Source of the DNA: Chitinophaga caseinilytica | GTDB taxonomy: Bacteria; Bacteroidota; Bacteroidia; Chitinophagales; Chitinophagaceae | Reading direction: 5' to 3' | Assembly: GCF_038396765.1 (NCBI RefSeq) | Contig: NZ_CP150096.1 | Location: 5,687,001-5,751,000 of the forward strand | Length of the DNA: 64,000 bases | In this document: piece by piece, positions 1-64,000 of the stretch | Position numbering within the stretch: position 1 is the stretch's first letter | Layout of the letters: every line of letters starts with the position of its first letter | Position numbers and translations under genes: made by a program | The notes under the pieces: model-generated | The model's input: only the letters and a program-made list of their open reading frames with translations | Databases searched by the model: none | Told to the model about the DNA's origin: nothing

Positions 1-1
1 T

Positions 2-325
2 ACAGACACCTACGGCCGCGATACCGTCTTCGTGGTCCGGCAGTACCGGTACAACAGCGCAGGCAACCTGGCGGAAATCGTAGAGCAGTGGGGCAGCGAG
101 GCTCCAAATTCGATCACTTTCAGCTACGACGACAAGAAAAATTACCATCGCCTCCACGTTATCTGGCAATTCCTGGACAGGGATTTCAGCATGAACAATT
201 CCCTTCCCGTTACTACCTACAACCGCTTCGGCCTTCCCGTATCCATTCAACTGAGCGCGCACCGGCACGGGTATTTCGCTACCGAATTTTTCACCTATGC
301 CGAATTCGAATATTCCTGTAAGTAA
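2..325 (+). CDS. YD/RHS-like repeat protein, C-terminal fragment (gene starts before the window)
   Basis: This is the 3' end of a gene whose reading frame is already open at base 2, so the start lies outside the window. A GTG at 32 is in frame but is probably internal. The tail carries YD/RHS-like strand pairs (QYRYNSAGNL near the start, then FSYDD) and a WQFLDRDF motif. The same order of motifs occurs in the C-terminus of the next gene, so the two are tandem paralogues. Proteins of this type are usually surface or periplasmic lipoproteins of unknown function. The stop at 323-325 lies 17 bp before the next start, which suggests one operon. The family assignment is by repeat pattern only. Confidence 0.7.
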   Translation, partial: TDTYGRDTVFVVRQYRYNSAGNLAEIVEQWGSEAPNSITFSYDDKKNYHRLHVIWQFLDRDFSMNNSLPVTTYNRFGLPVSIQLSAHRHGYFATEFFTYAEFEYSCK

Positions 326-342
326 CCCTTAAATCAATACAT

Positions 343-1146
343 ATGAAAACACGCATCCCTAAACCGATCTGTTTACTCATCATCGCCACCGGCATTTGGC
401 TCACTGGTTGCCACCGGTTCAACGAAGTGTATCCCGTGATCCGCGGTTGTAAAATCGTGAAGATGAAAGGTGGACTGAATATCGGGGATTCGCTCGTTTT
501 TTCGTACAACCAGAAAGGCGATCCCAAAAGCATCATCCGCGGCTCGGTAGGCACGGGCGCGCCCAATCACTTTTTCGGGTACGACGGCAAAGGCAGGATG
601 ACGGATTTCTACGGCGTCTACGAAGCGCCCAATCCTTATTTCGAAATCTGGCACCGGTATCATTTCGATACGAAAAACCGGATCATCACCGACACCACTT
701 ATTCGTTCGGATACATCGGCCCCGGTATCCCGATCCCGCCGCCAAACGCGGAAGAATTGTATGTCGGCAATGTTTCGACGTATGCGTACGACAGCCGAAA
801 CCGGATCATCAAATCCACGGACTTTTATGGCCTCGCCACATTCGTCACGGCGTATTACACGTACAACAGCGCAGGGAATCTTGAAAAGATCGTAAGGGAA
901 GCGAACGGCACGAGCTCCACGGAAACTTTTACCTACGACAATAAGGCCAACCTGCGCGGTACGCATCCCACCTGGCAGTTCCTGGACAGGGATTACAGCG
1001 TGAACAATTCCATCTCCGTGCAATCGTACAACCAATTCGGGTTGCCGGTGGAAGCTGATTTCAGCAGGCATGGTTACAACGGTAATTTCGCGACCATACC
1101 GATCTCGGCCACCACGATCACATACGATTGCCGGTACGGGCATTGA
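343..1146 (+). CDS. YD/RHS-like repeat lipoprotein
   Basis: The 267-residue product begins with a lipoprotein signal peptide: a basic start, a hydrophobic stretch and the lipobox LTGC with Cys at about residue 23. It is therefore probably anchored to a membrane on the periplasmic or surface side. The rest consists of YD-type repeats (FSYNQKGDPKSI, FGYDGKGRM, YAYDSRNRI, YTYNSAGNL, FTYDNKANL) like those of RHS proteins but without an RHS core or toxin tail. Its last third matches the fragment encoded just upstream, including TWQFLDRDYSVNNS. Such small YD-repeat lipoproteins occur in tandem families in Chitinophagaceae. No catalytic motif is visible and the role is unknown. The ATG at 343 gives the complete signal peptide. 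Confidence 0.8.
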   Translation: MKTRIPKPICLLIIATGIWLTGCHRFNEVYPVIRGCKIVKMKGGLNIGDSLVFSYNQKGDPKSIIRGSVGTGAPNHFFGYDGKGRMTDFYGVYEAPNPYFEIWHRYHFDTKNRIITDTTYSFGYIGPGIPIPPPNAEELYVGNVSTYAYDSRNRIIKSTDFYGLATFVTAYYTYNSAGNLEKIVREANGTSSTETFTYDNKANLRGTHPTWQFLDRDYSVNNSISVQSYNQFGLPVEADFSRHGYNGNFATIPISATTITYDCRYGH

Positions 1147-1162
1147 GGCGGCGCTGCGCCGT

Positions 1163-2242
1163 TCATTTGATCCGGTAATACGACATGAGCCAGCCTACCA
1201 CTTCACTGTAGCTCCGGATGCCGTGGCGCTGGTTGTTGGCTTTGAGGTAGGAATCATAAAAGACGGCGGAGTAATCGTCTATCGGGCCTTCGAACTGTTT
1301 GTAAAAATCCATGATCCGCTGCGCGTCCGCCCGTATGCCGGGATGCGTCCTGTTCCATACGAGGCGCGACAGCGGCGGATCTCGCCGTGCCAGTCGCCGT
1401 ACGGTGTATAGTAGCATTTCAAAATTCGCGGCGTACCTGAACCGCGGGTCGGGATACCGGCTTGCGGCCAGGTACCCTACGAAGTTGGCGTCTTCTTCCG
1501 GCGCAAAACCCACCTGGTGCGCGATCTCGTGGCAGGTCACGAACGGCACCTGGAACGCCGGGACCGTCACATTTACCTGGGCTTCGTTGGTGAAGGGGTT
1601 CAGGTAGCCCGTTACCCCGAGATAATTCAGGTATTTCCCGAACATGGATTTTTTCACGGAGGGCGGGGTGTACCGCAGTTCCGGCAAGTCTTTCGACAGT
1701 AGCTCATACGCCTTTGCCGCGTCGGTGAACACGTTGCGCGGCAAGGTGTCGGGCAAAGCGGGCAGTGCGTCCAGTTCCGCGCGGTCGCGGTTGGTGAGGC
1801 GCACGAGCGTATCGGCCAGGAGGTACAGATCGGCTTTCGTGTACGGCTGCACGGAGAAGCCGAGGTCTTTCACCATGCTGGTGCGCTGATAATGAGCGCC
1901 CCAGAACAGCAGGAAGGTGAAATACAGCCAGCAGAGCGAGGCCGCGGCTTTGAGGAGCCCGTATCCCAATGCTTTCCACCGGCCGGTAAAGAGCCGCCAG
2001 ATCGTTGTTAGCAAAAAAATAATGCCGATTATAACCCAAACGCAGTAAATTACATCGCCTATGCTGCCCGTGAATCGACCGAACAATTTTCTTAACAGGG
2101 TACTTATGAAATCGTACCACCTATGAAAGTAGATCCCTGCCAGCCACCCGTCCGAAGAGACCGCCCAGCTCAGCAGGACGATGCACGTCAGCCCAACGGC
2201 TATTGATATCAGTGGTTTTCCGAACCGGTATTCTTTTTCCAT
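1163..2242 (-). CDS. DUF3810 family membrane metalloprotein
   Basis: The 359-residue protein has three hydrophobic segments in its first 120 residues (about 10-30, 62-82 and 93-115), followed by a soluble part with the zinc-metallopeptidase-like motif HEIAH at residues 238-242 and a downstream glutamate at about 249 in the same helix region. This layout matches the DUF3810 family, common in Bacteroidota and Firmicutes. The HExxH motif suggests a membrane-anchored zinc protease, but no substrate is known. It ends 17 bp from the convergent YD-repeat gene and starts 23 bp from the divergent kinase-like gene, so the two divergent promoters must be compact or overlap coding sequence. Confidence 0.85.
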   Translation of the reverse strand: MEKEYRFGKPLISIAVGLTCIVLLSWAVSSDGWLAGIYFHRWYDFISTLLRKLFGRFTGSIGDVIYCVWVIIGIIFLLTTIWRLFTGRWKALGYGLLKAAASLCWLYFTFLLFWGAHYQRTSMVKDLGFSVQPYTKADLYLLADTLVRLTNRDRAELDALPALPDTLPRNVFTDAAKAYELLSKDLPELRYTPPSVKKSMFGKYLNYLGVTGYLNPFTNEAQVNVTVPAFQVPFVTCHEIAHQVGFAPEEDANFVGYLAASRYPDPRFRYAANFEMLLYTVRRLARRDPPLSRLVWNRTHPGIRADAQRIMDFYKQFEGPIDDYSAVFYDSYLKANNQRHGIRSYSEVVGWLMSYYRIK

Positions 2243-2265
2243 TTTTAGTGTAAGCAGAAAGGAAC

Positions 2266-3153
2266 ATGTTAGATTTTACCATTCAACAGGAACTTGAAAA
2301 GTCCCTCACCAGGCACCTGCAACTATCCGTGAAATTACAGATAATTCACGCAGAGCGGATACACGGGGGAGACATCAACGAAACTTTTCGCATGGATACG
2401 TCGCAGGGCCGGTATTTCCTCAAGCTGAACGATGCGGTAAAACACCCTGAAATGTTTGCGCGGGAATTGTGCGGGCTGGAAGAATTGCGCCAGGCGGAAG
2501 TAATTTCCGTTCCCCGCCCCGTTTGCAGCGGCACTGTCGGCAACCGTGCTTTCCTGGTCACTGAATACGTGGAGAAAGGCGCCGCGGCGCCTGATTTCTG
2601 GGAAAATTTCGCGGCTTCGGTGGCGAGGCTCCACCAGCAGACAAGCCCCTGGTTCGGGCTGCCCGCTTCCAATTACATCGGCTCCATCAAGCAATACAAC
2701 ACACCATATTCCAGCTGGGCCGTTTTTTACGCCATGAACCGGCTCCTGCCGCTGGCGAAAATGGCGTACGATTCGCACCGGCTCGACAGCTCCCTCATGC
2801 AACGACTGGAAAGCGTTTGCCGCCGGCTGCCTGAGCTGTTCCCCGAAGAACCGCCCGCACTGCTGCACGGCGATCTCTGGAGCGGCAATTTCCTCGTGTC
2901 TTCCGGTGGCCGCGCCTGCATCTTCGACCCGGCCGTTTATTACGGGCACCGGGAGATGGACATGGCCATGACGCGCCTCTTCGGCGGGTTCGATACCCGT
3001 TTCTATTATACCTACCAGGCCATCCACCCGCTGGAGCAGGGCTGGCAGGAGCGGTTGCCACTTTGCCAGTTGTACCCGCTACTGGTGCATCTCAACCTTT
3101 TCGGTGGAAGTTATTATTCCGACGTGAAGGATGCGCTGGAGCATTTCAACTAG
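2266..3153 (+). CDS. Fructosamine/ketosamine-3-kinase family protein
   Basis: The 295-residue protein has the fructosamine-kinase (FN3K-like, APH-fold) pattern: an N-terminal lobe with GDINETF and YFLKLND, a hinge region VTEYV, and the catalytic loop HGDLWSGN at residues 201-208 with catalytic Asp203. A metal-binding Asp follows in CIFDPAVYYG. Family members phosphorylate sugar amines on glycated proteins and so help to remove glycation; the in vivo substrate here is not evident. The length matches the family. Its stop codon overlaps that of the convergent histidine kinase in a shared CTAG (3150-3153), so no intergenic terminator fits between them. Confidence 0.85.
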   Translation: MLDFTIQQELEKSLTRHLQLSVKLQIIHAERIHGGDINETFRMDTSQGRYFLKLNDAVKHPEMFARELCGLEELRQAEVISVPRPVCSGTVGNRAFLVTEYVEKGAAAPDFWENFAASVARLHQQTSPWFGLPASNYIGSIKQYNTPYSSWAVFYAMNRLLPLAKMAYDSHRLDSSLMQRLESVCRRLPELFPEEPPALLHGDLWSGNFLVSSGGRACIFDPAVYYGHREMDMAMTRLFGGFDTRFYYTYQAIHPLEQGWQERLPLCQLYPLLVHLNLFGGSYYSDVKDALEHFN

Positions 3154-5621
3154 CTCTGGCCGCCACCGGCCATGTAGGCCTGCATGTTCTGCAATTCTTT
3201 TTCGATGATGGGGAAGAAACCGTTCACCTCTTCCACGATCTCGCCCAGCAAAGCGGGCAGGGTATCGAGGCTTTCGTTGTTGCGCAGGAGGTTTTCCATG
3301 GTTTCCAGCTTGGTGGTGATCCAGGTCAGCCCTACCATGGAGAAGTTAGGCTTGATCTTGTGGACCTGGAACCGGAGCGTGTCCCAATCGCCCGCATCCG
3401 CCACTTTCCTGATCTTTGTGAGTTCTTCCCGAATGGTGAGCACGTATATGTCGAACAGGTCGATGGCGTACCCGATATTGCTTTCGTAGAGCGTATTCAG
3501 GTATTTTACGTCCAGTGACGGGTTGAATTCGTATCCGCTTATATTTTGCACTTCCATAATGATTTCGGTTTCGTCTTCGTTCAGGTACTTGTTCAGCACC
3601 TGCAATAACTGGTCTGGCGTATAAGGCTTCGTCAAAATCTCCGTGATGCCGATGTTCCGCGCCATCGCCAGCGTGCTCGGCATGGCGGTGGCCGTGGTGG
3701 CGATCACGGGCGTGGCCACGTTGGGCCGCGTTTCGTCTTCCCGGATCTTGCGCGCCAGCTCAAAGCCGTCCATCCCCGGTATCCGGATGTCCATCAGCAC
3801 GAGGTCGAACTGCCGCGACTCCAGGAAATACAGCGCGTCCGGGCCATTGGTGGCCAGTTGGTGGTTGATCTTGTATTTTTCGAGCAGACTGAGGATGTAC
3901 TTGAGGTTCATGGGATTGTCTTCCACCACCAGCACCCTGGCCTGCCCGAAATCGATCCGGGCGTATTTGTTTTCCGCGTCCTGTCCGCCGGGCCTCACCA
4001 ATGGCCGCCTGGTGTCGATGAACGGAAGCGTAAAGGTAAAACAAGTGTTGTATTCTCCTCCCTTGTCTACCGAAATGCGCCCACCCTGTAGCTCAACGAG
4101 CTGTTTGGCGATCGCCAGGCCGAGGCCGGTGCCGCCATATCGCTCGCGGATGTCTTTCTCCGCCTGTTTGTAGTTCTGGAAAATGAGCTCGAGCTTGTCT
4201 GCCTGGATGCCGATCCCCGTGTCACAAACCTGGAACCGGAGCCAGAGTGCGTTACCCTGGACGTCTTCCAACTGCACTTTGATGGCAATTTCTCCCTCTT
4301 TCGTGAATTTTTCCGCATTACCTAACAAATTCATGAGGATCTGGTTCAACAGCATGTCGTCCCCGATGAGCAGGGAGTCGATGCGCTTGTCCAGCTCCAG
4401 CGTCACCTGGATGGGCCGCTGTCCCAGTTTCATCTGGAAGGTATGTTTCATGCTCTGTACGAGCTCGCGGAGGTCGAATTCCCGGGGGTGCACTTCCTGT
4501 TTCCCGGCTTCGATCTTCGAAATGTCGAGGATGTCGGTGATGAGGCCGTGGAGGATGCCGGAGGAATGCTTGAGTATTTTGATGTATTCCTTTTGTTCGT
4601 CGTTGAGCGCCGTTTCTTCCAGGAGGTGCGCCATGCCGATGATGGCGTTGAGGGGCGTCCTGATTTCGTGGCTCATGTTGGCGAGGAATTCCTTTTGCGT
4701 CCGCTGTGCTTCCTCGGCGGCCTGTTTGGCCACTTCCAGCTCGCGCTGCAGTTGTTTCTGCGGGGTGATGTCCATATGGATGCCTACCCCGCCGATGGCT
4801 TTCCCGTCGCGGTCGTAAATGTTCCCCGAGCTGGCGATGACCCATTTGCGGGAGCCATCCTTCAGCACGATTTCCATATCATATAATAAGGCCACTTTCT
4901 TTTCGACCCGGTAGCGCCGCAGGTTGCGGGCGTATTCCCGGTTTTCTTCGGGCACAAAGATGTCTGTGATATTATAGCCGATGAGTTCCTCTTCGCTGTA
5001 TCCGGAGAGCCGGCAAAAGCTGTCGTACACCTTTACGATATTGCCTTCGAGGTCGGTTTCGCAGAGGGCGGCGTTGAGGTTGTCGAGGATGACGCGGTAT
5101 TTTTCGTCGACGCGGCGGAGCTCTTCATCGGCCTGCCGGTGGCGGGTAACGTCTACGATCTGCCAGATGCTGCCGGCGAAGCGGGGGCCGTCGTACACGG
5201 GGATGTAGCTGATTTCGTAGATTTTGCCGTTGCGGAAGGGGAGCTCCCACCCGAAATAGGGTTTCCGCTTCTTCCGTAACTCTTTCATTTTCAACTCAAA
5301 CGCTTCCGCATCGTAGACTTGCGGCGTAAAATAGGCGATCATGCCCCGGAATGTCTGGTCGAGTTGGTTACCTTTGTACTTCCCGGCCTGGAAAACGTCC
5401 ATGAACTGGTCGTTCCCCCATACGAAGCGGTGGCGTTCATCGGTGACGAGCACGCCGGCGTTGGTGCTGCGGAGGAAAACGGCGATGGAAAGTGCGAATA
5501 TGGAGGGGGTCTCCCCGATGTTGGGCGGGGCAATGGTAAGTGAGTTCGGTGGCTGTTTCCGGCCTATTCTGCCTTTTTGTGACATATCATCTGGGGAATA
5601 GGGGGAACTGTAGGATTTCAT
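3150..5621 (-). CDS. Hybrid sensor histidine kinase/response regulator (PAS-PAS-HisKA-HATPase-REC-HPt)
   Basis: The 823-residue cytoplasmic protein has two PAS domains (about 45-165 and 170-295), a short coiled linker, a HisKA domain with phospho-accepting His318 in SHEIRTPLN, a HATPase_c domain with GTGLGLAIAKQL, a receiver domain with phospho-accepting Asp611 in LVLMDIRIPG, and a C-terminal HPt domain with His754 in VHKIKPNF. All phosphorelay residues are present, so it should run a complete His-Asp-His relay. No transmembrane segment is seen, which points to sensing of a cytoplasmic signal through the PAS domains. No partner response regulator is adjacent, so the final target is unknown. 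The ATG at 5621 gives full length; a second ATG twelve codons on is possible. Confidence 0.92.
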   Translation of the reverse strand: MKSYSSPYSPDDMSQKGRIGRKQPPNSLTIAPPNIGETPSIFALSIAVFLRSTNAGVLVTDERHRFVWGNDQFMDVFQAGKYKGNQLDQTFRGMIAYFTPQVYDAEAFELKMKELRKKRKPYFGWELPFRNGKIYEISYIPVYDGPRFAGSIWQIVDVTRHRQADEELRRVDEKYRVILDNLNAALCETDLEGNIVKVYDSFCRLSGYSEEELIGYNITDIFVPEENREYARNLRRYRVEKKVALLYDMEIVLKDGSRKWVIASSGNIYDRDGKAIGGVGIHMDITPQKQLQRELEVAKQAAEEAQRTQKEFLANMSHEIRTPLNAIIGMAHLLEETALNDEQKEYIKILKHSSGILHGLITDILDISKIEAGKQEVHPREFDLRELVQSMKHTFQMKLGQRPIQVTLELDKRIDSLLIGDDMLLNQILMNLLGNAEKFTKEGEIAIKVQLEDVQGNALWLRFQVCDTGIGIQADKLELIFQNYKQAEKDIRERYGGTGLGLAIAKQLVELQGGRISVDKGGEYNTCFTFTLPFIDTRRPLVRPGGQDAENKYARIDFGQARVLVVEDNPMNLKYILSLLEKYKINHQLATNGPDALYFLESRQFDLVLMDIRIPGMDGFELARKIREDETRPNVATPVIATTATAMPSTLAMARNIGITEILTKPYTPDQLLQVLNKYLNEDETEIIMEVQNISGYEFNPSLDVKYLNTLYESNIGYAIDLFDIYVLTIREELTKIRKVADAGDWDTLRFQVHKIKPNFSMVGLTWITTKLETMENLLRNNESLDTLPALLGEIVEEVNGFFPIIEKELQNMQAYMAGGGQS

Positions 5622-5758
5622 AAGGCATTTGCAAAAAATGTTGATGCGCGCGCAAATGAAGTTAGTAAAATTTGACGCAACTAGCTAACTGTAAATATCT
5701 GATATTTTTATATAATTTGATATATAAAAAGGGCTTGTGCATCAACAAAAGTATGAAA

Positions 5759-5790
5759 TTTTTGCTTTTGGAAATATTTGTTTACCTTTG
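5759..5790 (+). promoter_or_regulatory. Bacteroidota-type promoter for the DUF177-rpmF-plsX operon
   Basis: A -33 element TTTTTG (5759-5764) is followed after 18 bp by a -7 element TACCTTTG (5783-5790), which matches the Bacteroidota primary sigma consensus TTTG / TAnnTTTG. It lies 27 bp before the ATG at 5818, which is preceded by a GGGAGGA Shine-Dalgarno-like stretch at 5805-5811. Confidence 0.7.
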
Positions 5791-5817
5791 CATCCCTCTA
5801 AAAGGGAGGATTTTGAT

Positions 5818-6357
5818 ATGAAGCATCTCCGCGAATTTGACATAGCATTTGTAGGTCTGACGCCCGGGGTGCATACATTCCAATATCAGATCGACGACAG
5901 TTTTTTCGAGAAGCTGGGTGCCGAGCCGGACTTTTCGAATTGTCACGCCACGGTCAACCTTCAATTGGACAAGAAAGCGGGATTTTTCCTGCTGAAGTTT
6001 GAAGTGGGGGGTAAATTGACGGTGACGTGCGACAGATGCGGACAGCCTTTCGAGCTCCAGCTCTGGGACGATTTCAACCAGGTGATCAAACTGGTGGACA
6101 ACCCGGAGGAGATGAACGCAGACGAAGATCCGGACGTGACTTACATCAGCCGTACGGAAAGCCATTTGAACGTGGCCGACTTCATTTACGAGTTCATCAA
6201 CCTGGCCATTCCCATGCAGCGCATCCATCCGGATGATGCCAGCGGGAAAAGCGGGTGCGATCCGAAAGTCCTCGAGATGTTGGAAAAAATGAAACAACAG
6301 GGCGATCAGCAGACCAACCCGATCTGGAAAGGATTGGAAAAGTTCAGAGATAATTAA
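5818..6357 (+). CDS. DUF177 (YceD-like) protein
   Basis: The 179-residue protein belongs to the DUF177/YceD family, which is almost always encoded directly before rpmF and has been linked to 23S rRNA accumulation and ribosome assembly. The start at 5818 (MKHLREFDIAF) is preferred over in-frame codons upstream because a clear promoter and a purine-rich ribosome binding site lie just before it. A CDRCGQPF pair of cysteines in the middle could bind a metal. A second acidic motif (EEMNADEDPDVTYI) and the C-terminal ESHLNVADFIYEFINLAIP are family hallmarks. It is followed after 33 bp by rpmF and then plsX, the usual order in this phylum. Confidence 0.9.
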   Translation: MKHLREFDIAFVGLTPGVHTFQYQIDDSFFEKLGAEPDFSNCHATVNLQLDKKAGFFLLKFEVGGKLTVTCDRCGQPFELQLWDDFNQVIKLVDNPEEMNADEDPDVTYISRTESHLNVADFIYEFINLAIPMQRIHPDDASGKSGCDPKVLEMLEKMKQQGDQQTNPIWKGLEKFRDN

Positions 6358-6390
6358 CAACTACGTATTCAATTTTAAAAATTAAATAAG

Positions 6391-6585
6391 ATGCCGAATC
6401 CTAAACGCAGACATTCGCAACAAAGATCAGCTAAGAGAAGAACTCATTACAAGGCATTTGCTGAAACTTTAAGCACCGACAGCGCTACCGGCGAAGTGCA
6501 CCTGAGACACCGTGCTCATTGGGTAGAGAACAAACTGTTCTACAAAGGAAAAGTTGTTTTGGAAAAACAAGCTGCTGCTAAATAA
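6391..6585 (+). CDS. rpmF: 50S ribosomal protein L32
   Basis: The 64-residue basic protein begins MPNPKRRHSQQRSAKRR, typical of bacterial L32 without the CxxC zinc motif. It is a structural component of the large ribosomal subunit near the exit tunnel. It sits between the DUF177 gene and plsX, so its level is probably set by the promoter at 5759-5790. Length and N-terminus are as expected. Confidence 0.98.
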   Translation: MPNPKRRHSQQRSAKRRTHYKAFAETLSTDSATGEVHLRHRAHWVENKLFYKGKVVLEKQAAAK

Positions 6586-6632
6586 TAATTTTTACTAATT
6601 TTACCCCCGAGCACACAGACAAAACACAGTTC

Positions 6633-7583
6633 ATGAGAATCGGGCTTGATATGATGGGTGGCGACTATGCCCCCGCAGAAGCAGTAAAAGGAGTTAAGTT
6701 ATTTTTAAGCAAAGCATCTGATGCACATCTGATGTTGATTGGTGATGAGCAGGCCTTAACACCCCTCCTCACAGAAGCAGCGTTAGACCAGTCAAGATAT
6801 ACCGTTGTTCATTCATCCCAGGTAATCGGGATGAATGAACATCCTACCAAGGCGCTGAAAGAAAAGCCGCATTCTTCTATCTCCATCGGCTTTCACCTCC
6901 TTCAAAACAAAAAGATTGACGCTTTCATCAGCGCCGGCAACACCGGGGCCATGATGGTAGGCGCCATTTATTCCATTAAGGTCATCGAAGGTATTCAACG
7001 GCCCACCATTTCCACCATCCTTCCCCGGGAAGACGGTTCCACCGGCCTCCTGCTGGATGTGGGCATCAACGCCGATTGCAAACCCGAGAACCTCGTTCAG
7101 TTCGCCATCCTCGGATCACTGTATTCCAAATACATCTTGGGGAAAGACAAACCGAAAGTAGGCCTCCTCAACCTCGGTGAAGAAGAAGGCAAGGGCAACC
7201 TCCTCGCGCAGGCTACCTATCCCCTCCTCAAGGAAAATTCCCTCATCAATTTCGTCGGCAACGTAGAAGGCCGCGATGTCTTTAAAAACACTGCAGACGT
7301 GATCGTTTGCGAAGGTTTCACCGGCAACGTGGTCCTGAAACTGGCGGAATCGTTCCATGACATCGCCGTAAGGCGCAATATCAAGGATGAATACCTCGAC
7401 CGTTTCGATTTCGAGCAATATGGCGGTACGCCCGTTCTCGGTGTGTCCGAGCCCGTTATCATCGGTCACGGCATTTCCGGTGAGCGCGCTTTCTCCAACA
7501 TGATCGTGCTCGCAGAACAAATGATCCAGACCAAACTGCTGGAAAAAATCCGCGAAAGCTTCGTGGTTGCTCCCGAAGCTTAG
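6633..7583 (+). CDS. plsX: Phosphate acyltransferase PlsX
   Basis: The 316-residue protein matches PlsX, which converts acyl-ACP and phosphate into acyl phosphate for the first acylation of glycerol-3-phosphate in phospholipid synthesis. The N-terminus (MRIGLDMMGGDYAPAEAVKG), ISAGNTGAMM, RPTISTILP and the NLGEEEGKGN segment are hallmarks. It is a peripheral membrane enzyme that works with PlsY. It is the last gene of the DUF177-rpmF-plsX operon and is followed by a hairpin terminator. The start ATG at 6633 lies 47 bp after rpmF. Confidence 0.97.
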   Translation: MRIGLDMMGGDYAPAEAVKGVKLFLSKASDAHLMLIGDEQALTPLLTEAALDQSRYTVVHSSQVIGMNEHPTKALKEKPHSSISIGFHLLQNKKIDAFISAGNTGAMMVGAIYSIKVIEGIQRPTISTILPREDGSTGLLLDVGINADCKPENLVQFAILGSLYSKYILGKDKPKVGLLNLGEEEGKGNLLAQATYPLLKENSLINFVGNVEGRDVFKNTADVIVCEGFTGNVVLKLAESFHDIAVRRNIKDEYLDRFDFEQYGGTPVLGVSEPVIIGHGISGERAFSNMIVLAEQMIQTKLLEKIRESFVVAPEA

Positions 7584-7618
7584 TTTACTCCTGCAACAAG
7601 ACACAAAAAATATTCGAA

Positions 7619-7650
7619 GGGCCGCCCGATGGGTGGGCCCTTTTTGTTTT
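7619..7650 (+). terminator. Rho-independent terminator after plsX
   Basis: A GC-rich stem (GGGCC-GCCC paired with GGGT-G-GGCCC, 7619-7640, one bulged G) is followed by TTTTTGTTTT. It ends the plsX operon and lies just before the convergent HD-domain gene. Confidence 0.85.
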
Positions 7651-7664
7651 TCCGATGCCCCCGC

Positions 7665-8192
7665 TCACCTCCTGAACATCGGCAACGGATGTAGCGGGTG
7701 CCGCAGGAAATGCCGCAACGCCCTCCTCACCAGGAACCCATGGAAACCCAGCAACGGATATGCCTTCACCAGGGCCGCCAGCGCGGGTTTTGGGATACCG
7801 AACGTCTTCAGTTGCAGGGAAACGTCTATCCAATCCGCCCGCCTGAAAATCTCGACGGAAGGCCAGCGGACAGTTTGATACCGGCTCACTTTGTGGTGCC
7901 AGAGGATCATGGCTTCCACTTCATCCGCCAACGCCCCCAGCCCGCGTTCCAGCAAATAACTGCGGCTCTCCCGCACCGAAGGCGGCAGGTAGTCGAACGT
8001 ACCGGCCGTCCAGATACCGATGTCGTGGAACGCCGCAGCGATAGCGTATTGCCGTTCCCTGGCGGGATCGGCGTCCAGCAGGCGGCACGCCAGGTACACC
8101 CGGTGCGCATGGTTGCGGTAACGGTCGTAATCCTTGCCCAACCGGGCGCGGTAAACTCCCAAAATTTCTTCTATCAGGGGATGTGGGCGCAT
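7665..8192 (-). CDS. HD domain phosphohydrolase
   Basis: The 175-residue protein has the HD superfamily pattern: an early histidine in NHAHRVYLACRLL, the metal-binding pair FHDIG (His56-Asp57), and a later ILWHHK helix. Proteins of this type are divalent-metal phosphohydrolases acting on nucleotides or similar phosphate esters, but the substrate cannot be read from the sequence. I start it at 8192 (MRPHPLIEEIL), where the conserved region begins; an ATG at 8219 would add nine poorly matching residues. It runs convergently to plsX and ends 14 bp after that terminator. Confidence 0.8.
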   Translation of the reverse strand: MRPHPLIEEILGVYRARLGKDYDRYRNHAHRVYLACRLLDADPARERQYAIAAAFHDIGIWTAGTFDYLPPSVRESRSYLLERGLGALADEVEAMILWHHKVSRYQTVRWPSVEIFRRADWIDVSLQLKTFGIPKPALAALVKAYPLLGFHGFLVRRALRHFLRHPLHPLPMFRR

Positions 8193-8242
8193 ACTGCAAG
8201 GTAAACCCGTTCCCTGCATGGAATGTTGTACCGATGCGGGAA

Positions 8243-11200
8243 TTATGCGTACGGAAGGTTTAGCTGGTCGGCCACCAAAGGCAGCCTTACGAAGAAAGTG
8301 GTACCCATGCCCGGGGAAGTCTTAAACCATATCTCGCCCCCCGCCTGCTCCACGATGTTCTTGCTCATGGCCAATCCCAGCCCCGTGCCCGAAGATTTGG
8401 TCGTGAAGTTGGGCACGAAGATCTTCTCCTGCGCTTCCGTCGTGATGCCGGCACCGTTGTCGATCACTTCCACCACCACCCAATGCGGCCCTTCCTCCTT
8501 CATGCTGATGGCTACATGGCCCTCCTGCCCTTCCGGGATGGCCTGGATGGCGTTTTGGAGGAGGTTCGTAAATACGCGGTTGATCTGCGTTTTATCGGCG
8601 TCGATGAGGTAAGGTTTATCCTGCCGGCCGAAGTAAATATGGCATTCCGGGCTGCTCATGTACAGCGATGTGAGCGATTGCAGCACTTCGCTGAGCGAGA
8701 ACACTTCGTTGTTTACTTTCGTGATATGGGCGAACGCCGCGAAGTCGGACGCGATGTTGCTCAGGTGCTCGATCTGTTCCACCAGCGTGTTGGCGACGTT
8801 CCGCGAAAGCGCCTTTACATCGGGCGAATCGTTGGCGATGGCGCGTTGCAGGTACTGGATGCTGAGCTTCATGGGCGTGAGCGGGTTCTTGATCTCGTGG
8901 GCCACCTGCCTGGCCATTTCGCGCCAGGCGCCCTCCCGCTCGCTTTTGGCCAGCATGGCGGCGCTCACTTCCAGCTTCTGCACCATCTTGTTGTATTCGT
9001 TCACCAGCAGCCCGATCTCGTCGTTGTTATCCCAGCTGATGGCTTCGTTATGCTGGCCGAGGTTCACGCTGCGGAGTTTTTCGGTGATGAGGGAGAAGGA
9101 TTTGGTGATGGTATTGGAGATCAGCAGCACGAGGATGCCCGCCATCAAAAAGATAAATGCATTGATCGTGATCAGCGCCACCAGGAAAGTGGAGATCTGC
9201 TGCCGCAATTCGTTTTCCGTGGCGAAGTAGGGCACATTCAGGTACGCGAACACTTCTCCCTGGCTCCGCATGGGTACATAGCTGCTGATGTATCGCATCC
9301 GCCCTATCTTTTCCTCCTGGATGAACTGTATCCGGCTGCGCTGCGCGAGCTCGTAATACGCCATGGGATTGATTCCCGGGCTCAACAACCCCTTTTCGAT
9401 CATCAACGGCTGCGTAGTGAGCTGGAGCCGCCCGCCGGTATCGTAAATATTGATGTCTACATTATGCTCCCGCGCAATATCGCCCACGGCCACCGATAAC
9501 CGGGAGGAGAAAATGGAATCGTAGATCATGCCCATTTCGTCGAACTGACGATGGTTGTAAAACACTTCCTCCATGTCTTTCCCGATGCTCTGCACCGTTT
9601 CACTGAGCTTCTGCGCGTTCTCCGCCCGGTACCGGTTGATGAAGAACAGGATGGTGGCGAGCCCCAGCGCCAGGAACGAAAACGCCACGGCGAAGATGAT
9701 CGTGGTCTGCACTTTGGTACGGATGCTGAAATTGAGCATCGTCCTGAGGCTGGCAACCTGCAGCCGCGCCCGCACCAGCAAATCCACCAGGCTGTAAATC
9801 GCGATGATCAGCAAAAAGAGGCAGAACATATAAGCGAACAGCGTGATGAATTCCAGGAAGATCCGGGTTTTCTTCACCACCATCACCAGCTTGTCTTTCG
9901 ACGCTTTATAATACAGCAGCGAGTACCCGCCGTCATCCTCATACACCACATCCGTGACAGGCGTTTCCGCCGCACCGAGTCGGGTCTTGAACGGGAAACT
10001 ACCGTGATTGGTGACCAGCAGCATCTTGTCGTACACCGCCCAGGAATACTGGTCGGTATTCTCCTGCCCGTCGAGCCGGTTACCGTCGATGAGCAGTTCT
10101 GGGTACAGCCTGTCTTGCTGCGCGATCTCGGGCTCCGAGCGGACTTCAAAGAAAAGATATCCCATCGGCCCTTCTCCCCCGATATATTCCTTCTTCCCGA
10201 TGTAGCTGTAATCGCGGAAGCTGCGCTCGTCGTAGTAAAGGTCTTCTCCCAACACATGCGAAAGGGTGTTGCCCATGATGCGGTTCTGCAGATCGTTGAA
10301 CGGCACGCCTTCGTTGTTGTAGAGGATTTCGCCTTCGGCGTCGTAGGTATAGAAAAGAACGTTGAAGCGGTTTAAATACCGTGCGAAGTATTTCTCGCGC
10401 AGCAAGGCATCGAGCTTGCGGCGGCCTTCGCGGGTGGGCTGGCGGAAAAACGCCTGTGCATCGGGGTCCCGGGCGAGCCGGTCGCCCGCGTCGTTGAGCA
10501 GCGTTTCCATATACGGATCGCGCTGTTTGGACAGGTTTTCGGCGACGCGCATGCGCGTGCCCAGTTCTTTCTGGTTGTTGTAATAAACGAGCACTGCCGA
10601 TGTGGTGACGGTCATCATGAGCATCCACATAATGAACGGCAGCGATGCGGAAGCGTTGCTGAAGCGGTTCTCCAGCCAGTCGAGGATGGCCACGTAAGCC
10701 AGGAGCCAGAGCATCAGCACCACCGACGCGCTGAAATCGGGCAGGTTGTAGCGGAACGCGAGCCAGATGAGGCCCACCAGCGCCAGGGAAATGTATTTCG
10801 TTTTATACTGGAAATCGGTGAGCTGGTTGAGCAGATAGTTGACGATCTGGGAGAAGAACAGGAAGCTGATGGCGATGAAACCGAGGCTCATGCTGCCGAT
10901 CACGCTGTATTCGTTGAGGGAGAAAAAGTTGGTTACGTCGTACGAAATCTTGGAGTCGATCACGAGGCTTCGGATGAGATCGAGGAGGAATTGCCCGGCG
11001 ATGAACATGCCCAGGCCCGCGGCGCCGATGATCACCCATCCCTGCCACTTTTTCCGCAGCACGGGCGGGTGGATGGTACGCACATGCTGGCGGAAGAACA
11101 GGATGAGCCAGAACGTGAACAATACGTTGAGGGAAAGGTCGCCCAGGGATTTGAACACATCGTCTTTCGCGTAGATCGTGGGCTGGAAGAGGTTCAGCGT

Positions 11201-12013
11201 GCCCAGGTCTATCGGGAAGGGATATAAATAGGTAATTACCCGGAACGACAGCACGACCACGAACAGGAAGAGGAACCCGTATATGGGCGTGAGTTTCCGC
11301 GCCATGAGGGAGGCGAAGAGATTGATGAAGATGAACACGCAGATGACGCCCAAAGTGAGCAGCAGCACGCTCGCCAGGCTGGGAGCGGCTTCCGATTTGT
11401 TGGGATCGTAATGGAGGAAGAACAGGATGTTCTTGTCCAGATCTGCCACGGGAAGCCCGGGCGGTTTGGGCTGGATGGTGTATTCCGGACCGATGGCGGG
11501 CCTTCCGTAGAAGGATGCGCCGAGGTAATCGTTGTTGATGGCGTATTCCTCTTTGACGGGGAGGAGCCCTACCAGCCATTTCCCTGCGGCCACGCGGTAA
11601 TTGAGGACCACGTACCAGCCGTTGGCCATTTTGCGGAAGCTCGCCCCGGGCCGGGTGGCTTCGGGGGCGGGGGGCTCCACGGTGTTGGTGCTCCAGAAAA
11701 CGAGGTGCATCCGCGTGTCAGCGGAGTCGTAGGCGAACAGGTGGTAGCTTTCGCCGTAGGTCTGTTCGAGGGTTTGGCGGCTGTAATCGCCGCGGAAGAG
11801 GCTGTTGACGATGGCCGTGTCTGTCGTCAGTTCCCGGAAATCGGTCTGCCGGCTGCGGATATCGCTTTCCAGGCTGCGCTGGACGCCGTGGGGGGAGGAA
11901 TAGTAGCTCCAGTAGTTATTGAACAGGAACGCGAAAGTGAACAGCCAGGCCGCGATGATGAGCAGGTAGCCGTTCCGCAGGAAGAATAGCCGTATTTCCT
12001 TGATATCCAGCAT
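8243..12013 (-). CDS. Large membrane sensor histidine kinase (NtrY-like)
   Basis: The 1256-residue protein has an N-terminal membrane segment, a large periplasmic domain, a block of about six hydrophobic segments (roughly residues 210-480), a second extracytoplasmic region, further membrane segments near 730 and 780 and again near 935-965, then HAMP, HisKA and HATPase_c domains. The phospho-accepting His1039 lies in QVAHEIKNPLTPMKLS, a motif typical of NtrY-type kinases, and the G box is GTGLGLAMSKNI. It should sense an envelope signal and phosphorylate a response regulator, which is not encoded nearby. It starts 5 bp after the mazG stop and so is probably co-transcribed with that gene. Confidence 0.9.
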   Translation of the reverse strand: MLDIKEIRLFFLRNGYLLIIAAWLFTFAFLFNNYWSYYSSPHGVQRSLESDIRSRQTDFRELTTDTAIVNSLFRGDYSRQTLEQTYGESYHLFAYDSADTRMHLVFWSTNTVEPPAPEATRPGASFRKMANGWYVVLNYRVAAGKWLVGLLPVKEEYAINNDYLGASFYGRPAIGPEYTIQPKPPGLPVADLDKNILFFLHYDPNKSEAAPSLASVLLLTLGVICVFIFINLFASLMARKLTPIYGFLFLFVVVLSFRVITYLYPFPIDLGTLNLFQPTIYAKDDVFKSLGDLSLNVLFTFWLILFFRQHVRTIHPPVLRKKWQGWVIIGAAGLGMFIAGQFLLDLIRSLVIDSKISYDVTNFFSLNEYSVIGSMSLGFIAISFLFFSQIVNYLLNQLTDFQYKTKYISLALVGLIWLAFRYNLPDFSASVVLMLWLLAYVAILDWLENRFSNASASLPFIMWMLMMTVTTSAVLVYYNNQKELGTRMRVAENLSKQRDPYMETLLNDAGDRLARDPDAQAFFRQPTREGRRKLDALLREKYFARYLNRFNVLFYTYDAEGEILYNNEGVPFNDLQNRIMGNTLSHVLGEDLYYDERSFRDYSYIGKKEYIGGEGPMGYLFFEVRSEPEIAQQDRLYPELLIDGNRLDGQENTDQYSWAVYDKMLLVTNHGSFPFKTRLGAAETPVTDVVYEDDGGYSLLYYKASKDKLVMVVKKTRIFLEFITLFAYMFCLFLLIIAIYSLVDLLVRARLQVASLRTMLNFSIRTKVQTTIIFAVAFSFLALGLATILFFINRYRAENAQKLSETVQSIGKDMEEVFYNHRQFDEMGMIYDSIFSSRLSVAVGDIAREHNVDINIYDTGGRLQLTTQPLMIEKGLLSPGINPMAYYELAQRSRIQFIQEEKIGRMRYISSYVPMRSQGEVFAYLNVPYFATENELRQQISTFLVALITINAFIFLMAGILVLLISNTITKSFSLITEKLRSVNLGQHNEAISWDNNDEIGLLVNEYNKMVQKLEVSAAMLAKSEREGAWREMARQVAHEIKNPLTPMKLSIQYLQRAIANDSPDVKALSRNVANTLVEQIEHLSNIASDFAAFAHITKVNNEVFSLSEVLQSLTSLYMSSPECHIYFGRQDKPYLIDADKTQINRVFTNLLQNAIQAIPEGQEGHVAISMKEEGPHWVVVEVIDNGAGITTEAQEKIFVPNFTTKSSGTGLGLAMSKNIVEQAGGEIWFKTSPGMGTTFFVRLPLVADQLNLPYA

Positions 12014-12018
12014 GTCTG

Positions 12019-12783
12019 TTATTCGCCTTCCTTGATTTTATTCCAGAGGCCGTCCATTTCGGCGAGGTCCATATCGGTGAGTTTGCGGCCCTGAGCGCCG
12101 GCCATTTCCTCCATGCCGCGGAACCGGCGGATGAATTTCTTGTTCGTGCGCTCCAGGGCGTTTTCGGCGTCGATCCCCAGGAAGCGGCTGTAATTGACCA
12201 GGGCGAACATCAGGTCGCCGAATTCGGCTTCCATGCGGTCTTTATCGTTGGCTTCCACGGTTTCCATGAGCTCGGCGGTTTCTTCTTCCACTTTCGCCCA
12301 GACCTGTTCGCGGTTTTCCCATTCGAAGCCCACCTGGCGGGCCTTGTCTTGCAGCCGCATCGCCTTCACGAGCGCGGGCAGGCTGCGGGGAACGCCACTG
12401 AGCACGGATTCCTTCCCTTCCCGCATCTTCAGCTTTTCCCAGTTCTGCTTCACTTCGTCCTCATTTTCCACTTTCACGTCCCCGTAAATATGCGGATGGC
12501 GGGTAATGAGCTTCTCGCAAACGCCGTTGATGACGTCGGTAATGTTGAATTGCTGCTTTTCGGCACCGATTTTGGCGTAAAACACGATATGGAGGAGCAG
12601 GTCGCCCAATTCCTCCTTAATGCCTTTATAGTCTTCGTCGGTGATGGCATCGGCCAGTTCATACAGTTCTTCGATAGACAGCTGCCGCAATGTCAGCATG
12701 GTCTGCTTCCTGTCCCACGGGCATTTCTCCCGCAGGTCGTCCATAATCTGCAATAATCTGTTAAAAGCTTGGTCCGGCTGCAT
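12019..12783 (-). CDS. mazG: Nucleoside triphosphate pyrophosphohydrolase MazG
   Basis: The 254-residue protein has the tandem MazG fold. The first catalytic half carries EELYELADAI and EELGDLLLHIVFYA, the second EEETAELMETVE and EFGDLMFALVNYSRFL. These acidic E-x2-E and E-x2-D motifs bind Mg2+ for hydrolysis of NTPs to NMP and pyrophosphate, which cleans damaged nucleotides from the pool and in E. coli modulates the stringent response. It precedes the large histidine kinase with a 5-bp gap. The 158-bp gap upstream is shared with the divergent tex gene. Confidence 0.95.
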   Translation of the reverse strand: MQPDQAFNRLLQIMDDLREKCPWDRKQTMLTLRQLSIEELYELADAITDEDYKGIKEELGDLLLHIVFYAKIGAEKQQFNITDVINGVCEKLITRHPHIYGDVKVENEDEVKQNWEKLKMREGKESVLSGVPRSLPALVKAMRLQDKARQVGFEWENREQVWAKVEEETAELMETVEANDKDRMEAEFGDLMFALVNYSRFLGIDAENALERTNKKFIRRFRGMEEMAGAQGRKLTDMDLAEMDGLWNKIKEGE

Positions 12784-12881
12784 AATCTTAAATATGAATG
12801 TTCCGCTGCTAAGAAACGGAAAAATAATGGAAAATAAGGATTTGGGGGCTGGCGGGGGGCGGTGGTGTTAATTTCTTTTTC

Positions 12882-12911
12882 TTGGTTGAACAGGCAATTT
12901 CTTTAGATTTG
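12882..12911 (+). promoter_or_regulatory. Candidate promoter of tex
   Basis: A TTG (12882-12884) and a -7 element TAGATTTG (12904-12911) are separated by 19 bp, close to the Bacteroidota consensus. The -7 box lies 30 bp before the tex ATG at 12942. Confidence 0.55.
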
Positions 12912-12941
12912 CGGCCTTAGAAAAATCACAAAACGTAAGAT

Positions 12942-15185
12942 ATGAATCCGAAACACGTGGCGCTCATTTCTGCCGAACTGAACATTTCGATGGGGCAGGC
13001 TGAGAAAACCATGCTCCTTCTTTCAGAGGGCTCGACCGTTCCCTTCATCAGCCGTTACCGGAAAGAGCAGACGGGCAGTCTGGACGAGGTGCAGATCGGA
13101 AAGATAGAAGATCTTGGCAAACGCTACCAGGAAGTGGACGACCGCCGGGCTACCATTCTCAAAACCATCGCCGAGCAGGGCAAACTGACGCCGGAACTGG
13201 AACAGAAGATCAATGCCACCTGGATGCTCGCGGAGCTGGAAGACATCTATCTCCCCTATAAACCCAAACGCAAGACCCGCGCCACCCAGGCCATCGAAAA
13301 AGGCCTGGAGCCCCTGGCGGAAATACTCCTGCTGCAGGAAAACGGCGACACCGACGAAGCCGCCAAAGCCTTCCTCAACGAGCAGGTAGCCAGCACGGAA
13401 GAGGCGCTCAAGGGCGCGCGGGATATCATCGCCGAAAGGATCAACGAAAACGCAGAGCTGCGCGACAAACTCCGCAAGCTCTTCACCCATACTGCCAAGT
13501 TCAGCTCCAAAGTGATCGAAGGCAAGGAAACGGAGGGCGTGAAATACAAGGACTACTTCGAGTTCAACGAAGAACTGACCTCCATCCCCTCCCACCGTGT
13601 GCTCGCCATCCTCCGCGCCGAGGCCGAAGGCATCCTGTTCGGCAACATCGCGCCGGATGAGGAAGAGGCCAAAGGCATCGTGCACAAACAGTTCGTGACC
13701 GGCAACGGCCCTGCTTCGCAGCAGGTAGCCAAAGCGGCAGACGATGCGTACAAACGCCTCCTCCGCCCCTCGCTGGAAAACGAATCCCGCTCCGGCGCCA
13801 AGGAAAAGGCCGATACGGAAGCGATCGAAGTGTTCGCCGAGAACCTCCGCCAGCTGCTCCTCGCCGCGCCGCTCGGCCCCAAAGCCGTGATCGCCGTAGA
13901 CCCGGGGTACCGCACCGGCTGCAAAACCGTAGCGCTCGACAACCAGGGCAACCTCCTCGATAACGACGTCATCTTCCCCCTCGAGAAAAACTACAAATCC
14001 GAAGCGGCCGAACAGCTGCTGAAGAGCTGGGTGAAGAAATACGACGCCGCCGCCATCGCCGTAGGCAATGGTACCGCAGGCCGCGAAACCGAAGAATTCA
14101 TCAAGAAAATCGATTTCGGCAAGAAGGTGAACGTATTCATGGTGAACGAAAGCGGCGCCTCCGTGTATTCCGCTTCCGAAGTAGCCCGTGAAGAATTCCC
14201 CGACCACGACGTCACCGTTCGCGGCGCGGTATCCATCGGCCGCAGGCTCATCGATCCCCTCGCCGAACTGGTGAAGATCGACCCGAAAGCCATCGGCGTG
14301 GGGCAATACCAGCACGACGTTAACCAGAGCCACCTGAAACAAAGCCTCGACCGCGTGGTAGTGAGCTGCGTGAACAACGTGGGCGTGAACCTCAATACCG
14401 CGTCCAAACACCTGCTCGCCTATATCTCCGGCCTCGGCCCCTCCCTGGCGGAAAACATCGTGAAATACCGCAAAGAGAACGGTGCTTTCAAAAACCGCCA
14501 GGAACTGAAGAAAGTGAGCCGCCTGGGCGATAAAGCCTTCGAACAGTGCGCCGGCTTCCTCCGCATCGAAAACGGCGACAACCCGCTCGATAACTCGGCC
14601 GTTCACCCCGAACGCTACGCCCTCGTGGAAGCCATCGCCGCCAAACAGCAGTGCACCGTGGCGGACCTGATCGGGAAAGACGATCTCCGCAAAAAAATCA
14701 ATGTCAAGGAATTCATCACCGAAGAAGTAGGCCAGCTGACCGTGGAAGACATCCTCAAGGAACTCGCCAAACCCAGCCGCGACCCGCGCGACGAGATCGC
14801 CATCTTCGAATACGCAGAAGGCATCAAATCGATGGACGACGTGAAGCCCGGCATGACGCTCCCCGGCGTGGTGACCAACATCACCGCCTTTGGCGCCTTC
14901 GTAGACATCGGCGTGAAACAGGACGGCCTGGTGCATATTTCGCACCTCAGCAACAAGTTCATCAGCAACCCCAACGAAGCCGTGAAACTCAACCAGAAAG
15001 TAACGGTAACGGTACTGGAGGTAGACATCGCGCGCAAACGCATCTCGCTGTCGATGAAAGACAGCAGCGCCCCCCAGCAGGGCGGTGGCGGCGGACAGCG
15101 GCGCGAGCAACGCAAACCCGCGAAGGAAGAACCGTTGAACGATTTCCAGGCTAAACTGGCAGCGCTGAAAACCAAATTCAAGTAA
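12942..15185 (+). CDS. tex: Tex family transcription accessory RNA-binding protein
   Basis: The 747-residue protein is a full-length Tex. It has the N-terminal helical Tex region (MGQAEKTMLLLSEGSTVPFI..RYRKE), the YqgF/RuvX-like nuclease fold (AVDPGYRTGCKTVALD), the helix-hairpin-helix segment (LNTASKHLLAYISGLG) and a C-terminal S1 domain from about 645 to 715 (GVVTNITAFGAFVDIGVKQDGLVHISHLS). Tex is a conserved nucleic-acid-binding protein related to eukaryotic Spt6 and linked to transcription and RNA turnover. It is monocistronic here, with its own promoter and a strong downstream hairpin. The C-terminal Gly/Gln/Arg-rich tail is typical of Bacteroidota copies. Confidence 0.96.
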   Translation: MNPKHVALISAELNISMGQAEKTMLLLSEGSTVPFISRYRKEQTGSLDEVQIGKIEDLGKRYQEVDDRRATILKTIAEQGKLTPELEQKINATWMLAELEDIYLPYKPKRKTRATQAIEKGLEPLAEILLLQENGDTDEAAKAFLNEQVASTEEALKGARDIIAERINENAELRDKLRKLFTHTAKFSSKVIEGKETEGVKYKDYFEFNEELTSIPSHRVLAILRAEAEGILFGNIAPDEEEAKGIVHKQFVTGNGPASQQVAKAADDAYKRLLRPSLENESRSGAKEKADTEAIEVFAENLRQLLLAAPLGPKAVIAVDPGYRTGCKTVALDNQGNLLDNDVIFPLEKNYKSEAAEQLLKSWVKKYDAAAIAVGNGTAGRETEEFIKKIDFGKKVNVFMVNESGASVYSASEVAREEFPDHDVTVRGAVSIGRRLIDPLAELVKIDPKAIGVGQYQHDVNQSHLKQSLDRVVVSCVNNVGVNLNTASKHLLAYISGLGPSLAENIVKYRKENGAFKNRQELKKVSRLGDKAFEQCAGFLRIENGDNPLDNSAVHPERYALVEAIAAKQQCTVADLIGKDDLRKKINVKEFITEEVGQLTVEDILKELAKPSRDPRDEIAIFEYAEGIKSMDDVKPGMTLPGVVTNITAFGAFVDIGVKQDGLVHISHLSNKFISNPNEAVKLNQKVTVTVLEVDIARKRISLSMKDSSAPQQGGGGGQRREQRKPAKEEPLNDFQAKLAALKTKFK

Positions 15186-15196
15186 TCAATTCGAAA

Positions 15197-15233
15197 TAAA
15201 AAACCCGGTAACGATCGTTACCGGGCTTTTTTT
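15197..15233. terminator. Bidirectional terminator between tex and the lipoprotein gene
   Basis: A perfect 22-nt palindrome (CCCGGTAACGATCGTTACCGGG written once, 15204-15225) is flanked by an A-run upstream and CTTTTTTT downstream. It can end transcription from both sides and separates two convergent genes. Confidence 0.92.
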
Positions 15234-15747
15234 ATGGTTCTGATTCGAATTTCATCATCCATTGCAGCAGCTTTTCCGGGTAGGCGGAATCGCCTCTTTC
15301 CCCGTACAGCTTCACGACCTTGTTCCGCGCGATGCCGACGTAGATCACGTCTTTCTTCATATCGATGGCGATCGCGGCTTCTTCTATGGAGCAGTTATGC
15401 GGCTTGCAACCTTCGTTGAACAGCACGCCGTTTTCGACTTCGATGGGCGGGGTAGTGCCGTAGCGGACCACAAAATCCTTTTCCTCCGCTCCCAGCATGG
15501 CTTTCAGGCGTTCCTTCAACGGTTGTTTCATGAGCAGCTTTATGTCTGCCGCATATTTTCCGTTGTATTGCTCGAACGATTTCCAGGACTCCACCAGCGC
15601 GGGGATCACGGCGGTATCCGTGAGGGTGATCATCGTATCGGTGGGCGTCATGACCACGGAATCGGGCGTGTGCGACCCGCTTTCTTCCGGTTGTTGCGAC
15701 TGGCAGGCTACTATAAGGGTTGCCGCCAGGAGAAATCCGTATTTCAT
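15232..15747 (-). CDS. Lipoprotein with an Ivy-like (vertebrate-type lysozyme inhibitor) motif
   Basis: The 171-residue product starts at MKYGFLLAATLIVACQSQ, a lipoprotein signal with the Cys at residue 15; in-frame codons further upstream (to 15786) would spoil this signal, so I chose 15747. The mature part contains CKPHNC at residues 114-119, followed by a strand rich in small hydrophobics (AAIAIDMKKDVIYVGIA). The Ivy family of periplasmic lysozyme inhibitors is recognised by a CKPHDC loop, between two disulphide-bonded cysteines, that plugs the lysozyme active site, and the spacing and following strand agree. Inhibition of lysozyme in the periplasm is therefore a reasonable inference, but overall similarity outside the motif is weak by eye. 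It sits 10 bp after the carbonic anhydrase gene. Confidence 0.6.
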   Translation of the reverse strand: MKYGFLLAATLIVACQSQQPEESGSHTPDSVVMTPTDTMITLTDTAVIPALVESWKSFEQYNGKYAADIKLLMKQPLKERLKAMLGAEEKDFVVRYGTTPPIEVENGVLFNEGCKPHNCSIEEAAIAIDMKKDVIYVGIARNKVVKLYGERGDSAYPEKLLQWMMKFESEP

Positions 15748-15757
15748 ATGCTGCGCT

Positions 15758-16387
15758 TTAGAGGTTGTACTCGTACAGCGGATCAATATGCGTGCCGGGG
15801 TCCATGTCGAACACGGGATTGATGAGCCCGTCTTTCAACCCATACACCCAACCGTGCAGGTAAGGCCTTTTATGTTTGTGCCACGCTTCCTGGACGGTGA
15901 TCGTTTTGGCGAGGTTCATCACCTGCTCTTTCACGTTCAGTTCGATGAGGCGGTCTACCTGCTGATCGGGATCCTCCAGTGCGTCGATCTCGTCTTTATT
16001 GAAACGGTATACGTCTTTGATATGCTTCAGCCAGGGATTGATGATGCCGAGGTTCTGGTTGCCCATGGCCGCTTTTACCCCACCGCAGCCATAGTGGCCT
16101 ACCACGAGGATGTGTTCCACTTCGAGCACTTTCACGGCGTATTCGAGCACGGTGAGTAGGTTCATGTCGGTATGCACGACCATATTGGCTACATTACGGT
16201 GCACGAAGATCTCACCCGGTTCGGTGTTGGTGATCCGGTCTGCCGGTACGCGGCTATCGGAACAACCGATCCAGAGGAACTTGGGGGCTTGCTGGTCTTG
16301 CAGGCGCTTGAAAAAATCCTTGTCCTGCTCTACCATCTTGGCAGCCCATTCCCGGTTGTTTTTCAGTAATTCTTCAAATGGTTGCAT
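15758..16387 (-). CDS. can: Beta-class carbonic anhydrase
   Basis: The 209-residue protein interconverts CO2 and bicarbonate. Zinc ligands and catalytic residues of the beta class are present: Cys42, Asp44 and Arg46 in CSDSR, then His98 and Cys101 in HYGCGG. The length and the motif AWHKHKRPYLHGWVYGLKDG are typical of the cytoplasmic Can type. The enzyme supplies bicarbonate for carboxylases. It is followed after 10 bp by the Ivy-like lipoprotein gene and preceded after 22 bp by the enoyl-CoA hydratase gene, so these three may be co-transcribed. Confidence 0.96.
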   Translation of the reverse strand: MQPFEELLKNNREWAAKMVEQDKDFFKRLQDQQAPKFLWIGCSDSRVPADRITNTEPGEIFVHRNVANMVVHTDMNLLTVLEYAVKVLEVEHILVVGHYGCGGVKAAMGNQNLGIINPWLKHIKDVYRFNKDEIDALEDPDQQVDRLIELNVKEQVMNLAKTITVQEAWHKHKRPYLHGWVYGLKDGLINPVFDMDPGTHIDPLYEYNL

Positions 16388-16409
16388 ACTCGTTTGATTT
16401 TTTATATGG

Positions 16410-17189
16410 TTATTTGCCTGTGAACACGGGCTCTCTTTTTTCCATGAAAGCCTTCATGCCCTCTTTCTGGTCTTCCGACGCGAAGAGGAGGTAAAAATTC
16501 TTCCTTTCGAAATGCAGGCCTTCTTCCAGGGTGCTGTCGAACGCGCGGAGCACGGATTCCTTGGCCATTTTCACGGCCAGCGGACTTTGCTTCGCCACTT
16601 CGGCTGCGAGGCGGAAGGCTTCTTCCAGGTACAGTTCTACCGGTGCGATGCGGTTGATGAGACCGGCTTGCAGGGCTTCCGTTGCGGAGATGAACTTGCC
16701 TGTCAGCACCATTTCCATCGCCAGCGCTTTGCCAACGGCGCGGGTGAGGCGCTGTGTGCCGCCGGCGCCGGGCATCACGCCGATTTTTATTTCCGGCTGG
16801 CCGAATTTCGCCGATTCGCTGGCTACGATCATATCGCAGAGCATGGCCAGTTCGCAACCGCCTCCCAGTGCAAAGCCGCTGACGGCGGCGATGATGGGCG
16901 TGCGAACTTTCTTGATGCCGTCCCAGATGGTGAACTGGTCCACATTATACATATCGATCGCCGAGCGGCCGGCCATTTGCTTGATATCGGCCCCTGCGGC
17001 GAAGGCTTTTTCGTTGCCGCCGAGTACGATACAGCGGACATTATCGTCGGCATCCAGCAGCTGGAGCGCATCGCGCAGTTCCTGCATGAGCTGGAGGTTG
17101 AGCGCGTTCAGTTCTTTCGGCCGGTTCAGTTGCACGTACGCGATATGTGGCCGCTCCTGCGGCGAAACGATGATGAATTCGGGGGTCAT
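16410..17189 (-). CDS. Enoyl-CoA hydratase/isomerase family protein
   Basis: The 259-residue protein has the crotonase fold. The oxyanion-hole motifs AFAAGADIKQM and SGFALGGGCELA are present, and the catalytic glutamates are expected in the ALGGGCELAMLCD and FGQPEIKIGVMPGAGGTQRL segments, as in true hydratases. It probably hydrates 2-enoyl-CoA to 3-hydroxyacyl-CoA in fatty-acid or amino-acid breakdown. No other beta-oxidation gene lies nearby. Substrate chain length cannot be told from the sequence. Confidence 0.92.
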   Translation of the reverse strand: MTPEFIIVSPQERPHIAYVQLNRPKELNALNLQLMQELRDALQLLDADDNVRCIVLGGNEKAFAAGADIKQMAGRSAIDMYNVDQFTIWDGIKKVRTPIIAAVSGFALGGGCELAMLCDMIVASESAKFGQPEIKIGVMPGAGGTQRLTRAVGKALAMEMVLTGKFISATEALQAGLINRIAPVELYLEEAFRLAAEVAKQSPLAVKMAKESVLRAFDSTLEEGLHFERKNFYLLFASEDQKEGMKAFMEKREPVFTGK

Positions 17190-17210
17190 TGGTGTATGAT
17201 TTTGAGCTGA

Positions 17211-18224
17211 TTATGTGATTGCTAAAATAAAGAAAAGGAATAACAATAACACGATCGCCGAGCCTAAAGCATACGCTATCAGCACACCAATAGATTTGAC
17301 CAGCGCCTTACCGAAGGAAAGCTGGTAGGTGTTGCGGAGCGATAATACGAGGTAAATGAAGATGAGCAACACCAGCCATTCGTAATAAGCGAACCCGTGG
17401 AAGGGCATTCCGATCAGCATGGCGAGGATCCCCAGCATGAACACGACCGTGTGCATGTGGATGGAGAAGATGGCATGATCGCCGTAGACAAGGTCTTTCC
17501 GGCGGAAAAACCAGCTCAGCAACAGCGCGAAAAACGGCAGCAGCAGGAAGAACATTTTGGGATAGCTGTGCAGGAATTTATCCTGGATGGCATATCCGAC
17601 GTTGGCGCCGTATTTGTCGCGCAACTGGAGGAACCGCATGATGGTCTTTCGTTTGACCCAGTTATCGCGTTGATCTTCCGTGAACGTGTGTTGAAGGGAA
17701 TCGTACACATGGGCAGCGTTCTCCAGTGAATCCTGCCCGATGAGCGCGAGCGCATTCGCGTCCGCAAAAGCTTTCGCCGTGTCTTCCGGCGCTACTTTGC
17801 CGGAATCGAGCCTGCCGCGGATCTTTTCCGCAGTATCGACCAGGCCGCCGAAAACGGCTTTCTGGGTCGACTTTTCATGCGAATCCTCCCGGGCGTACGG
17901 ATCGTGGTGGCTGGTGGTCATCGCCGCCAGCAGGAAGAATACGAATGAAGTAAAAACGTACAGGCGGATGGGGTTCACGAACATCTGCCGCTTCCCCGCG
18001 ATATATTCCTTCGTTACCTTTCCGGGATAAAAGAAGAGATATTTGAGCGTGAGGAGGAGCTTGGAATCATAATGCGTGATGTCCTGGAAAAAATGGCCGG
18101 CCAGGTGCCCGAAAGACTCCTTGGTATCCACGTTTTCCTGGCCGCAATGGCCACAAAATCGGTCCGGCACTTCGTGCCCGCAATTGAGACAGGTTTTGTC
18201 CTGCCGAAGGTGTTGTGTTTTCAC
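17211..18224 (-). CDS. DUF3667 membrane protein with zinc ribbon (copy 1)
   Basis: The 337-residue protein starts with a CxxC-CxxC zinc ribbon (CLNCGHEVPDRFCGHCGQEN) followed by membrane segments near residues 85, 225, 255 and 310. This is the DUF3667 layout of Bacteroidota; the function is unknown. I place the start at a GTG (18224, VKTQHLRQDK) because the neighbouring paralogue begins identically with GTG at 19305; an in-frame start at 18275 would add an unrelated stretch. The motif YIAGKRQMFVNPIRLYVFTSF is shared with copy 2. The two genes are about 76 bp apart. Confidence 0.85.
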   Translation of the reverse strand: MKTQHLRQDKTCLNCGHEVPDRFCGHCGQENVDTKESFGHLAGHFFQDITHYDSKLLLTLKYLFFYPGKVTKEYIAGKRQMFVNPIRLYVFTSFVFFLLAAMTTSHHDPYAREDSHEKSTQKAVFGGLVDTAEKIRGRLDSGKVAPEDTAKAFADANALALIGQDSLENAAHVYDSLQHTFTEDQRDNWVKRKTIMRFLQLRDKYGANVGYAIQDKFLHSYPKMFFLLLPFFALLLSWFFRRKDLVYGDHAIFSIHMHTVVFMLGILAMLIGMPFHGFAYYEWLVLLIFIYLVLSLRNTYQLSFGKALVKSIGVLIAYALGSAIVLLLFLFFILAIT

Positions 18225-18300
18225 GTGTAAGCTGAGACAGGTTAAGGCGGGGTCAAAGATAGACAAAATGACCATTTCCTGATACCTTTCCCTTCCGCCC

Positions 18301-19305
18301 CTACGAAATCACGAACATCAGGACGATAAAGGCGAGCCCTACGAGCGCCGTGCCGAGCGCGTACGCCGCCACGATCCCCAACGATTTCCAGAAGGCCGTC
18401 GAAAAGCGGACCTGGTACGCGTTGCGCAACGCGAAAACGAAATACGCGTACACCGGCAGGATCATCCATGCGTACAGCGCATCGTTGTGGATGAGCAGGT
18501 TCAGCAGGATGCCGAGGATGCCGAACTGGAAAATAAAAGTGTGGAAATGGATGGAAAAGATAGCATGGCTTGCATACATCCAGCCTTTACGGGAAAAGAA
18601 CCATTTCAGCAACAGCGCGAAGAATGGCAGTAGCAGGAACATGAGCTTGGGATAATGATGGACGAGCTTGTCTTCCAGCACATTATCCATATTTCCGCCG
18701 TACCGGTCCCGCATTTCGAGGACCCGGGTCTGCATCTTCCGCTCCCACCAGGGCTCGCGGAGCCGCGGCGGCAGCGATTGCTGGACGGAATCGTACAGAT
18801 GGGCGGAATTGCGGACAGATTCGTCGCCCATGATGCGGAGGATCTCGGCCTGCGTGCGCACTTTGAACGTGTCTTCAGCCGGCACTTTCCCGTCTTCGAG
18901 CGACTTGAACAGCTTTTGCGACACCTGGTACATCGAGTCCAGTTTCCGCTTCTGTTCCACTTCCATAGTGCGTTCGTAGGGATTGTCGTGCTGCCCGGTG
19001 AGCCCCATCATGAGGAAGAAAACGAAGGACGTAAAAACGTAGAGCCGGATGGGGTTGACGTACGTCAACCTTTTGCCCGCCATGTATTCGCGCGTGAGCA
19101 GGCCGGGGTAGAAAAAGAGGAATTTCAGGGTGAGGAGGAATTTGGAGTCGTAGTGCGTGATATCCTGGAAAAAATGGCTGACCAGGTGCCCGAAAGACTC
19201 CTGGGTTTCCACGTTTTCCTGGCCGCAATGGCCGCAGAAACGGTCCGGCACGGGGTGGCCGCAGTTGAGGCAGGACTTTTCCTGCCGGAGGTGTTGCGTT
19301 TTCAC
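18301..19305 (-). CDS. DUF3667 membrane protein with zinc ribbon (copy 2)
   Basis: This 334-residue paralogue of the downstream gene has the same order of elements: a GTG start, KTQHLRQEK, the double CxxC ribbon (CLNCGHPVPDRFCGHCGQEN), the GKRLTYVNPIRLYVFTSF segment and four hydrophobic stretches toward the C-terminus. The two copies are strongly similar in the first 110 residues and diverge in the middle loop, as expected of a tandem duplication with relaxed constraint on the loop. A role in the membrane is clear, but nothing in the sequence shows which one. It is divergent to the YD-repeat gene at 19424. Confidence 0.85.
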   Translation of the reverse strand: MKTQHLRQEKSCLNCGHPVPDRFCGHCGQENVETQESFGHLVSHFFQDITHYDSKFLLTLKFLFFYPGLLTREYMAGKRLTYVNPIRLYVFTSFVFFLMMGLTGQHDNPYERTMEVEQKRKLDSMYQVSQKLFKSLEDGKVPAEDTFKVRTQAEILRIMGDESVRNSAHLYDSVQQSLPPRLREPWWERKMQTRVLEMRDRYGGNMDNVLEDKLVHHYPKLMFLLLPFFALLLKWFFSRKGWMYASHAIFSIHFHTFIFQFGILGILLNLLIHNDALYAWMILPVYAYFVFALRNAYQVRFSTAFWKSLGIVAAYALGTALVGLAFIVLMFVIS

Positions 19306-19372
19306 GATAGGTTTGAAGTCAGGTTAAAGTATGTTAAATATAACCAATTTGATTTTATCTGCCCGACATACG

Positions 19373-19403
19373 TTTTGCAAAGCCGCGAACGTTTGTACAT
19401 TTG
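19373..19403 (+). promoter_or_regulatory. Bacteroidota-type promoter of the YD-repeat protein gene
   Basis: TTTTG (19373-19377) and TACATTTG (19396-19403) are separated by 18 bp, the same spacing as at 5759 and 20262. The -7 box lies 20 bp before the ATG at 19424. Confidence 0.7.
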
Positions 19404-19423
19404 CGAACACTGACAATCGAGAT

Positions 19424-20254
19424 ATGCGCATCCTTTCTACCATATGCCTTACCCTTGCCCTGGGCGCCGCCCGCGGGCAGCATTATTACCAGGACGTCAT
19501 CAGCACGGGCCAGACAGCTGCCACCATGGCGCAGTTCAAAGCCAACAAGGTGACGGGCCAGATCGTCCGCTCGCTGGATGCCAACCAGGAAACCGACAAC
19601 GATTTCATCTGCGTGCGCACCACGCAGCCCCCCTACCAGAAGCTCAAAGCCGTGACGCAGAGCCGCAACAGCGGCCGGTCGGTACTGACGAGCACCTTTG
19701 CCGGCAACGGCCGTCTGACGCGGACGGTAGACAGTACCGATAATGCCATTACCACCGTTCAATACCGCTATACGGAACAGGGGCTCCTGGCTGAAGTGGA
19801 GTCGGGCGTCCGCGGGCGGGAAGACAAGTACCGTACGCAGGAGCGCCATCGCTATGAATACGATTCTACGGGCAGGTTGCAGCGGATGGTGTTGAAGAAA
19901 GGCGGGCCCGATTCGGTGATCGTGGTGTTTAAAACGGATAGTGCAGGACGGGTAACGGAGGAGATGGAGCCCGGCCGCCAGCGCATCTATTACAACTACG
20001 ATGCGGCTGGCCGTTTGACGGACGTGCTGCGCTATTATCCTTCCCGAAAAAGAATGTTGCCCGATTATACTTTCGAATATGGCGCCGATGGAAAATTGGC
20101 GGCGATGACGGTGGTGACGGTGGAGACGGGCGACTACCTTATCTGGAAATACGCGTATGATGCGAAAGGATTGCCGTTGCGTGAAGACTGCTATGGCAAA
20201 GGGTTAGAGCTGCTCGGACGGATCGCGTACAAATATGAGTTCGCAGAAAATTGA
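19424..20254 (+). CDS. Exported YD/RHS-like repeat protein
   Basis: The 276-residue product begins with a signal peptide (MRILSTICLTLALGAARGQ) that ends in a typical Gly-Gln cleavage region. The start at 19424 is chosen because it gives this signal peptide and stands 20 bp after a consensus promoter; an in-frame codon at 19331 lies upstream of the promoter. The mature part has YD-type strand pairs (YRYTEQGLL, YEYDSTGRLQR, FKTDSAGRVTEE, YNYDAAGRLTD, FEYGADGKLAA, YAYDAKGLP). It resembles the two lipoproteins at the left end but lacks a lipobox. The function is unknown. Confidence 0.8.
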   Translation: MRILSTICLTLALGAARGQHYYQDVISTGQTAATMAQFKANKVTGQIVRSLDANQETDNDFICVRTTQPPYQKLKAVTQSRNSGRSVLTSTFAGNGRLTRTVDSTDNAITTVQYRYTEQGLLAEVESGVRGREDKYRTQERHRYEYDSTGRLQRMVLKKGGPDSVIVVFKTDSAGRVTEEMEPGRQRIYYNYDAAGRLTDVLRYYPSRKRMLPDYTFEYGADGKLAAMTVVTVETGDYLIWKYAYDAKGLPLREDCYGKGLELLGRIAYKYEFAEN

Positions 20255-20261
20255 AAAAAGA

Positions 20262-20292
20262 TTTTGCAGAATTAAAACAATTCCTATCTTTG
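20262..20292 (+). promoter_or_regulatory. Promoter of the tRNA-Gly/tRNA-Leu unit
   Basis: TTTTG (20262-20266), an 18-bp spacer and TATCTTTG (20285-20292) form a near-ideal Bacteroidota promoter 37 bp before tRNA-Gly. Confidence 0.75.
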
Positions 20293-20329
20293 CAATCCCA
20301 ACGAAAAAAGTTCTTATAAAAATAATCAA

Positions 20330-20402
<73 letters not shown>

Positions 20403-20494
20403 CAGAAATCAGAAGTTCCAAACTGTTGCAAAGCGGTTTGGAATTTTTGTTTAAAGATATTTGTGGATGTTTCTTTACATTTACAAATAAGGAT

Positions 20495-20580
20495 ACCCGG
20501 GTGGTGGAATTGGTAGACACGCCGGACTTAAAATCCTGTTCGCTGCAAGGCGAGTACGGGTTCGACCCCCGTCCCGGGTA
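20495..20580 (+). tRNA. tRNA-Leu (TAA), integration site of the island
   Basis: The 86-nt class II tRNA has an acceptor stem ACCCGGG/CCCGGGT, the anticodon TAA in ACTTAAAATC, a long variable arm and a T arm with GGGTTCGACCCCC. CCA is not encoded. Its 3' end is duplicated at 26546-26558 at the far end of an AT-rich segment, so it served as the attachment site of a genomic island. The gene itself stays intact. Confidence 0.97.
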
Positions 20581-20581
20581 C
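20569..20581. repeat. attL: 13-bp direct repeat in the tRNA-Leu 3' end
   Basis: CCGTCCCGGGTAC is identical to 26546-26558 and marks the left border of the island. Confidence 0.75.
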
Positions 20582-20608
20582 AGTCGGGGATAACATCCTC
20601 AAAATTTT

Positions 20609-20641
20609 CGGGTTGCTCTACATAGAGCAACCCGTTTTCTT
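20609..20641 (+). terminator. Terminator just inside the island, after tRNA-Leu
   Basis: A 10-bp perfect stem CGGGTTGCTC / GAGCAACCCG with a six-base loop (20609-20634) is followed by TTTTCTTTT. It lies on the island side of attL, so it was probably brought in by the element and now ends the tRNA transcript. Confidence 0.85.
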
Positions 20642-20655
20642 TTATATTCTTGTAG

Positions 20656-20945
20656 TTATGTATTAGTGCGGGATTTAGTCGGGGGAGTTCTACATCGGTG
20701 TCCGTCAAATGTGATTGCAAGTTGGAACACCGCCTTTACTAACTTGCGCTTACCCCTTACATCGCATTTATCATAAACAGCCTTTAGATTAGTGAGAAGC
20801 GGAGCTGCTTCATTTACCTGCTCTATTTTATTGTCGTTGTATTGTTTTAGGATTTCGATCTGCGTCTCCAGATCTGTTTGCTGGTAGGATAGTTTGTCGA
20901 ACCATTTCTTATAAGTAATCGGTTCTATTTCATCAAAACCTGAAG
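20656..20945 (-). pseudogene. C-terminal remnant of a serine site-specific recombinase
   Basis: The minus-strand reading ends with a coiled segment (ITYKKWFDKLSYQQTDLE, then QIEILKQYNDN), followed by LLTNLKAVYDKCDVRGKRKL, VKAVFQLAITFDGHRCRTP and a short polar tail. This order is what I know from the C-termini of large serine recombinases of Bacteroidota, whose last conserved block reads roughly F-P-E-x-L-x-Y-D-G-x-x-Y-R-T. The catalytic resolvase domain and zinc ribbon are missing. Upstream of about 20940 (toward the 5' end on this strand) the homology stops, although the frame stays open by chance to 21174. It is a dead integrase fragment at the tRNA border. Confidence 0.65.
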
Positions 20946-21131
20946 AAACTATTGGAGAAACACGGTAAAACCCCGGAGGTAGTTGCAGCGCATGACAATA
21001 TAGAAACCAAGCAGGTGTATAGGGTTTTAAATGGAGAACATAGCTCGACAATCTCAGTAATCTATGCTTTCGCCAAAGGATTAGGGGTAAAGCCAATGGA
21101 GCTTTTTGATATTGAATACCAGGAGATTTAA
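20919..21131 (+). pseudogene. 5'-truncated XRE-family HTH regulator
   Basis: On the plus strand an open frame from 20919 to the TAA at 21131 reads LKKLLEKHGKTPEVVAAHD, then TKQVYRVLNGEHSSTISVI and YAFAKGLGVKPMELFDIEYQ. This is a nearly complete helix-turn-helix of the XRE/Cro type with the usual final helix (AxxLGVxPxELF). An in-frame TAA at 20916 lies just before it and no ATG, GTG or TTG start precedes the domain, so the 5' end is lost. The break coincides with the point where the minus-strand recombinase remnant begins, which shows a recombination junction at about 20920-20945. It was probably the element's regulator. Confidence 0.6.
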
Positions 21132-21196
21132 TTGCGTAAGGAATAGTGAGTAACCTCAAAATCGACTTTGTCACACAATGTTACTTCCCATTTACC

Positions 21197-21269
21197 CGCA
21201 AACATATTTGCGAAACTGCCGACTTCGGAGGCAGTTGGACAAGTTCGTTGTGTAACAACGATACAACTT
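21197..21269. repeat. Cluster of three inverted repeats upstream of the DGQHR/HEPN pair
   Basis: Three small dyads follow one another: CGCAAA-CATA-TTTGCG (21197-21212), ACTGCC-N9-GGCAGT (21215-21235), and CGTTGT-GTA-ACAACG (21246-21260), the last framed by AAGTT/AACTT (21241-21245 and 21265-21269). They lie in the 214-bp gap between the XRE remnant and the gene at 21346. They could be operators or recombinase subsites; nothing else was seen in this gap. Confidence 0.5.
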
Positions 21270-21345
21270 GCAACAGTATTTAAATGCCATTTTTAATAAG
21301 ATTCTTAATTTTTTTATTCTAAATTAGAATAAATAAGAACACCCA

Positions 21346-22551
21346 ATGAATATCAAAGTTTTATCTCGAATTCTGGATCAAAAAATTAATGCCCTAAATG
21401 TACTAGTGGAAATAAGAATTAAGGATTACTTGTCAATTGCATCCCAAATAATACACAATAACGAACTTCAAAGAAAAAAAGTGAGATCGTCAAAGTCGGT
21501 TTATTCCCTACTTAGAAATGACTTAAAACAAGGCTGTACAATTCCACCTGTTTTTCTTGCTGTAAGAAAAGAAGCAGTAGGGACAAAAGGGAAAGTTAGT
21601 AAGCTGGAAACAACTACCGATTCAGAAATTATAAAGTATATAGAGGAAAAGAAGCTTCTAATCCTTGATGGTCTTCAAAGGACTTATCAGTTGATTGAAC
21701 TTGAACAAGAGTTAAAAAAAGATAAAGACATTGAAACACTTAGAGCGTTTTTAGAAAGAAATATTCGGGCCGAAATCTTCATTGGCATAAACAAAATTGG
21801 AATTTTATACCGAATGTTGACCCTAAATACCGGCCAAACTCCAATGTCGGTAAGACATCAAATTGAGATATTATACCAAGACTATCTTGGGGAAAATAAA
21901 ATACCTGGAATCGAAATCCTTCGTGAAGTTGAAGGTGGAAGAGCACTTAAACCAGGCAAATACAAGTTTAATGAAATTGTTGACGGCTTCCAATCGTACT
22001 TGGAGAAAGACGAACTGGCTATTGACAGGGCTTCTTTGCTAGAGGATGTCAAAAGTTTAGAAAAGCTCTCTAAAGTTGGTCAAAAAAAAGATCTTTTCCA
22101 AGATTTTGTAGTTGGTTACCATAGCTTTATTGTAAAAGTTGGCCAAACTGGAAAAAATTGGGCGTTGGATGAAGATGATGAAGAATTTCATGAAAGTGTT
22201 CCTCAACCCTTTGCCACAGACATTAGTTCCATTTTCATGAGGGGACAAGTGTTAACTGGATTTGGTGCAGCCCTAGGCTCATTAGAAGACCTTAATCAAA
22301 TAAAGGATTTAAGCACAATACCCACAGTCTTAAATAAGTTAAAACTTGGAGGAAACGAAGACGAAACTTTCAAATTAATTTTAATGAACTTGGAAACTAT
22401 TCGGAAAAGTTCAAAGAAAATTGGGAATAGTCAACGACGATACTTCTACTTTTTCTTCAAATCTCTATTTAATAGTTCAGGAGATTCCCATTTGAATATT
22501 AAAAAGTCGATAGAAAAGGCATTCCAAAACTATAAAGTAGAATTCTTATAA
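21346..22551 (+). CDS. Hypothetical protein with a DGQHR/ParB-like motif (island gene)
   Basis: The 401-residue protein is not firmly recognised. Its N-terminal half has the motif ILDGLQRTYQLI (DGLQR at residues 108-112), followed by an extended segment ending in LTLNTGQTPMS near residues 158-168. This order (D-G-x-Q-R, then a strand with N-T-G/N-x-x-x) is the signature of DGQHR/DndB-like and DUF262-like members of the ParB/sulfiredoxin superfamily, which are frequent in phage-defence loci. The codon use is AT-rich, unlike the host. Its TAA overlaps the ATG of the next gene by one base (TAATG), so the two are translationally coupled. Both probably act together. Confidence 0.7.
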   Translation: MNIKVLSRILDQKINALNVLVEIRIKDYLSIASQIIHNNELQRKKVRSSKSVYSLLRNDLKQGCTIPPVFLAVRKEAVGTKGKVSKLETTTDSEIIKYIEEKKLLILDGLQRTYQLIELEQELKKDKDIETLRAFLERNIRAEIFIGINKIGILYRMLTLNTGQTPMSVRHQIEILYQDYLGENKIPGIEILREVEGGRALKPGKYKFNEIVDGFQSYLEKDELAIDRASLLEDVKSLEKLSKVGQKKDLFQDFVVGYHSFIVKVGQTGKNWALDEDDEEFHESVPQPFATDISSIFMRGQVLTGFGAALGSLEDLNQIKDLSTIPTVLNKLKLGGNEDETFKLILMNLETIRKSSKKIGNSQRRYFYFFFKSLFNSSGDSHLNIKKSIEKAFQNYKVEFL

Positions 22552-23675
22552 TGGCTTTAAGATTCTTACAAGATGATGAAACCGAATTCGAAACAAATAA
22601 TATTCGGTTCAATTCTTTGCAAAAAACCTTCACCCTAAAGGGCATAAACAATAACTTTCTAGAATTCCAGTATGCGCTTGAAAAGGACAATAGATTTAAC
22701 ACTAACCATAAGGAGTTTTCTATTTATTTGTTCCATAAAAATGTTGCGACCAACGATATTTTTCAAATCAAGATTGATAACCAAAGATTAGGCTGGTTAT
22801 TTCCTGTCCAAGCCCTCCTTTCTAATGAGCATGACTATGCCCAAGATGAACACTTCTTTCCATATAGTTTTAATGCATACCGCCTACTTCTTAGTAATGC
22901 TAGAAATCTCCCATATAAACTTTGCTCGTTTAATAACGATCCAACTATAGAAGATATTTATGGAGAAAACACTACGATATTAATACTTTACAATAAGTAT
23001 ATTCGCCAGCTTAAAAATGTAAACAAAATCCAATTTAACATCGAAGATTATCTTTTGTTCTTTTATAGTCATGGCTACACCCTGTTAAACGAAAACAATT
23101 TTAAAAGCCTAATCAATTATGATCAACCAGATCCAAATGTGAGAGCTTTTTCGAACACAATAGTAAATCTTAAACCAATTTCGAAAAATTTAATAGTTGA
23201 TAAAATATACCTAAATAGTTTAATACAGGGTTTAATAAAATTAGAGAAACATCCACTAGTAAGATTCCACTTATTGTATTCAGTTATAGAATTGTTTATT
23301 ACTCGTTTATTTGAGGCCGAATTTTCCAATACTTTAGATGCATTTAAAAATATGGAGAACTTCTATGATGCTAAAGAAAAATTAACAAAATTGGGAAATG
23401 AAAAAGAAAGAATTGCTAAAATCCTGTCTAACAAATGCCCTGGGCTTTCACCAGACTTGTTAAATGATCTTAGAGATTCATGTAACAATTTCCTTTCTTT
23501 CGTGTTTGCTCCAAAAATTTTCTCAAAGCCAACAGGCGAGGCCTTATACAAATTAAGATCCACTATTTTTCATAATTTAAGATTGGTTCCCTCGGGCTAT
23601 GACAACCACCTTAATGCCGTATTAATAAAACTTGAATCTCTCATATTAGAAATTAGCATTAAGCTTAGTCTTTGA
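22551..23675 (+). CDS. Hypothetical protein with a C-terminal HEPN-like motif (island gene)
   Basis: The 374-residue protein has no overall similarity that I recognise. The C-terminal third is helical and ends with LYKLRSTIFHNLRLV, containing R-x4-H (Arg336, His341) followed by a long helix. This is the active-site signature of HEPN ribonucleases (Apea-like group) found in toxins and abortive-infection proteins. The N-terminal part is rich in aromatic and Asn residues and might be a sensor. It overlaps the DGQHR-like gene by one base and is followed by a strong terminator, so the two genes form a closed bicistronic unit. Its role as an RNase effector is inferred from the motif only. Confidence 0.7.
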   Translation: MALRFLQDDETEFETNNIRFNSLQKTFTLKGINNNFLEFQYALEKDNRFNTNHKEFSIYLFHKNVATNDIFQIKIDNQRLGWLFPVQALLSNEHDYAQDEHFFPYSFNAYRLLLSNARNLPYKLCSFNNDPTIEDIYGENTTILILYNKYIRQLKNVNKIQFNIEDYLLFFYSHGYTLLNENNFKSLINYDQPDPNVRAFSNTIVNLKPISKNLIVDKIYLNSLIQGLIKLEKHPLVRFHLLYSVIELFITRLFEAEFSNTLDAFKNMENFYDAKEKLTKLGNEKERIAKILSNKCPGLSPDLLNDLRDSCNNFLSFVFAPKIFSKPTGEALYKLRSTIFHNLRLVPSGYDNHLNAVLIKLESLILEISIKLSL

Positions 23676-23733
23676 TAAGGTTTCATGACCTAGCTAACTA
23701 AAATTGGCAAGTGTTCCAACAAACTCCCAATCA

Positions 23734-23760
23734 CGGTACAAGGAGGGATTTGAACACCCT
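23734..23760 (-). other. tRNA T-arm-like fragment, possible second attachment remnant
   Basis: Read on the minus strand this stretch contains GGGTGTTCAAATCCC and ends in CTTGTACCG, similar to the T-loop and 3' end of a tRNA but with an imperfect T stem. Ten bases (GGTGTTCAAA) recur next to attR at 26529-26538. It may be a decayed attachment site; the case is weak. Confidence 0.3.
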
Positions 23761-23766
23761 TCTGTT

Positions 23767-23799
23767 AAAGGCTAACAATCAAATTGTTAGCCTTTTTTT
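23767..23799 (+). terminator. Terminator after the DGQHR/HEPN pair
   Basis: A 13-bp perfect stem (AAAGGCTAACAAT / ATTGTTAGCCTTT, loop CAA, 23767-23795) is followed by a T run. It closes the two-gene unit. Confidence 0.9.
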
Positions 23800-24005
23800 A
23801 TTTTGCTGGCAATACTTCCCTCATTAGATTCTTGATTACAAGTCATTCCGAATTCAAGTAGAGTACTTATTTTACAGCCCTTTGAGTAAATTAAGGTGTT
23901 CGACTCTCCTCATCTTTTGGGATGGGAGATTCTTTGAACTCAGCTTTACTCTCTCTTTTTGTTTTTTGCTTCTGCTGGGAAGGTTCAGACTGCTGAGCTT
24001 TGTGT

Positions 24006-24203
24006 TTATTGATTACTGCTTACAATCATCCTAGCTATTTGATCTAGGAGATCTAGTTCTTCCTGGGTGAATTCTTCATCCTTTACTCCATCTTCCATAA
24101 AAGAAGTTTTTATATGATTATTATAAAGTACTCGTGTCTTACAATAACCTTCAAGATTCCCACATGTATTGAGAGTAGGATAATGATTTTCTCGAACAAA
24201 CAA
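24006..24203 (-). CDS. Small hypothetical island protein, probably frameshifted
   Basis: A 65-codon frame with a TTG start (24203) ends in DEEFTQEELDLLDQIARMIV and SSNQ. The amphipathic EELDLLDQIARMIV segment looks like the start of small conserved proteins of Bacteroidota mobile elements. Just after the stop, a different frame (down to about 23890) encodes a Lys/Gln/Glu-rich tail (KHKAQQSEPSQQKQKTKRES, then KAEFKESPIPKDEE) typical of the C-terminus of such proteins. I read this as one small gene broken by a frameshift. Apart from this and the terminator at 23767, the region 23676-24447 shows nothing I can support. Confidence 0.4.
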   Translation of the reverse strand: MFVRENHYPTLNTCGNLEGYCKTRVLYNNHIKTSFMEDGVKDEEFTQEELDLLDQIARMIVSSNQ

Positions 24204-24447
24204 TTCTCCTTAATTTAGGCACCTGTGTTTTTTCTTCCTTATATTAAAGGAAACTTAAGAACCTAAGCAATCTTAAGTTTCATCCAACTTGCTGAGATAA
24301 ATAGTAATGCCATTTTACCTTCTTAACAGTTTACTGCCATCGTTGAGGTATAAAGCCGCATTTTCAGTAGAAATGTAGCTCATCGTTTCTCTGATCCACT
24401 GACTTTGGGAAAGCAAATTTGTAGAAATAATTAAATGATATAATAAA

Positions 24448-25854
24448 ATGATCCTCAAACATAAGGATATTGAAATTCCACCGGACAATCCTTTTAAGAA
24501 CTGTAAATTAAAGAGAAAGCCCTATGCTGAGACTCTAACCAATCTGGTGAGTAACTATGCAGACGGGTTTGTATTGTCTGTTAATACTCCGTGGGGCACT
24601 GGCAAAACTACCTTTATAAAGATGTGGCAGGTCTATTTGCAACAACAGCGATTTGAAACAATATATTTCAATGCATGGGAAAATGACTTTGACTCAGATC
24701 CTATGGTAGCGCTGATGTCAGAACTAAAGACCTTGGTTAAAAAAGAAACGGAAGATAATTTTGATAAACTTATCAAAAAAGCAGCTATTGTTTGTCAAAA
24801 TATACTTCCTGCTCTGATAAAAACTACTGCAGAAAAATATCTTGGCGAAGGCGTAATCACTGATCTTGCAGAGAATACCACCAAAGCGGCTACTGAAATC
24901 CTAAAAGATGAGATAGCTGACTATGCTAAAAAGAAAAAAGGCCTTGCCGATTTTCGCAGGGAATTGGCGGAATACATTACTGAGTATACAAACGGTAAGC
25001 CCTTGGTGATCTTTATAGACGAGATGGACAGATGCAGGCCCAATTATGCAGTGGAACTGTTAGAAAAGGTGAAGCATTTTTTTAGTGTGCCAGGGATCGT
25101 ATTTGTCTTGGCTATAGATAAAGAGCAGCTCGGAAATGCGATCAAAGGTTGCTACGGCAGTGAAAACTTCAATAGTAATGAATATCTCAGAAGGTTTATT
25201 GACCTCGAGTTTAAATTGCCAATTCCTTCAGTTGGGTTATATAGTGAATATCTGTTTGAATATTTTCGGTTTGACGAGTTTTTTGGTAAAGCAAGCCGTC
25301 AACATCAGGAATTCAAGAAGGATATGGACAACTTTAAATTTATTGCAAAATTCCTGTTTAATCATCTTGGCCTTAATTTAAGACATCAAGAGAAGGTTTT
25401 TGCCCAGGCGAGGGTTGTTTTAAGTACATTCAAATCTAATGAGTATCTCTTTCCACTAGTCTATCTTTTTTTGGTATACGCCAAAGATTGTAAACCATCT
25501 TTCTATCAGAGACTGACAGATGGCACAACAAGCCCCCAAGGTATTTTAGATTTATTAGCCGAAATCCTTCCAAGTGAATTGCAAGAGGAAGAAGAAATGG
25601 CTTTCGAGTTACTAGAGGTCCATCTTATTGTATTATACACCAACCATTATAAAGAGACAGTACGTAAATACCCAGAACTGATTGATGATACTGGAAAATT
25701 ACTGATCAAACCCAGCACAGATCGTAGTGAGGAATATATAAGTTTCACAAGCCTTATTAAACAAATGAAACAACGCACTAGCAATATGAGTAACGTGTCA
25801 ATTACCCACTTGTTAAAGAAAATAGATCTTTTGGATAATTTTCAAATGGAATAG
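24448..25854 (+). CDS. KAP family P-loop NTPase
   Basis: The 468-residue protein has the KAP NTPase pattern: Walker A NTPWGTGKTTF at residues 46-56, YFNAWEND soon after (the W-E-x-D motif of KAP proteins), and Walker B VIFIDEMDRCRPNYAVELLE at about 186-205, followed by the sensor segment VFVLAIDKEQLGNAI. KAP NTPases are STAND/AAA-like ATPases often found in mobile elements and phage-defence islands. Unlike many family members, this one shows no inserted transmembrane helices; the membrane protein encoded convergently 35 bp downstream might provide them. AT-rich codon use marks it as part of the island. The exact function is unknown. Confidence 0.85.
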   Translation: MILKHKDIEIPPDNPFKNCKLKRKPYAETLTNLVSNYADGFVLSVNTPWGTGKTTFIKMWQVYLQQQRFETIYFNAWENDFDSDPMVALMSELKTLVKKETEDNFDKLIKKAAIVCQNILPALIKTTAEKYLGEGVITDLAENTTKAATEILKDEIADYAKKKKGLADFRRELAEYITEYTNGKPLVIFIDEMDRCRPNYAVELLEKVKHFFSVPGIVFVLAIDKEQLGNAIKGCYGSENFNSNEYLRRFIDLEFKLPIPSVGLYSEYLFEYFRFDEFFGKASRQHQEFKKDMDNFKFIAKFLFNHLGLNLRHQEKVFAQARVVLSTFKSNEYLFPLVYLFLVYAKDCKPSFYQRLTDGTTSPQGILDLLAEILPSELQEEEEMAFELLEVHLIVLYTNHYKETVRKYPELIDDTGKLLIKPSTDRSEEYISFTSLIKQMKQRTSNMSNVSITHLLKKIDLLDNFQME

Positions 25855-25888
25855 TAGAATCCAAATAATTAAAAATATACTCTTCCCC

Positions 25889-26320
25889 TTAACCAGTTAC
25901 AAGTAAAAAGTATCCAAAAATCAACACAACTGCCACAGTCGAGTAGATAGATAGCAACGAGTAAAGATTTGTGCCATTCTGAATATTACCATATTTCTCT
26001 AGCTCATTAGCACTTACTTTCGTTATCTGAGCCTGTATCCGAGCTCTCAAAAGCATGCGGTAGTCAACATATAAAAGTAAAATAGAATTCAATGTAGGGA
26101 TCATAAAGCTCCAATCAGGAACGTCTTTCCGAATCGCAATCAATGCAAAATATGCAGCAATAAGTAGGTTGTTCAAACTGAATACTTTGTCATGCATCCG
26201 GTCAAAATACTTCTGGGTATCAGCAATCCCATTTTCTTCCATTCGCTCAAACCGCAAGTCCATCTCTTTAAGCTCTTGATCTGTCATTATTCCGAGGCCC
26301 TTACATTCTTCATCTGTCAT
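25889..26320 (-). CDS. Small membrane protein (island gene)
   Basis: The 143-residue protein has a charged N-terminal helix (about residues 10-45, MTDQELKEMDLRFERMEENG) and three hydrophobic segments near 50-64, 73-88 and 118-142. The family is not recognised. Its helical stalk plus membrane anchor resembles small membrane partners in defence loci. It converges on the KAP NTPase gene (35 bp between the stops), so it has its own promoter. ATG at 26320; a second ATG eleven codons later is possible. Confidence 0.6.
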   Translation of the reverse strand: MTDEECKGLGIMTDQELKEMDLRFERMEENGIADTQKYFDRMHDKVFSLNNLLIAAYFALIAIRKDVPDWSFMIPTLNSILLLYVDYRMLLRARIQAQITKVSANELEKYGNIQNGTNLYSLLSIYSTVAVVLIFGYFLLVTG

Positions 26321-26545
26321 GAGATAATTATGAGATTAACGTATTAAAAAATATTTCTACAGTCTCCCTCTTTTCACTGGTTATTAGGAATGATAAAATT
26401 ACCGAATTTCGTGATTTTCTGTTAAAGAACAGGCTATCAAATTATTAAAATTAACATATAGTACTTTGCAACACGATTTTAGCTGTCCTTCACTAAAAAT
26501 CCCCTTACCAATTTTAAATGCACCACCAGGTGTTCAAAGAATCTG

Positions 26546-26558
26546 CCGTCCCGGGTAC
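26546..26558. repeat. attR: 13-bp direct repeat of the tRNA-Leu 3' end
   Basis: CCGTCCCGGGTAC repeats 20569-20581 exactly. AT-rich island DNA lies to its left and GC-rich host DNA to its right, so it marks the right border. Confidence 0.75.
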
Positions 26559-26572
26559 CACAATAAAAACGA

Positions 26573-26604
26573 AAAGGCTTCCGCGAGGAGGCCTTTGTTG
26601 TTTT
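26573..26604 (+). terminator. Hairpin beyond attR, probably the original tRNA-Leu terminator
   Basis: A 10-bp stem (AAAGGCTTCC / GGAGGCCTTT with one G-T pair) closed by a GCGA tetraloop (26573-26596) is followed by TGTTGTTTT. It starts 15 bp after the tRNA-end repeat, as expected for the terminator that followed the tRNA before the island inserted. Confidence 0.75.
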
Positions 26605-26695
26605 CCCCCACAATCACCACCTTCACATTGCCCTCCCCTTCCATCCACACCAAAAACGAAAATTTATTCATAATTTAGTTGAAACCCGACCCAAT

Positions 26696-27262
26696 ATGTA
26701 TGATAAGCTATTTCCGTTGTTGAATAGCATACACCCCATGTCTACCGAACTCGAGCAGCACCTGAAGTTAATCCTCGTCACAAAAGAGGTCCCGAAAAAA
26801 ACGATGTTGCTCAAACGGGGACAAGTATGCGAAAACGTTTATTTCATCGAAAGCGGCATGCTCCACTGCTTCTACGAAAAAAACAGTGAAAAAATCACGT
26901 CCTGGTTCATGAAGGAAAACGACGTGATCATCTCCGCTAAAAGTTTCTATATGCAAACCCCCAGCGAAGAATCCATCGTGGCACTGGAAGACACCCTCGT
27001 CCATGGCATCACCTACCAGCAACTGCAAGACATCTACAGCAAACACCTGGAATTTAACGTGATCGGCCGCGTCCTCACCACCAAATATTACATCCAAAGC
27101 GAAGAACGACTCTACTCCCTCCGCAAAGAACGCGCACGCGACCGGTACCTTTCATTGCTAGACACACAGCCAGACATCATCCGCCGCGCCCCGCTCAAAC
27201 ACGTTGCCTCCTATCTCGGCATCAACATGGAAACGCTCAGCCGCATCCGTTCCAGTATCTAA
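26696..27262 (+). CDS. Crp/Fnr family transcriptional regulator
   Basis: The 188-residue protein has a cyclic-nucleotide-binding beta-roll (residues 30-115; LLKRGQVCENVYFIESGMLH and the later ISAKSFYMQTPSEESI) and a short C-terminal helix-turn-helix (KHVASYLGINMETLSRIRSS). The canonical cAMP contact residues are not obvious, as in many Bacteroidota members that bind other ligands or none. Its target is unknown; the neighbouring transglutaminase-like gene converges on it, with the stop codons overlapping by 4 bp (27259-27262). It is the first host gene right of the island. Confidence 0.9.
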   Translation: MYDKLFPLLNSIHPMSTELEQHLKLILVTKEVPKKTMLLKRGQVCENVYFIESGMLHCFYEKNSEKITSWFMKENDVIISAKSFYMQTPSEESIVALEDTLVHGITYQQLQDIYSKHLEFNVIGRVLTTKYYIQSEERLYSLRKERARDRYLSLLDTQPDIIRRAPLKHVASYLGINMETLSRIRSSI

Positions 27263-28752
27263 TACCAGACCTGCGCGTTGTTCCGGTATGCGAATATCCG
27301 CTCCAATCGCCTGGGACCGCCCGTTTCCACCAGTCGATACAAGCCGCCCGACGGCACATTCCGGAATTCAATGACTGAATCCCGCGAACAGGTCTTTTCT
27401 GCGATTTCGTGCCAGTTATTGTCTTCCCCCAGCGAAAGCAAAGTGTATGTCGTCTGTTTGCGGACCCACTGCTCGCTGCCGGTATTCAGTTTTCCAAGAA
27501 CCATCGTTTGCATCGCCAGCGAATCGGGACGGGGCTGCACCGTTCTGCCCGCGGAGTCCAGGACGAATATCCCGCCGCTGAATTTCAGCGCATCCGTGAA
27601 AGTAGCCAGGCGATAAACGATATCGCGCCCCATGTCGGGAAAAGTCACCCGGCCGTTGCGCACCGGCGCCCAATACACCGGCACCCATTCCCCGTAATCG
27701 AAAACGCAGATATACGCGGTCCCCGCGCTGGTATTGCCGATGGGCAGGGTAACATCCCCGACGGGATTATGCTCCTTCGTTACATCGATCCACTGATCGT
27801 TGCGGAGAAAATCCAGCAGAAAATCCTTCTCCTCCACATGTGGTTTGATCTGCCTGCTCCAGCTGCCGTGATTGCGGAATGTAAGCCGGAAAACCTTCGC
27901 AGCCCTGTCGAACCGCCGGCCCGGCCCCGGTGTCATTTTCCGTTCTTCGTTGTTCCAGTAAACATCGCCGGCATGGCTGCCGTTTTTGCTTCCCCAGAAA
28001 GGCACAATATCCACGGTGGCCGGGATGCCGGTGCTGCGCAATACATAAGCGTTAAAGAAGGAGCCCTTTTTACATCCGCCTTCCCCGGTCAGCAGCAACT
28101 CTTTGTAGGAAGGGTCTTCCGTGATCCGAATGCGGTCTGGGCCATACCTGAACCAGCGGGATGCAGTATTCACGATGAGGTCGTAATAAAATTCCTTGCT
28201 GCTGGTCAGGAATTTGTCGCCCGGCGACTTGCGGTTCTTTTCCTCCCACACCTTCACGAGGGAATCGGCTTTTTGCCGCAACGACGGGCGCCAGTTGTCC
28301 GGAAAATCCTGGTGGACTTTGTAAGGCAACAGGTAGTCGAAGAATACATCTTTTGGGATATCCCGGTTCCAGGGATACCTGTTCCATTCCCCCACTGCAG
28401 CATCGATCTCGCTTTCGAGGAATTCGGGACGGATGAAAGCTGCATCTTTCTCCGGGATGCTGCCCGCTTCCAGTTGCCTGTCCTGCAAAAACGACAAAAG
28501 ACTTTCGACGTTGTGAAAGGAATCTATCAGGTAACGCGTGGGTTTTCCACTGGAAGCGTCTATGATCGCCGGCTGGTCCGACCACTGGCCGGGCATTTCT
28601 CTGAGCAGGTAACGCAAGGCTTCCAGCTTCAGCGAGTCTGCCGGGTTGGCCGAGTAGCGTTTTTCAAGGGAACGTACGTCCGGTGAACCGCTTCGCAGGC
28701 CGCAGGACACACACGAAAACAACAGTAGCAAACAAACAGGGAAGTATTTCAT
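27259..28752 (-). CDS. Transglutaminase-like lipoprotein
   Basis: The 497-residue protein begins with a lipoprotein signal (MKYFPVCLLLLFSCVSCG, lipobox Cys at 17). The central part has the transglutaminase/peptidase core: Cys227 in GEGGCKKGSF and His260 in NGSHAGDVYW, with an acidic residue expected shortly after. This papain-like triad is found in periplasmic proteins that cleave or crosslink peptides. The C-terminal portion (after about 300) looks like beta-sandwich domains. A role in degrading peptides at the cell surface is plausible but not proven. It is divergent to the lipoprotein gene at 28847. Confidence 0.8.
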   Translation of the reverse strand: MKYFPVCLLLLFSCVSCGLRSGSPDVRSLEKRYSANPADSLKLEALRYLLREMPGQWSDQPAIIDASSGKPTRYLIDSFHNVESLLSFLQDRQLEAGSIPEKDAAFIRPEFLESEIDAAVGEWNRYPWNRDIPKDVFFDYLLPYKVHQDFPDNWRPSLRQKADSLVKVWEEKNRKSPGDKFLTSSKEFYYDLIVNTASRWFRYGPDRIRITEDPSYKELLLTGEGGCKKGSFFNAYVLRSTGIPATVDIVPFWGSKNGSHAGDVYWNNEERKMTPGPGRRFDRAAKVFRLTFRNHGSWSRQIKPHVEEKDFLLDFLRNDQWIDVTKEHNPVGDVTLPIGNTSAGTAYICVFDYGEWVPVYWAPVRNGRVTFPDMGRDIVYRLATFTDALKFSGGIFVLDSAGRTVQPRPDSLAMQTMVLGKLNTGSEQWVRKQTTYTLLSLGEDNNWHEIAEKTCSRDSVIEFRNVPSGGLYRLVETGGPRRLERIFAYRNNAQVWY

Positions 28753-28846
28753 GATATGAATGTAATCGCTGCCCCGCCGTAGAAATATTGATTTTTATCA
28801 AATATTTCAACCCCTCCCCGACTCTACTTTTGCCAAAACCTCAATT

Positions 28847-30196
28847 ATGAAGAAATTTGTATTGTTACCATTAATTGCACTCGTACTGGTCACCTACTTC
28901 GCCTGTACCAAGAACGAAGCCCCGTTCACCCCCGAATCCTTTAAAGACCCGTTCGTAAGTGAAGCGGCGAATTTCGTGAAGGGACAGGTTTCAACGTCGG
29001 AGTTCGAATCGCTGGACCTCCAGGGATATTCCCTCATGAAAAAGAATGAAAAAGAAGTGATCGGCGTACGCTTCAATGTAAAAGGGAAAGACGGCAAGCA
29101 GTTCGCCGTAGTCGGCAAAACCGCCAGTGGCCTAACGGGCAACTGGGTGGATGTATCCGAACTGGATGCGAACGCCAGCAAAAACGGTACGCTCGCTACC
29201 CGTTCGTTTTCCGGGGACAAACGCTCGAACGTTTCCTTCACGGAAGGCCGCGTTACGAAAGTCAACAGCACCGTCAACGGAAAATCGAAAACGACCGTAT
29301 TGCGGTACGGCCCCAATGGCGAACGCCTGAAAACATCTACCGGCGCGAGGATTTCCGGCCCGGATTCGGAAGAAGGGATTTGGCTCCCGGAAGTAACGGT
29401 ATACGGGTATTACAACAATTACTCCGTAAGCTACTTTAGCTTGTTCTATTACTTCAACCAAAGCCCGTCTTACACCTACACCTATCAAACTACCGATCCC
29501 TATATCTACGGATATGGCGGCGGCGGTGGCGGCGGCAGTTCTACCGCAGTGGTGGAACTGGCTCCCGTGGAAATCCTCAGCGGCCCCAGCGTCGATCTCA
29601 ACAAACGCATCAACTGCTTCGGCAACGTACCTACCAACGCCAGCACCACCTATTCCATGACCGTTTATACCGATATCCCGGAAGACGGTAATCCCAGCAC
29701 CGTGCTCTACGGCACCAATCCCGGCCATGCGTTCGTTACGCTGACGAAAACCAACGGCTCCACAACCGTCAGCCAGACTTTCGGCTTCTATCCCGCAAAC
29801 GGCCTCAAGAGCATCACCTTCGATAACGTGACCAGCAAAATCGTGAACGACGCCTCGCACGAATACAATGCGAAGATCACCATTCCCAGCATGACCGAAG
29901 CGCAATTCAACAACGCCACATCTACGGCATTGACAAAATCCGGCAATTCATATGATCTGAATGATTATAATTGCACAGACTACGCCGTCGATATTTTCAA
30001 CTCCGTATCGGTTCCCGGTTTCAGCCCGCTGAGCATCCCCGACCATGTGGCACCGGCAGGTGTCAACTACAAAACAACGCCCGGCGGATTGTACAAGGCG
30101 CTGAACCAGCTGAAAACGGCCGGCGGCTCCATGGCCCCGTACATTACGGTGGGTGTGGACGCCAATGGCGGAGCAAGCGGCGGAGAGTGTAACTAA
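28847..30196 (+). CDS. Lipoprotein with a permuted papain-like (NlpC/P60-type) C-terminal domain
   Basis: The 449-residue product has a lipoprotein signal (lipobox FAC, Cys at 20), a charged N-terminal domain, an aromatic-rich linker with YNNYSVSYFSLFYYFNQSPS and a Gly-rich run near 225, then a C-terminal domain with His294 in PGHAFVTL and Cys376 in NDYNCTDYAVDIF. The order His-before-Cys, with the Cys at a helix start, is that of circularly permuted papain-like amidases. It may cleave peptidoglycan or another amide at the envelope. A -7 box TACTTTTG (28825-28832) lies 14 bp before the ATG, without a clear -33. It heads a set of four closely spaced genes. Confidence 0.7.
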   Translation: MKKFVLLPLIALVLVTYFACTKNEAPFTPESFKDPFVSEAANFVKGQVSTSEFESLDLQGYSLMKKNEKEVIGVRFNVKGKDGKQFAVVGKTASGLTGNWVDVSELDANASKNGTLATRSFSGDKRSNVSFTEGRVTKVNSTVNGKSKTTVLRYGPNGERLKTSTGARISGPDSEEGIWLPEVTVYGYYNNYSVSYFSLFYYFNQSPSYTYTYQTTDPYIYGYGGGGGGGSSTAVVELAPVEILSGPSVDLNKRINCFGNVPTNASTTYSMTVYTDIPEDGNPSTVLYGTNPGHAFVTLTKTNGSTTVSQTFGFYPANGLKSITFDNVTSKIVNDASHEYNAKITIPSMTEAQFNNATSTALTKSGNSYDLNDYNCTDYAVDIFNSVSVPGFSPLSIPDHVAPAGVNYKTTPGGLYKALNQLKTAGGSMAPYITVGVDANGGASGGECN

Positions 30197-30207
30197 ATAA
30201 AACGCTT

Positions 30208-30507
30208 GTGAAGAAAGGACTACGGATATTCATGATCCATTTGGGGATTTTCGGGATGTATTTCGCGGCAACATCGTTGAAGTTCATCTTTGAAAAATCC
30301 CCAAACCCTACCGGGCATGGCCTGCTCATGGCAGGCTGCATGCTCGTCCATTTCGTTGCGGGAACGATATGGATTGCGGCGCGCCGCAAAACATTATCCC
30401 GCCCGGCCATCATCGTCCATATATGTGCGCTGATCCTGCCCATCGTTTTGTTCATCGTATTCAGTTCGGCTGTTTACAGATGGCTATGGGAATGGAGAGG
30501 CAATTGA
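30208..30507 (+). CDS. Small membrane protein
   Basis: The 99-residue product has three hydrophobic segments (about 7-27, 40-58 and 66-88) and no recognisable domain. It starts with GTG at 30208, 11 bp after the papain-like gene, which suggests co-transcription and a shared role at the membrane. Confidence 0.6.
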   Translation: MKKGLRIFMIHLGIFGMYFAATSLKFIFEKSPNPTGHGLLMAGCMLVHFVAGTIWIAARRKTLSRPAIIVHICALILPIVLFIVFSSAVYRWLWEWRGN

Positions 30508-30525
30508 TAACCTAATTTTCAAACT

Positions 30526-31116
30526 ATGAAAACACCCAGCAATCCAGTTAAATTCCTCGTCGCCTGCATCCTGTTGATGACCGCCGGAAAGGCGGCGTTG
30601 GCGCAGATCCGGTTCGAAGGGTACAGCCAGGATGCCGCGAAAGCCCCCATCCACCAGTTGTACCGCTTCCTGAAAGACGCGCCTACAGATCTCAAGCTGC
30701 CCGAAGAAAACCTCCAGCCCTCCAAAGTTCCGCTGTACGACAAGGTGCTTGCATCCTATTTCGACAATGCCGTCATGACCAAAAAACTCAGCGAAAGGGA
30801 TGTTGACGTGCGGATCCAGTACCAGGCGCTGTACAGCATCGATAAAAGCATCGACCAGGTGCCGGCGGATTCCGTGTTCGCCATGCCGGCCGGGTATTAC
30901 TACGACCGGTACCCGGAAGACAAACCCAGCGATCAGGCCGACTGGGGCCAGCGTTACGTGGTGGGCTACATCATCGCCGGTAAACATTATCCGATGCTCG
31001 ACGTTTGCCTCGCCGGCAACCAGCGCTTCGCCTATATCATGCCTTACATTTACTTCGACCGCGAGAAAGGCAAAGTTGTCGAGGAATTTGCCCTCAGGCA
31101 CCGGAAGCCATCCTAA
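30526..31116 (+). CDS. Exported hypothetical protein
   Basis: The 196-residue protein begins with a signal peptide ending in GKAALAQ. The mature part is about 170 residues with no cysteine pair or catalytic motif that I can name; a conserved-looking core lies around YVVGYIIAGKHYPMLDVCLA. It stands 18 bp after the small membrane protein gene and 11 bp before the O-antigen-ligase-like gene, so it belongs to the same unit. Confidence 0.7.
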   Translation: MKTPSNPVKFLVACILLMTAGKAALAQIRFEGYSQDAAKAPIHQLYRFLKDAPTDLKLPEENLQPSKVPLYDKVLASYFDNAVMTKKLSERDVDVRIQYQALYSIDKSIDQVPADSVFAMPAGYYYDRYPEDKPSDQADWGQRYVVGYIIAGKHYPMLDVCLAGNQRFAYIMPYIYFDREKGKVVEEFALRHRKPS

Positions 31117-31127
31117 CACGACCGATA

Positions 31128-32882
31128 TTGAACCGGAAACTGATTGTAGCCCTGGAACTGGGATACGTTGCCAGTGTATTTATACTTTGCATGTGGTATG
31201 CATTGTATAAATACACTTTTTCCTTCAACTACCAGCAGATACCGGAGGGCGGGCACTACCTCGCGCTGCCGGTCATCGCTGGTTCAACGGCTTTATCCGC
31301 AGCCTATGCGGCGATCAGGCATGCGAAATCGCGGTTCATGCCCGTTGATGGCCTTGTGATGCTGGCGCTCGTTGTCTTCGGGGCGCTGCTGGCAACCGGC
31401 AGCGGATGGTACAACCTGCATAACGAAGTTTGGGTCAACACCTTTTGTGCGCTGTCGATTTACCTGTTCCTCCGGCTGGGTGGACCATTCGCATTTCGCA
31501 AAGTCGTAATTCCCATTATCCTGCTGTTTTTCCTGCTTGAGTTATGCGTTGGATACGCCATGCTGTTCATCAACTTTGGCGCCGAACGTTTGCCCCTGCT
31601 GATCACGGGGCACCTGGAAAATTCGGGGCTGTACGCCATTTACCTGGTGCTGCATTTCCCGCTCGTCCATTATTGGGCATCCGTCAATATAAAAAGCGGG
31701 CGGGCGAAACTGGGGTTACAGGCGGTGGTCATTGCCGCGGCAAGCGTACTGGTTTTGATCGTACAGTCGCGGGCGGCGATGATCGGTGCGGCATGTTATG
31801 GCATCCTGCTGTTGATGGATGTGCCCTTTTGCCGGAAGCACAGGAAAAAGATTTTATTGGCAAGTGCCGTGGTGCTGCTTCTACTCGCGGCAGGGCTCAT
31901 CTTTCTGAAGCCGGGCTCCGCTTTCGGGCGGTTCATTATCTGGAAAATCTCGTTGGGGCATTGGCAGGAATATATCTGGACGGGTATTGGATATGGCCGG
32001 TTTCCCGTTGCTTACCCTTCGTGGCAGATCGGTTATTTCGAATCGCTGCCGGTGTCGGCGATATCGGAGGTATTGTCGGCGGATGAGGTATATGTCGCCT
32101 ATAACGAGCCGTTGCAATGGCTGACGGAAACCGGGCTGCCGGGGCTCGTAGTACTGCTGTACGGCATTTGGCGCCTGTTGTCCCATCAACACGAACGGCA
32201 GGCGGATCTTCCCCGCCAACTGCAGTCCACGCTGCTGATCCTGCTGGCGACGAGCCTGTTCTCCTACCCCCTGCACGTGAATGCTATTCTGATATTGGTA
32301 TCGGCGATCATGGCTGGTCTTGCTCCACTTACGTTCCGAAAATACAAGCTGCCGGGTTTGCGATGGGGGAAAATCTGCCTGGCCGCCTTGCTATTGGCGG
32401 TAACGATCATTTCCACAGACACCTACCGGGTTGTAAAGCACTGGAACGGGTTGCAGGAAGATATCACGATCACCGAAAAAGAACGGGTTGCCGCTTACGA
32501 CCGGCTTTACCCGGTGTTGAAATACAACCCGCATTTCCTGCTCGACTACGGCATTTTGCTACTCTCCCAACAGGATGAAAGGGCGGTGGGAATATTGGAA
32601 GAAAGTAAAAGCCGGTTGATCACTGTCGCCGTGCTGAACGCCCTGACGCAGGCATATGAAAGCCGCGGGAACATGCAAGCAGCCATCTCCAACGCTGCCG
32701 CGCTGGCCTGTTTCGTGCCCTACAAGTTTACCTACCGGAAAAATCTGATGGACTTGTACCTCAAAGCCGGTTTCCCCGAAAAAGCCCGGGAAACGGCCAG
32801 GTCGATCATTGCCATGCCGGTCAAAAAGGACGATGAAACGGTGGTGAATATCAAAAGGGTCGCGGGTTCCCTGCTGGAATGA
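31128..32882 (+). CDS. O-antigen ligase/polymerase-like membrane protein with a C-terminal TPR-like tail
   Basis: The protein has about twelve hydrophobic segments and the Wzy_C-type pattern: QSRAAMIGAACYGI in one helix and GIGYGRFPVAYPSWQIGYF with NEPLQWLTETGLPGL after a periplasmic loop. Such enzymes join or polymerise glycans (O-antigen, exopolysaccharide, protein glycosylation) from lipid carriers at the periplasmic face. After the last membrane helix (about residue 440) a helical, TPR-like tail of 140 residues follows. The frame is open from 31005, but the part before 31116 overlaps the previous gene, so I choose the TTG at 31128 (LNRKLIVALELGY) as start. The substrate is unknown; no sugar transferases lie nearby. 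Confidence 0.75.
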   Translation: MNRKLIVALELGYVASVFILCMWYALYKYTFSFNYQQIPEGGHYLALPVIAGSTALSAAYAAIRHAKSRFMPVDGLVMLALVVFGALLATGSGWYNLHNEVWVNTFCALSIYLFLRLGGPFAFRKVVIPIILLFFLLELCVGYAMLFINFGAERLPLLITGHLENSGLYAIYLVLHFPLVHYWASVNIKSGRAKLGLQAVVIAAASVLVLIVQSRAAMIGAACYGILLLMDVPFCRKHRKKILLASAVVLLLLAAGLIFLKPGSAFGRFIIWKISLGHWQEYIWTGIGYGRFPVAYPSWQIGYFESLPVSAISEVLSADEVYVAYNEPLQWLTETGLPGLVVLLYGIWRLLSHQHERQADLPRQLQSTLLILLATSLFSYPLHVNAILILVSAIMAGLAPLTFRKYKLPGLRWGKICLAALLLAVTIISTDTYRVVKHWNGLQEDITITEKERVAAYDRLYPVLKYNPHFLLDYGILLLSQQDERAVGILEESKSRLITVAVLNALTQAYESRGNMQAAISNAAALACFVPYKFTYRKNLMDLYLKAGFPEKARETARSIIAMPVKKDDETVVNIKRVAGSLLE

Positions 32883-32989
32883 CCTGACCGGCCATATCCA
32901 GACTGCCGGCCAGTTTTCCTTCCCCTGAAAATAAAAGATAATTTACTCGTTATTTATTATCTTGACGGGCACAAACTGATAAGCAACCC

Positions 32990-34189
32990 ATGCGCCCAGG
33001 CCTCCATCATGCAATAATGCTGCTCCTCGCCGGCGTTGTAACCGTCAACGCCTGCCATTCTCCCGACAAACCCGTCGGCCAAACCGCTGTTGCAGAAAAG
33101 AAAGCGCTCCCGGGCCTGGGAACCATCGATGCACTGCCGCTCACCTACCGCTCACCTGCCGACAACCCGTCTACCACCGAAAAAGTGGAGCTGGGACGGC
33201 TCCTGTTCTACGATCCCGTACTTTCAGGCGGCAAAGACGTGGCCTGTGCCACCTGCCATCATCCGGATTTCGGGTATGCGGAAAGTATCGACCTGTCGAT
33301 CGGCGTAAACGGGAATGGCCTGGGGGAAAAACGGCGCTTCAAGGATGGCAACAACATCCCATTCACGAAACGCAATTCCCAATCGTTGCTCAATACGGCT
33401 TTCAACGGCATCGGGCCAGACGGGAAATATACGCCGGAAGCAGCCCCCATGTTCTGGGACCTCCGCGCAAAAGGCCTCGAAGAACAGGCTGCCATGCCGG
33501 TAAAGACTTTTGAAGAAATGCGCGGGCATGATTTCGGTGAAGATCAGATTGCGGAAGAAGTGGTAAAGCGCATCAACAGGATCCCGCAATACCGGCAGCT
33601 TTTCAAATCGGCGTTCCCCGAAAGCAACGACATCACGCTCACCAGCATCACCAAAGCCCTCGGTGCGTTCCAGCGTTCGCTTACGGCCGTGAATTCCCGG
33701 TTCGACCAGTACATGCGTGGCGACCGTTCCGCGCTTTCCCAACGGGAAGTGGAAGGCATGCAGCTCTTTATCCAATCCGGCTGCGCCCGCTGCCATAGCG
33801 GGCCCATGCTTTCCGACTTCAAGCCCCATGTACTGGGCGCTCCCGACAACGAAAAACTGCCGGCACCCGACTCCGGCATACAACGCAGCTATGGTTTCCG
33901 AACGCCCACACTTCGCAACCTGCGGTTCACCCGGCCTTACCTGCATAGCGGCAAGCTGCAAACCCTCAACGAAGTGTTGTTTTTCTACGAAGACCTTCAT
34001 GGCAAGCCTTTGCGCAACCCGCATGTAGACCGCTCACAGCTCGATCCATTGGCTGCGGCGGTGCGGCTGGAGTTCAAAGACATTAATACCATCGTGGAAT
34101 TCCTCAATACGTTGAACGATCCCAACTACGACAAAAAAGTGCCCGCATCCGTGCCCAGCGGGTTACCGGTGGGTGGAAATATAAAATGA
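32990..34189 (+). CDS. Di-haem cytochrome c peroxidase/MauG-like lipoprotein
   Basis: The 399-residue protein has a lipoprotein signal (Cys at about 22) and two haem c attachment motifs: CATCH at residues 86-90 and CARCH at 265-269, with the partner motif RTPTLRNLRFTRPYLHSG of the bacterial cytochrome c peroxidase family. It should sit in the periplasm and reduce peroxide with electrons from small cytochromes, or oxidise another substrate like MauG. Length and domain order agree with the family. It converges on the conflict operon (41 bp between the stops). Confidence 0.93.
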   Translation: MRPGLHHAIMLLLAGVVTVNACHSPDKPVGQTAVAEKKALPGLGTIDALPLTYRSPADNPSTTEKVELGRLLFYDPVLSGGKDVACATCHHPDFGYAESIDLSIGVNGNGLGEKRRFKDGNNIPFTKRNSQSLLNTAFNGIGPDGKYTPEAAPMFWDLRAKGLEEQAAMPVKTFEEMRGHDFGEDQIAEEVVKRINRIPQYRQLFKSAFPESNDITLTSITKALGAFQRSLTAVNSRFDQYMRGDRSALSQREVEGMQLFIQSGCARCHSGPMLSDFKPHVLGAPDNEKLPAPDSGIQRSYGFRTPTLRNLRFTRPYLHSGKLQTLNEVLFFYEDLHGKPLRNPHVDRSQLDPLAAAVRLEFKDINTIVEFLNTLNDPNYDKKVPASVPSGLPVGGNIK

Positions 34190-34230
34190 GCGAAAGGTAT
34201 TTCAATCCCGGCCCAGGTATTGCGGGTTTA

Positions 34231-37200
34231 CTATTTCTTTGCCGGGCCGTCATCATCCTGGTAGTAAAATCCCTTGGGGGCGCCGGATATTTTGTTGAGA
34301 TCCAGTTCCAGCATGGTTCCATCTTCCGTAATAGCCCCTACCACGAAGGCTTCGTAAGCTGATATGCTCACCTGTGCCTCGCCGTTCACCGCCCTGCGGA
34401 ACCTGATTTCTTTCGTGAAGGAATTGTGGAGGAAAAACGCGACGTCGCCTGTTAGTGGTTCATCGGTAGTGGAAGTGATTTTTAATTTTACCTTATAGTA
34501 CCCGGAAAGCGGGATCAGCGGGTCTTTCACAGTGGCGGTCAATTGTTTGTTGTTGACGATGTTTTCTCCTCCCCAGCGGCCTTTCTGTAGATCGTCGGGC
34601 ACATGTACAGGGCGGTCTTTGTAGAGTTCCAACACCGAATACATAAACTTATTGGTAACATCCCGGTAATAAAACCCTGACGGCAAACCCTGCACATCGT
34701 TCAGGTCGAGCTCCAGCATGGTACCGTCGCTGATAAATGCGCCGACAGTAAATGCTTCGTAAGCGGTTACCCTTGTTTCGGCCCGGTTTTCCTCCAACTT
34801 TTCATACCAGATTTCGTCGTTAAATGAATCGTGGAGAAATATCGCGATTTCCTTCGCCGATTTGGTGCCCTCCACGCTGTCTACAAAAATGCGGACATTA
34901 TATAATCCAGGTGCGAGCTTCTTTTCTACATTGGCTGTTAACACCCAACCATTGTTCGTAGATTTGCCACCCCAGCGGTTCTTTTGCAGATCGTCTTCCA
35001 CCGTTATGCGGCGCTCCTTGTATAATTTCTGCACCCGTTCCTGGAACGACTCGGGGGCTTCTTCCAGCCTGACGTTAATGGGGATGGTGATGGATGTCCA
35101 ATCGCGGCCGGGCAGTCGTACCGTTTGCCGTTTTTCGGCTTTTACTTCCCGTATCCCACGCGTTGTCTCCTTATTATATTCCAGCGCGTCCTGCTCGAGG
35201 GAATTCAAAGTGATCGGGACCTGCGAGATAAAAATTTTGATGTAATCATATAGCGATCTGACATTTCTACTCTTCAATTCACTTGGGATAATAACGCTTA
35301 TTACATCCGAAACACGCCGGCCCATATCCATACTCAAAGTGTTTGTTTCACCTGACAACAGCCGACTTTCGCCGTTTCCCAAAAAACCATGTATACCAAA
35401 CTCCGAACTGAGATAAAGGGCATTTACGTATAATTCCCGCCCCGACCCATCAATCGTTGAAACCAAGCTGCATCTGAATGCCGGTTGATGTCCATTGACG
35501 TAATTCAAAACCAGTGACTCCGGATCTACCAAAACACCGGAAGGATGTTTATCGGATGTATAATCTTTATATTCACCATCCACAAATGTCTCAAGTTTTA
35601 CTTCCACCCAGTCCCTTTCGATCGTTGACTGCGTATTGTCCAGCTCCAGCATAGCCGTCCATTGCGCGATATACTCCAGTTGCTTGATGAATTCATATGT
35701 ACTGATCTGGTAATCGAAAACCGGTTGTTGCTCCACTGACAGATCGTTCCGTACCAGGTAATACCTTGCTTCCATCGTCCTGACCAGGTATTTCGCATCA
35801 CGTTCATTTTCCACGATGTCGATGTAATAAATTTCATGCCTGTGGATAGCATCTATCAACCTTTGATACATCATGCTTTCCTTATCCATATCGAATGCCA
35901 GCTTTACTTTAGGTAGCGCATTCTGGATGAGCGCCGCAGGATAACGTTCCTCCCGCGCGAGGCTTCCCTCTCCCTGAACGAACGAAAAACCCGGCTCCAC
36001 GTTTGTTACAAACATTTCCTGACCGGCATCTGTCCTGAAAATCGTTCTCATAAAATTCAACGACGGCCGGATGCCAAGGTTCGAACCGGCATTCACGATC
36101 CAGCTTTCCTGCTTTTGGTTGAAACTGATCTCGTAGTCTTTTTCCGTTTTGGGGTTGCTGGTAAACAAAACGTAGTCCGAACAATCTTTCCGGTTTCCGG
36201 TCAGGTTGATTTTTATCGCATCCCCCATTTCGGCAGTTTTCAATTTCAGCCGCTGGAGCAATTGCGCGTAGGTAAGGTCTGTGGCGTTTTCGCGGAGGGA
36301 ATCCATCAGGCTGGTGAAAAAGTCGTTCCGCGTCAGCACCTCGTCGCTGGGTCGTACCTCCTTTTCCAACATCACCAAATTCACAGGACTATCGTCCGGC
36401 AATCCCATCCGCCCCTGCGCTTCGAAACCGAAACCCGGGTTCGCGTGCGCATCGATGATGATGGTGAGATTTACTTTCCGGTTCCCCAAATAGCGGTTCA
36501 GCCAACCCCAAAGACTGTTTTCATATCCGGCGGCGGCAAGCCCGGAATGGGTATCATCGCTGAACATGACATCATACAGGGATGCTGTACCATAGCCAGT
36601 TTTGAGGCAAATGCCGGAGTAGAACAAAATACAGGTATCCCCGTCGTTCGCATGCTCAAATGGCTGCATGGCCTTTATGGCTTCGGCGCGCGTGGCCGCG
36701 GGATCGATGCTGATATCCAAGTCCATATCCAGCACTTCGCTGTAATTTTTCAGCCAGTCGGCAAATACACCGACGTTGTTGGCGGGATACGACATCCTGG
36801 TACGCCCCCTCAACGGCAAGGCGCTGATGCCCCAGCATACTGCCAGGATCTTCGGCGCGGGGGGCGCTGCTTTCATCTCAATTTTTTCATCAGGTTTCCC
36901 GCGGAACCAACGGTATTCATGGTTTGCCCAGGGCACCTGATAAGCGCGTAATAATCCTTCACTTTTACTTCCGTTCGAGTCCGCAAACCATCCTCGCCTG
37001 AATTCGGCATATTCGTCTGGGCTTCTACCTTCAGCGAGCCTGCGGAAAAAATCGATCGCAAAAGTGGCACCGTAATCGTCCCTGATAACCCCTTCACCTC
37101 CGAGCGCAAGCGCGCCGGTCATTTGCGCGGCCCAGGCCGCAAGGTGGCTGGCCCGGCAGGTATTCAGGATCAATACCTGCAAATCCCGCTGAAACTCCAG

Positions 37201-39255
37201 CAACGCCAGAAAATTAGCCGTGCGAAGTGTACCATCCGCCAACACCATATCCCCTTCTTCATCCTGACCCGAATAATAAAAAAGTTCGATCCGCCCGCGG
37301 TAAATTTCCGAATCGAGCGTCCGGGACAACTGGGTAATATCTGGATCATCGAGAATGAGCAGCTCGATGCCGGCTTTTTCAGTAAGATCATTCAACGTTT
37401 CCATGACCGCAACTTTCTCACGTTCCATTTCCTTCAGGCTTTTATGCGGATCTGAGAAAACCAGCAAAAAAACCGCCCCGCGCAAAGTATTATTAAATGT
37501 ATTATTATTGAAGGATTCCAGCTTTTCCAGCACTTCAGAATTACCAGCTTCCCTACCATTCAGAAAGACGCGCCTGAACCGCAGTATAGCGCGTTCGAGC
37601 TCACCATCCATCATTCCGTCCACCCCTTTATGATAAAAACCGGCTTTTTGCAAACCTGACTGCAAACCAACAGTTTGACGCGAACCGGGAATCAGCGACG
37701 CATCCAGCATCCGCTGCGACGCGAATATCTGCGGGGCATGCTTCCTGCGGATGTCCCATTTGGCGTCACCGTATTGCTTCCGGACCTGGGGCATGGCTTC
37801 CAAACCCTTTACTACCTGGTTAAAAAGCCAGCGAATGCTCCCTTCCCCCTGCTTTCGTTTAAGTTGCCGTACAAGCTCGTAGGTAAAATATGAATAGGAC
37901 TTATCGTCGATCTGTGTTTGCTCATTCTTGTAGGGCTCCTGGTCGATCGCGCAACTGGTTATGACCGCGCAGCTGTCTTTATCATTGCTGTTCATCCAAC
38001 TGGGTGAACCTGAATAAGGCGCCTCCAGTACCAATATTACTTCCCTGCTCCTGAAATCACTCAACACGACGCGCATTTCAACCTCATTGAGGCCGTTTCC
38101 GGCATGACTCATAAAGGATTTTCTATTAGCCGGATCAAACACCAACTCCATGTCATCGTCTAAATAGCTTCTTCGACAATGGCAGGAAAAGTAAATCAGC
38201 ACCTGATCATCTGCTGCCGCCGATTCCGCCAACTGGTTCAGCGCGGTCAATACCTTTTGTTTATCCCCTTCACCTGCCGGCAGGGACGTTACCTGCAATT
38301 GCGAAGCGGGCAATATATCCCGGAGGCAATCTTCCAACAGCGCCGCATCATTCCGTGTGCGATCGCTTTTATCCTCGGTTTCTCCCGAAACGATCAACGC
38401 TTTCAACATCGGCTGCGGGCCCGTATCCTTCAGTTGCTGCGCTACTTCGCGTTCCACTTTCACGGCGATCGCGCCTTCCTCCTGTTCCGCAGAAAGCCAG
38501 TCTTCCAGCCCTTCCCGGTTATCCAGCAAGGAAGTGAAACGTTCCATGTTCTGCTGCACCAGCGCCCTTCCCGCCTCCAGCCAGCGGCTTTGCTGCTCAT
38601 AAAGTTGCAGCGCATCCCGTTCGGAATCTGGCAAAATCAACTCCAGCCGCTTATGCGTTTTGGTAAAGAAATCGATCGCCCGCAACAGTGACGTTTCGCT
38701 CCCGGAACGGGCCGCTTCCCGTATCCTGCTTTTCAGCAAACCCGCCACCCGAGCAGGCTGCGTGTAGGAAAGCACATCCATCTGCTGAAGCTCCAGGTAT
38801 TGATCTCCCCAGATATTGCCGATCGGGTTGGGCTGGATATAATACTCGTTCAAAAACGCACTCAGCGTTTCAATAGGGGCAAATTGCCGGGCGCGCTTGG
38901 CTTCCGTGGCGGTTTCGGCTTTCAGCCACTGCAGGAAAGCCAGGCGGATGTCGGGATGCATCTCATACAATTCGTACCCGATTTCCCGGCAAAGTGGCGA
39001 CAGCAGGAGATCAGCCACGGCGATGCGATGGATGGTTACCGACCGCGCGCTCCATTGATAGGTATTGAAATTCTGCCAGAGCTTGTATAACAGGTCGGGC
39101 GTCAGTAACGCCGGAACGGCCGCATATCCCGCCAGCAGGAAATGGCCGTAGGTATAATTACCATAAAACTGTTCCACGTAGCGGCCGTAAAACCATTCTA
39201 CTTTCAGCAGGTCTGCCGCCGACAACAAATCTTTCGGAAAGCTGGCTGGTAACAT
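34231..39255 (-). CDS. Giant protein with degenerate caspase/CHAT-like domains and two YEATS-like domains
   Basis: The 1674-residue product is the last gene of the operon. After an unrecognised helical N-terminal region (1-280) comes a caspase-like domain in which His359 (FSCHCR in place of SGHG) is kept but the DCCHSG loop reads LEAPYSG (near 412), so the catalytic Cys is lost. A peptidoglycan-binding-like helix set follows (525-560, GLQKAGFYHKGVDGMMDGEL). A CHAT-like domain has Gln instead of His (YYSGQD, near 659) but keeps Cys (LILNTCRAS, near 698). Another caspase-like domain has SGI and IIDAHANPGF (near 878 and 933) in place of both catalytic motifs. The C-terminus has two copies of a YEATS-like domain (about 1440-1560 and 1580-1674) with F-L-H-x-S-F and AYEAFxVGAxxxDGTMLELDL. 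It looks like a non-catalytic scaffold, regulator or decoy. Confidence 0.75.
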   Translation of the reverse strand: MLPASFPKDLLSAADLLKVEWFYGRYVEQFYGNYTYGHFLLAGYAAVPALLTPDLLYKLWQNFNTYQWSARSVTIHRIAVADLLLSPLCREIGYELYEMHPDIRLAFLQWLKAETATEAKRARQFAPIETLSAFLNEYYIQPNPIGNIWGDQYLELQQMDVLSYTQPARVAGLLKSRIREAARSGSETSLLRAIDFFTKTHKRLELILPDSERDALQLYEQQSRWLEAGRALVQQNMERFTSLLDNREGLEDWLSAEQEEGAIAVKVEREVAQQLKDTGPQPMLKALIVSGETEDKSDRTRNDAALLEDCLRDILPASQLQVTSLPAGEGDKQKVLTALNQLAESAAADDQVLIYFSCHCRRSYLDDDMELVFDPANRKSFMSHAGNGLNEVEMRVVLSDFRSREVILVLEAPYSGSPSWMNSNDKDSCAVITSCAIDQEPYKNEQTQIDDKSYSYFTYELVRQLKRKQGEGSIRWLFNQVVKGLEAMPQVRKQYGDAKWDIRRKHAPQIFASQRMLDASLIPGSRQTVGLQSGLQKAGFYHKGVDGMMDGELERAILRFRRVFLNGREAGNSEVLEKLESFNNNTFNNTLRGAVFLLVFSDPHKSLKEMEREKVAVMETLNDLTEKAGIELLILDDPDITQLSRTLDSEIYRGRIELFYYSGQDEEGDMVLADGTLRTANFLALLEFQRDLQVLILNTCRASHLAAWAAQMTGALALGGEGVIRDDYGATFAIDFFRRLAEGRSPDEYAEFRRGWFADSNGSKSEGLLRAYQVPWANHEYRWFRGKPDEKIEMKAAPPAPKILAVCWGISALPLRGRTRMSYPANNVGVFADWLKNYSEVLDMDLDISIDPAATRAEAIKAMQPFEHANDGDTCILFYSGICLKTGYGTASLYDVMFSDDTHSGLAAAGYENSLWGWLNRYLGNRKVNLTIIIDAHANPGFGFEAQGRMGLPDDSPVNLVMLEKEVRPSDEVLTRNDFFTSLMDSLRENATDLTYAQLLQRLKLKTAEMGDAIKINLTGNRKDCSDYVLFTSNPKTEKDYEISFNQKQESWIVNAGSNLGIRPSLNFMRTIFRTDAGQEMFVTNVEPGFSFVQGEGSLAREERYPAALIQNALPKVKLAFDMDKESMMYQRLIDAIHRHEIYYIDIVENERDAKYLVRTMEARYYLVRNDLSVEQQPVFDYQISTYEFIKQLEYIAQWTAMLELDNTQSTIERDWVEVKLETFVDGEYKDYTSDKHPSGVLVDPESLVLNYVNGHQPAFRCSLVSTIDGSGRELYVNALYLSSEFGIHGFLGNGESRLLSGETNTLSMDMGRRVSDVISVIIPSELKSRNVRSLYDYIKIFISQVPITLNSLEQDALEYNKETTRGIREVKAEKRQTVRLPGRDWTSITIPINVRLEEAPESFQERVQKLYKERRITVEDDLQKNRWGGKSTNNGWVLTANVEKKLAPGLYNVRIFVDSVEGTKSAKEIAIFLHDSFNDEIWYEKLEENRAETRVTAYEAFTVGAFISDGTMLELDLNDVQGLPSGFYYRDVTNKFMYSVLELYKDRPVHVPDDLQKGRWGGENIVNNKQLTATVKDPLIPLSGYYKVKLKITSTTDEPLTGDVAFFLHNSFTKEIRFRRAVNGEAQVSISAYEAFVVGAITEDGTMLELDLNKISGAPKGFYYQDDDGPAKK

Positions 39256-39257
39256 AG

Positions 39258-40448
39258 CTAGACTTTTTGTTTGAAGATGGCCCGTAAAGTATCCTGGAAG
39301 TTGTATACATCCTGCTCGAATACCGAAACCATATTGAGATGTTTGATATTATCGGAAGCCGTACCTGGCCACCGGTGCCGGGGAACCGGATTCAGCCACA
39401 ATACGCGTGCGCAATGTTCGCGGAGCGATTGCAGGAAAAGATCGGTCTGCTGCTTTCGGAGCCGTACCCGTCCTTTATCCGTATTTCCACGGGCGGCGCC
39501 GGCATCGCTGATCACTACCGCGAGGGTAACGTTACGGTTCGATTTCCGGAGCGCTTCTCCCAGTTTGACCGGGCCGGCCAGGTTGGCCTTCCGGTATACG
39601 TAACCGGCCGGGAAATTCTGAAAATAATATACCGGCGCCCGCCCGTGGCCACCATCGTGCTGCGCGGTGGCGATGAGGCGGTTCGTCAGTTCGTGAAACG
39701 GCATCATCGACCCCTGCACGTCGGCGAGGATGATCAGCGTGTCTTCCCGGTTACGGGTGCCCTGCCGGAATACGGGGGCGAGGAAAAGCCCGTCGCGGGC
39801 GATTTTGAACGCCGTGGCCGGCACGTCCACTTCCGTGGAGTCGAATCCCCGCTCCTTGAAGCGGAGGAACTGCCATCCTTTCACCATGTTGCGGCGGGTG
39901 AGTGAAAAATATTCGTCGGTATGGAGGAACCGGGGATCCGCAGGAAAAGGTTCTCCACCATCCTGGTCATATTCCCCGAAAGCAAGCGGCGTTTTGTAAT
40001 ACATCGTTTTCGAAACCGCCTGTGTTTCTTCGGGACTATCGTCTTTCGTTTTCCGGTTTTTCGTTTTCCGGTTTTCTTCCGCCCCGGTATCCGCTTTCTT
40101 ATCCACGTTTTGCGGCTCCGGCGCCGGAGCGGGCGGCTCCGCGGGCGGCGGCGCTTGCGGTATCTCCATATTCGCCGCTGCCAACGCCGCATCCAGGAGC
40201 CGGTACAATGCAGCGCCCTCCCGGGCGATAGCGGCATCCAGGAGCTCGTCGAAGCGTTTTTCGTCGCGACTGTCCTGCAAATACAGGATGCGGCAAAACC
40301 GGCGGAAAGAGCGCAGGTCTTCTTCCACGGGAATCTGCCCCTGCATCAGGGCGGCCACGAACAGCCGGTATTTATCGAGCCAGCGCTCGTAACTGAGCGA
40401 CAATTCAATCGCCTTGAAAAAATGCCAGAAGAATAATTGTTCGTTCAT
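39258..40448 (-). CDS. vWA/CoxE-like domain protein
   Basis: The 396-residue protein has a helical N-terminus, a Lys/Pro/Ala/Glu-rich linker (about 100-150) and a C-terminal von Willebrand factor A fold. The MIDAS motif reads DVQGSM (near residue 240), with Gln where the first Ser of DxSxS is expected; later strands include LAVVISDAGAARG and LWLNPVPRHRW, the latter typical of CoxE-like vWA proteins. vWA proteins of this class pair with MoxR AAA+ ATPases to remodel or activate a client. It starts 2 bp after moxR stops and ends 2 bp before the giant protein gene, so translation is coupled on both sides. Confidence 0.85.
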   Translation of the reverse strand: MNEQLFFWHFFKAIELSLSYERWLDKYRLFVAALMQGQIPVEEDLRSFRRFCRILYLQDSRDEKRFDELLDAAIAREGAALYRLLDAALAAANMEIPQAPPPAEPPAPAPEPQNVDKKADTGAEENRKTKNRKTKDDSPEETQAVSKTMYYKTPLAFGEYDQDGGEPFPADPRFLHTDEYFSLTRRNMVKGWQFLRFKERGFDSTEVDVPATAFKIARDGLFLAPVFRQGTRNREDTLIILADVQGSMMPFHELTNRLIATAQHDGGHGRAPVYYFQNFPAGYVYRKANLAGPVKLGEALRKSNRNVTLAVVISDAGAARGNTDKGRVRLRKQQTDLFLQSLREHCARVLWLNPVPRHRWPGTASDNIKHLNMVSVFEQDVYNFQDTLRAIFKQKV

Positions 40449-40450
40449 GC

Positions 40451-41584
40451 TCAGGGTATTGTACTGTCTGTTGCCTTGGATTGCCTTTCCTCCAGCTTCT
40501 TCTCCCGCTGAACGGCGGCCTGTGTTTTCAGCAGGGCCTGGTAATATAACGGCAGTTGGTCGAGGTCTTTTTCCGGATCGCTGATATGCCCATTATTGAC
40601 ATCGTAATTGTAAGCCAGGAGCCAATCCAGCAGTTCGCTGGTGGAAACGCGCTTATTGTCTGCCGGGTTTTCTGCGATGCGCTGCCGGAGGGAATGAAAC
40701 ACGGAAATGGCTTTATCGACGAACGATCGCTGGTTTTTCACGAGCCCGGGGATGTGCGCGTCGATGATGCGGACCACCTGCTCGTCTGAAGGGAACCGGA
40801 TGTACATGAACAGGCACCTCCGCAGGAAAGCTTCGGGCAATTCGCGCTCGTCGTTGCTGGTGATGAAAATGATCGGTGGATAGCGGGCTTCGATCACTTC
40901 GCCCGTTTCGGATTCGGGAATGGTGAACCGGCCTTCGTCCAGCTCCAGCAACAGATCGTTCGGGAAATCGATATCCGCCTTGTCGATTTCATCGATGAGC
41001 AAAATGGACGGCGCTTCTGCCGTGGAAGTGAGGAAAGCTTTCGCCAGGGGGCCGAACGTCCGGTATTTCGTCATGTCCTCTTTTTCGACATCCGAGCCGT
41101 TTTTGGACAGCTGCGCATCCCTCAGCCGGGCCACGTGATCGAAATGATACAGGCCGTCTATGGCGCGGGAGGTGGATTTCACCTGCCATTCGAAAAAATG
41201 TTCCTTGTAGTGGTCGCCATACCAGTCAAACGCAACGGATTTGGCGAGCTGGGTCTTTCCGCTCCCGGGTTCCCCTTTCAACAAAATGGGCCTCCGGAGG
41301 ATCTGCACGAGGCGCACGATCTCCTTCAGGTTTTCATCTGCGATGTAGGCGGCGATCGGCTTGCCTTTCACCAGTTTCTCCCCGCCGTCGCCACCATCCG
41401 GGGGCGCAAACCAGCCCGTGCGGGTGGCACCGTCGTACCTGAATTCCCTGACGGGACAGAGCGGTTCCACCGTGCCGATGTATCGATTGCCTGCTGCATC
41501 CTTGGAAATGAATTTATCGGAAACGAACGGAAACTCCGGATCTTCGGTCGGGAAAGGTTTGATTGTAATGTGATTATTTGCCAT
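40451..41584 (-). CDS. MoxR-family AAA+ ATPase
   Basis: The 377-residue protein is an AAA+ ATPase of the MoxR group. Walker A is GEPGSGKTQLA (near residue 105), Walker B ILLIDEIDKAD (near 195), followed by a sensor 1 strand IIFITSNDERELPEAFLRRC with the arginine-finger region. MoxR ATPases act as chaperones with vWA partners, here the adjacent gene. I start at 41584 (MANNHITIKPFP); an ATG at 41614 would overlap the caspase gene by 10 bp and add ten residues and is also possible. Confidence 0.92.
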   Translation of the reverse strand: MANNHITIKPFPTEDPEFPFVSDKFISKDAAGNRYIGTVEPLCPVREFRYDGATRTGWFAPPDGGDGGEKLVKGKPIAAYIADENLKEIVRLVQILRRPILLKGEPGSGKTQLAKSVAFDWYGDHYKEHFFEWQVKSTSRAIDGLYHFDHVARLRDAQLSKNGSDVEKEDMTKYRTFGPLAKAFLTSTAEAPSILLIDEIDKADIDFPNDLLLELDEGRFTIPESETGEVIEARYPPIIFITSNDERELPEAFLRRCLFMYIRFPSDEQVVRIIDAHIPGLVKNQRSFVDKAISVFHSLRQRIAENPADNKRVSTSELLDWLLAYNYDVNNGHISDPEKDLDQLPLYYQALLKTQAAVQREKKLEERQSKATDSTIP

Positions 41585-41604
41585 AAAAATTGAATTAACG
41601 GTAA

Positions 41605-43158
41605 TTAATGCCATAGTTTGCTCGCCAGTTCATCGCGGTTGATACCGAGCTTATCCGATACCCCGTGCACGAAATCCTCGATCCTGCAGGTACCGGTGAT
41701 GAAATATTGACTGATATCCAGCATTCTGAAATTCTCTGTATGGATGGTGCCGCACATGAGCTCGTGCCACTCGCTTACCAGGTTCTCTTCCAGCTCTTCC
41801 ACGGCACTGGCCACAATAACATGCCGGTCTGTTCCCAGGGATTCCAGGAAATCTTCCGGTTTGAAAAACTTTTCCGTTCCCGCCCGCGTGTCCGCAATGA
41901 TGACGATGAGGCTGTTGAACGCGATGTTTCCCTGCACTTCGGATTTGGCCTGTTCCAGCTCTTCCTGTAATTGCCGGCAGAAGGCGATCATTTCCCGGCT
42001 CCTTTCGGCCGATTGGAAACTGCAGCCGAGATAGAGCAACAACGGCCTGTGGGGCCCCGTTGCCGTGCGGAGCAGCCTGCCGCAGATATGCTGGGCGCAC
42101 AGCCGCTTCAGGTTCCCGTCTTGTTGCAGGCCGGTATTGGCGGCCAGTGTTTTCCAGATATCGTTGTCCAGCTTATCCGGTTCCACCGAAATCTGTACAA
42201 AATCCCGGAAATTAAAATACATGGCCATTTTCAATTTCTCCAGGAGTACCTTTCCCTGCATCCGTTGTACGTTGAGGTTGTCGCAGATCGTGGTGATAAC
42301 GATCAGATCTTTCCGGTTTCCTTTCCGGTATTGCCTGCGCAGCTCTTCCTTCTGCGTCTCGAAATTGAGGTGTTTGATAAAAATTTCGGTGAGTACCTCC
42401 ACCGGCGGTACATCCGGATACTTCCGCCGGAAGGCGAATTCCGATTTCCCGCATTCGTTCAGGGGGCGGTATTGCGGCGTTTGCGTGAATCCTGCCACGC
42501 CATTTTCGTTCGCCCACCTTTCGATCAGGTGCTTCACTTCCGTCCGCAGCTCCTTTTCATTGAGATAAAACTCGGGCGCCGTATTCCTCGTCAGCAAATT
42601 GCAGAGCACGCTGGTGAATGGGCTGCCGTCAAAAGCCGCATCCATCGCCAATTCCAGGTTGGCAGCAGCAGTTGCGGCGTAGCGGGAATAGTGCATAGTC
42701 GGATGACTGACGCTCGCCCCTCCCAGCACAGCGCCGCCACAGCAGCAATCGAGGATCAACAGGAGGTTGCGGATTTTCTGCTGGCCGATGTAATTGCCAA
42801 ACCGCTGAAAGAGGTCGTTAAACCCATACCAGGTATCCGCAAAACTGACGTCGGCTTCATAGGGCATGATGTTGCCAACATCCACGCCCGGGATATTGTC
42901 GCCATGCCCCGCGAAGTAAATCAGCAAATGATCGTCTGCCGTCACTACCTTCGACAATGCCTTCAAATGCTCCCCGATCTCGCGGCGGGTGGCCCTATCG
43001 TTGTACAGGCATTTGACTTCGGTGGTATTGTAGGGTATAACGCCGGGCATGCCGTCCAGCGCCGCCGGCGGATGTTCCGGGCGTTCGAAGGTATACCTGT
43101 CCAGCAGCAGCTCTACGAGCCGGGCGGCGTCTTTTACGGGCGTAGTCAGGGGTTTCAA
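41605..43158 (-). CDS. Caspase (C14) family peptidase, main frame (first strand lies in another frame)
   Basis: The frame from TTG 43158 encodes 517 residues. It begins inside the caspase fold at LTTPVKDAARLVELLLDRY, that is after the first beta strand. Both catalytic motifs are intact: His85 in YFAGHGD and the Cys pair in LILDCCCGG (137-142), where the usual His of DCCHSG is Cys. The missing first strand (YYLFVIAIDAYDEKR) is encoded in the frame just upstream (43155-43286). After about residue 250 a second alpha/beta domain follows with LLLYLGCSFQS and SLIVIIADTRAG, which might be a regulatory or inactive NTPase-like domain. The protein should be a cysteine peptidase effector. Its stop lies 20 bp before the moxR start. 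Confidence 0.8.
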   Translation of the reverse strand: MKPLTTPVKDAARLVELLLDRYTFERPEHPPAALDGMPGVIPYNTTEVKCLYNDRATRREIGEHLKALSKVVTADDHLLIYFAGHGDNIPGVDVGNIMPYEADVSFADTWYGFNDLFQRFGNYIGQQKIRNLLLILDCCCGGAVLGGASVSHPTMHYSRYAATAAANLELAMDAAFDGSPFTSVLCNLLTRNTAPEFYLNEKELRTEVKHLIERWANENGVAGFTQTPQYRPLNECGKSEFAFRRKYPDVPPVEVLTEIFIKHLNFETQKEELRRQYRKGNRKDLIVITTICDNLNVQRMQGKVLLEKLKMAMYFNFRDFVQISVEPDKLDNDIWKTLAANTGLQQDGNLKRLCAQHICGRLLRTATGPHRPLLLYLGCSFQSAERSREMIAFCRQLQEELEQAKSEVQGNIAFNSLIVIIADTRAGTEKFFKPEDFLESLGTDRHVIVASAVEELEENLVSEWHELMCGTIHTENFRMLDISQYFITGTCRIEDFVHGVSDKLGINRDELASKLWH

Positions 43159-43286
43159 TCCCTTTTTTCGTCGTAGGCATCAATGGCGATGACGAATAGG
43201 TAATACTTTCCTTCCGGCAACCGGTCTGCGGGCCGGCTGGGAGCATCATCTATGGCACGTGTTCGAATGTCATCATTCACATTCAT
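43155..43286 (-). CDS. 5' part of the caspase gene, separated by a -1 frameshift at an A6G3 run
   Basis: A 43-codon frame from ATG 43286 ends in KYYLFVIAIDAYDEKRD and then TGA. This is the first strand of the caspase fold (the F-V-I-A-I-D-x-Y pattern also seen as TLIGIDDYKH in the neighbouring caspase). The rest of the domain continues in the -1 frame after GAAAAAAGGGA. Adding one base in the run would restore a single frame of about 560 residues. A sequencing slip, a real mutation or programmed slippage are all possible; the TGA overlaps the TTG of the next frame. Confidence 0.75.
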   Translation of the reverse strand: MNVNDDIRTRAIDDAPSRPADRLPEGKYYLFVIAIDAYDEKRD

Positions 43287-43330
43287 ACGATTATATTCAT
43301 GGGCTTTAGTTGATTTGTAAAGGATCCTGC

Positions 43331-46300
43331 TCAGGCTTCATGCTGCAAATACTGCAACAACAGCCTGCGGCATTCCGCGTCCTGGAAATAGGAAATATGA
43401 TCACAGGGAACGATGTCCACGAATCCATGCCCATTCAGCCCAGGCACGCCTTTCATGCTGTCTACCGTTACCGCCATATCGTTCGCCAGGCCATCATACA
43501 CCCTGGCGGTCAGCCCCGGGTAAACCACATTCCGCTTGATGGCATCTGCCAGTTTCTGCAGGAAATGATCGGCGCCAGTATAACGGTCGAGCTGGGCGGT
43601 GTCACCGCCCAACAAGCTGTACCGAACGCTCTCGGGCCGTTGGCCTTTCGCCAGCTCGTTTATGATTTTAGTATCGGGCTGCATTTCCTGCAGGGTATGG
43701 GTCGCATCCAGCTTCAGTTTTTTCAGCAGGAAAGAAAGTCCGGTCAGCACGTATTTGACGGGCCCGGTCACGTTGAGGGCATGCGTGATGAGCGACACGA
43801 TGCCCAGCGGCAGTTTGGTGATATCCGAGCCCTTGCTGGGCGTGCCCACGAGCACCAGGTGTTTTACGAAATCGGCGCCGTCCTTGAATTCGATCATGTA
43901 GCGGGACACGAGCCCCCCCATCGAATGCGCCACGATCGTCACTTTGTTGCCCCCTTTAGCCAGACCAGACTTTTTAAGCGCCTCATACAGATTACGGGCG
44001 CTGTCGGCGATGGAACCGGCGAGGTTCTCATAATCGAACGTCATCACGTATTCCGTGTCGGCGGCCAGTTCCGGCATTTCCCGCGCGCTGGCCAGCATGC
44101 CTTTCGTATCGCCGAAAATACCGTGGACCAGCAGCAATATCCGCTTGGATTGCGGTTTGCCCAGCCATTTTTCCATTTTTCCCGGATCGGTGGCCAGGGG
44201 CTCAGCAAGATTGTCGGCGAAGCTGTACAGCGCTATGCCGAAAACAGGTTTCCGGAACATTTTACAGAAGTACAGTTTGATGGAAGAGCCGATACTCCGT
44301 GTGGATATGGCCGCAGCGGAAAGCGTGCCGGGCGTGGCGGCGGGGAGCCGCGTCACCAGGACGTTGCCATTATTGTCTGAGTACCCCAGCGGATAATACA
44401 GTCCGGATTCCGCGTCGAACCCGTAAGGGATGGTGACTTCTTCCGGTTGATCGGCAGACCGGGTAGCGGAGGTTTTTATCGTGGGAGAAATGACGATCGG
44501 CGCATCTTCCGAAATCGTTTCCAAGCCTGCCGTAACTTCCAGTTCCAGCGCCTGCACGAGGTTATTGCCGGGCTGCTGCAGGCTGTTCCCGAAGGCTGAG
44601 CTATCCGTGAGCACATCGCCCCAAATAGCAGCAGGGTTGCCCAGGTTATCCGCGCTGCGGAAATTGCCGTTGAGGTCGGAAGCCGTGATGGCCGTGGCCT
44701 TTGCCTGGAAACCAACCGGGACTTTTACCTTGAACGCGGAAAAATCCGTGCCTCCTTCAGAAAGCACCTGCTGTTTTTCCTGCCGGCGAATGAGGACGCG
44801 GTGGGTAAACACCATCCAGTCGGCCGCGGCTGTGAGGCCGCCGTTATCATCGTCATAGCCGATGCCCCTGGTTTTCACCTCCCTGGTGGCTACCTTGTTC
44901 ACGTCCGTTTCCAGCTGGTCCTGCGCGAATCTCGAGAGGTCGAGGGGTTGGGTAGATACGAAGATCCGCAGCAAGTCCGTGATTTCGATGATGCCGTGCG
45001 TGAGGTAGGATTTGTTCATGACTACGGGGACCGTTCGCTGATAGGCGGCGCCCGTTGCCCAGGGCACCCGCATCTCGATAGCGCCCTTTCCCTTCACCAG
45101 CTTCCCGGCACTGGCAGGAACAAGCCCCGCCGTGACTCCGAAATCGCTGCTCATATACAGCACGCCCACATAGCATTCGCTGACCGGCGCCGTATCCCGG
45201 ATGGAAATGGTATAACGGAAACCGGGGTTGTAGCCTTTCTGATAGCTCAGGCGGATATCGTCTTCCAATTGAAACTTATCTACCGTTTCCCCTTTGAGAC
45301 CGTCCGGGTTCGCGGCATTCCTGATATCCTGACCTTCCACGATTTCGAGCTTCACATCGAAAAATTCATTCCTGAAACCCGCGCTGCTGTTCACGATCGC
45401 GGCAATGCTTTGCCAGCGGCCCACCGTGTTGGCATTGTCCAGGAACAGGGCGATTTCGTTCGTGCGCTTGAAAAGCGGCATTTTTCCCGGCGGACGGCAT
45501 AGCATCAGCATCCCATCCTCCGAAACATCTATCACATATTCCGGATCAGCGATCTGTCCGAAAAAATCGATGTCCGCATATAAAGGTTTACGCTTTTCAT
45601 TCTCCGCCGCGATCCGGTTCACCAAGTCCGCGTTCGCTTTCAACGCATCCGTCAACCCGATATGGATGGCGGCGCCCGCCAGCTTGAATATCCAGGCCGA
45701 ATAATGTTCCGCATTAATATCAAGCGAAGAAAGTCCCGCTCCGGAAAGGATGGACAGCTCGCTGGTCGTGGCAACGATTTCCGCTTCCACATCGATCTTC
45801 CCCAGGCCGTCGACCACCCTCACCAGCGAACGTTCATTCCCCGCAGACGCCGTTATGCCCTGCATCGCGCCGCCGTACATCACCCATTTCATGTCGCCGT
45901 TTACGTTTGCATAGCGAACGGCGAATGTCTGGCGATAAGGAACGATATCATTCTTTAGGAAGGAGCGATGCATGTCCGCCTCCGGGAATGCTTCGATGAC
46001 CGGGTGTTGATCCGAAGCGCGGTTATTGACAGATACCCCCAGTTGCTGGATGATGCTTTGATAGCTCCGCGCGGTACCTCCTGCTTCCAGGCACGCCACG
46101 AGGCGCGATGTAAAAACGCCGCCATCGTCCGTTTCCAGCGCCTTTTCAAAATCCTGCGCGGCCGATAGTTTGACATAATTCGCGTCTTTGATGGACGCCC
46201 GCCCGTTCCGGGGATCATAAAAACCGGCGGGGTCGTTGAAACCGATGTATTGGTCCAGCGGAACGATGAGGGAAGAAGGCGCATCCATCCGGGAACGGAA

Positions 46301-46855
46301 AGTGGTAGCGGCGGCGGTGCCCCGCGTGTTGTTCCCTGCGTGGCAGCAATCCATGATCACGAGGCAATGCGGGCCATTCGCCCGAAGCGAGCGCCACAAC
46401 AGGTAAGCGAGCTCCTTGTCGATCAGGTCGCGGCTGCCGGCATTCATGCCGTCTCGGCTATCGACGCACACGATCGTTTCACTTTTACGGTCTGATTTCG
46501 TGTAGGCGAATTCCGGTGCGCTTTCGATCTGCGATCCATGTCCGCTGTAATAAAATACACAAACATCGTTCGGCCCTGCTTTCCCGAGGTGATCGAAGGC
46601 GATGGTCGAAACATTGCTGAATGTGGGGGCATGAATTTCCGAACCGGCGATGGCGGAGCTTTTCAGCAGCTGCCGGTCATGCCCGTTGGGCGCCAGCAGG
46701 TACAGGGGAACATATTCCATTCCGTTTCCCTGCTGGCGGCAGAGCTCGCGGAGGAAGGCATCCATCTTCAGTACATCCTTAATGCAACCATTAAGCGGGT
46801 TGTGCTTGTAATCATCGATCCCGATGAGGGTAGCATACAGTTTTACAGTGCTCAT
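43331..46855 (-). CDS. Caspase-alpha/beta hydrolase (lipase-like) fusion
   Basis: The 1174-residue protein starts at MSTVKLYATLIGIDDYKH (46855), the first strand of a caspase domain; the frame is open further upstream but overlaps the STAND gene there. Catalytic His106 (YYSGHGS) and Cys171 (IMDCCHAG) are intact. The middle (about 480-800) holds beta-rich modules, including a DUF4384-like segment with a counterpart in the giant protein (YVGVLYMSSDFG against YVNALYLSSEFG). The C-terminal 270 residues form an alpha/beta hydrolase: KRILLLVHGIFGD (oxyanion hole), Ser978 in VAHSMGGLVSRYMI, and a late His. The fusion suggests an effector that both cuts proteins and attacks lipids or esters. It starts 10 bp after the STAND gene stops. 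Confidence 0.88.
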   Translation of the reverse strand: MSTVKLYATLIGIDDYKHNPLNGCIKDVLKMDAFLRELCRQQGNGMEYVPLYLLAPNGHDRQLLKSSAIAGSEIHAPTFSNVSTIAFDHLGKAGPNDVCVFYYSGHGSQIESAPEFAYTKSDRKSETIVCVDSRDGMNAGSRDLIDKELAYLLWRSLRANGPHCLVIMDCCHAGNNTRGTAAATTFRSRMDAPSSLIVPLDQYIGFNDPAGFYDPRNGRASIKDANYVKLSAAQDFEKALETDDGGVFTSRLVACLEAGGTARSYQSIIQQLGVSVNNRASDQHPVIEAFPEADMHRSFLKNDIVPYRQTFAVRYANVNGDMKWVMYGGAMQGITASAGNERSLVRVVDGLGKIDVEAEIVATTSELSILSGAGLSSLDINAEHYSAWIFKLAGAAIHIGLTDALKANADLVNRIAAENEKRKPLYADIDFFGQIADPEYVIDVSEDGMLMLCRPPGKMPLFKRTNEIALFLDNANTVGRWQSIAAIVNSSAGFRNEFFDVKLEIVEGQDIRNAANPDGLKGETVDKFQLEDDIRLSYQKGYNPGFRYTISIRDTAPVSECYVGVLYMSSDFGVTAGLVPASAGKLVKGKGAIEMRVPWATGAAYQRTVPVVMNKSYLTHGIIEITDLLRIFVSTQPLDLSRFAQDQLETDVNKVATREVKTRGIGYDDDNGGLTAAADWMVFTHRVLIRRQEKQQVLSEGGTDFSAFKVKVPVGFQAKATAITASDLNGNFRSADNLGNPAAIWGDVLTDSSAFGNSLQQPGNNLVQALELEVTAGLETISEDAPIVISPTIKTSATRSADQPEEVTIPYGFDAESGLYYPLGYSDNNGNVLVTRLPAATPGTLSAAAISTRSIGSSIKLYFCKMFRKPVFGIALYSFADNLAEPLATDPGKMEKWLGKPQSKRILLLVHGIFGDTKGMLASAREMPELAADTEYVMTFDYENLAGSIADSARNLYEALKKSGLAKGGNKVTIVAHSMGGLVSRYMIEFKDGADFVKHLVLVGTPSKGSDITKLPLGIVSLITHALNVTGPVKYVLTGLSFLLKKLKLDATHTLQEMQPDTKIINELAKGQRPESVRYSLLGGDTAQLDRYTGADHFLQKLADAIKRNVVYPGLTARVYDGLANDMAVTVDSMKGVPGLNGHGFVDIVPCDHISYFQDAECRRLLLQYLQHEA

Positions 46856-46865
46856 GACCAGACAT

Positions 46866-49800
46866 TTAGCGGCTGATGCCGAGGGTTTGCAATTCGTTGT
46901 TAGAAAGTTGGGGAATAAATTTTTCCAGGCGGGAAGCGGTGCCATATTGCCAAACCAGTACGCTGTCTCCGCTGGCCGTGATGATATAGGGTTTTCCGGG
47001 AACGCCGGCCATGTTCGTGATCTGCCCAACCGGCCCGGTGAGCGGGCGGATGACCATTTGTAAAATATCAGCCTGCGCCAGTTTCCCGAAATTATCTGCG
47101 ACCAGCACGCTGGAACTATCCAGCAATGAGGCTTTTCGTTGATTACCGAACAGGATGGGAAGTTCCCTGTCCCTGAATTCCCGCTGTGCGGCGCGGGGCT
47201 CCCTGCCTAATTGGGCCAGCAGCAAAGCCGGTTCCGTAGCACCGGAAACCACCGATTTCTGAATGGGGGTATTAGCGGCCGACTGGAGGTAATTCAGCAG
47301 CAGCCACCTTCCATCGGGTGAAAACAGCGCACCGTTCAGCGCCGCGAAATTATCCGGCTTGCGAACGAGCGGCGGACGGTTGCGATTGTAGTCGAAAATG
47401 TCGAAAGTCCCGCGCGCACCGGTTGCTACGAGGTAATTGCCTGCCGGAGAAAGGTAAATGGCCTCCCGTTTGGAGGTGATGGTGCCATACCGGGCATCGA
47501 CCACATCCACATAATATGCAGTGCCGTTTCCGGTAGCCACTATAATTGTTTTGCTGTCTGGTGAAAATACGGCGTCGGTAATTTTTTCCTTTTCCATGAA
47601 CCTGAAAACCTTCCGGCTGAATTTCTCCGTCATTTTCCGGTGATTGGAAAAAATCCGCAGCCGGCCTTCATCGATCAGGAGCACAGACGCCCCGTCCGGC
47701 GATACGGCGGCGGCGGTGATATCCGTTCCGCTGATCCCGTCGGCGGCGTTTTCGTCCAAAAGGGACTCGGTGCGCAGCAATCTTACCTTTTTCTGATGCA
47801 CCAGCATCACGAGCAGCCCGTTCCGCTGGAAAGCGGCGGTACGGAGCCCTGCATTGATATCGATGCTGGTGGAATCCAGTACCCTGAAAGTACCTGTTTC
47901 CAGGAGGTAGAGTTTCTTCAGGCTGCGGGACGCGACGATCATTTTGCTTCCGTCGGGCGATACATCGAATATCTCACCCCGAAAAAGATGGGTGTGGTAA
48001 TATGCCGGTTCCGCCGCCATCTCCTGGAGGTACTGTTCGGCTTCGGCGTTCCCGGGATCCTCTCTCCTTGCGATCTCGGCAATGCGGAAGGCTTTCCCCA
48101 TATCCAGATTCCTGTTGGCATCGGCCAACCGCAGGAGATATCGGATGCCTTGGTTCCTGATATTGCGGATACTGTCATAATACTCTGCGTAGAACCTCGT
48201 AAGTTTAATCTGCCGGTTCAACATGTCCGTCTGAATACTGTCGTTGGTGCGTTGGATGATCTCCTGTTTCTTTCTGATGGCTTCGTCTTTTATTCGAAGG
48301 TCGGCGGCCTGGCGGCGGATCAGAATGTTGTCCAAACGTTGCTTTTCGGCGAGGGCCTGCTGTTGTTGTCTGATGATCCGCTCGTTTTCGGTAGCGGTTT
48401 CGGCAGCGAGCGTTTTGGCGTCTGCCTTCTGCCTTTCCTGTACGGCAACTTTCATATTGGCATCGGCTATCTGCACCTGTAGTTTCAGACTTTTACTATC
48501 CCTGATACTGTTCCATAACGCGAATGTTAACGCAACAGCCGCAATAGTGCTGAGGACTAACATGACCGCCATCAAAAATCTGTTCCGCCGCTGAATCCGT
48601 TCATATGCGTTTTTCTCCGCTTCCCTTCTTTTCTTTTCGGCATCCCTGGCTTCCACGCACGCACGTATGAACTTGGTTTCTTCATTGTTCAACCAGTTAT
48701 TGCTTTCCAGCATCACCTGTTCTACGGAAGGGAGCCATGCGCCTTTGCTCGTCGCTTCCACGTTGTTTTCCTCCAACGCGGCTTTGAGTTTGGTTTGGAG
48801 ATCGAGGACGTCTTTCCCGCTGTCGTTGAACCATTCCATTACCCGGGGCCACGACCTCACGAGGATGTCGTGCGCAGGTTCATAAAACGGATCTTCGGGA
48901 TCCGGGCCTTTCACAATCAGCCGGTTCGTTTTCAGTACGCCCAGCACTTCCTTCACCCGCGAATTCTCCAGTTCGTTTTCTCCGAGGAACTCGCTGGCCA
49001 ACACCCTTTTACCGGCAAAAACCCCTGCAGAAGCGTATATCATGCGTAGCATGACGTTTTTAAGCGTTTGTTCGTATAGCGCAAAATCGTTGGGATGGCT
49101 TTTCCGGATACCGGTGAATACTTCTTCGGCTTTCTTCTGCAAAGCCCCCATGATCCCCTCCTTCGTGTCAAAATCGGCTTTCCGCAAAACGCCGTCCTGC
49201 TTCGATTGGGGAATTCTTTTCATCCGTATGCTGTACCGGTTGTACATTTCGCTCAGGCTGAAGGATATGAGTGGAAGGGCACCCGTAGTCTGCGAGCTGT
49301 ACGCACTGTCCGCGATTTCATCGACCAGCGAAGCCGGGAAAAATTCGAGCCCGGCCAGGTAAGCCGGTTCTTCTATCGCCTCGCAGATTTCTTCGCGCGT
49401 GAAGGGCGGCACAACGAACCGGCCTTCCTTCCATTCTTTTACCAATGGCGATGCCAGGATAAAATGGGTTTCGAAATCGGCCCTCACCGTTACTACGATC
49501 CGGAGGTCATAGGGCTTATGCGGTGCTTTCTGGCCCCAGACCAATCCCAAAATCCGCTCGTAGACGGCCATTTGCAGGTTTTTGTCGCGGATGCGGGTCA
49601 CCAGTTCCTCGAACTGGTCTATCAGCAGGATGTATTTGCCGTTTACGCCATACCTGCACGGTGCCAACGCGGCTTCGATGCTCTCCAGTGGCCGTTCTCC
49701 GGCCCTTATTATGTTCAGCGGCACATATCCTTCGCTTTCCAGGCGGGGGAAAAGACCGGCTTTTATCAAAGAAGATTTCCCTGTGCCGGAGTTCCCCACT

Positions 49801-51131
49801 ACCACTACCAGGTGGTGTTGCAGCACCTTGTTCATCAACTCCCGGATCACTTCCGTACGCCCGTAGAAAGCATGGCTATGCCCGGTATTATAGGCTTCCA
49901 GGCCCATGTACGGGTTCCCGTTCAGGGTGGGTTTGGGATTTTTGCCCCGCATGCGGGAAAGCTTCACGTCCCGGATTACGGACATGAGGCTTTCGTGGGC
50001 CAGCTCATAAATATCGTCTTTCCTTTCGCCGGGCTCCATTCGCTCGCCTACCCTACGGATGATTTTCATTTTGATGAAATGGTCCCGCAGGCCGGTAGAA
50101 CCTTCACCCAGCACCGCTTCTATCTCTGCGCCGGTAACATGCTTCTTTACATCTTCCGTATCCGACAAAAAACGTTTCAATATCCGCCACGCTCCTACCA
50201 CCGGCGCCGCGTCCTGCGCGGCGATGCGGGTATCGAGGAAATATTTCAGTACGTTGCCCTGCGCTTTCAACCATTGCACCGTGTCCTGATCGATCACGGT
50301 CCGCTTCCCTCCCCCTTCCTTTCCATTTCGCTGTGTTTGGGCATGCTGCCAAAGCGCGTCCAGAAATACCTGGAGGTACGGCAGGTCCACCTCCTTGTCC
50401 AGCTTCGCCTCTTTGAGGATCAATGCCGCCATTTCCCGTTCCTGCTTACTGTATTTACCTACCGGCAAGGTAAGCCCGGCGCCTTGCCCCAGCGCGATGC
50501 CGAAATGCGCGCAGGTATCCAGGATCACTTTTTCCGCGGCGGGAACGGTCATGGGCCTGATGCGCAGCTGTTTCCTGAATATTTCCGGCTGCAGGGATTC
50601 CAGTTCTTCCAGTCGCGGCCGGTATTCTTCACGGATCACGAAGATCATCTTGCAGGGCACGTCCAGCCGGCGGAACTGCGCGAGCGTATCGTAAAAGGCA
50701 AAGCGCTCTTCGTCGGTCCCGAATACATAAAATTCTTCGAACTGATCGAAAATCAACAGTAATGGCTCAAAAGTGTCGATGTAAACTTCTTTCAGCAGCT
50801 CACGGGCGTTCAGCCCATCGAGGTACTTCCGCATCTCGGCAGAAACCTTTTCCTGGAGGCGGTCCATCAGGCTTTGGTTGATATCGGTCAGCCGCCGGAC
50901 GGTGATCTTTTTCCATTTGAAATGCTCGATCTTTTCGGCCAGTCCGCATTGGACCAGGCTGGTTTTCCCGGTACCGGAAAACCCGTATACCAACACGATG
51001 TCAGACTCCTCCGTGAGGCGGTACAGGTCAGCGACCTCATCGTTCCTTCCGAAAAAGATATTGCTTTCCTTCTCCAGGAAGGAATCGAACAGCTTAAACG
51101 GACTGCACTGGATTTGCTGGGTGATAGGCAT
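46866..51131 (-). CDS. Twin-STAND NTPase with a membrane segment and a propeller-like C-terminus
   Basis: The 1421-residue protein contains two novel-STAND NTPase modules. The first opens with SPFKLFDSFLEKESNIFFGR, Walker A GFSGTGKTS (50-58) and Walker B LLLIFDQFEEF; the second opens with NPYMGLEAYNTGHSHAFYGR, Walker A GNSGTGKSS (from 445) and Walker B YILLIDQFEEL. A transmembrane helix lies near 849-872 (FLMAVMLVLSTIAAVAL), followed by a Gln/Ala/Arg-rich coiled coil (875-970) and a WD40-like propeller region (about 1010-1421; FDVSPDGSKMIV, AVSPDGASVLLI, VFSPDSKTIIVA, LFSPDGRWLLL). STAND proteins are signal-triggered, oligomerising switches; the propeller probably senses the trigger. Its start lies inside the end of the CHAT gene (38-bp overlap). 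Confidence 0.92.
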   Translation of the reverse strand: MPITQQIQCSPFKLFDSFLEKESNIFFGRNDEVADLYRLTEESDIVLVYGFSGTGKTSLVQCGLAEKIEHFKWKKITVRRLTDINQSLMDRLQEKVSAEMRKYLDGLNARELLKEVYIDTFEPLLLIFDQFEEFYVFGTDEERFAFYDTLAQFRRLDVPCKMIFVIREEYRPRLEELESLQPEIFRKQLRIRPMTVPAAEKVILDTCAHFGIALGQGAGLTLPVGKYSKQEREMAALILKEAKLDKEVDLPYLQVFLDALWQHAQTQRNGKEGGGKRTVIDQDTVQWLKAQGNVLKYFLDTRIAAQDAAPVVGAWRILKRFLSDTEDVKKHVTGAEIEAVLGEGSTGLRDHFIKMKIIRRVGERMEPGERKDDIYELAHESLMSVIRDVKLSRMRGKNPKPTLNGNPYMGLEAYNTGHSHAFYGRTEVIRELMNKVLQHHLVVVVGNSGTGKSSLIKAGLFPRLESEGYVPLNIIRAGERPLESIEAALAPCRYGVNGKYILLIDQFEELVTRIRDKNLQMAVYERILGLVWGQKAPHKPYDLRIVVTVRADFETHFILASPLVKEWKEGRFVVPPFTREEICEAIEEPAYLAGLEFFPASLVDEIADSAYSSQTTGALPLISFSLSEMYNRYSIRMKRIPQSKQDGVLRKADFDTKEGIMGALQKKAEEVFTGIRKSHPNDFALYEQTLKNVMLRMIYASAGVFAGKRVLASEFLGENELENSRVKEVLGVLKTNRLIVKGPDPEDPFYEPAHDILVRSWPRVMEWFNDSGKDVLDLQTKLKAALEENNVEATSKGAWLPSVEQVMLESNNWLNNEETKFIRACVEARDAEKKRREAEKNAYERIQRRNRFLMAVMLVLSTIAAVALTFALWNSIRDSKSLKLQVQIADANMKVAVQERQKADAKTLAAETATENERIIRQQQQALAEKQRLDNILIRRQAADLRIKDEAIRKKQEIIQRTNDSIQTDMLNRQIKLTRFYAEYYDSIRNIRNQGIRYLLRLADANRNLDMGKAFRIAEIARREDPGNAEAEQYLQEMAAEPAYYHTHLFRGEIFDVSPDGSKMIVASRSLKKLYLLETGTFRVLDSTSIDINAGLRTAAFQRNGLLVMLVHQKKVRLLRTESLLDENAADGISGTDITAAAVSPDGASVLLIDEGRLRIFSNHRKMTEKFSRKVFRFMEKEKITDAVFSPDSKTIIVATGNGTAYYVDVVDARYGTITSKREAIYLSPAGNYLVATGARGTFDIFDYNRNRPPLVRKPDNFAALNGALFSPDGRWLLLNYLQSAANTPIQKSVVSGATEPALLLAQLGREPRAAQREFRDRELPILFGNQRKASLLDSSSVLVADNFGKLAQADILQMVIRPLTGPVGQITNMAGVPGKPYIITASGDSVLVWQYGTASRLEKFIPQLSNNELQTLGISR

Positions 51132-53199
51132 TTTTTCCTTTCCTGATAATAAGGTCCTTAAAAAAATCGATTTCGTTTTTCAACTCCTTCATCCTTTCAT
51201 TGATCCTTCTTTTCTTATCTGGCGTGATGGCGCCCAGTTCCGTATCCAGGTACGTACCGGCAGACTTGACCACCCTCATATCTTCCATATTGTTCGAACT
51301 GCGGTATACATAACTGCCGTTGCTGGAGTGGCTGAAAAAATACAGCTTGGCGGCGTCGTTCCCTTTCAGTCCGTTTTCATCGATGATGAACGGGGAAAGG
51401 CTCATGAAATCGCGGAATGTATTCCTGTCGATATCCCGGGCAAACACTACGGAATAGTTATGGAGCGGATTGGCGTATACGCCGCTGTAATCCCCGTCGA
51501 TGTCCGCACCGTCGAGAATGATCCTGCGGATCCAGAACTGGGGCTTGGCCATCGACCGCCGCTGGGAATATTCCACGTCTTTCACGGTGGTCAGCTTGTA
51601 CCGCATGAGGAACCCTGCGCTGGAAAATACCATGATGAGAATTTCTTCCACCCGTTCGCAAACGGAGATTTTATCCAGCTTTTCGAATTCCCCGTTCCGC
51701 AGCGATGCTTTCAGGCCCTGCATGAACAGGTGCACATTTTCGAATGCGTTTTCCCCTTTTTCCGGAAACATCGCGTGCAGTTCCCGGTATTCTTCAATGA
51801 ACGGCGAAATGCCTGCGTTTTCGAAGACCTTCCGGATGGTGACGAGCAACGCCGGACTATTGATCAACGCGTTGTTGGGCTCTCCGGAAGTGATGAAGTT
51901 GCGCAGCACTTCCCACTGGCCGTCTTCCAGCTGCAGATCGCTTCTTTTCATCAGCTCGTCGAGGAAGCAGTTCAGCATGGAAAAGCTCAGTAGCTGCAGG
52001 GCCACATTGTATGCGGAAAGCTGCCGCAGCAGCAGATCGTCGTAGTTTTTACTGTTCGGCACCGCCAGCCCGGCCCTGACGAGTTGATGGAGATGCTGGC
52101 CGATCAGGAAGGGCAAGTGTTTGATGATTTCGTCGGACAAGATGCGGAGCGACCTGGAGTCATCGTTCCTGTCCAGGTTTTCATATTCTGCGCGGATCAG
52201 TTTGATCGACAGCTTCCTCAACACGGCGGGAACGCCTTCATTTTTGGGCGCTTCGTCCCTTTTCAGGAAAGTATAGAATTCAAACGGCAGAAACTTGAGG
52301 GCCGACACCTGGTGGGTCGTGTTAAGAACGTGCTCACATGTTTCCATGTTGTCCTGGTCGGCCTTCGAGCATGCTTCCTTCTCCAGTTGCGCTGCACAAA
52401 CCCGTCTTACCGCCTGGAGGTCCGTGTTGTCCCATTCATCGCGCCCGGCGGTAGAAATATTGCTGGCGATGCTTTTCACCAGTTCCACGCAGGGTTTGTA
52501 ATCGATGTTTTTCGTTTCCATCTGGAATTGCAGCTCGAAGAGCATATTCTTCTGGAGGTATTCCTCATCGGCTACGTAGAGGGAGTAGACATTGCCTTCG
52601 GGCATGGTTGCTTCGCTGTCGGGGAAGTCGATCCCCCTGACGATGCGCTTGAATTCGGGAATGCCTTTGGTATGGGAAGACAGCACGGCGCTTTTGGCAA
52701 ACTCGAATGAGTCTGCCAGGGTGTTCAGGTTATAGTAAGCGGTGTAGAATGCTTTGGCGAAAGCCGTGGCCACGGTATCGTCTACAGCGCCCTGGGTAAC
52801 GATTACCGCTTTTATGTTTGCGGCGATGAGATCGCGGGCCACTGCATCGGTGTTGCAGCCATTGAGGAAAACCAGTTGCAGATGGGGCAATTGGTTCAGT
52901 ATACCGGCAAATTTGTCTATTTGAACGTTCCGATCGAGGAGGTGGACCGTTTTGCCTTTGGCATGGCCGGCGTAATGGAAGATGGTGATGCGGCCTTTGT
53001 TTTCAGGGATGGCCAGATCGCCGATGACGCTATCGAAGGTGGCGTTGGGCACGGGGCGGAAGTTCATCTTCTGGCCGTCGGTAAATAATGCCCGCAACAC
53101 TTCCAGTTCCTTGTCGATCTCCAATGCCATGTCGCGCTCGCCTTTCGCATCCGCAAACGCAGCCAAAATCATTGGTACCATATAATTGCTTTTATCCAT
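51094..53199 (-). CDS. CHAT-domain protease, first gene of the conflict operon
   Basis: The 701-residue protein starts with a CHAT (caspase-like) peptidase of about 200 residues: His79 in HYAGHAKGK and Cys115 in FLNGCNTDAVA, both intact. The short distance between them and the following VIVTQGAVDDTVATAFAKAF match the family. The remaining 500 residues are mostly helical with a C-terminal beta-rich part (from about 520), not recognised; they may be effector-associated or adaptor domains. The gene overlaps the STAND gene by 38 bp, so the two are translationally coupled and the STAND protein probably controls it. In the 283 bp upstream (53200-53482) I found no convincing TAnnTTTG promoter or hairpin. 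Confidence 0.85.
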   Translation of the reverse strand: MDKSNYMVPMILAAFADAKGERDMALEIDKELEVLRALFTDGQKMNFRPVPNATFDSVIGDLAIPENKGRITIFHYAGHAKGKTVHLLDRNVQIDKFAGILNQLPHLQLVFLNGCNTDAVARDLIAANIKAVIVTQGAVDDTVATAFAKAFYTAYYNLNTLADSFEFAKSAVLSSHTKGIPEFKRIVRGIDFPDSEATMPEGNVYSLYVADEEYLQKNMLFELQFQMETKNIDYKPCVELVKSIASNISTAGRDEWDNTDLQAVRRVCAAQLEKEACSKADQDNMETCEHVLNTTHQVSALKFLPFEFYTFLKRDEAPKNEGVPAVLRKLSIKLIRAEYENLDRNDDSRSLRILSDEIIKHLPFLIGQHLHQLVRAGLAVPNSKNYDDLLLRQLSAYNVALQLLSFSMLNCFLDELMKRSDLQLEDGQWEVLRNFITSGEPNNALINSPALLVTIRKVFENAGISPFIEEYRELHAMFPEKGENAFENVHLFMQGLKASLRNGEFEKLDKISVCERVEEILIMVFSSAGFLMRYKLTTVKDVEYSQRRSMAKPQFWIRRIILDGADIDGDYSGVYANPLHNYSVVFARDIDRNTFRDFMSLSPFIIDENGLKGNDAAKLYFFSHSSNGSYVYRSSNNMEDMRVVKSAGTYLDTELGAITPDKKRRINERMKELKNEIDFFKDLIIRKGKNAYHPANPVQSV

Positions 53200-53482
53200 A
53201 AATGAAACTGGCCTGGCGTACCAGCTATTTAAGGCAGGGAGGAACAGTTAGCTCCGGGAATAACCTTTTCAGCCGGTAAAACAGGCTTTTCAAAGGCCAT
53301 ATGGTTGAGGCCTGGGGTAAAAAAATCGTGTTGATGGGGCGCTTTGTCAAACAGGAAATATACGGGGCTGCTTTGCGATCATTTGAGGTTGCTACATTCC
53401 GTATGTCCGATCAATGCTATGCTCATGCACCTATTATAAAGTAACGCTATTTTCATGAATTAAAAAACAGCATTAATACTTA

Positions 53483-54601
53483 TTATTTATTTTTATAATC
53501 CAACCTGTTTGCGCGGTCGAGACGTGCCTTCCGCCTATCGTTGAGGTATTTTCTCACGGGGATGTCGAACAGTACCATCACCCCGTATGCAAAACCGGTC
53601 AGCAGCACCACTCCGCCAACGATGATCATCGCCAGCTGCGCCCCTTCGGGCTTGTGTTCCGTGTAATAATTCCCGAACATCCACAAGGCGGCGTAATGCG
53701 TCATGTACAGCGGGTATGAGATCTTTCCCGAAATATCGCAGAGCTTCCGCAGGCCCGTATGCAACGTTGCGCCGGCGCCCAGCGCCACCAGCAACGGGAA
53801 GTAAAACAGCACCACCAGCGCTTCGGACAGCCAGTTCCACGTAGAGAAAGGCATGAGAAATGCCAGCGACAGCAGGATGGACAATCCCGCAAAACCCAGC
53901 CTGTTTTTGATGATCCAGTTGGAGCGGTAGATCAGCAATCCGGCTAAGAAGGAATACGATATCCGCGCGCAGCCGTCCCAGAACGTGGGGCCGCTCCAGC
54001 CGCCCAGCAAATTGCCGGCACGGAAGCTGACCCAGCAAATCCCCGCTGCGGCGATAACGGTCAAAATGATGATGTACACGCGCTTGAGCCGGCACAATAC
54101 GAATGCGTACACGATGTTGGCGACATATTCCCAAAACAGCGACCAGGAGGGCGCGTTGAAACTGAAAAGGTTAAAACCGCGGTCGGCGATCACCGGCAGC
54201 GGGATCATGAGGATCGAACAGATAAATACGACTGCGATCAAACCGGTATCATACGTTTCGGGATGACCGCCGAAGGGATCGAACAAAAACGCCAGCAAAC
54301 CCAGTACAGACCCTAATATCACGAGCGGATGCAAACGGATGATCCTTGATTTGAAGAACTCGGATACGCCCATTTTGGCGATGCGGTCGTCGTACGCATA
54401 CCCGATCACGAAGCCCGACAAACAGAAGAAGAAATCCACCGCCAGGAACCCGTGCCCGATAAAGTTCCGGGCCGGATCGGTGAATACCCATTCCATGAAA
54501 TGGAAAATCACAACGGCCAGGGAGGCGATGCCCCGAAGACCGTCGAGAATAGCGAAATGCTGCCTGGTTTGCAGTATGGTGGAGGTCTTGCTGGTATCCA
54601 T
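53483..54601 (-). CDS. Acyltransferase 3 family membrane protein
   Basis: The 372-residue protein has about ten membrane segments and the family start motif ILDGLRGIASLAVVIFHF with the conserved Arg and His. The segment DFFFCLSGFVIGYAYDDR is also typical. Such proteins move acetyl or other acyl groups onto surface sugars (O-antigen, exopolysaccharide, peptidoglycan). The acceptor here is not evident. It stands upstream of the conflict operon on the same strand, 283 bp away, and has no functional link to it that I can see. Confidence 0.9.
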   Translation of the reverse strand: MDTSKTSTILQTRQHFAILDGLRGIASLAVVIFHFMEWVFTDPARNFIGHGFLAVDFFFCLSGFVIGYAYDDRIAKMGVSEFFKSRIIRLHPLVILGSVLGLLAFLFDPFGGHPETYDTGLIAVVFICSILMIPLPVIADRGFNLFSFNAPSWSLFWEYVANIVYAFVLCRLKRVYIIILTVIAAAGICWVSFRAGNLLGGWSGPTFWDGCARISYSFLAGLLIYRSNWIIKNRLGFAGLSILLSLAFLMPFSTWNWLSEALVVLFYFPLLVALGAGATLHTGLRKLCDISGKISYPLYMTHYAALWMFGNYYTEHKPEGAQLAMIIVGGVVLLTGFAYGVMVLFDIPVRKYLNDRRKARLDRANRLDYKNK

Positions 54602-54701
54602 TTCCGTTTTTACGCCGCCGGGTTTGGCTTACATGCATGGGCGGGGGCTGCCAAGTTATCTAAAAATGCTACCATCGCAAGTTGGGCGGGAGGAAATAGC
54701 T

Positions 54702-55235
54702 TTACAGGCGGATGATCATGTGAATGTCTTTCGGTTCCTTGCTGAAAAGGGCCTCGTCCGGCTTTGCGGCAAGGGCGCTCCCGTTTCGACGGTAAAAGGA
54801 AACCGCAGAGCGGGTTTCGGTGGACGAAACATACAAATACGCAGCGCCCCGCTTCCGCGCTTCGCCGGCCAAACGCTCGAGTATCTGCGTACCGATCCCC
54901 CGCCGCCGGAATCCCCGCGAAACATACATCAGCTCCACCGCCAGCTGGTTACCGGCCTCCCCGATCCACCTGTGCCCCAGCACGCCGAACCCCACCAGCA
55001 CACCATTGCTGAAGGCGCCGGTAGCGAACCCGCCCGCATCGAGCGTAGCCTTGTACCGCTCTTGCAGTTCGCGGAGCGCATCCGCGTCCCAGGAGGCGCA
55101 GTCGATATGGGTTTCATTGGCCGTCAATTCCCCGTTTCGCATCTCGTACAGCAGGTCTATGACCTCCGACCGGTCGATCTGCGCCAGCAGCGGGGCTTGC
55201 GCGGCAGTCATGATTTCGTGGGAAATGGGAGCCAT
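54702..55235 (-). CDS. GNAT family N-acetyltransferase
   Basis: The 177-residue protein has the GNAT core: a strand with QLAVELMYVSRGFRRRGIGT (the R/Q-x-x-G-x-G/A acetyl-CoA loop), the helix ILERLAGEARKRGAAYLYV, and the final SFYRRNGSAL. It transfers an acetyl group from acetyl-CoA to an amine of unknown identity. Length and fold are standard. Confidence 0.9.
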   Translation of the reverse strand: MAPISHEIMTAAQAPLLAQIDRSEVIDLLYEMRNGELTANETHIDCASWDADALRELQERYKATLDAGGFATGAFSNGVLVGFGVLGHRWIGEAGNQLAVELMYVSRGFRRRGIGTQILERLAGEARKRGAAYLYVSSTETRSAVSFYRRNGSALAAKPDEALFSKEPKDIHMIIRL

Positions 55236-55269
55236 GGTCCGGTGTTTTATTCAAAGGTAAGGAGGCAAA

Positions 55270-55680
55270 TCATCCCCCGAAATATCCGCGCAGCAAAAAA
55301 TATCCACCGCCAACAACCAGCAGGTCTACCGCCACGGCCATCAAACCTAACGGCCAGCCGAACACCCGCCAGTAACGCAGGAACGTCATGGATTCCGGAC
55401 GGGCAGGATCGAAAATAAACACCGCTTTATCCCCTACCTCCCAATTGGCGGGCGAAGAAGAAGTGCCATGCCGGTAAGTGATCGTTCCATGCGCCTGTGT
55501 GGGTATCTCGAAAACCGGGTAATACAGGTTGCCATCCGCATCCTCCACTTCAGCGACGCGGACAACAATACCCTCCGCCCGCTCGCCGGCCCTCACGAAA
55601 CGGAGGCTCCGCTTCAAAGCCGCCACGGCAGCGATCAACAGCAAAATCCCCACGATCACGAATATGGAATAAACGATCAT
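55270..55680 (-). CDS. DUF3592 membrane protein (copy 1)
   Basis: The 136-residue protein has a hydrophobic segment at each end (about 5-22 and 110-130) and a beta-rich extracytoplasmic middle with YPVFEIPTQAHGTITYRHGT and VGDKAVFIFDPARPESM, as in DUF3592. The function is unknown. It overlaps the start of its paralogue upstream by 4 bp, so the two are one transcription unit and may form a complex. Confidence 0.8.
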   Translation of the reverse strand: MIVYSIFVIVGILLLIAAVAALKRSLRFVRAGERAEGIVVRVAEVEDADGNLYYPVFEIPTQAHGTITYRHGTSSSPANWEVGDKAVFIFDPARPESMTFLRYWRVFGWPLGLMAVAVDLLVVGGGYFLLRGYFGG

Positions 55681-56114
55681 CTTTCTACGTTTGATTGCAT
55701 TTGAAAATCACTGGATCGCCGCCCTCGGAACAACGGCCGCAGCCAGAAATATCCCGCCCCGAAAATAAGCAACGGCAAAGCGACCACCAGGTACAGCAGC
55801 GCCCAGTTGAACAGCCAGAAATATTGCAGCATTTTCGCGGATTGCGGATCGGCCGGGTCGTACAGGAAAATAGCCTCCTCCCCGATCGCCCAGGCAGAAG
55901 GATTGCTGGCCGCCGCATGGTAATAACGGACGGGCTCGTCGCCACTCGTTTTCAAGGTAAACACCGGCGAAAATGCGCCGTCAATTTCTTCCAGGGAAGT
56001 AACGGTACCGGTTGCCCGCTGGCCACGGTCGATAAAATCGAGGGAACGCTTTATTTGGTAAAACGACAGGAGCAGTAGTATAATGCCGGTTAACAGGTAA
56101 AATTTGTACAGCAT
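55677..56114 (-). CDS. DUF3592 membrane protein (copy 2)
   Basis: The 145-residue paralogue of the gene downstream has the same plan: an N-terminal helix (LLTGIILLLLSFYQIKRSLD), SPVFTLKTSGDEPVRYYHAA, IGEEAIFLYDPADPQSAKML and a C-terminal helix. The shared K-R-S-L motif after the first helix and the D-P-A-x-P-x-S motif show a tandem duplication. Confidence 0.8.
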   Translation of the reverse strand: MLYKFYLLTGIILLLLSFYQIKRSLDFIDRGQRATGTVTSLEEIDGAFSPVFTLKTSGDEPVRYYHAAASNPSAWAIGEEAIFLYDPADPQSAKMLQYFWLFNWALLYLVVALPLLIFGAGYFWLRPLFRGRRSSDFQMQSNVER

Positions 56115-56308
56115 AATCAGAAGGTTCGTGTATCGCGCAGACAGTTGCCCGCCTTGCGATACCGGTGGTTTTTCATTTCAGGACAGTCATCAAATATAAT
56201 GCTGTTGCACGAAACGTCCGGAAAAACGTTATTTTTAATATGGAATGAACGGCTGTATGCCGCCATCAGCCTTCAACGGAACCATTTCAACATCCAAATG
56301 CCATTGCT

Positions 56309-56707
56309 ATGAAAACGCAGTTATCCACGTTTCTGACTTTCCAGGAAAATAACGCCGAAGCGGCCATGAACTTCTACATCAGCCTGTTTGCCGATGCGAA
56401 GGTTATCGACATCCATCGGTACGGAAAGGAAGGGCCGGGGAAAGAAGGGTCTGTCATGATCGCTTCGTTCGAACTGAACGGAAAAGCCTTCCGCTGCAGC
56501 GACAGTTTCGTCAAGCACAACTGGAGCTTCACGCCCGCTATTTCCATTTGGGTCGATTGTAAAGATGAAAACGAGCTGACGACCCTTTTCACCAGGCTCT
56601 CCGAAAACGGGTCGGTTTACATGCCCCTGAACAATTACGGGTTCAGCCGTCAGTTTGGCTGGGTGGGCGACCGTTTCGGGGTTACCTGGCAGTTAAATCT
56701 TGCATGA
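56309..56707 (+). CDS. VOC family (PhnB/glyoxalase-like) protein
   Basis: The 132-residue protein has the VOC fold of the PhnB/3-demethylubiquinone-methyltransferase-like group: FLTFQENNAEAAMNFYISLF at the start, ISIWVDCKDENELTTLFTRL in the middle, and FGWVGDRFGVTWQL at the end. Members usually have no proven enzyme activity. It stands alone. Confidence 0.88.
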   Translation: MKTQLSTFLTFQENNAEAAMNFYISLFADAKVIDIHRYGKEGPGKEGSVMIASFELNGKAFRCSDSFVKHNWSFTPAISIWVDCKDENELTTLFTRLSENGSVYMPLNNYGFSRQFGWVGDRFGVTWQLNLA

Positions 56708-56739
56708 TGGCGCAACTTATCAAACGCAGGTATCGATAA

Positions 56740-59205
56740 CTAGAATTCCTTGTCCCCGATTTCGCTGGCCGGCAGTTTGGATTTGCCGCTCAACCGGTTG
56801 AGGTTATACCCGAGATGGATGAGGAATACGTCGGTTTCGTAAATATAATTCGTTGTGGTATAAAAATCCCGGCCGCTTGTGGTGATCCGCTGCCGCTGGG
56901 TTTGCTGCATGCCAAGATCGATATTCTGCCACTGCAATGTTGCGGAGAAACGGCCGTCGAAAAAAGTCTTTTTAAGTGAGGCATTGGGCACCAGGAACCG
57001 TGAATCCTCGCCTTGCGCCGTGGGCCTGACGGACAGGTAGTTGATATTGGCCTGCATGCTCCACCCGTCGCCCAGTTTGAAATTGGAATTCGTATTGATG
57101 GAATATACCCAATCTTTATTGTTGACGGAGGAGGTAATGCCCAGGATCGTGAGATCGCCTTTGATCCTGTAGTTATACACATTTCCGCCGATGTACAGGC
57201 TCCACCATTTTACCGGCTCCAGGTTCGCGCCCGCTTCCAGCCCGAAAACAGTAGCCGCTTCGGCATTGGTGAATACCCGGTTCAGAATGGTATCGGCATA
57301 TACGCTGTTAACCCGTTGGATGGGATGCTTAATGTGCTGAAAATATAATGTCCCGAATAAAGAGCCTTTCTTGAAATTATGTACCGTTCCCAGCTCCACT
57401 AGATCGATAAACGAGGGCAACAGGTCGGGATCTCCCTGTTCCAGTGTTTCGGAGTGTTCCCGTTCCGGGATGGGGTTCAGTTCATAGTTGTTCGTACGCT
57501 GGATCCGTTTACTGTAGCCGGCCTTGACCTTCCAATCCTTTTTGATGGCGTATAACAGGCTGGCAGAAGGGAAAAGGTTGGACAGATCGAGCCGGTGCGG
57601 CGCCGGGTCGTAAGACAGCCACACCGTTCTGTCGGCATATTCATATCGCAGTCCGCCCTGGTATTCCAGCTTTTCCAGCTTTCCCGAATATTGCGTGTAT
57701 ACCGAATGGATCCTGTTGGCGGCGGAAGCAGAGCCGCGGAAGCGATCGGCATCCGGTTGGGAAGTAGCGGGTGTTACAGAGTAGCCGAACGTTCCTTCCT
57801 GCGTGTCGTGCCGGAACTGGTATCCGCTTTCGAGTTTACCCTTTCCGATATGGATTGCATGATCGAGTTTGAGCCGGTACCCTTTGATGGGGTTTTCATA
57901 TGGATTGTACACCTCCTGCAAAACTTCGCCGGTTTCAGGGTATGCCAGGTTTTTGTTGCGTGTATTGCCGTAGAGCCGGGCATTCTCGAATAAAGCGGAA
58001 GCCGAAAGGGTGGATTTGTTCCGGAACGTATGCGTATAATCGATATTGCCCAGGAAAAAATTCCCGTACCGGGTCTGAAGGTTAGAGTTGAAATAAGTGG
58101 TTTCCCGTACCAGTTCCCCATTGCCGATTTGGGACGCGGAATTATGGTACAGGATATCCGCCAAACGGGCCTGGTACCGTTTCCCGACGAAGGCGCCGGC
58201 AGAAAAGGTATTGGCCGAATCCGGCGAAAAAGTGGCGGATGCGCGGCCTGCGTAATTGTATTTGTCGAAGCTCCGTTCTCCGCTCGACGGGAACCGGGTA
58301 AGCATACCGGTTGTAAAATTTTTCGTATAGACATCCCCTTCCCGGTAACCCGCATTATCGTTCCTGGTGTAGTTCCCGCCGGCAGACACGTCCCATTTCC
58401 CTTTTTTGAAATTTACGGTCAGATCGCCGCCGAAACGCTTCGGTTTTTCCTTATTGCCATGATCGCCAGTGCTGGGCAAACCGCCCATGACGTTCGCAGC
58501 CATGGAAAACCCGTCTGTAGCGCCCTTTTTCGTCGTGATATTGATGATGCCGCCCTTTCCGTCCGGGTCATATTTTGCCGATGGCGCGGTAACCAGCTCG
58601 ATGTGCTCGATGGCGTTGGCAGGAAGCTGGCTCAGGACAGTACGGGCGTCTGTCACCACTGGCTTCCCATTGATAAGCACCAAAAAATTCGACGAACCGC
58701 GTACACTGATGCCGCCTTCGCCATCCATCGAAACGGAAGGGAGGTTCTTCAAGACGTCCATGGCGTTGCCGCCTTTTGCCGACTCGAACTGTCCTGCGCG
58801 GTATACCTGCTTGTCGATCCGGTTGATGGCATTTTGTTGCGTGCCCGTTATGTTCACCTGGTCCAACATGGAGCTTCCGGGCTCCAGCAACCGAACGCCC
58901 AGGTCTAGCCGCTGGCCCGCCGCTACGCTGACGTTGCCCACGAAACGGGTTGTGTATCCCATGAACAGTATCCGGAGATAGTAATTGCCCGGAGCGAGTT
59001 TCTCCAGCAGGAAATTCCCTTTCGCATCCGTGAGGCTGCCGGCAACCAGGGAGGAGTCGCTGTTCCTGAACAAAGAAACACTGGCATATTCCAGCGGCCG
59101 GTTACCGGATTTGTCGTTGACGATCCCGGTAATGGAGGCTTTTTGCGCCCAAACGGCCTGCGTGGCCAACAGTAAAATGGAAAGGAAAATAAATCTGTAG
59201 TTCAT
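56740..59205 (-). CDS. TonB-dependent receptor-like outer membrane beta-barrel protein
   Basis: The 821-residue protein has a signal peptide (ending AVWAQ), a carboxypeptidase-regulatory-like domain (about 22-105, ITGIVNDKSGNRPLEYASVS), a plug domain (about 125-230, VSMDGEGGISVRGSSNFLVL and VTAPSAKYDPDGKGGIINIT) and a long barrel of the OMP_b-brl_3 type to the C-terminus. It resembles the outer-membrane receptors of Bacteroidota that lack a SusD partner. The ligand is unknown. It is monocistronic; an SRPBCC gene with its own terminator lies upstream. Confidence 0.93.
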   Translation of the reverse strand: MNYRFIFLSILLLATQAVWAQKASITGIVNDKSGNRPLEYASVSLFRNSDSSLVAGSLTDAKGNFLLEKLAPGNYYLRILFMGYTTRFVGNVSVAAGQRLDLGVRLLEPGSSMLDQVNITGTQQNAINRIDKQVYRAGQFESAKGGNAMDVLKNLPSVSMDGEGGISVRGSSNFLVLINGKPVVTDARTVLSQLPANAIEHIELVTAPSAKYDPDGKGGIINITTKKGATDGFSMAANVMGGLPSTGDHGNKEKPKRFGGDLTVNFKKGKWDVSAGGNYTRNDNAGYREGDVYTKNFTTGMLTRFPSSGERSFDKYNYAGRASATFSPDSANTFSAGAFVGKRYQARLADILYHNSASQIGNGELVRETTYFNSNLQTRYGNFFLGNIDYTHTFRNKSTLSASALFENARLYGNTRNKNLAYPETGEVLQEVYNPYENPIKGYRLKLDHAIHIGKGKLESGYQFRHDTQEGTFGYSVTPATSQPDADRFRGSASAANRIHSVYTQYSGKLEKLEYQGGLRYEYADRTVWLSYDPAPHRLDLSNLFPSASLLYAIKKDWKVKAGYSKRIQRTNNYELNPIPEREHSETLEQGDPDLLPSFIDLVELGTVHNFKKGSLFGTLYFQHIKHPIQRVNSVYADTILNRVFTNAEAATVFGLEAGANLEPVKWWSLYIGGNVYNYRIKGDLTILGITSSVNNKDWVYSINTNSNFKLGDGWSMQANINYLSVRPTAQGEDSRFLVPNASLKKTFFDGRFSATLQWQNIDLGMQQTQRQRITTSGRDFYTTTNYIYETDVFLIHLGYNLNRLSGKSKLPASEIGDKEF

Positions 59206-59334
59206 CCCGATGTAAATAAATCGCCAACAAGGTAATGATCTCCCTCCAAATTACAGATAGGCCGAAATCGGCAATGGCGGAAGTTCCGTTGCCGGCGCTT
59301 CCTGCCGTTGGTCCATAGAAAAAGCTGCCCCAAC

Positions 59335-59366
59335 AAAAAAGCGGAAAAACATCGCTGTCATTCCGC
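59335..59366 (-). terminator. Terminator after the SRPBCC gene
   Basis: Read on the minus strand, GCGGAA (59366-59361) pairs with TTCCGC (59346-59341) around a 14-nt loop, followed by six T. It ends the minus-strand SRPBCC transcript. Confidence 0.7.
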
Positions 59367-59390
59367 TTGTCCGCCGATCTCCTTTCCGGA

Positions 59391-59840
59391 TCAAGCGTCC
59401 GGGATCTCGGGCTCTACGAGGCGGGTCAGCTTATCGAGCGACTCCTGCCAGCCGAGGTAGCAGAATTCTACGGGAATAGCTGCGGGAATGCCTTCCTGTT
59501 TGATATTGATTTCCGTACCGGCAATGGTTTTCTTCAGCACTACGGTGGTGACCATTTCGCCGGGCAGGTTGGGATCATCGAACTGATCGGTGTATTTCAG
59601 CAATTCGTTCGGCTTGATTTCCAGGTACTTGCCACCGAAAGAATGGCTGTTTCCCGTTGAGAAATTGTGGAAAGACATCCTGAAGGTGCCGCCTGTTTCG
59701 GGTTTCATTTCGTGCACGGTGCAAAGGAAACCATACGGGGGCAACCAGGAAGCGATGGCCCTTTCGTCGGTGAATGCGCGGAAAACTTTCTCCGGCGTGG
59801 TTTTCAGCATGCGGTGTAATGTTACGGTATTGCCTGACAT
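59391..59840 (-). CDS. SRPBCC/AHSA1 family protein
   Basis: The 149-residue protein has the START-like AHSA1 pattern: TTPEKVFRAFTDERAIASWL near the start, GGTFRMSFHN and KYLEIKPNELLKYTDQFDD in the middle and a long C-terminal helix (LGWQESLDKLTRLVEPEI). Such proteins bind hydrophobic ligands or modulate Hsp90-like partners, often with an ArsR regulator nearby, which is absent here. The ATG at 59840 begins the conserved region; the open frame upstream to 60008 lacks similarity. Confidence 0.9.
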   Translation of the reverse strand: MSGNTVTLHRMLKTTPEKVFRAFTDERAIASWLPPYGFLCTVHEMKPETGGTFRMSFHNFSTGNSHSFGGKYLEIKPNELLKYTDQFDDPNLPGEMVTTVVLKKTIAGTEINIKQEGIPAAIPVEFCYLGWQESLDKLTRLVEPEIPDA

Positions 59841-60090
59841 AGTTTCTATTTTTTTGGTCCCTACTCTTTTGGCTTTTCGGTGCCGCCCGTTTATTACAGT
59901 GGTGGCTGCTCCACTTACCATACAAAAGTGATGGTAAAAACCGACTTCCGCAGTGGCAGGATGCGACAAAACCGGGGTAATTTGCGACTGCCGCGAAATG
60001 CGCCCCATTGCAGTAATTCCCCGAAATTCGTTAGTTTACCGTTGCCCGGCCCGGGCATTTCATCCGGAAACACAGCTCAATCATCCAACA

Positions 60091-60336
60091 ATGACTATCC
60101 AACAACCCGTCCACGTAGCACACCTGTTGCCCATGCTCGATGCCAAACTTTCTGAATTATTGCGATCGCTCACGCCGGAAGAATGGCAGGCGCAAACAGT
60201 GGCGAAATTGTGGAAGGTGAAAGACGTGGCGGCGCATCTGCTGGACAGTAACATCTGTATCTTATCCATTTTGCGGGACGGATATTTCGGGGAACAGGCG
60301 GACATTCATCCCGGCAAGACCTCCTCGATTTCCTGA
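60091..60336 (+). pseudogene. Truncated DinB/maleylpyruvate-isomerase-like gene
   Basis: An ATG at 60091 opens 81 codons with the start of a DinB-like four-helix protein: LLPMLDAKLSELLRSLTPEE, WQAQTVAKLWKVKDVAAHLL, with the metal-binding His of the AAHLLD motif. Near 60318 the frame shifts: another frame goes on with QDLLDFLNGLTALSQ, as expected for the family, but only for about 20 codons before the convergent T9SS gene ends at 60351. Full-length family members have some 150-270 residues, so this is a 5' fragment with a frameshift. Confidence 0.65.
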
Positions 60337-60350
60337 ACGGCCTGACAGCT

Positions 60351-61292
60351 TTATCGCAACACCGTAATATTCCCTTTGAACAGGTGCCATTCTCCCGCAG
60401 CATCGCGCACCCGGAGGATGTACACATACGTGCCCACTTCCTGCCCCTGCGCATCCCACCGCTGCTGGTAATTCTTTTGCGTGAACACAACGTTCCCCCA
60501 GCGGTTGAACACCGTCAGCTCATTGTCCGGATACCGCTCCAGACCGATGATGCGGAACCGGTCGTTATGCCCGTCGCCATTGGCCGTAAAAGCGGTGGGG
60601 ATGAACAGCGGCATCACCTGAAGCAGGTGCGTGGCGCGGTTGTTGGCGGGCACGCTGTCTGGCTGCGAAGCCGTAACCGTAGCCGTATTCTCGATCGTGC
60701 CGGTTTTGGCGGCTTTCGCCAGGATGGTGAGCGTCGCACTTTCGCGGGCGGGCAAGATGGGTATTTCCCAGATTACCTGGTGCCTTCCGGGTTGGTAAGT
60801 CGCGGTCCCTTTTGCGGGAGGTTGCAGCCTGTCGAACGATAGCGCCGCGGGCAGGGCGTCTGTCACGATGATCCCCGTGGCGGTGGCGGGACCGTTGTTG
60901 GTGACGGTCAGCAGGTATGAAATGTTTTGTCCGCCCAGCAACTGGCGGGCGTCGGCCGATTTGCTGATAGACATGTCCGTCCCCTGTTGCCGCGGCCCGG
61001 TGGGGCCGGTGAGGACCACGGGGTCTGAGGGGTCGGAGGCGCAGGCATCCGGGCCATTGAAAGCTACCACGGTGTAGGTGCCTGGCTCAACGGTCGTATG
61101 CGCGACACCGTTAGCACCCGGAATGGGGAGCCCGTTACGGTACCATTGGTATCGCAAAGCACCAGGAGCGGCAGCGATGAGCCTGGCGGGCCTGTCCGGG
61201 TCTACGGGCCTTGTCGGCGGACCGGATTGTGCCATGGCTACGGCTGCGCTCCCGGTGAGGAAAGCGGTCAATATGCGGGATTTCCGCCGCAT
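60351..61292 (-). CDS. Secreted protein with DUF11 and T9SS type B sorting (gliding C-terminal) domains
   Basis: The 313-residue protein has a signal peptide (ending AVAMAQ), a degenerate Ig-like region (YQWYRNGLPIPGANG), a DUF11 domain (about 110-215, ISYLLTVTNNGPATATGIIV) and a C-terminal CHU_C/gliding-motility-associated domain (about 225-313, IPTAFTANGDGHNDRFRI and ELTVFNRWGNVVF). The last domain targets proteins to the type IX secretion system and the cell surface. It is the third gene of a tightly packed operon of surface proteins and may carry or anchor the two others. Confidence 0.88.
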   Translation of the reverse strand: MRRKSRILTAFLTGSAAVAMAQSGPPTRPVDPDRPARLIAAAPGALRYQWYRNGLPIPGANGVAHTTVEPGTYTVVAFNGPDACASDPSDPVVLTGPTGPRQQGTDMSISKSADARQLLGGQNISYLLTVTNNGPATATGIIVTDALPAALSFDRLQPPAKGTATYQPGRHQVIWEIPILPARESATLTILAKAAKTGTIENTATVTASQPDSVPANNRATHLLQVMPLFIPTAFTANGDGHNDRFRIIGLERYPDNELTVFNRWGNVVFTQKNYQQRWDAQGQEVGTYVYILRVRDAAGEWHLFKGNITVLR

Positions 61293-61293
61293 G

Positions 61294-62154
61294 TTACTCG
61301 ATGGTGATCGTCGGTTTGCCGGCTTTCTTGTATTCTTTCACGACAACGTTGGTAGTGCTGGTGCCGCTGTACAATGCAGGCGCAGTATAGGTGCAGGCGG
61401 TTTTGGCGGCATAATTCACGTCGAGCGCAATGGAATAGGTTTCCGCATGCCCAGGATTTGCCGCAGCGGTGAGCGTATAGCTATCTGCGTTCCCAACGGT
61501 GGTCTTAACGCTGGAACCGTCCACTTTAGACCAGGTGTACTGCAGCTCGAAATCGTCGATGGTCAGCGCCGGCAGTTGGGTACCGGTGATGGTGCGCGGC
61601 GTGGCATCGAACGCTACAACGCTGGTAAAAGTGAAGGCGTTGGGGCCGGTGGGGGCGCCGTTCTCGGAGCAATAGCTTACGCCTTCCGCATCTGTTTTAT
61701 TGACGCGGGGCGTCACTTTCAGCGGCGGCAAAACATACACCGTGAAATAGGTAGGATCGGCCTCGCAACCCGTGGCCGCGCCGATGGTGGCCGACACCCG
61801 GTAAATATGCCATCCGGGAGACGCATTGGTAACGTTGGCCTTGTTCGGCGCACTGCCGGCGGTCATCGGCTGGTAAGTAGTACCGTCGGTATTCATTTCC
61901 TCCCAGGTGTAATTCGTGTACGGCAGGTTGTTTTCCGGATCGGTGGTCGTAGACGCCAGTGTGAACGTGGACGACCCGGTGCAGAACAGGGTACTGCCAT
62001 TGTCGGTGGACGTCCCTTGCAGGTAATTGCCGCCGTTCTTGAAAAGCCCGGCCGGCGTGGAGATTTTGGTTTGTGCGGCGGCATTGTTCGCCATGAGGAG
62101 GCATCCTGCGAAAAACAGGCAAGCCAATGTAATGTTGCGGAGTTGTGTGCTCAT
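61294..62154 (-). CDS. Secreted protein with Ig/PKD-like repeats
   Basis: The 286-residue protein has a signal peptide (LACLFFAGCLLMANNAAAQ) and several Ig/PKD-like beta-sandwich repeats with strand motifs such as YTWEEMNTDGTTYQPM and PGWHIYRVSATIG, LQYTWSKVDGSS. No sorting domain is seen at its own C-terminus (it ends KAGKPTITIE), so it may be carried by the downstream protein. It is 1 bp from that gene and 4 bp from the upstream one. The function is probably surface adhesion or matrix. Confidence 0.75.
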   Translation of the reverse strand: MSTQLRNITLACLFFAGCLLMANNAAAQTKISTPAGLFKNGGNYLQGTSTDNGSTLFCTGSSTFTLASTTTDPENNLPYTNYTWEEMNTDGTTYQPMTAGSAPNKANVTNASPGWHIYRVSATIGAATGCEADPTYFTVYVLPPLKVTPRVNKTDAEGVSYCSENGAPTGPNAFTFTSVVAFDATPRTITGTQLPALTIDDFELQYTWSKVDGSSVKTTVGNADSYTLTAAANPGHAETYSIALDVNYAAKTACTYTAPALYSGTSTTNVVVKEYKKAGKPTITIE

Positions 62155-62158
62155 ATGA

Positions 62159-63505
62159 TCAGGGATTGTTTTGAATAGTTAATGCAGGTGATGCGGCTTT
62201 CGGCATTACGTTCACTGTTACCGAAGCCTGTGTTTCAGTGTTCGTGCAACCGGTGCGCTGCGCCTCCACGTTGAAAGTGTAATTACCCGGCGTAGTGATC
62301 ACCGGCGTGATGCTGTTGCCCGTTCCGATAAATGTGGTGCCGTTGTACCAGCGGTACGTGGCGCAGGATTCCGGCGAATTCACCGACAGGGAAATGCCCG
62401 ACACCTGCGTGATACAAACGGGATTGGGCCCGGCGGAACCGTTGAGCGTAAAGGACACCGATGGCTGCCGGGCAATACGGGTAACGTCGAGCAGTTTGAG
62501 GGTGAGGAGCACGCCGGCAACGGCGTTGAGCTTGATCTCCACCCGGTCGAACGATCCGGCGATGGCGGCGGTGAGGATATTGACGGGGCTTCCCGGCGCC
62601 AGGAGCCGCAGTTGCAGGCCGGTGGCCGCGTTGGTGATGGGCGCCCCTACAGGCGTGCTGCCCAGGTATGGCTGGATGCTGAAATTCCCCAGCAGCAACA
62701 GGTCGAGCAGGGAGCCGCCCTGCCTTTCGATCATGATGCGGACGGAGTCTCCCGGCACCGAAGCCGTATTGAAAACGACGGTCTCGTACACGCTGCCGGC
62801 GGCGTTCACGCCCATGTTCAGCACCGCGGCGCTGGTAAGGTCGGCATCCACCGCGTTCCATTCATTCGTTACGGAGCCGATACCTACAATATTGAGCGCC
62901 GGGATCACGCCGCTTAATACATCCACGACGCCGTTGCAGGCAATTGAACTATTGGTGTTCTTGTAGTAATAGGCTTCGTAGACTTTCATGCTGTAGGCGA
63001 TGCCGATGCCGTTCACGGTGATCACGACCCCGTCGAAATTCTGGCTGGGGACGAAAGACAGTTCCATCGTGGCGGTGCCGTTGACCAGGCCGAGGAGTTG
63101 CGGATCGTCGAGTTTTTCTGTGGCGATGTTGACTTTGGTGCCACCGGTCCCGTTGTAATATCCCTGGATGGTGAAACTGGGCAACAGGGCGAGAAAGCCG
63201 CTGAATGTGGACACTTTCAGGTAAACCCGCGTGCCGCCATTCACCTTCTGCTGGAAACCCAGCCATTGTTTGGCAGGGGTCAACAATCCCGCCGTAAGCG
63301 TGGACGGCGTAGTGACATTCCCGTCAACGGCATCGGTTTCATTCCCAACGTTGCCGGACTTTTCGGATGAACTGGCATATTGCCGGATCTGCCGGGTGCA
63401 TTGTGCATCGGCCATTGCCGGCCAGGCGAGCCAGATCAGCAGCAATATTTTGCCCAGGAAATGTGAAGCGCGGAGAAAATATGTTTTCGAAGGATACGGC
63501 CTCAT
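62159..63505 (-). CDS. Secreted surface protein with Ig-like domain
   Basis: The 448-residue protein starts with a signal peptide (ending AMADAQ after a long n-region) and contains a large beta-sandwich region (30-340) with two similar halves (around AKQWLGFQQKVNGGTRVYLK and GSVYETVVFNTASVPGDSVR), followed by an Ig-like domain at 350-440 (YRWYNGTTFIGTGNSITPVI). It is the first gene of the operon 63505-60351. Proteins of this type are exposed on the surface of Bacteroidota; no enzymatic motif is seen. Confidence 0.75.
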   Translation of the reverse strand: MRPYPSKTYFLRASHFLGKILLLIWLAWPAMADAQCTRQIRQYASSSEKSGNVGNETDAVDGNVTTPSTLTAGLLTPAKQWLGFQQKVNGGTRVYLKVSTFSGFLALLPSFTIQGYYNGTGGTKVNIATEKLDDPQLLGLVNGTATMELSFVPSQNFDGVVITVNGIGIAYSMKVYEAYYYKNTNSSIACNGVVDVLSGVIPALNIVGIGSVTNEWNAVDADLTSAAVLNMGVNAAGSVYETVVFNTASVPGDSVRIMIERQGGSLLDLLLLGNFSIQPYLGSTPVGAPITNAATGLQLRLLAPGSPVNILTAAIAGSFDRVEIKLNAVAGVLLTLKLLDVTRIARQPSVSFTLNGSAGPNPVCITQVSGISLSVNSPESCATYRWYNGTTFIGTGNSITPVITTPGNYTFNVEAQRTGCTNTETQASVTVNVMPKAASPALTIQNNP

Positions 63506-63734
63506 AGGCGGGATACGGCTGCGCGGGGATTAAAAAGCCCGCTGTCATACGAAATAACCGATTATACCGCTGCAGGGATGTTGTGAACGGAGAATGAACA
63601 AAGATGGATGAACGGAATGCAAAATGAACAAAATGAACAAGATAAGTTTTCAGTCATTAACAAATATTCCCATTTGCATTATGCGTTATTAATTTTTTCA
63701 ATTAATTAATTTTTACAATATTCATTTCAGGCAT
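63506..63734. other. AT-rich leader upstream of the surface-protein operon
   Basis: This non-coding stretch is AT-rich (63640-63735 above all) and should hold the promoter of the minus-strand operon. I found only an imperfect -7 match (AATATTTG on the minus strand near 63664-63671). Nothing else was seen. Confidence 0.4.
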
Positions 63735-63758
63735 GAAAAAACCCGCCGTTCCGGCGGG
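63735..63758 (-). terminator. Terminator after the tandem small-peptide genes
   Basis: On the minus strand CCCGCCG-GAA-CGGCGGG (63758-63742) is followed by TTTTTT (63740-63735). It lies 26 bp after the stop of the last small reading frame, showing that the tandem unit is transcribed leftward. Confidence 0.88.
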
Positions 63759-63783
63759 CCTTACTGTTGATCAGGAATCGCTA

Positions 63784-63900
63784 TTACTTCGGGTTCGTCT
63801 TCACCACGATCCATCCCGCCGAAGCACCATCGTCTGTCGGCGTCGCCTGCACCCAAATGATATTGTCTGCCCGGCGGATCACGTACGTTGCCGGATCCAT
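63784..63900 (-). CDS. Small 38-residue protein, copy 2 of a tandem repeat
   Basis: ATG 63900 to TAA 63784 encodes 38 residues: MDPATYVIRRADNIIWVQAT followed by PTDDGASAGWIVVKTNPK. The preceding copy (63901-64000 and beyond) encodes the same peptide with one change (E for K near the end). The differences between copies are synonymous or give this single change in this frame, but are all nonsynonymous in the overlapping open frame, so this frame is the coding one. The ATG directly follows the stop of copy 1 (TAAATGG). A terminator follows. No family is recognised; no signal peptide or Cys is present. Confidence 0.6.
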   Translation of the reverse strand: MDPATYVIRRADNIIWVQATPTDDGASAGWIVVKTNPK

Positions 63901-64000
63901 TTACTTCGGGTTCGTTTCCACCACGATCCATCCCGCCGAAGCGCCATCGTCCGTCGGCGTCGCCTGCACCCAAATGATATTGTCTGCCCGGCGGATCACG
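63901..64000 (-). CDS. Small protein, copy 1 of the tandem repeat (cut by the window edge)
   Basis: The minus-strand frame ending at TAA 63901-63903 encodes VIRRADNIIWVQATPTDDGA and SAGWIVVETNPK before the window ends. It matches copy 2 at 31 of 32 visible residues. The start is outside the window; more copies may follow there. Confidence 0.55.
   Translation of the reverse strand, partial: VIRRADNIIWVQATPTDDGASAGWIVVETNPK

Follow-up and report, generated by a model that had tools for sequence, protein, structure and literature searches.

The seven-gene cluster described here does not amount to a novel machine of seven parts. The lower four genes form a divergent member of a type of ternary system already predicted in print, and the locus is best read, with fair rather than full confidence, as a composite conflict operon (defence or cell death) around an iSTAND-type MoxR-vWA core. 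This core is made up of a caspase fused to a probable degenerate STAND module, a MoxR ATPase, a vWA protein and a separate vWA-L linker protein with dead peptidase domains and pYEATS. The cluster lies in the window, that is, the whole stretch of 64,000 nucleotides of Chitinophaga caseinilytica DNA that was analysed.

Organization of the locus

The host is a soil bacterium and the seven genes together resemble a bacterial immune or cell-death machine. The coordinates of the seven long open reading frames agree with the initial annotation in placing all genes on the minus strand, closely packed and in the order that it gave, with a 38-bp overlap between the CHAT and STAND genes. The second caspase and MoxR genes overlap by 10 bp, and gaps of 2 bp separate MoxR from vWA and vWA from the last gene. 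The gap between the STAND and caspase-hydrolase genes is 10 bp if the latter starts at ATG 46855 (the program-called start is TTG 47029). The features are as follows.

51094..53199, minus strand: CHAT peptidase protein, 701 aa, H79/C115 (Pfam CHAT 5.8e-10; motifs)
46866..51131, minus strand: twin nSTAND1 NTPase protein with C-terminal WD40-like region, 1421 aa (Pfam nSTAND1 4.8e-100; motifs)
43331..46855, minus strand: caspase (H106/C171), middle beta domain and alpha/beta hydrolase (AHSMGG), 1174 aa from ATG 46855
43159..43300, minus strand: N-terminal piece of the caspase of the caspase-iSTAND protein, in the other frame only (in one frame in relatives P0002-P0004)
41605..43158, minus strand: caspase-iSTAND protein (third component of the core), open frame from TTG 43158, 517 aa (Pfam C14 1.9e-11; profile; model)
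41608..42423, minus strand: probable degenerate STAND (iSTAND-like) half of this protein, residues 246-517, P-loop absent
40451..41614, minus strand: MoxR AAA+ ATPase, Walker A GEPGSGKT, Walker B LIDEID, 387 aa (Pfam AAA_5 9.9e-9; motifs; tree)
39258..40448, minus strand: CoxE-type vWA protein, 396 aa (Pfam VWA_CoxE 3.7e-10)
34231..39255, minus strand: vWA-L linker, pseudo-peptidase and pYEATS protein, 1674 aa
38491..39255, minus strand: vWA-L region, residues 1-255, all helical in the model (alignment A3; model; G794 fusion)
37681..38418, minus strand: dead caspase-like domain c1, residues 280-525
36976..37488, minus strand: dead CHAT-like domain c2, residues 590-760 (CHAT profile match 1.9e-9; motifs)
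36151..36858, minus strand: dead caspase-like domain c3, residues 800-1035
35056..36150, minus strand: beta domain common to the caspase-hydrolase protein, residues 1036-1400 (profile match 1.3e-34; BLASTP 8e-16)
34246..35055, minus strand: pYEATS domains, residues 1401-1670, best stretch 1587-1654 (Pfam pYEATS 1.3e-20, two stretches)

The profile search that the initial annotation had proposed for each protein found Pfam families in all seven. The caspase-hydrolase protein matches caspase C14 (3.3e-19) and DUF7379/alpha-beta hydrolase (Abhydrolase_1, 2.4e-13), and the last protein has a C14-like match (4.1e-8). The two NTPase modules proposed for the STAND gene correspond to two stretches of nSTAND1, with both P-loops and both DQFEE motifs present, and the MoxR and vWA assignments were upheld by their families and the Walker motifs. 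The WD40-like Pfam matches on the STAND protein are below cut-off, and the vWA protein also matches NCBIfam SAV_2336_NTERM (4e-12, 45.8 bits against a 200-bit cut-off). The catalytic positions named earlier hold in the CHAT protein, in the caspase-hydrolase protein (numbered from ATG 46855) and in the second caspase (H85 and a DCCC motif).

The ternary core

The four-gene core was found in 20 genomes. Its order is the same in the 19 besides the window, one of these loci being cut by a contig end, and with this recurrence the arrangement is not due to chance. In 20 of 20 loci a MoxR-clade AAA+ gene is followed directly by a vWA gene and is immediately preceded by the same kind of peptidase gene. 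The peptidase of this third component is a caspase in 9 of the 20 loci and CHAT in 11 (G805 and G808 by eye). It is a signalling peptidase N-terminal to the iSTAND-like part, and the caspase motifs of the window are of the active type. The initial annotation took the vWA gene and the last gene as separate components. They are two halves of one: in G794 the vWA protein is fused to what is here the beginning of the last protein. The vWA arm carries a vWA-L linker, a name that is based on position and helical make-up, and a variable effector part; the alignment A3 profile includes cyanobacterial rows.

Fusion of the second caspase to a degenerate STAND-like module is absent from the initial annotation, and its view of this caspase as a single intact gene did not stand, as the gene changes frame in this assembly. 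The open reading frame opens only at TTG 43158, which corresponds to position 16 of the caspase profile, and the apparent first strand of the caspase fold lies just upstream in a different frame. Relatives P0002-P0004 (565-567 aa) have both caspase pieces in one frame. The caspase-iSTAND copy in this strain may be dead because of this frame change. It is possible, at somewhat less than an even chance, that the locus is decayed and its core has lost its function in this strain. The caspase is split over two frames, and the second cassette of the strain likewise has frame changes, in its caspase and caspase-subtilase genes. However, each of the other six reading frames runs open from end to end, the relatives are intact, and sequencing slips could also account for frame changes of this sort at two loci of one assembly. 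Decay in this strain is compatible with the composite-operon explanation for the family as a whole.

Pfam iSTAND (PF19995) does not match the caspase-iSTAND protein of the window, and a direct comparison of its iSTAND half with cyanobacterial iSTAND gives a weak match (E 0.0025, probability 12%). Both results count against the composite-operon explanation, as do the frame change and the modest confidence of the predicted models of the caspase-iSTAND protein and the vWA-L region (pLDDT 65 and 69). With hhalign, the clade of the window's third component matches those of other Bacteroidota (E 1.3e-5), and these match cyanobacterial iSTAND (E 3.6e-14). This link is seen only with eight rows and the intermediate group: when three rows were used for the window half, a first hhalign run found no match (E 0.2), and subsets alone are weak (G330, E 0.019; G757/G684, E 0.0041). 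We read the third component of the window as a probable inactive STAND domain, by this chain of profiles and not by a direct match. The profile test of iSTAND homology covers 12 of the 20 loci and phmmer adds G788, G783, G839 and G805, with G799, G808, G806 and G794 outside. The GxxxxGK[ST] motif is absent in 22 of 23 third components, and one such string occurs in G806. Foldseek of the caspase-iSTAND model returned AAA+ matches with low TM-scores in a table without ranges; the AAA+ half of the model is taken solely from Foldseek, because the VIA-align rows cover residues 7-247 only.

The last protein and its dead peptidase domains

The last protein is the most distinctive part of the locus, with three predicted caspase- or CHAT-like domains whose catalytic pairs are broken. 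By profile comparison each dead domain matches one active peptidase of the operon: c1 the caspase of the caspase-iSTAND protein, c2 the CHAT protein, and c3 with the beta domain the caspase-hydrolase protein. The profiles contained 6 rows for the last protein, 7 for the caspase-hydrolase protein, 3 for the caspase of the caspase-iSTAND protein and 1 for CHAT. The catalytic pairs are broken in all aligned rows (9/9, 9/9 and 8/8; P0006 is gapped at c3, hence 8 rows there). The c2 assignment is based on sequence profiles, because its structural match, SAVED-CHAT, extends across two domains with an rmsd of 13 A. The caspase tree unites c3 in a single clade (100/99) and puts c1 mostly together, with weak placement of both relative to the active groups, where long branches meet. 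The CHAT domain tree is largely unresolved. P0007 was left out of the two domain trees because it has the same domain coordinates and scores as G788. A recent origin of the dead domains by duplication of the active peptidases encoded in this operon was considered and is unsupported, each dead kind being an old group of its own.

Catalytically dead relatives are kept beside active caspases in animals as well, where the pseudo-caspase cFLIP acts as a regulator. The likeness to cFLIP is an analogy alone and no homology is claimed. The last protein could be a pseudo-peptidase array on the vWA-L arm, which either gates the active peptidases as cFLIP does or, like an integrated decoy, baits phage inhibitors of them, and which MoxR-vWA would prise open. 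This is a speculative and rather doubtful reading. The one-to-one profile matches and the broken pairs in every aligned row speak for it, but the separate and old origin of each dead kind does not, and the full triad was seen only in the window, G788, P0008, P0009 and G667, where it is split over two genes. The dead domains also persist where the matching active gene is missing. In G667 and G590 they are kept without it in the operon, although G667 has a caspase-hydrolase gene elsewhere in its genome; the G788 genome keeps them, yet no full-length caspase-hydrolase was found in it.

Modularity of the locus

Matches to CHAT were found in 13 of 79 genomes and to the caspase-hydrolase in 34 of 79, and 10 loci were fetched from these. 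All 4 loci examined for the CHAT-STAND pair have it apart from MoxR; L217, a CHAT protein that stands alone, is without a Pfam match and takes its name from its match to the CHAT of the window. All 6 loci examined for the caspase-hydrolase gene have it in another cassette, which consists of four genes. Around the core, the CHAT-STAND pair is found upstream in 3 of 20 loci and the caspase-hydrolase gene inside or beside it in 9 of 20, and 5 of 20 (G590, G667, G805, G808 and G794) have no extra peptidase gene in the fetched stretch. At the syntenic site, two relatives are without the operon. The initial annotation had set genes lying apart, with no kept order in relatives, against its proposal: the genes do occur apart, but gene order inside each module is kept.

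The possibility that three separate systems lie side by side in a variable locus with no functional link, as in a defence island, is unlikely. Each module does occur alone or in other company, the site is variable, and in G698 and G806 the caspase-hydrolase gene is convergent to the core. However, the same-strand genes overlap or nearly touch in the window, the caspase-hydrolase gene is repeatedly associated with the core, and c2, c3 and the beta domain of the last protein are homologous to CHAT and caspase-hydrolase.

The initial annotation favored a single integrated machine in which STAND senses for all genes, MoxR-vWA primes, and peptidases and lipase execute in a fixed chain, and this is now quite improbable. 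The tight same-strand packing is consistent with it, as are G788, of the same genus, where six of the seven occur in this order, and G330, of another family, which has a similar seven-part order with LRR in place of pYEATS. (The STAND protein of G330 is shorter with one nSTAND module matched, and no hydrolase was detected on its caspase.) The counts given above argue against it, since both outer modules also occur away from MoxR and the core often lacks them. The conflict-type architecture of MoxR-vWA, STAND, caspases and hydrolase agrees with published ternary systems; the seven genes as one fixed system, and as a general rule, were set aside because the modules vary among loci. The idea that the STAND protein senses for the entire operon finds no support, because the core has a third component of its own.

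It is very improbable that MoxR and vWA are a housekeeping chaperone pair of the CoxD/CoxE kind with neighbors acquired by chance: the vWA protein is CoxE-type and many of the MoxR matches listed are proteobacterial and CoxD-like by our own label, but in a tree of 28 rows the window MoxR groups with the ternary rows, apart from three proteobacterial contrast rows (their CoxD name is also our own), no metabolic enzyme operon adjoins the core in the window, and the same kind of peptidase gene directly precedes MoxR in every locus.

The composite-operon explanation has to accommodate an operon GC content that does not stand out (0.534 against 0.522 for the window) and a lack of promoter evidence for one transcript. 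Across the window, the -33/-7 promoter consensus of Bacteroidota is matched 3 times, where 0.86 matches would be expected, and no match falls within the operon or beside it. Sigma-70-like matches are at chance level (16 against 14.4 expected), and terminator-like matches are somewhat above it (33 against 25.1 expected, sd 5.7).

Comparison with known systems

Avs and bNACHT anti-phage proteins have a STAND NTPase and a C-terminal repeat region beside a peptidase effector; NCBIfam Avs4 reaches 23.9 bits here, against a 1500-bit cut-off. PADLOC called no system, giving a generic caspase model and weak ATPase matches, and a PADLOC-listed system was set aside.

MoxR-vWA ternary systems were predicted in 2020-2021 (PMC7159879, PMC8195603). 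Their conflict function is a prediction in the published papers too (PMC7159879, PMC10907252), a 2024 paper describes its own related proposal as still to be tested (PMC10907252), and the available portions of this literature report no experimental test. The iSTAND ternary system, reported from Bacteroidetes as well, shares with the locus MoxR, a CoxE-type vWA protein and a third component with an N-terminal peptidase and, probably, a degenerate STAND domain (PMC7159879). In contrast to that system, the third component of the window is too divergent for Pfam iSTAND, the variable part consists of three dead peptidase domains and pYEATS, and CHAT-STAND and caspase-hydrolase genes are attached; the term CHAT is absent from the text of that paper. 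With respect to the iSTAND2 and TERNS3 systems (PMC8195603), the third component was matched to iSTAND, the sole profile of these that was compared. VMAP ternary systems pair a caspase with an alpha/beta hydrolase that is encoded by a neighbor whenever the caspase is present (PMC7159879), whereas the two are fused in one protein in the window. The VMAP class was set aside, as there is no VMAP family among Pfam matches up to E 0.01 for the seven proteins.

Proposed mechanism and implications

Judging from the published architecture, the caspase-iSTAND protein would sense a trigger and hold a caspase, and MoxR with vWA would act as a chaperone switch, driven by ATP, that determines the threshold for firing, in a system with a presumed conflict function. 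The separate vWA-L protein with its three dead domains and pYEATS would complete the vWA arm as scaffold, substrate or brake. Upon the trigger, the caspases would be set free and enter a proteolytic cascade in which the likeliest executioner is the caspase-hydrolase fusion; the target of the hydrolase is a guess, as are the order of events, the role of the dead domains and co-transcription. The CHAT/twin-STAND pair may be a second, self-contained sensor-protease module inside the same cluster.

The locus adds a divergent Chitinophagaceae branch to the ternary systems, in which active caspases, CHAT, a caspase-hydrolase fusion and a dead-peptidase protein are combined. It shows that loci of this kind are put together from modules which also exist on their own, and the core, the CHAT-STAND pair and the caspase-hydrolase/caspase-subtilase cassette are separable candidate units for phage defence or cell death. 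The locus is also relevant to the question of how inactive peptidases become regulators of active ones. If the last protein is indeed a pseudo-peptidase array, it would be a protease-decoy checkpoint in bacteria.

The operon and its second caspase

The initial annotation's seven open reading frames on one strand were borne out, in the order CHAT, STAND, caspase-hydrolase, caspase, MoxR, vWA and large protein, and the identities it had guessed for the genes agree with Pfam matches. The catalytic residues are also where it had placed them, except that the second caspase has an open frame that starts only inside the caspase fold. This frame begins at TTG 43158, position 16 of the caspase profile, and directly upstream another frame resembles the first strand of the fold. 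In the relatives' proteins P0002-P0004 the first strand and the rest of the caspase are joined in a single frame. The window's copy may be broken; decay and a sequencing slip both fit the frame change. In the strain's second, unlinked cassette (locus L017) the caspase and caspase-subtilase genes both change frame when compared with genome G812.

A conserved core resembling a ternary system

The lower four genes form a core that recurs. A profile of vWA-L, the linker region following vWA, matched 2 of 395 genomes in the phylum, 10 of 394 in the family and 12 of 79 in the genus, the three samples overlapping. The profile led to 19 genomes and MoxR added G095, giving 20 genomes with the core, the window's included. 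In all 20 loci the gene immediately preceding MoxR encodes 517-677 aa. Nine of these genes are of the caspase type and 11 of the CHAT type, those of G805 and G808 being assigned to CHAT by eye. The vWA gene follows MoxR in 20/20 loci, that of G095 being cut by the contig end, and vWA-L is present in 19/19, as a separate gene in 18 and fused in one. Core neighbours overlap or lie no more than 71 bp apart in the listed loci, part of the overlaps being due to the choice of the longest frame.

When MoxR was used as the query, Pollutibacter soli came first (57% identity), followed by cyanobacterial matches and a MAG assigned to Chloroflexi. Six loci from this search (L026-L031) have MoxR, then a vWA match, then a protein whose start matches the last protein of the window at residues of about 25-190. 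Two cyanobacterial loci had their upstream proteins scanned, and both are Pfam iSTAND (4e-34 and 3e-33). The layout of iSTAND, MoxR and vWA is that of the iSTAND MoxR-vWA ternary system of Kaur et al. 2020 (PMC7159879).

Since a single 1881-aa protein in G794 carries vWA, a vWA-L match and a variable part, the vWA protein and the last protein of the window represent two halves of one component. This fusion (L159 12681-18323) has vWA, vWA-L, caspase-like and pYEATS-like parts and ends in a LuxR-type HTH (GerE 2e-16), possibly a DNA-binding output. In the variable place, one cyanobacterial vWA-L protein has CHAT and DUF1257 (L027 12336-14909) and another has CHASE2 (L028 12302-14398). The last protein of G788 is 1629 aa long, as is the relatives' protein P0007.

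The upper genes as modules

The upper genes of the operon are modules. A CHAT-STAND pair lies upstream of the core on the same strand in 3/20 loci (the window, G788 and G330), and G543 (L121/L122) has a CHAT-STAND fusion, a single reading frame of 1431 aa, downstream of the core. The G543 cluster also holds a caspase-STAND-like gene on the opposite strand. Nine of the 20 loci (the window, G757, G684, G558, G071, G543, G689, G698 and G806) carry the caspase-hydrolase fusion within the cluster or next to it; in G698 and G806 it is convergent to the core. G330, G783, G799 and G839 have a caspase gene in which the hydrolase was not detected. Subtilase genes occur in G071, G689 and G095, with a caspase part wherever the gene is seen whole. 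In five of the 20 (G590, G667, G805, G808 and G794) the sequence retrieved showed no further peptidase gene.

The same modules are found away from MoxR. In 4/4 loci examined (L217-L220, from four same-genus genomes) CHAT and twin-STAND form a two-gene pair of the window's kind, and neither MoxR nor vWA was seen in the sequence retrieved. Caspase-hydrolase and caspase-subtilase genes are divergent from a CHAT-nSTAND1 pair in 6/6 loci examined (L211-L216), a recurrent four-gene cassette in six same-genus genomes that possibly constitutes an independent conflict system. A similar cassette, with frame changes and no hydrolase detected, lies near 3.23 Mb in the strain's own genome (L017 7541-18249).

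A similar order of seven parts is seen in G330, which belongs to another family. Since its MoxR, on a long branch, sits in another part of the tree, we infer that the seven-part assembly probably arose more than once.

Genomic site

The genome is a single contig of 6.5 Mb, of which the window covers 64 kb, and the operon is flanked by two genes:

32990-34189, + strand, di-haem cytochrome c peroxidase gene, on one side
53483-54601, - strand, acyltransferase gene, on the other side

A close peroxidase gene was found in three genomes besides the window's when 30 same-genus genomes were searched. The site carries the operon as variable cargo, since G780 and G785 keep both flanking genes without it, G780 with a 108-aa ORF in between (389 bp in all) and G785 with two other genes. 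The stretch fetched from G794 showed no acyltransferase gene. The GC content of the operon (0.534) does not differ markedly from that of the window (0.522).

Elsewhere in the window, positions 20656-26320 have 33-40% GC versus about 55% around them, and look like a separate acquired island. This stretch holds a KAP-family P-loop NTPase gene (24448-25854, 2.7e-43) and ORFs 21346-22551 and 22551-23675, which have no Pfam match. Two adjoining - strand ORFs (17211-18275 and 18301-19305) have near-identical starts (CLNCGHxVPDRFCGHCGQENV) and by sequence represent a zinc-ribbon-like protein duplicated in tandem.

Predicted function

No description of the window's gene combination was found in the passages covered from the literature on MoxR/vWA/CHAT/caspase, MoxR-vWA anti-phage, iSTAND, CHAT/caspase/nSTAND/subtilisin, CATRA and ternary systems since 2022, most subscription journals lying outside it. 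A pYEATS search, with most subscription journals outside its coverage, found no paper. The switch role of MoxR-vWA and the sensor role of iSTAND come from published proposals, themselves predictions (PMC7159879, PMC8195603, PMC10907252). The caspase-iSTAND protein would be sensor and peptidase, MoxR-vWA would set an ATP-driven threshold, and the dead-peptidase arm could be a scaffold, substrate or brake, with the caspase-hydrolase gene and the CHAT-STAND pair as putative extra arms. The best-supported reading of the operon is a ternary conflict switch, with a predicted role in defence or cell death.
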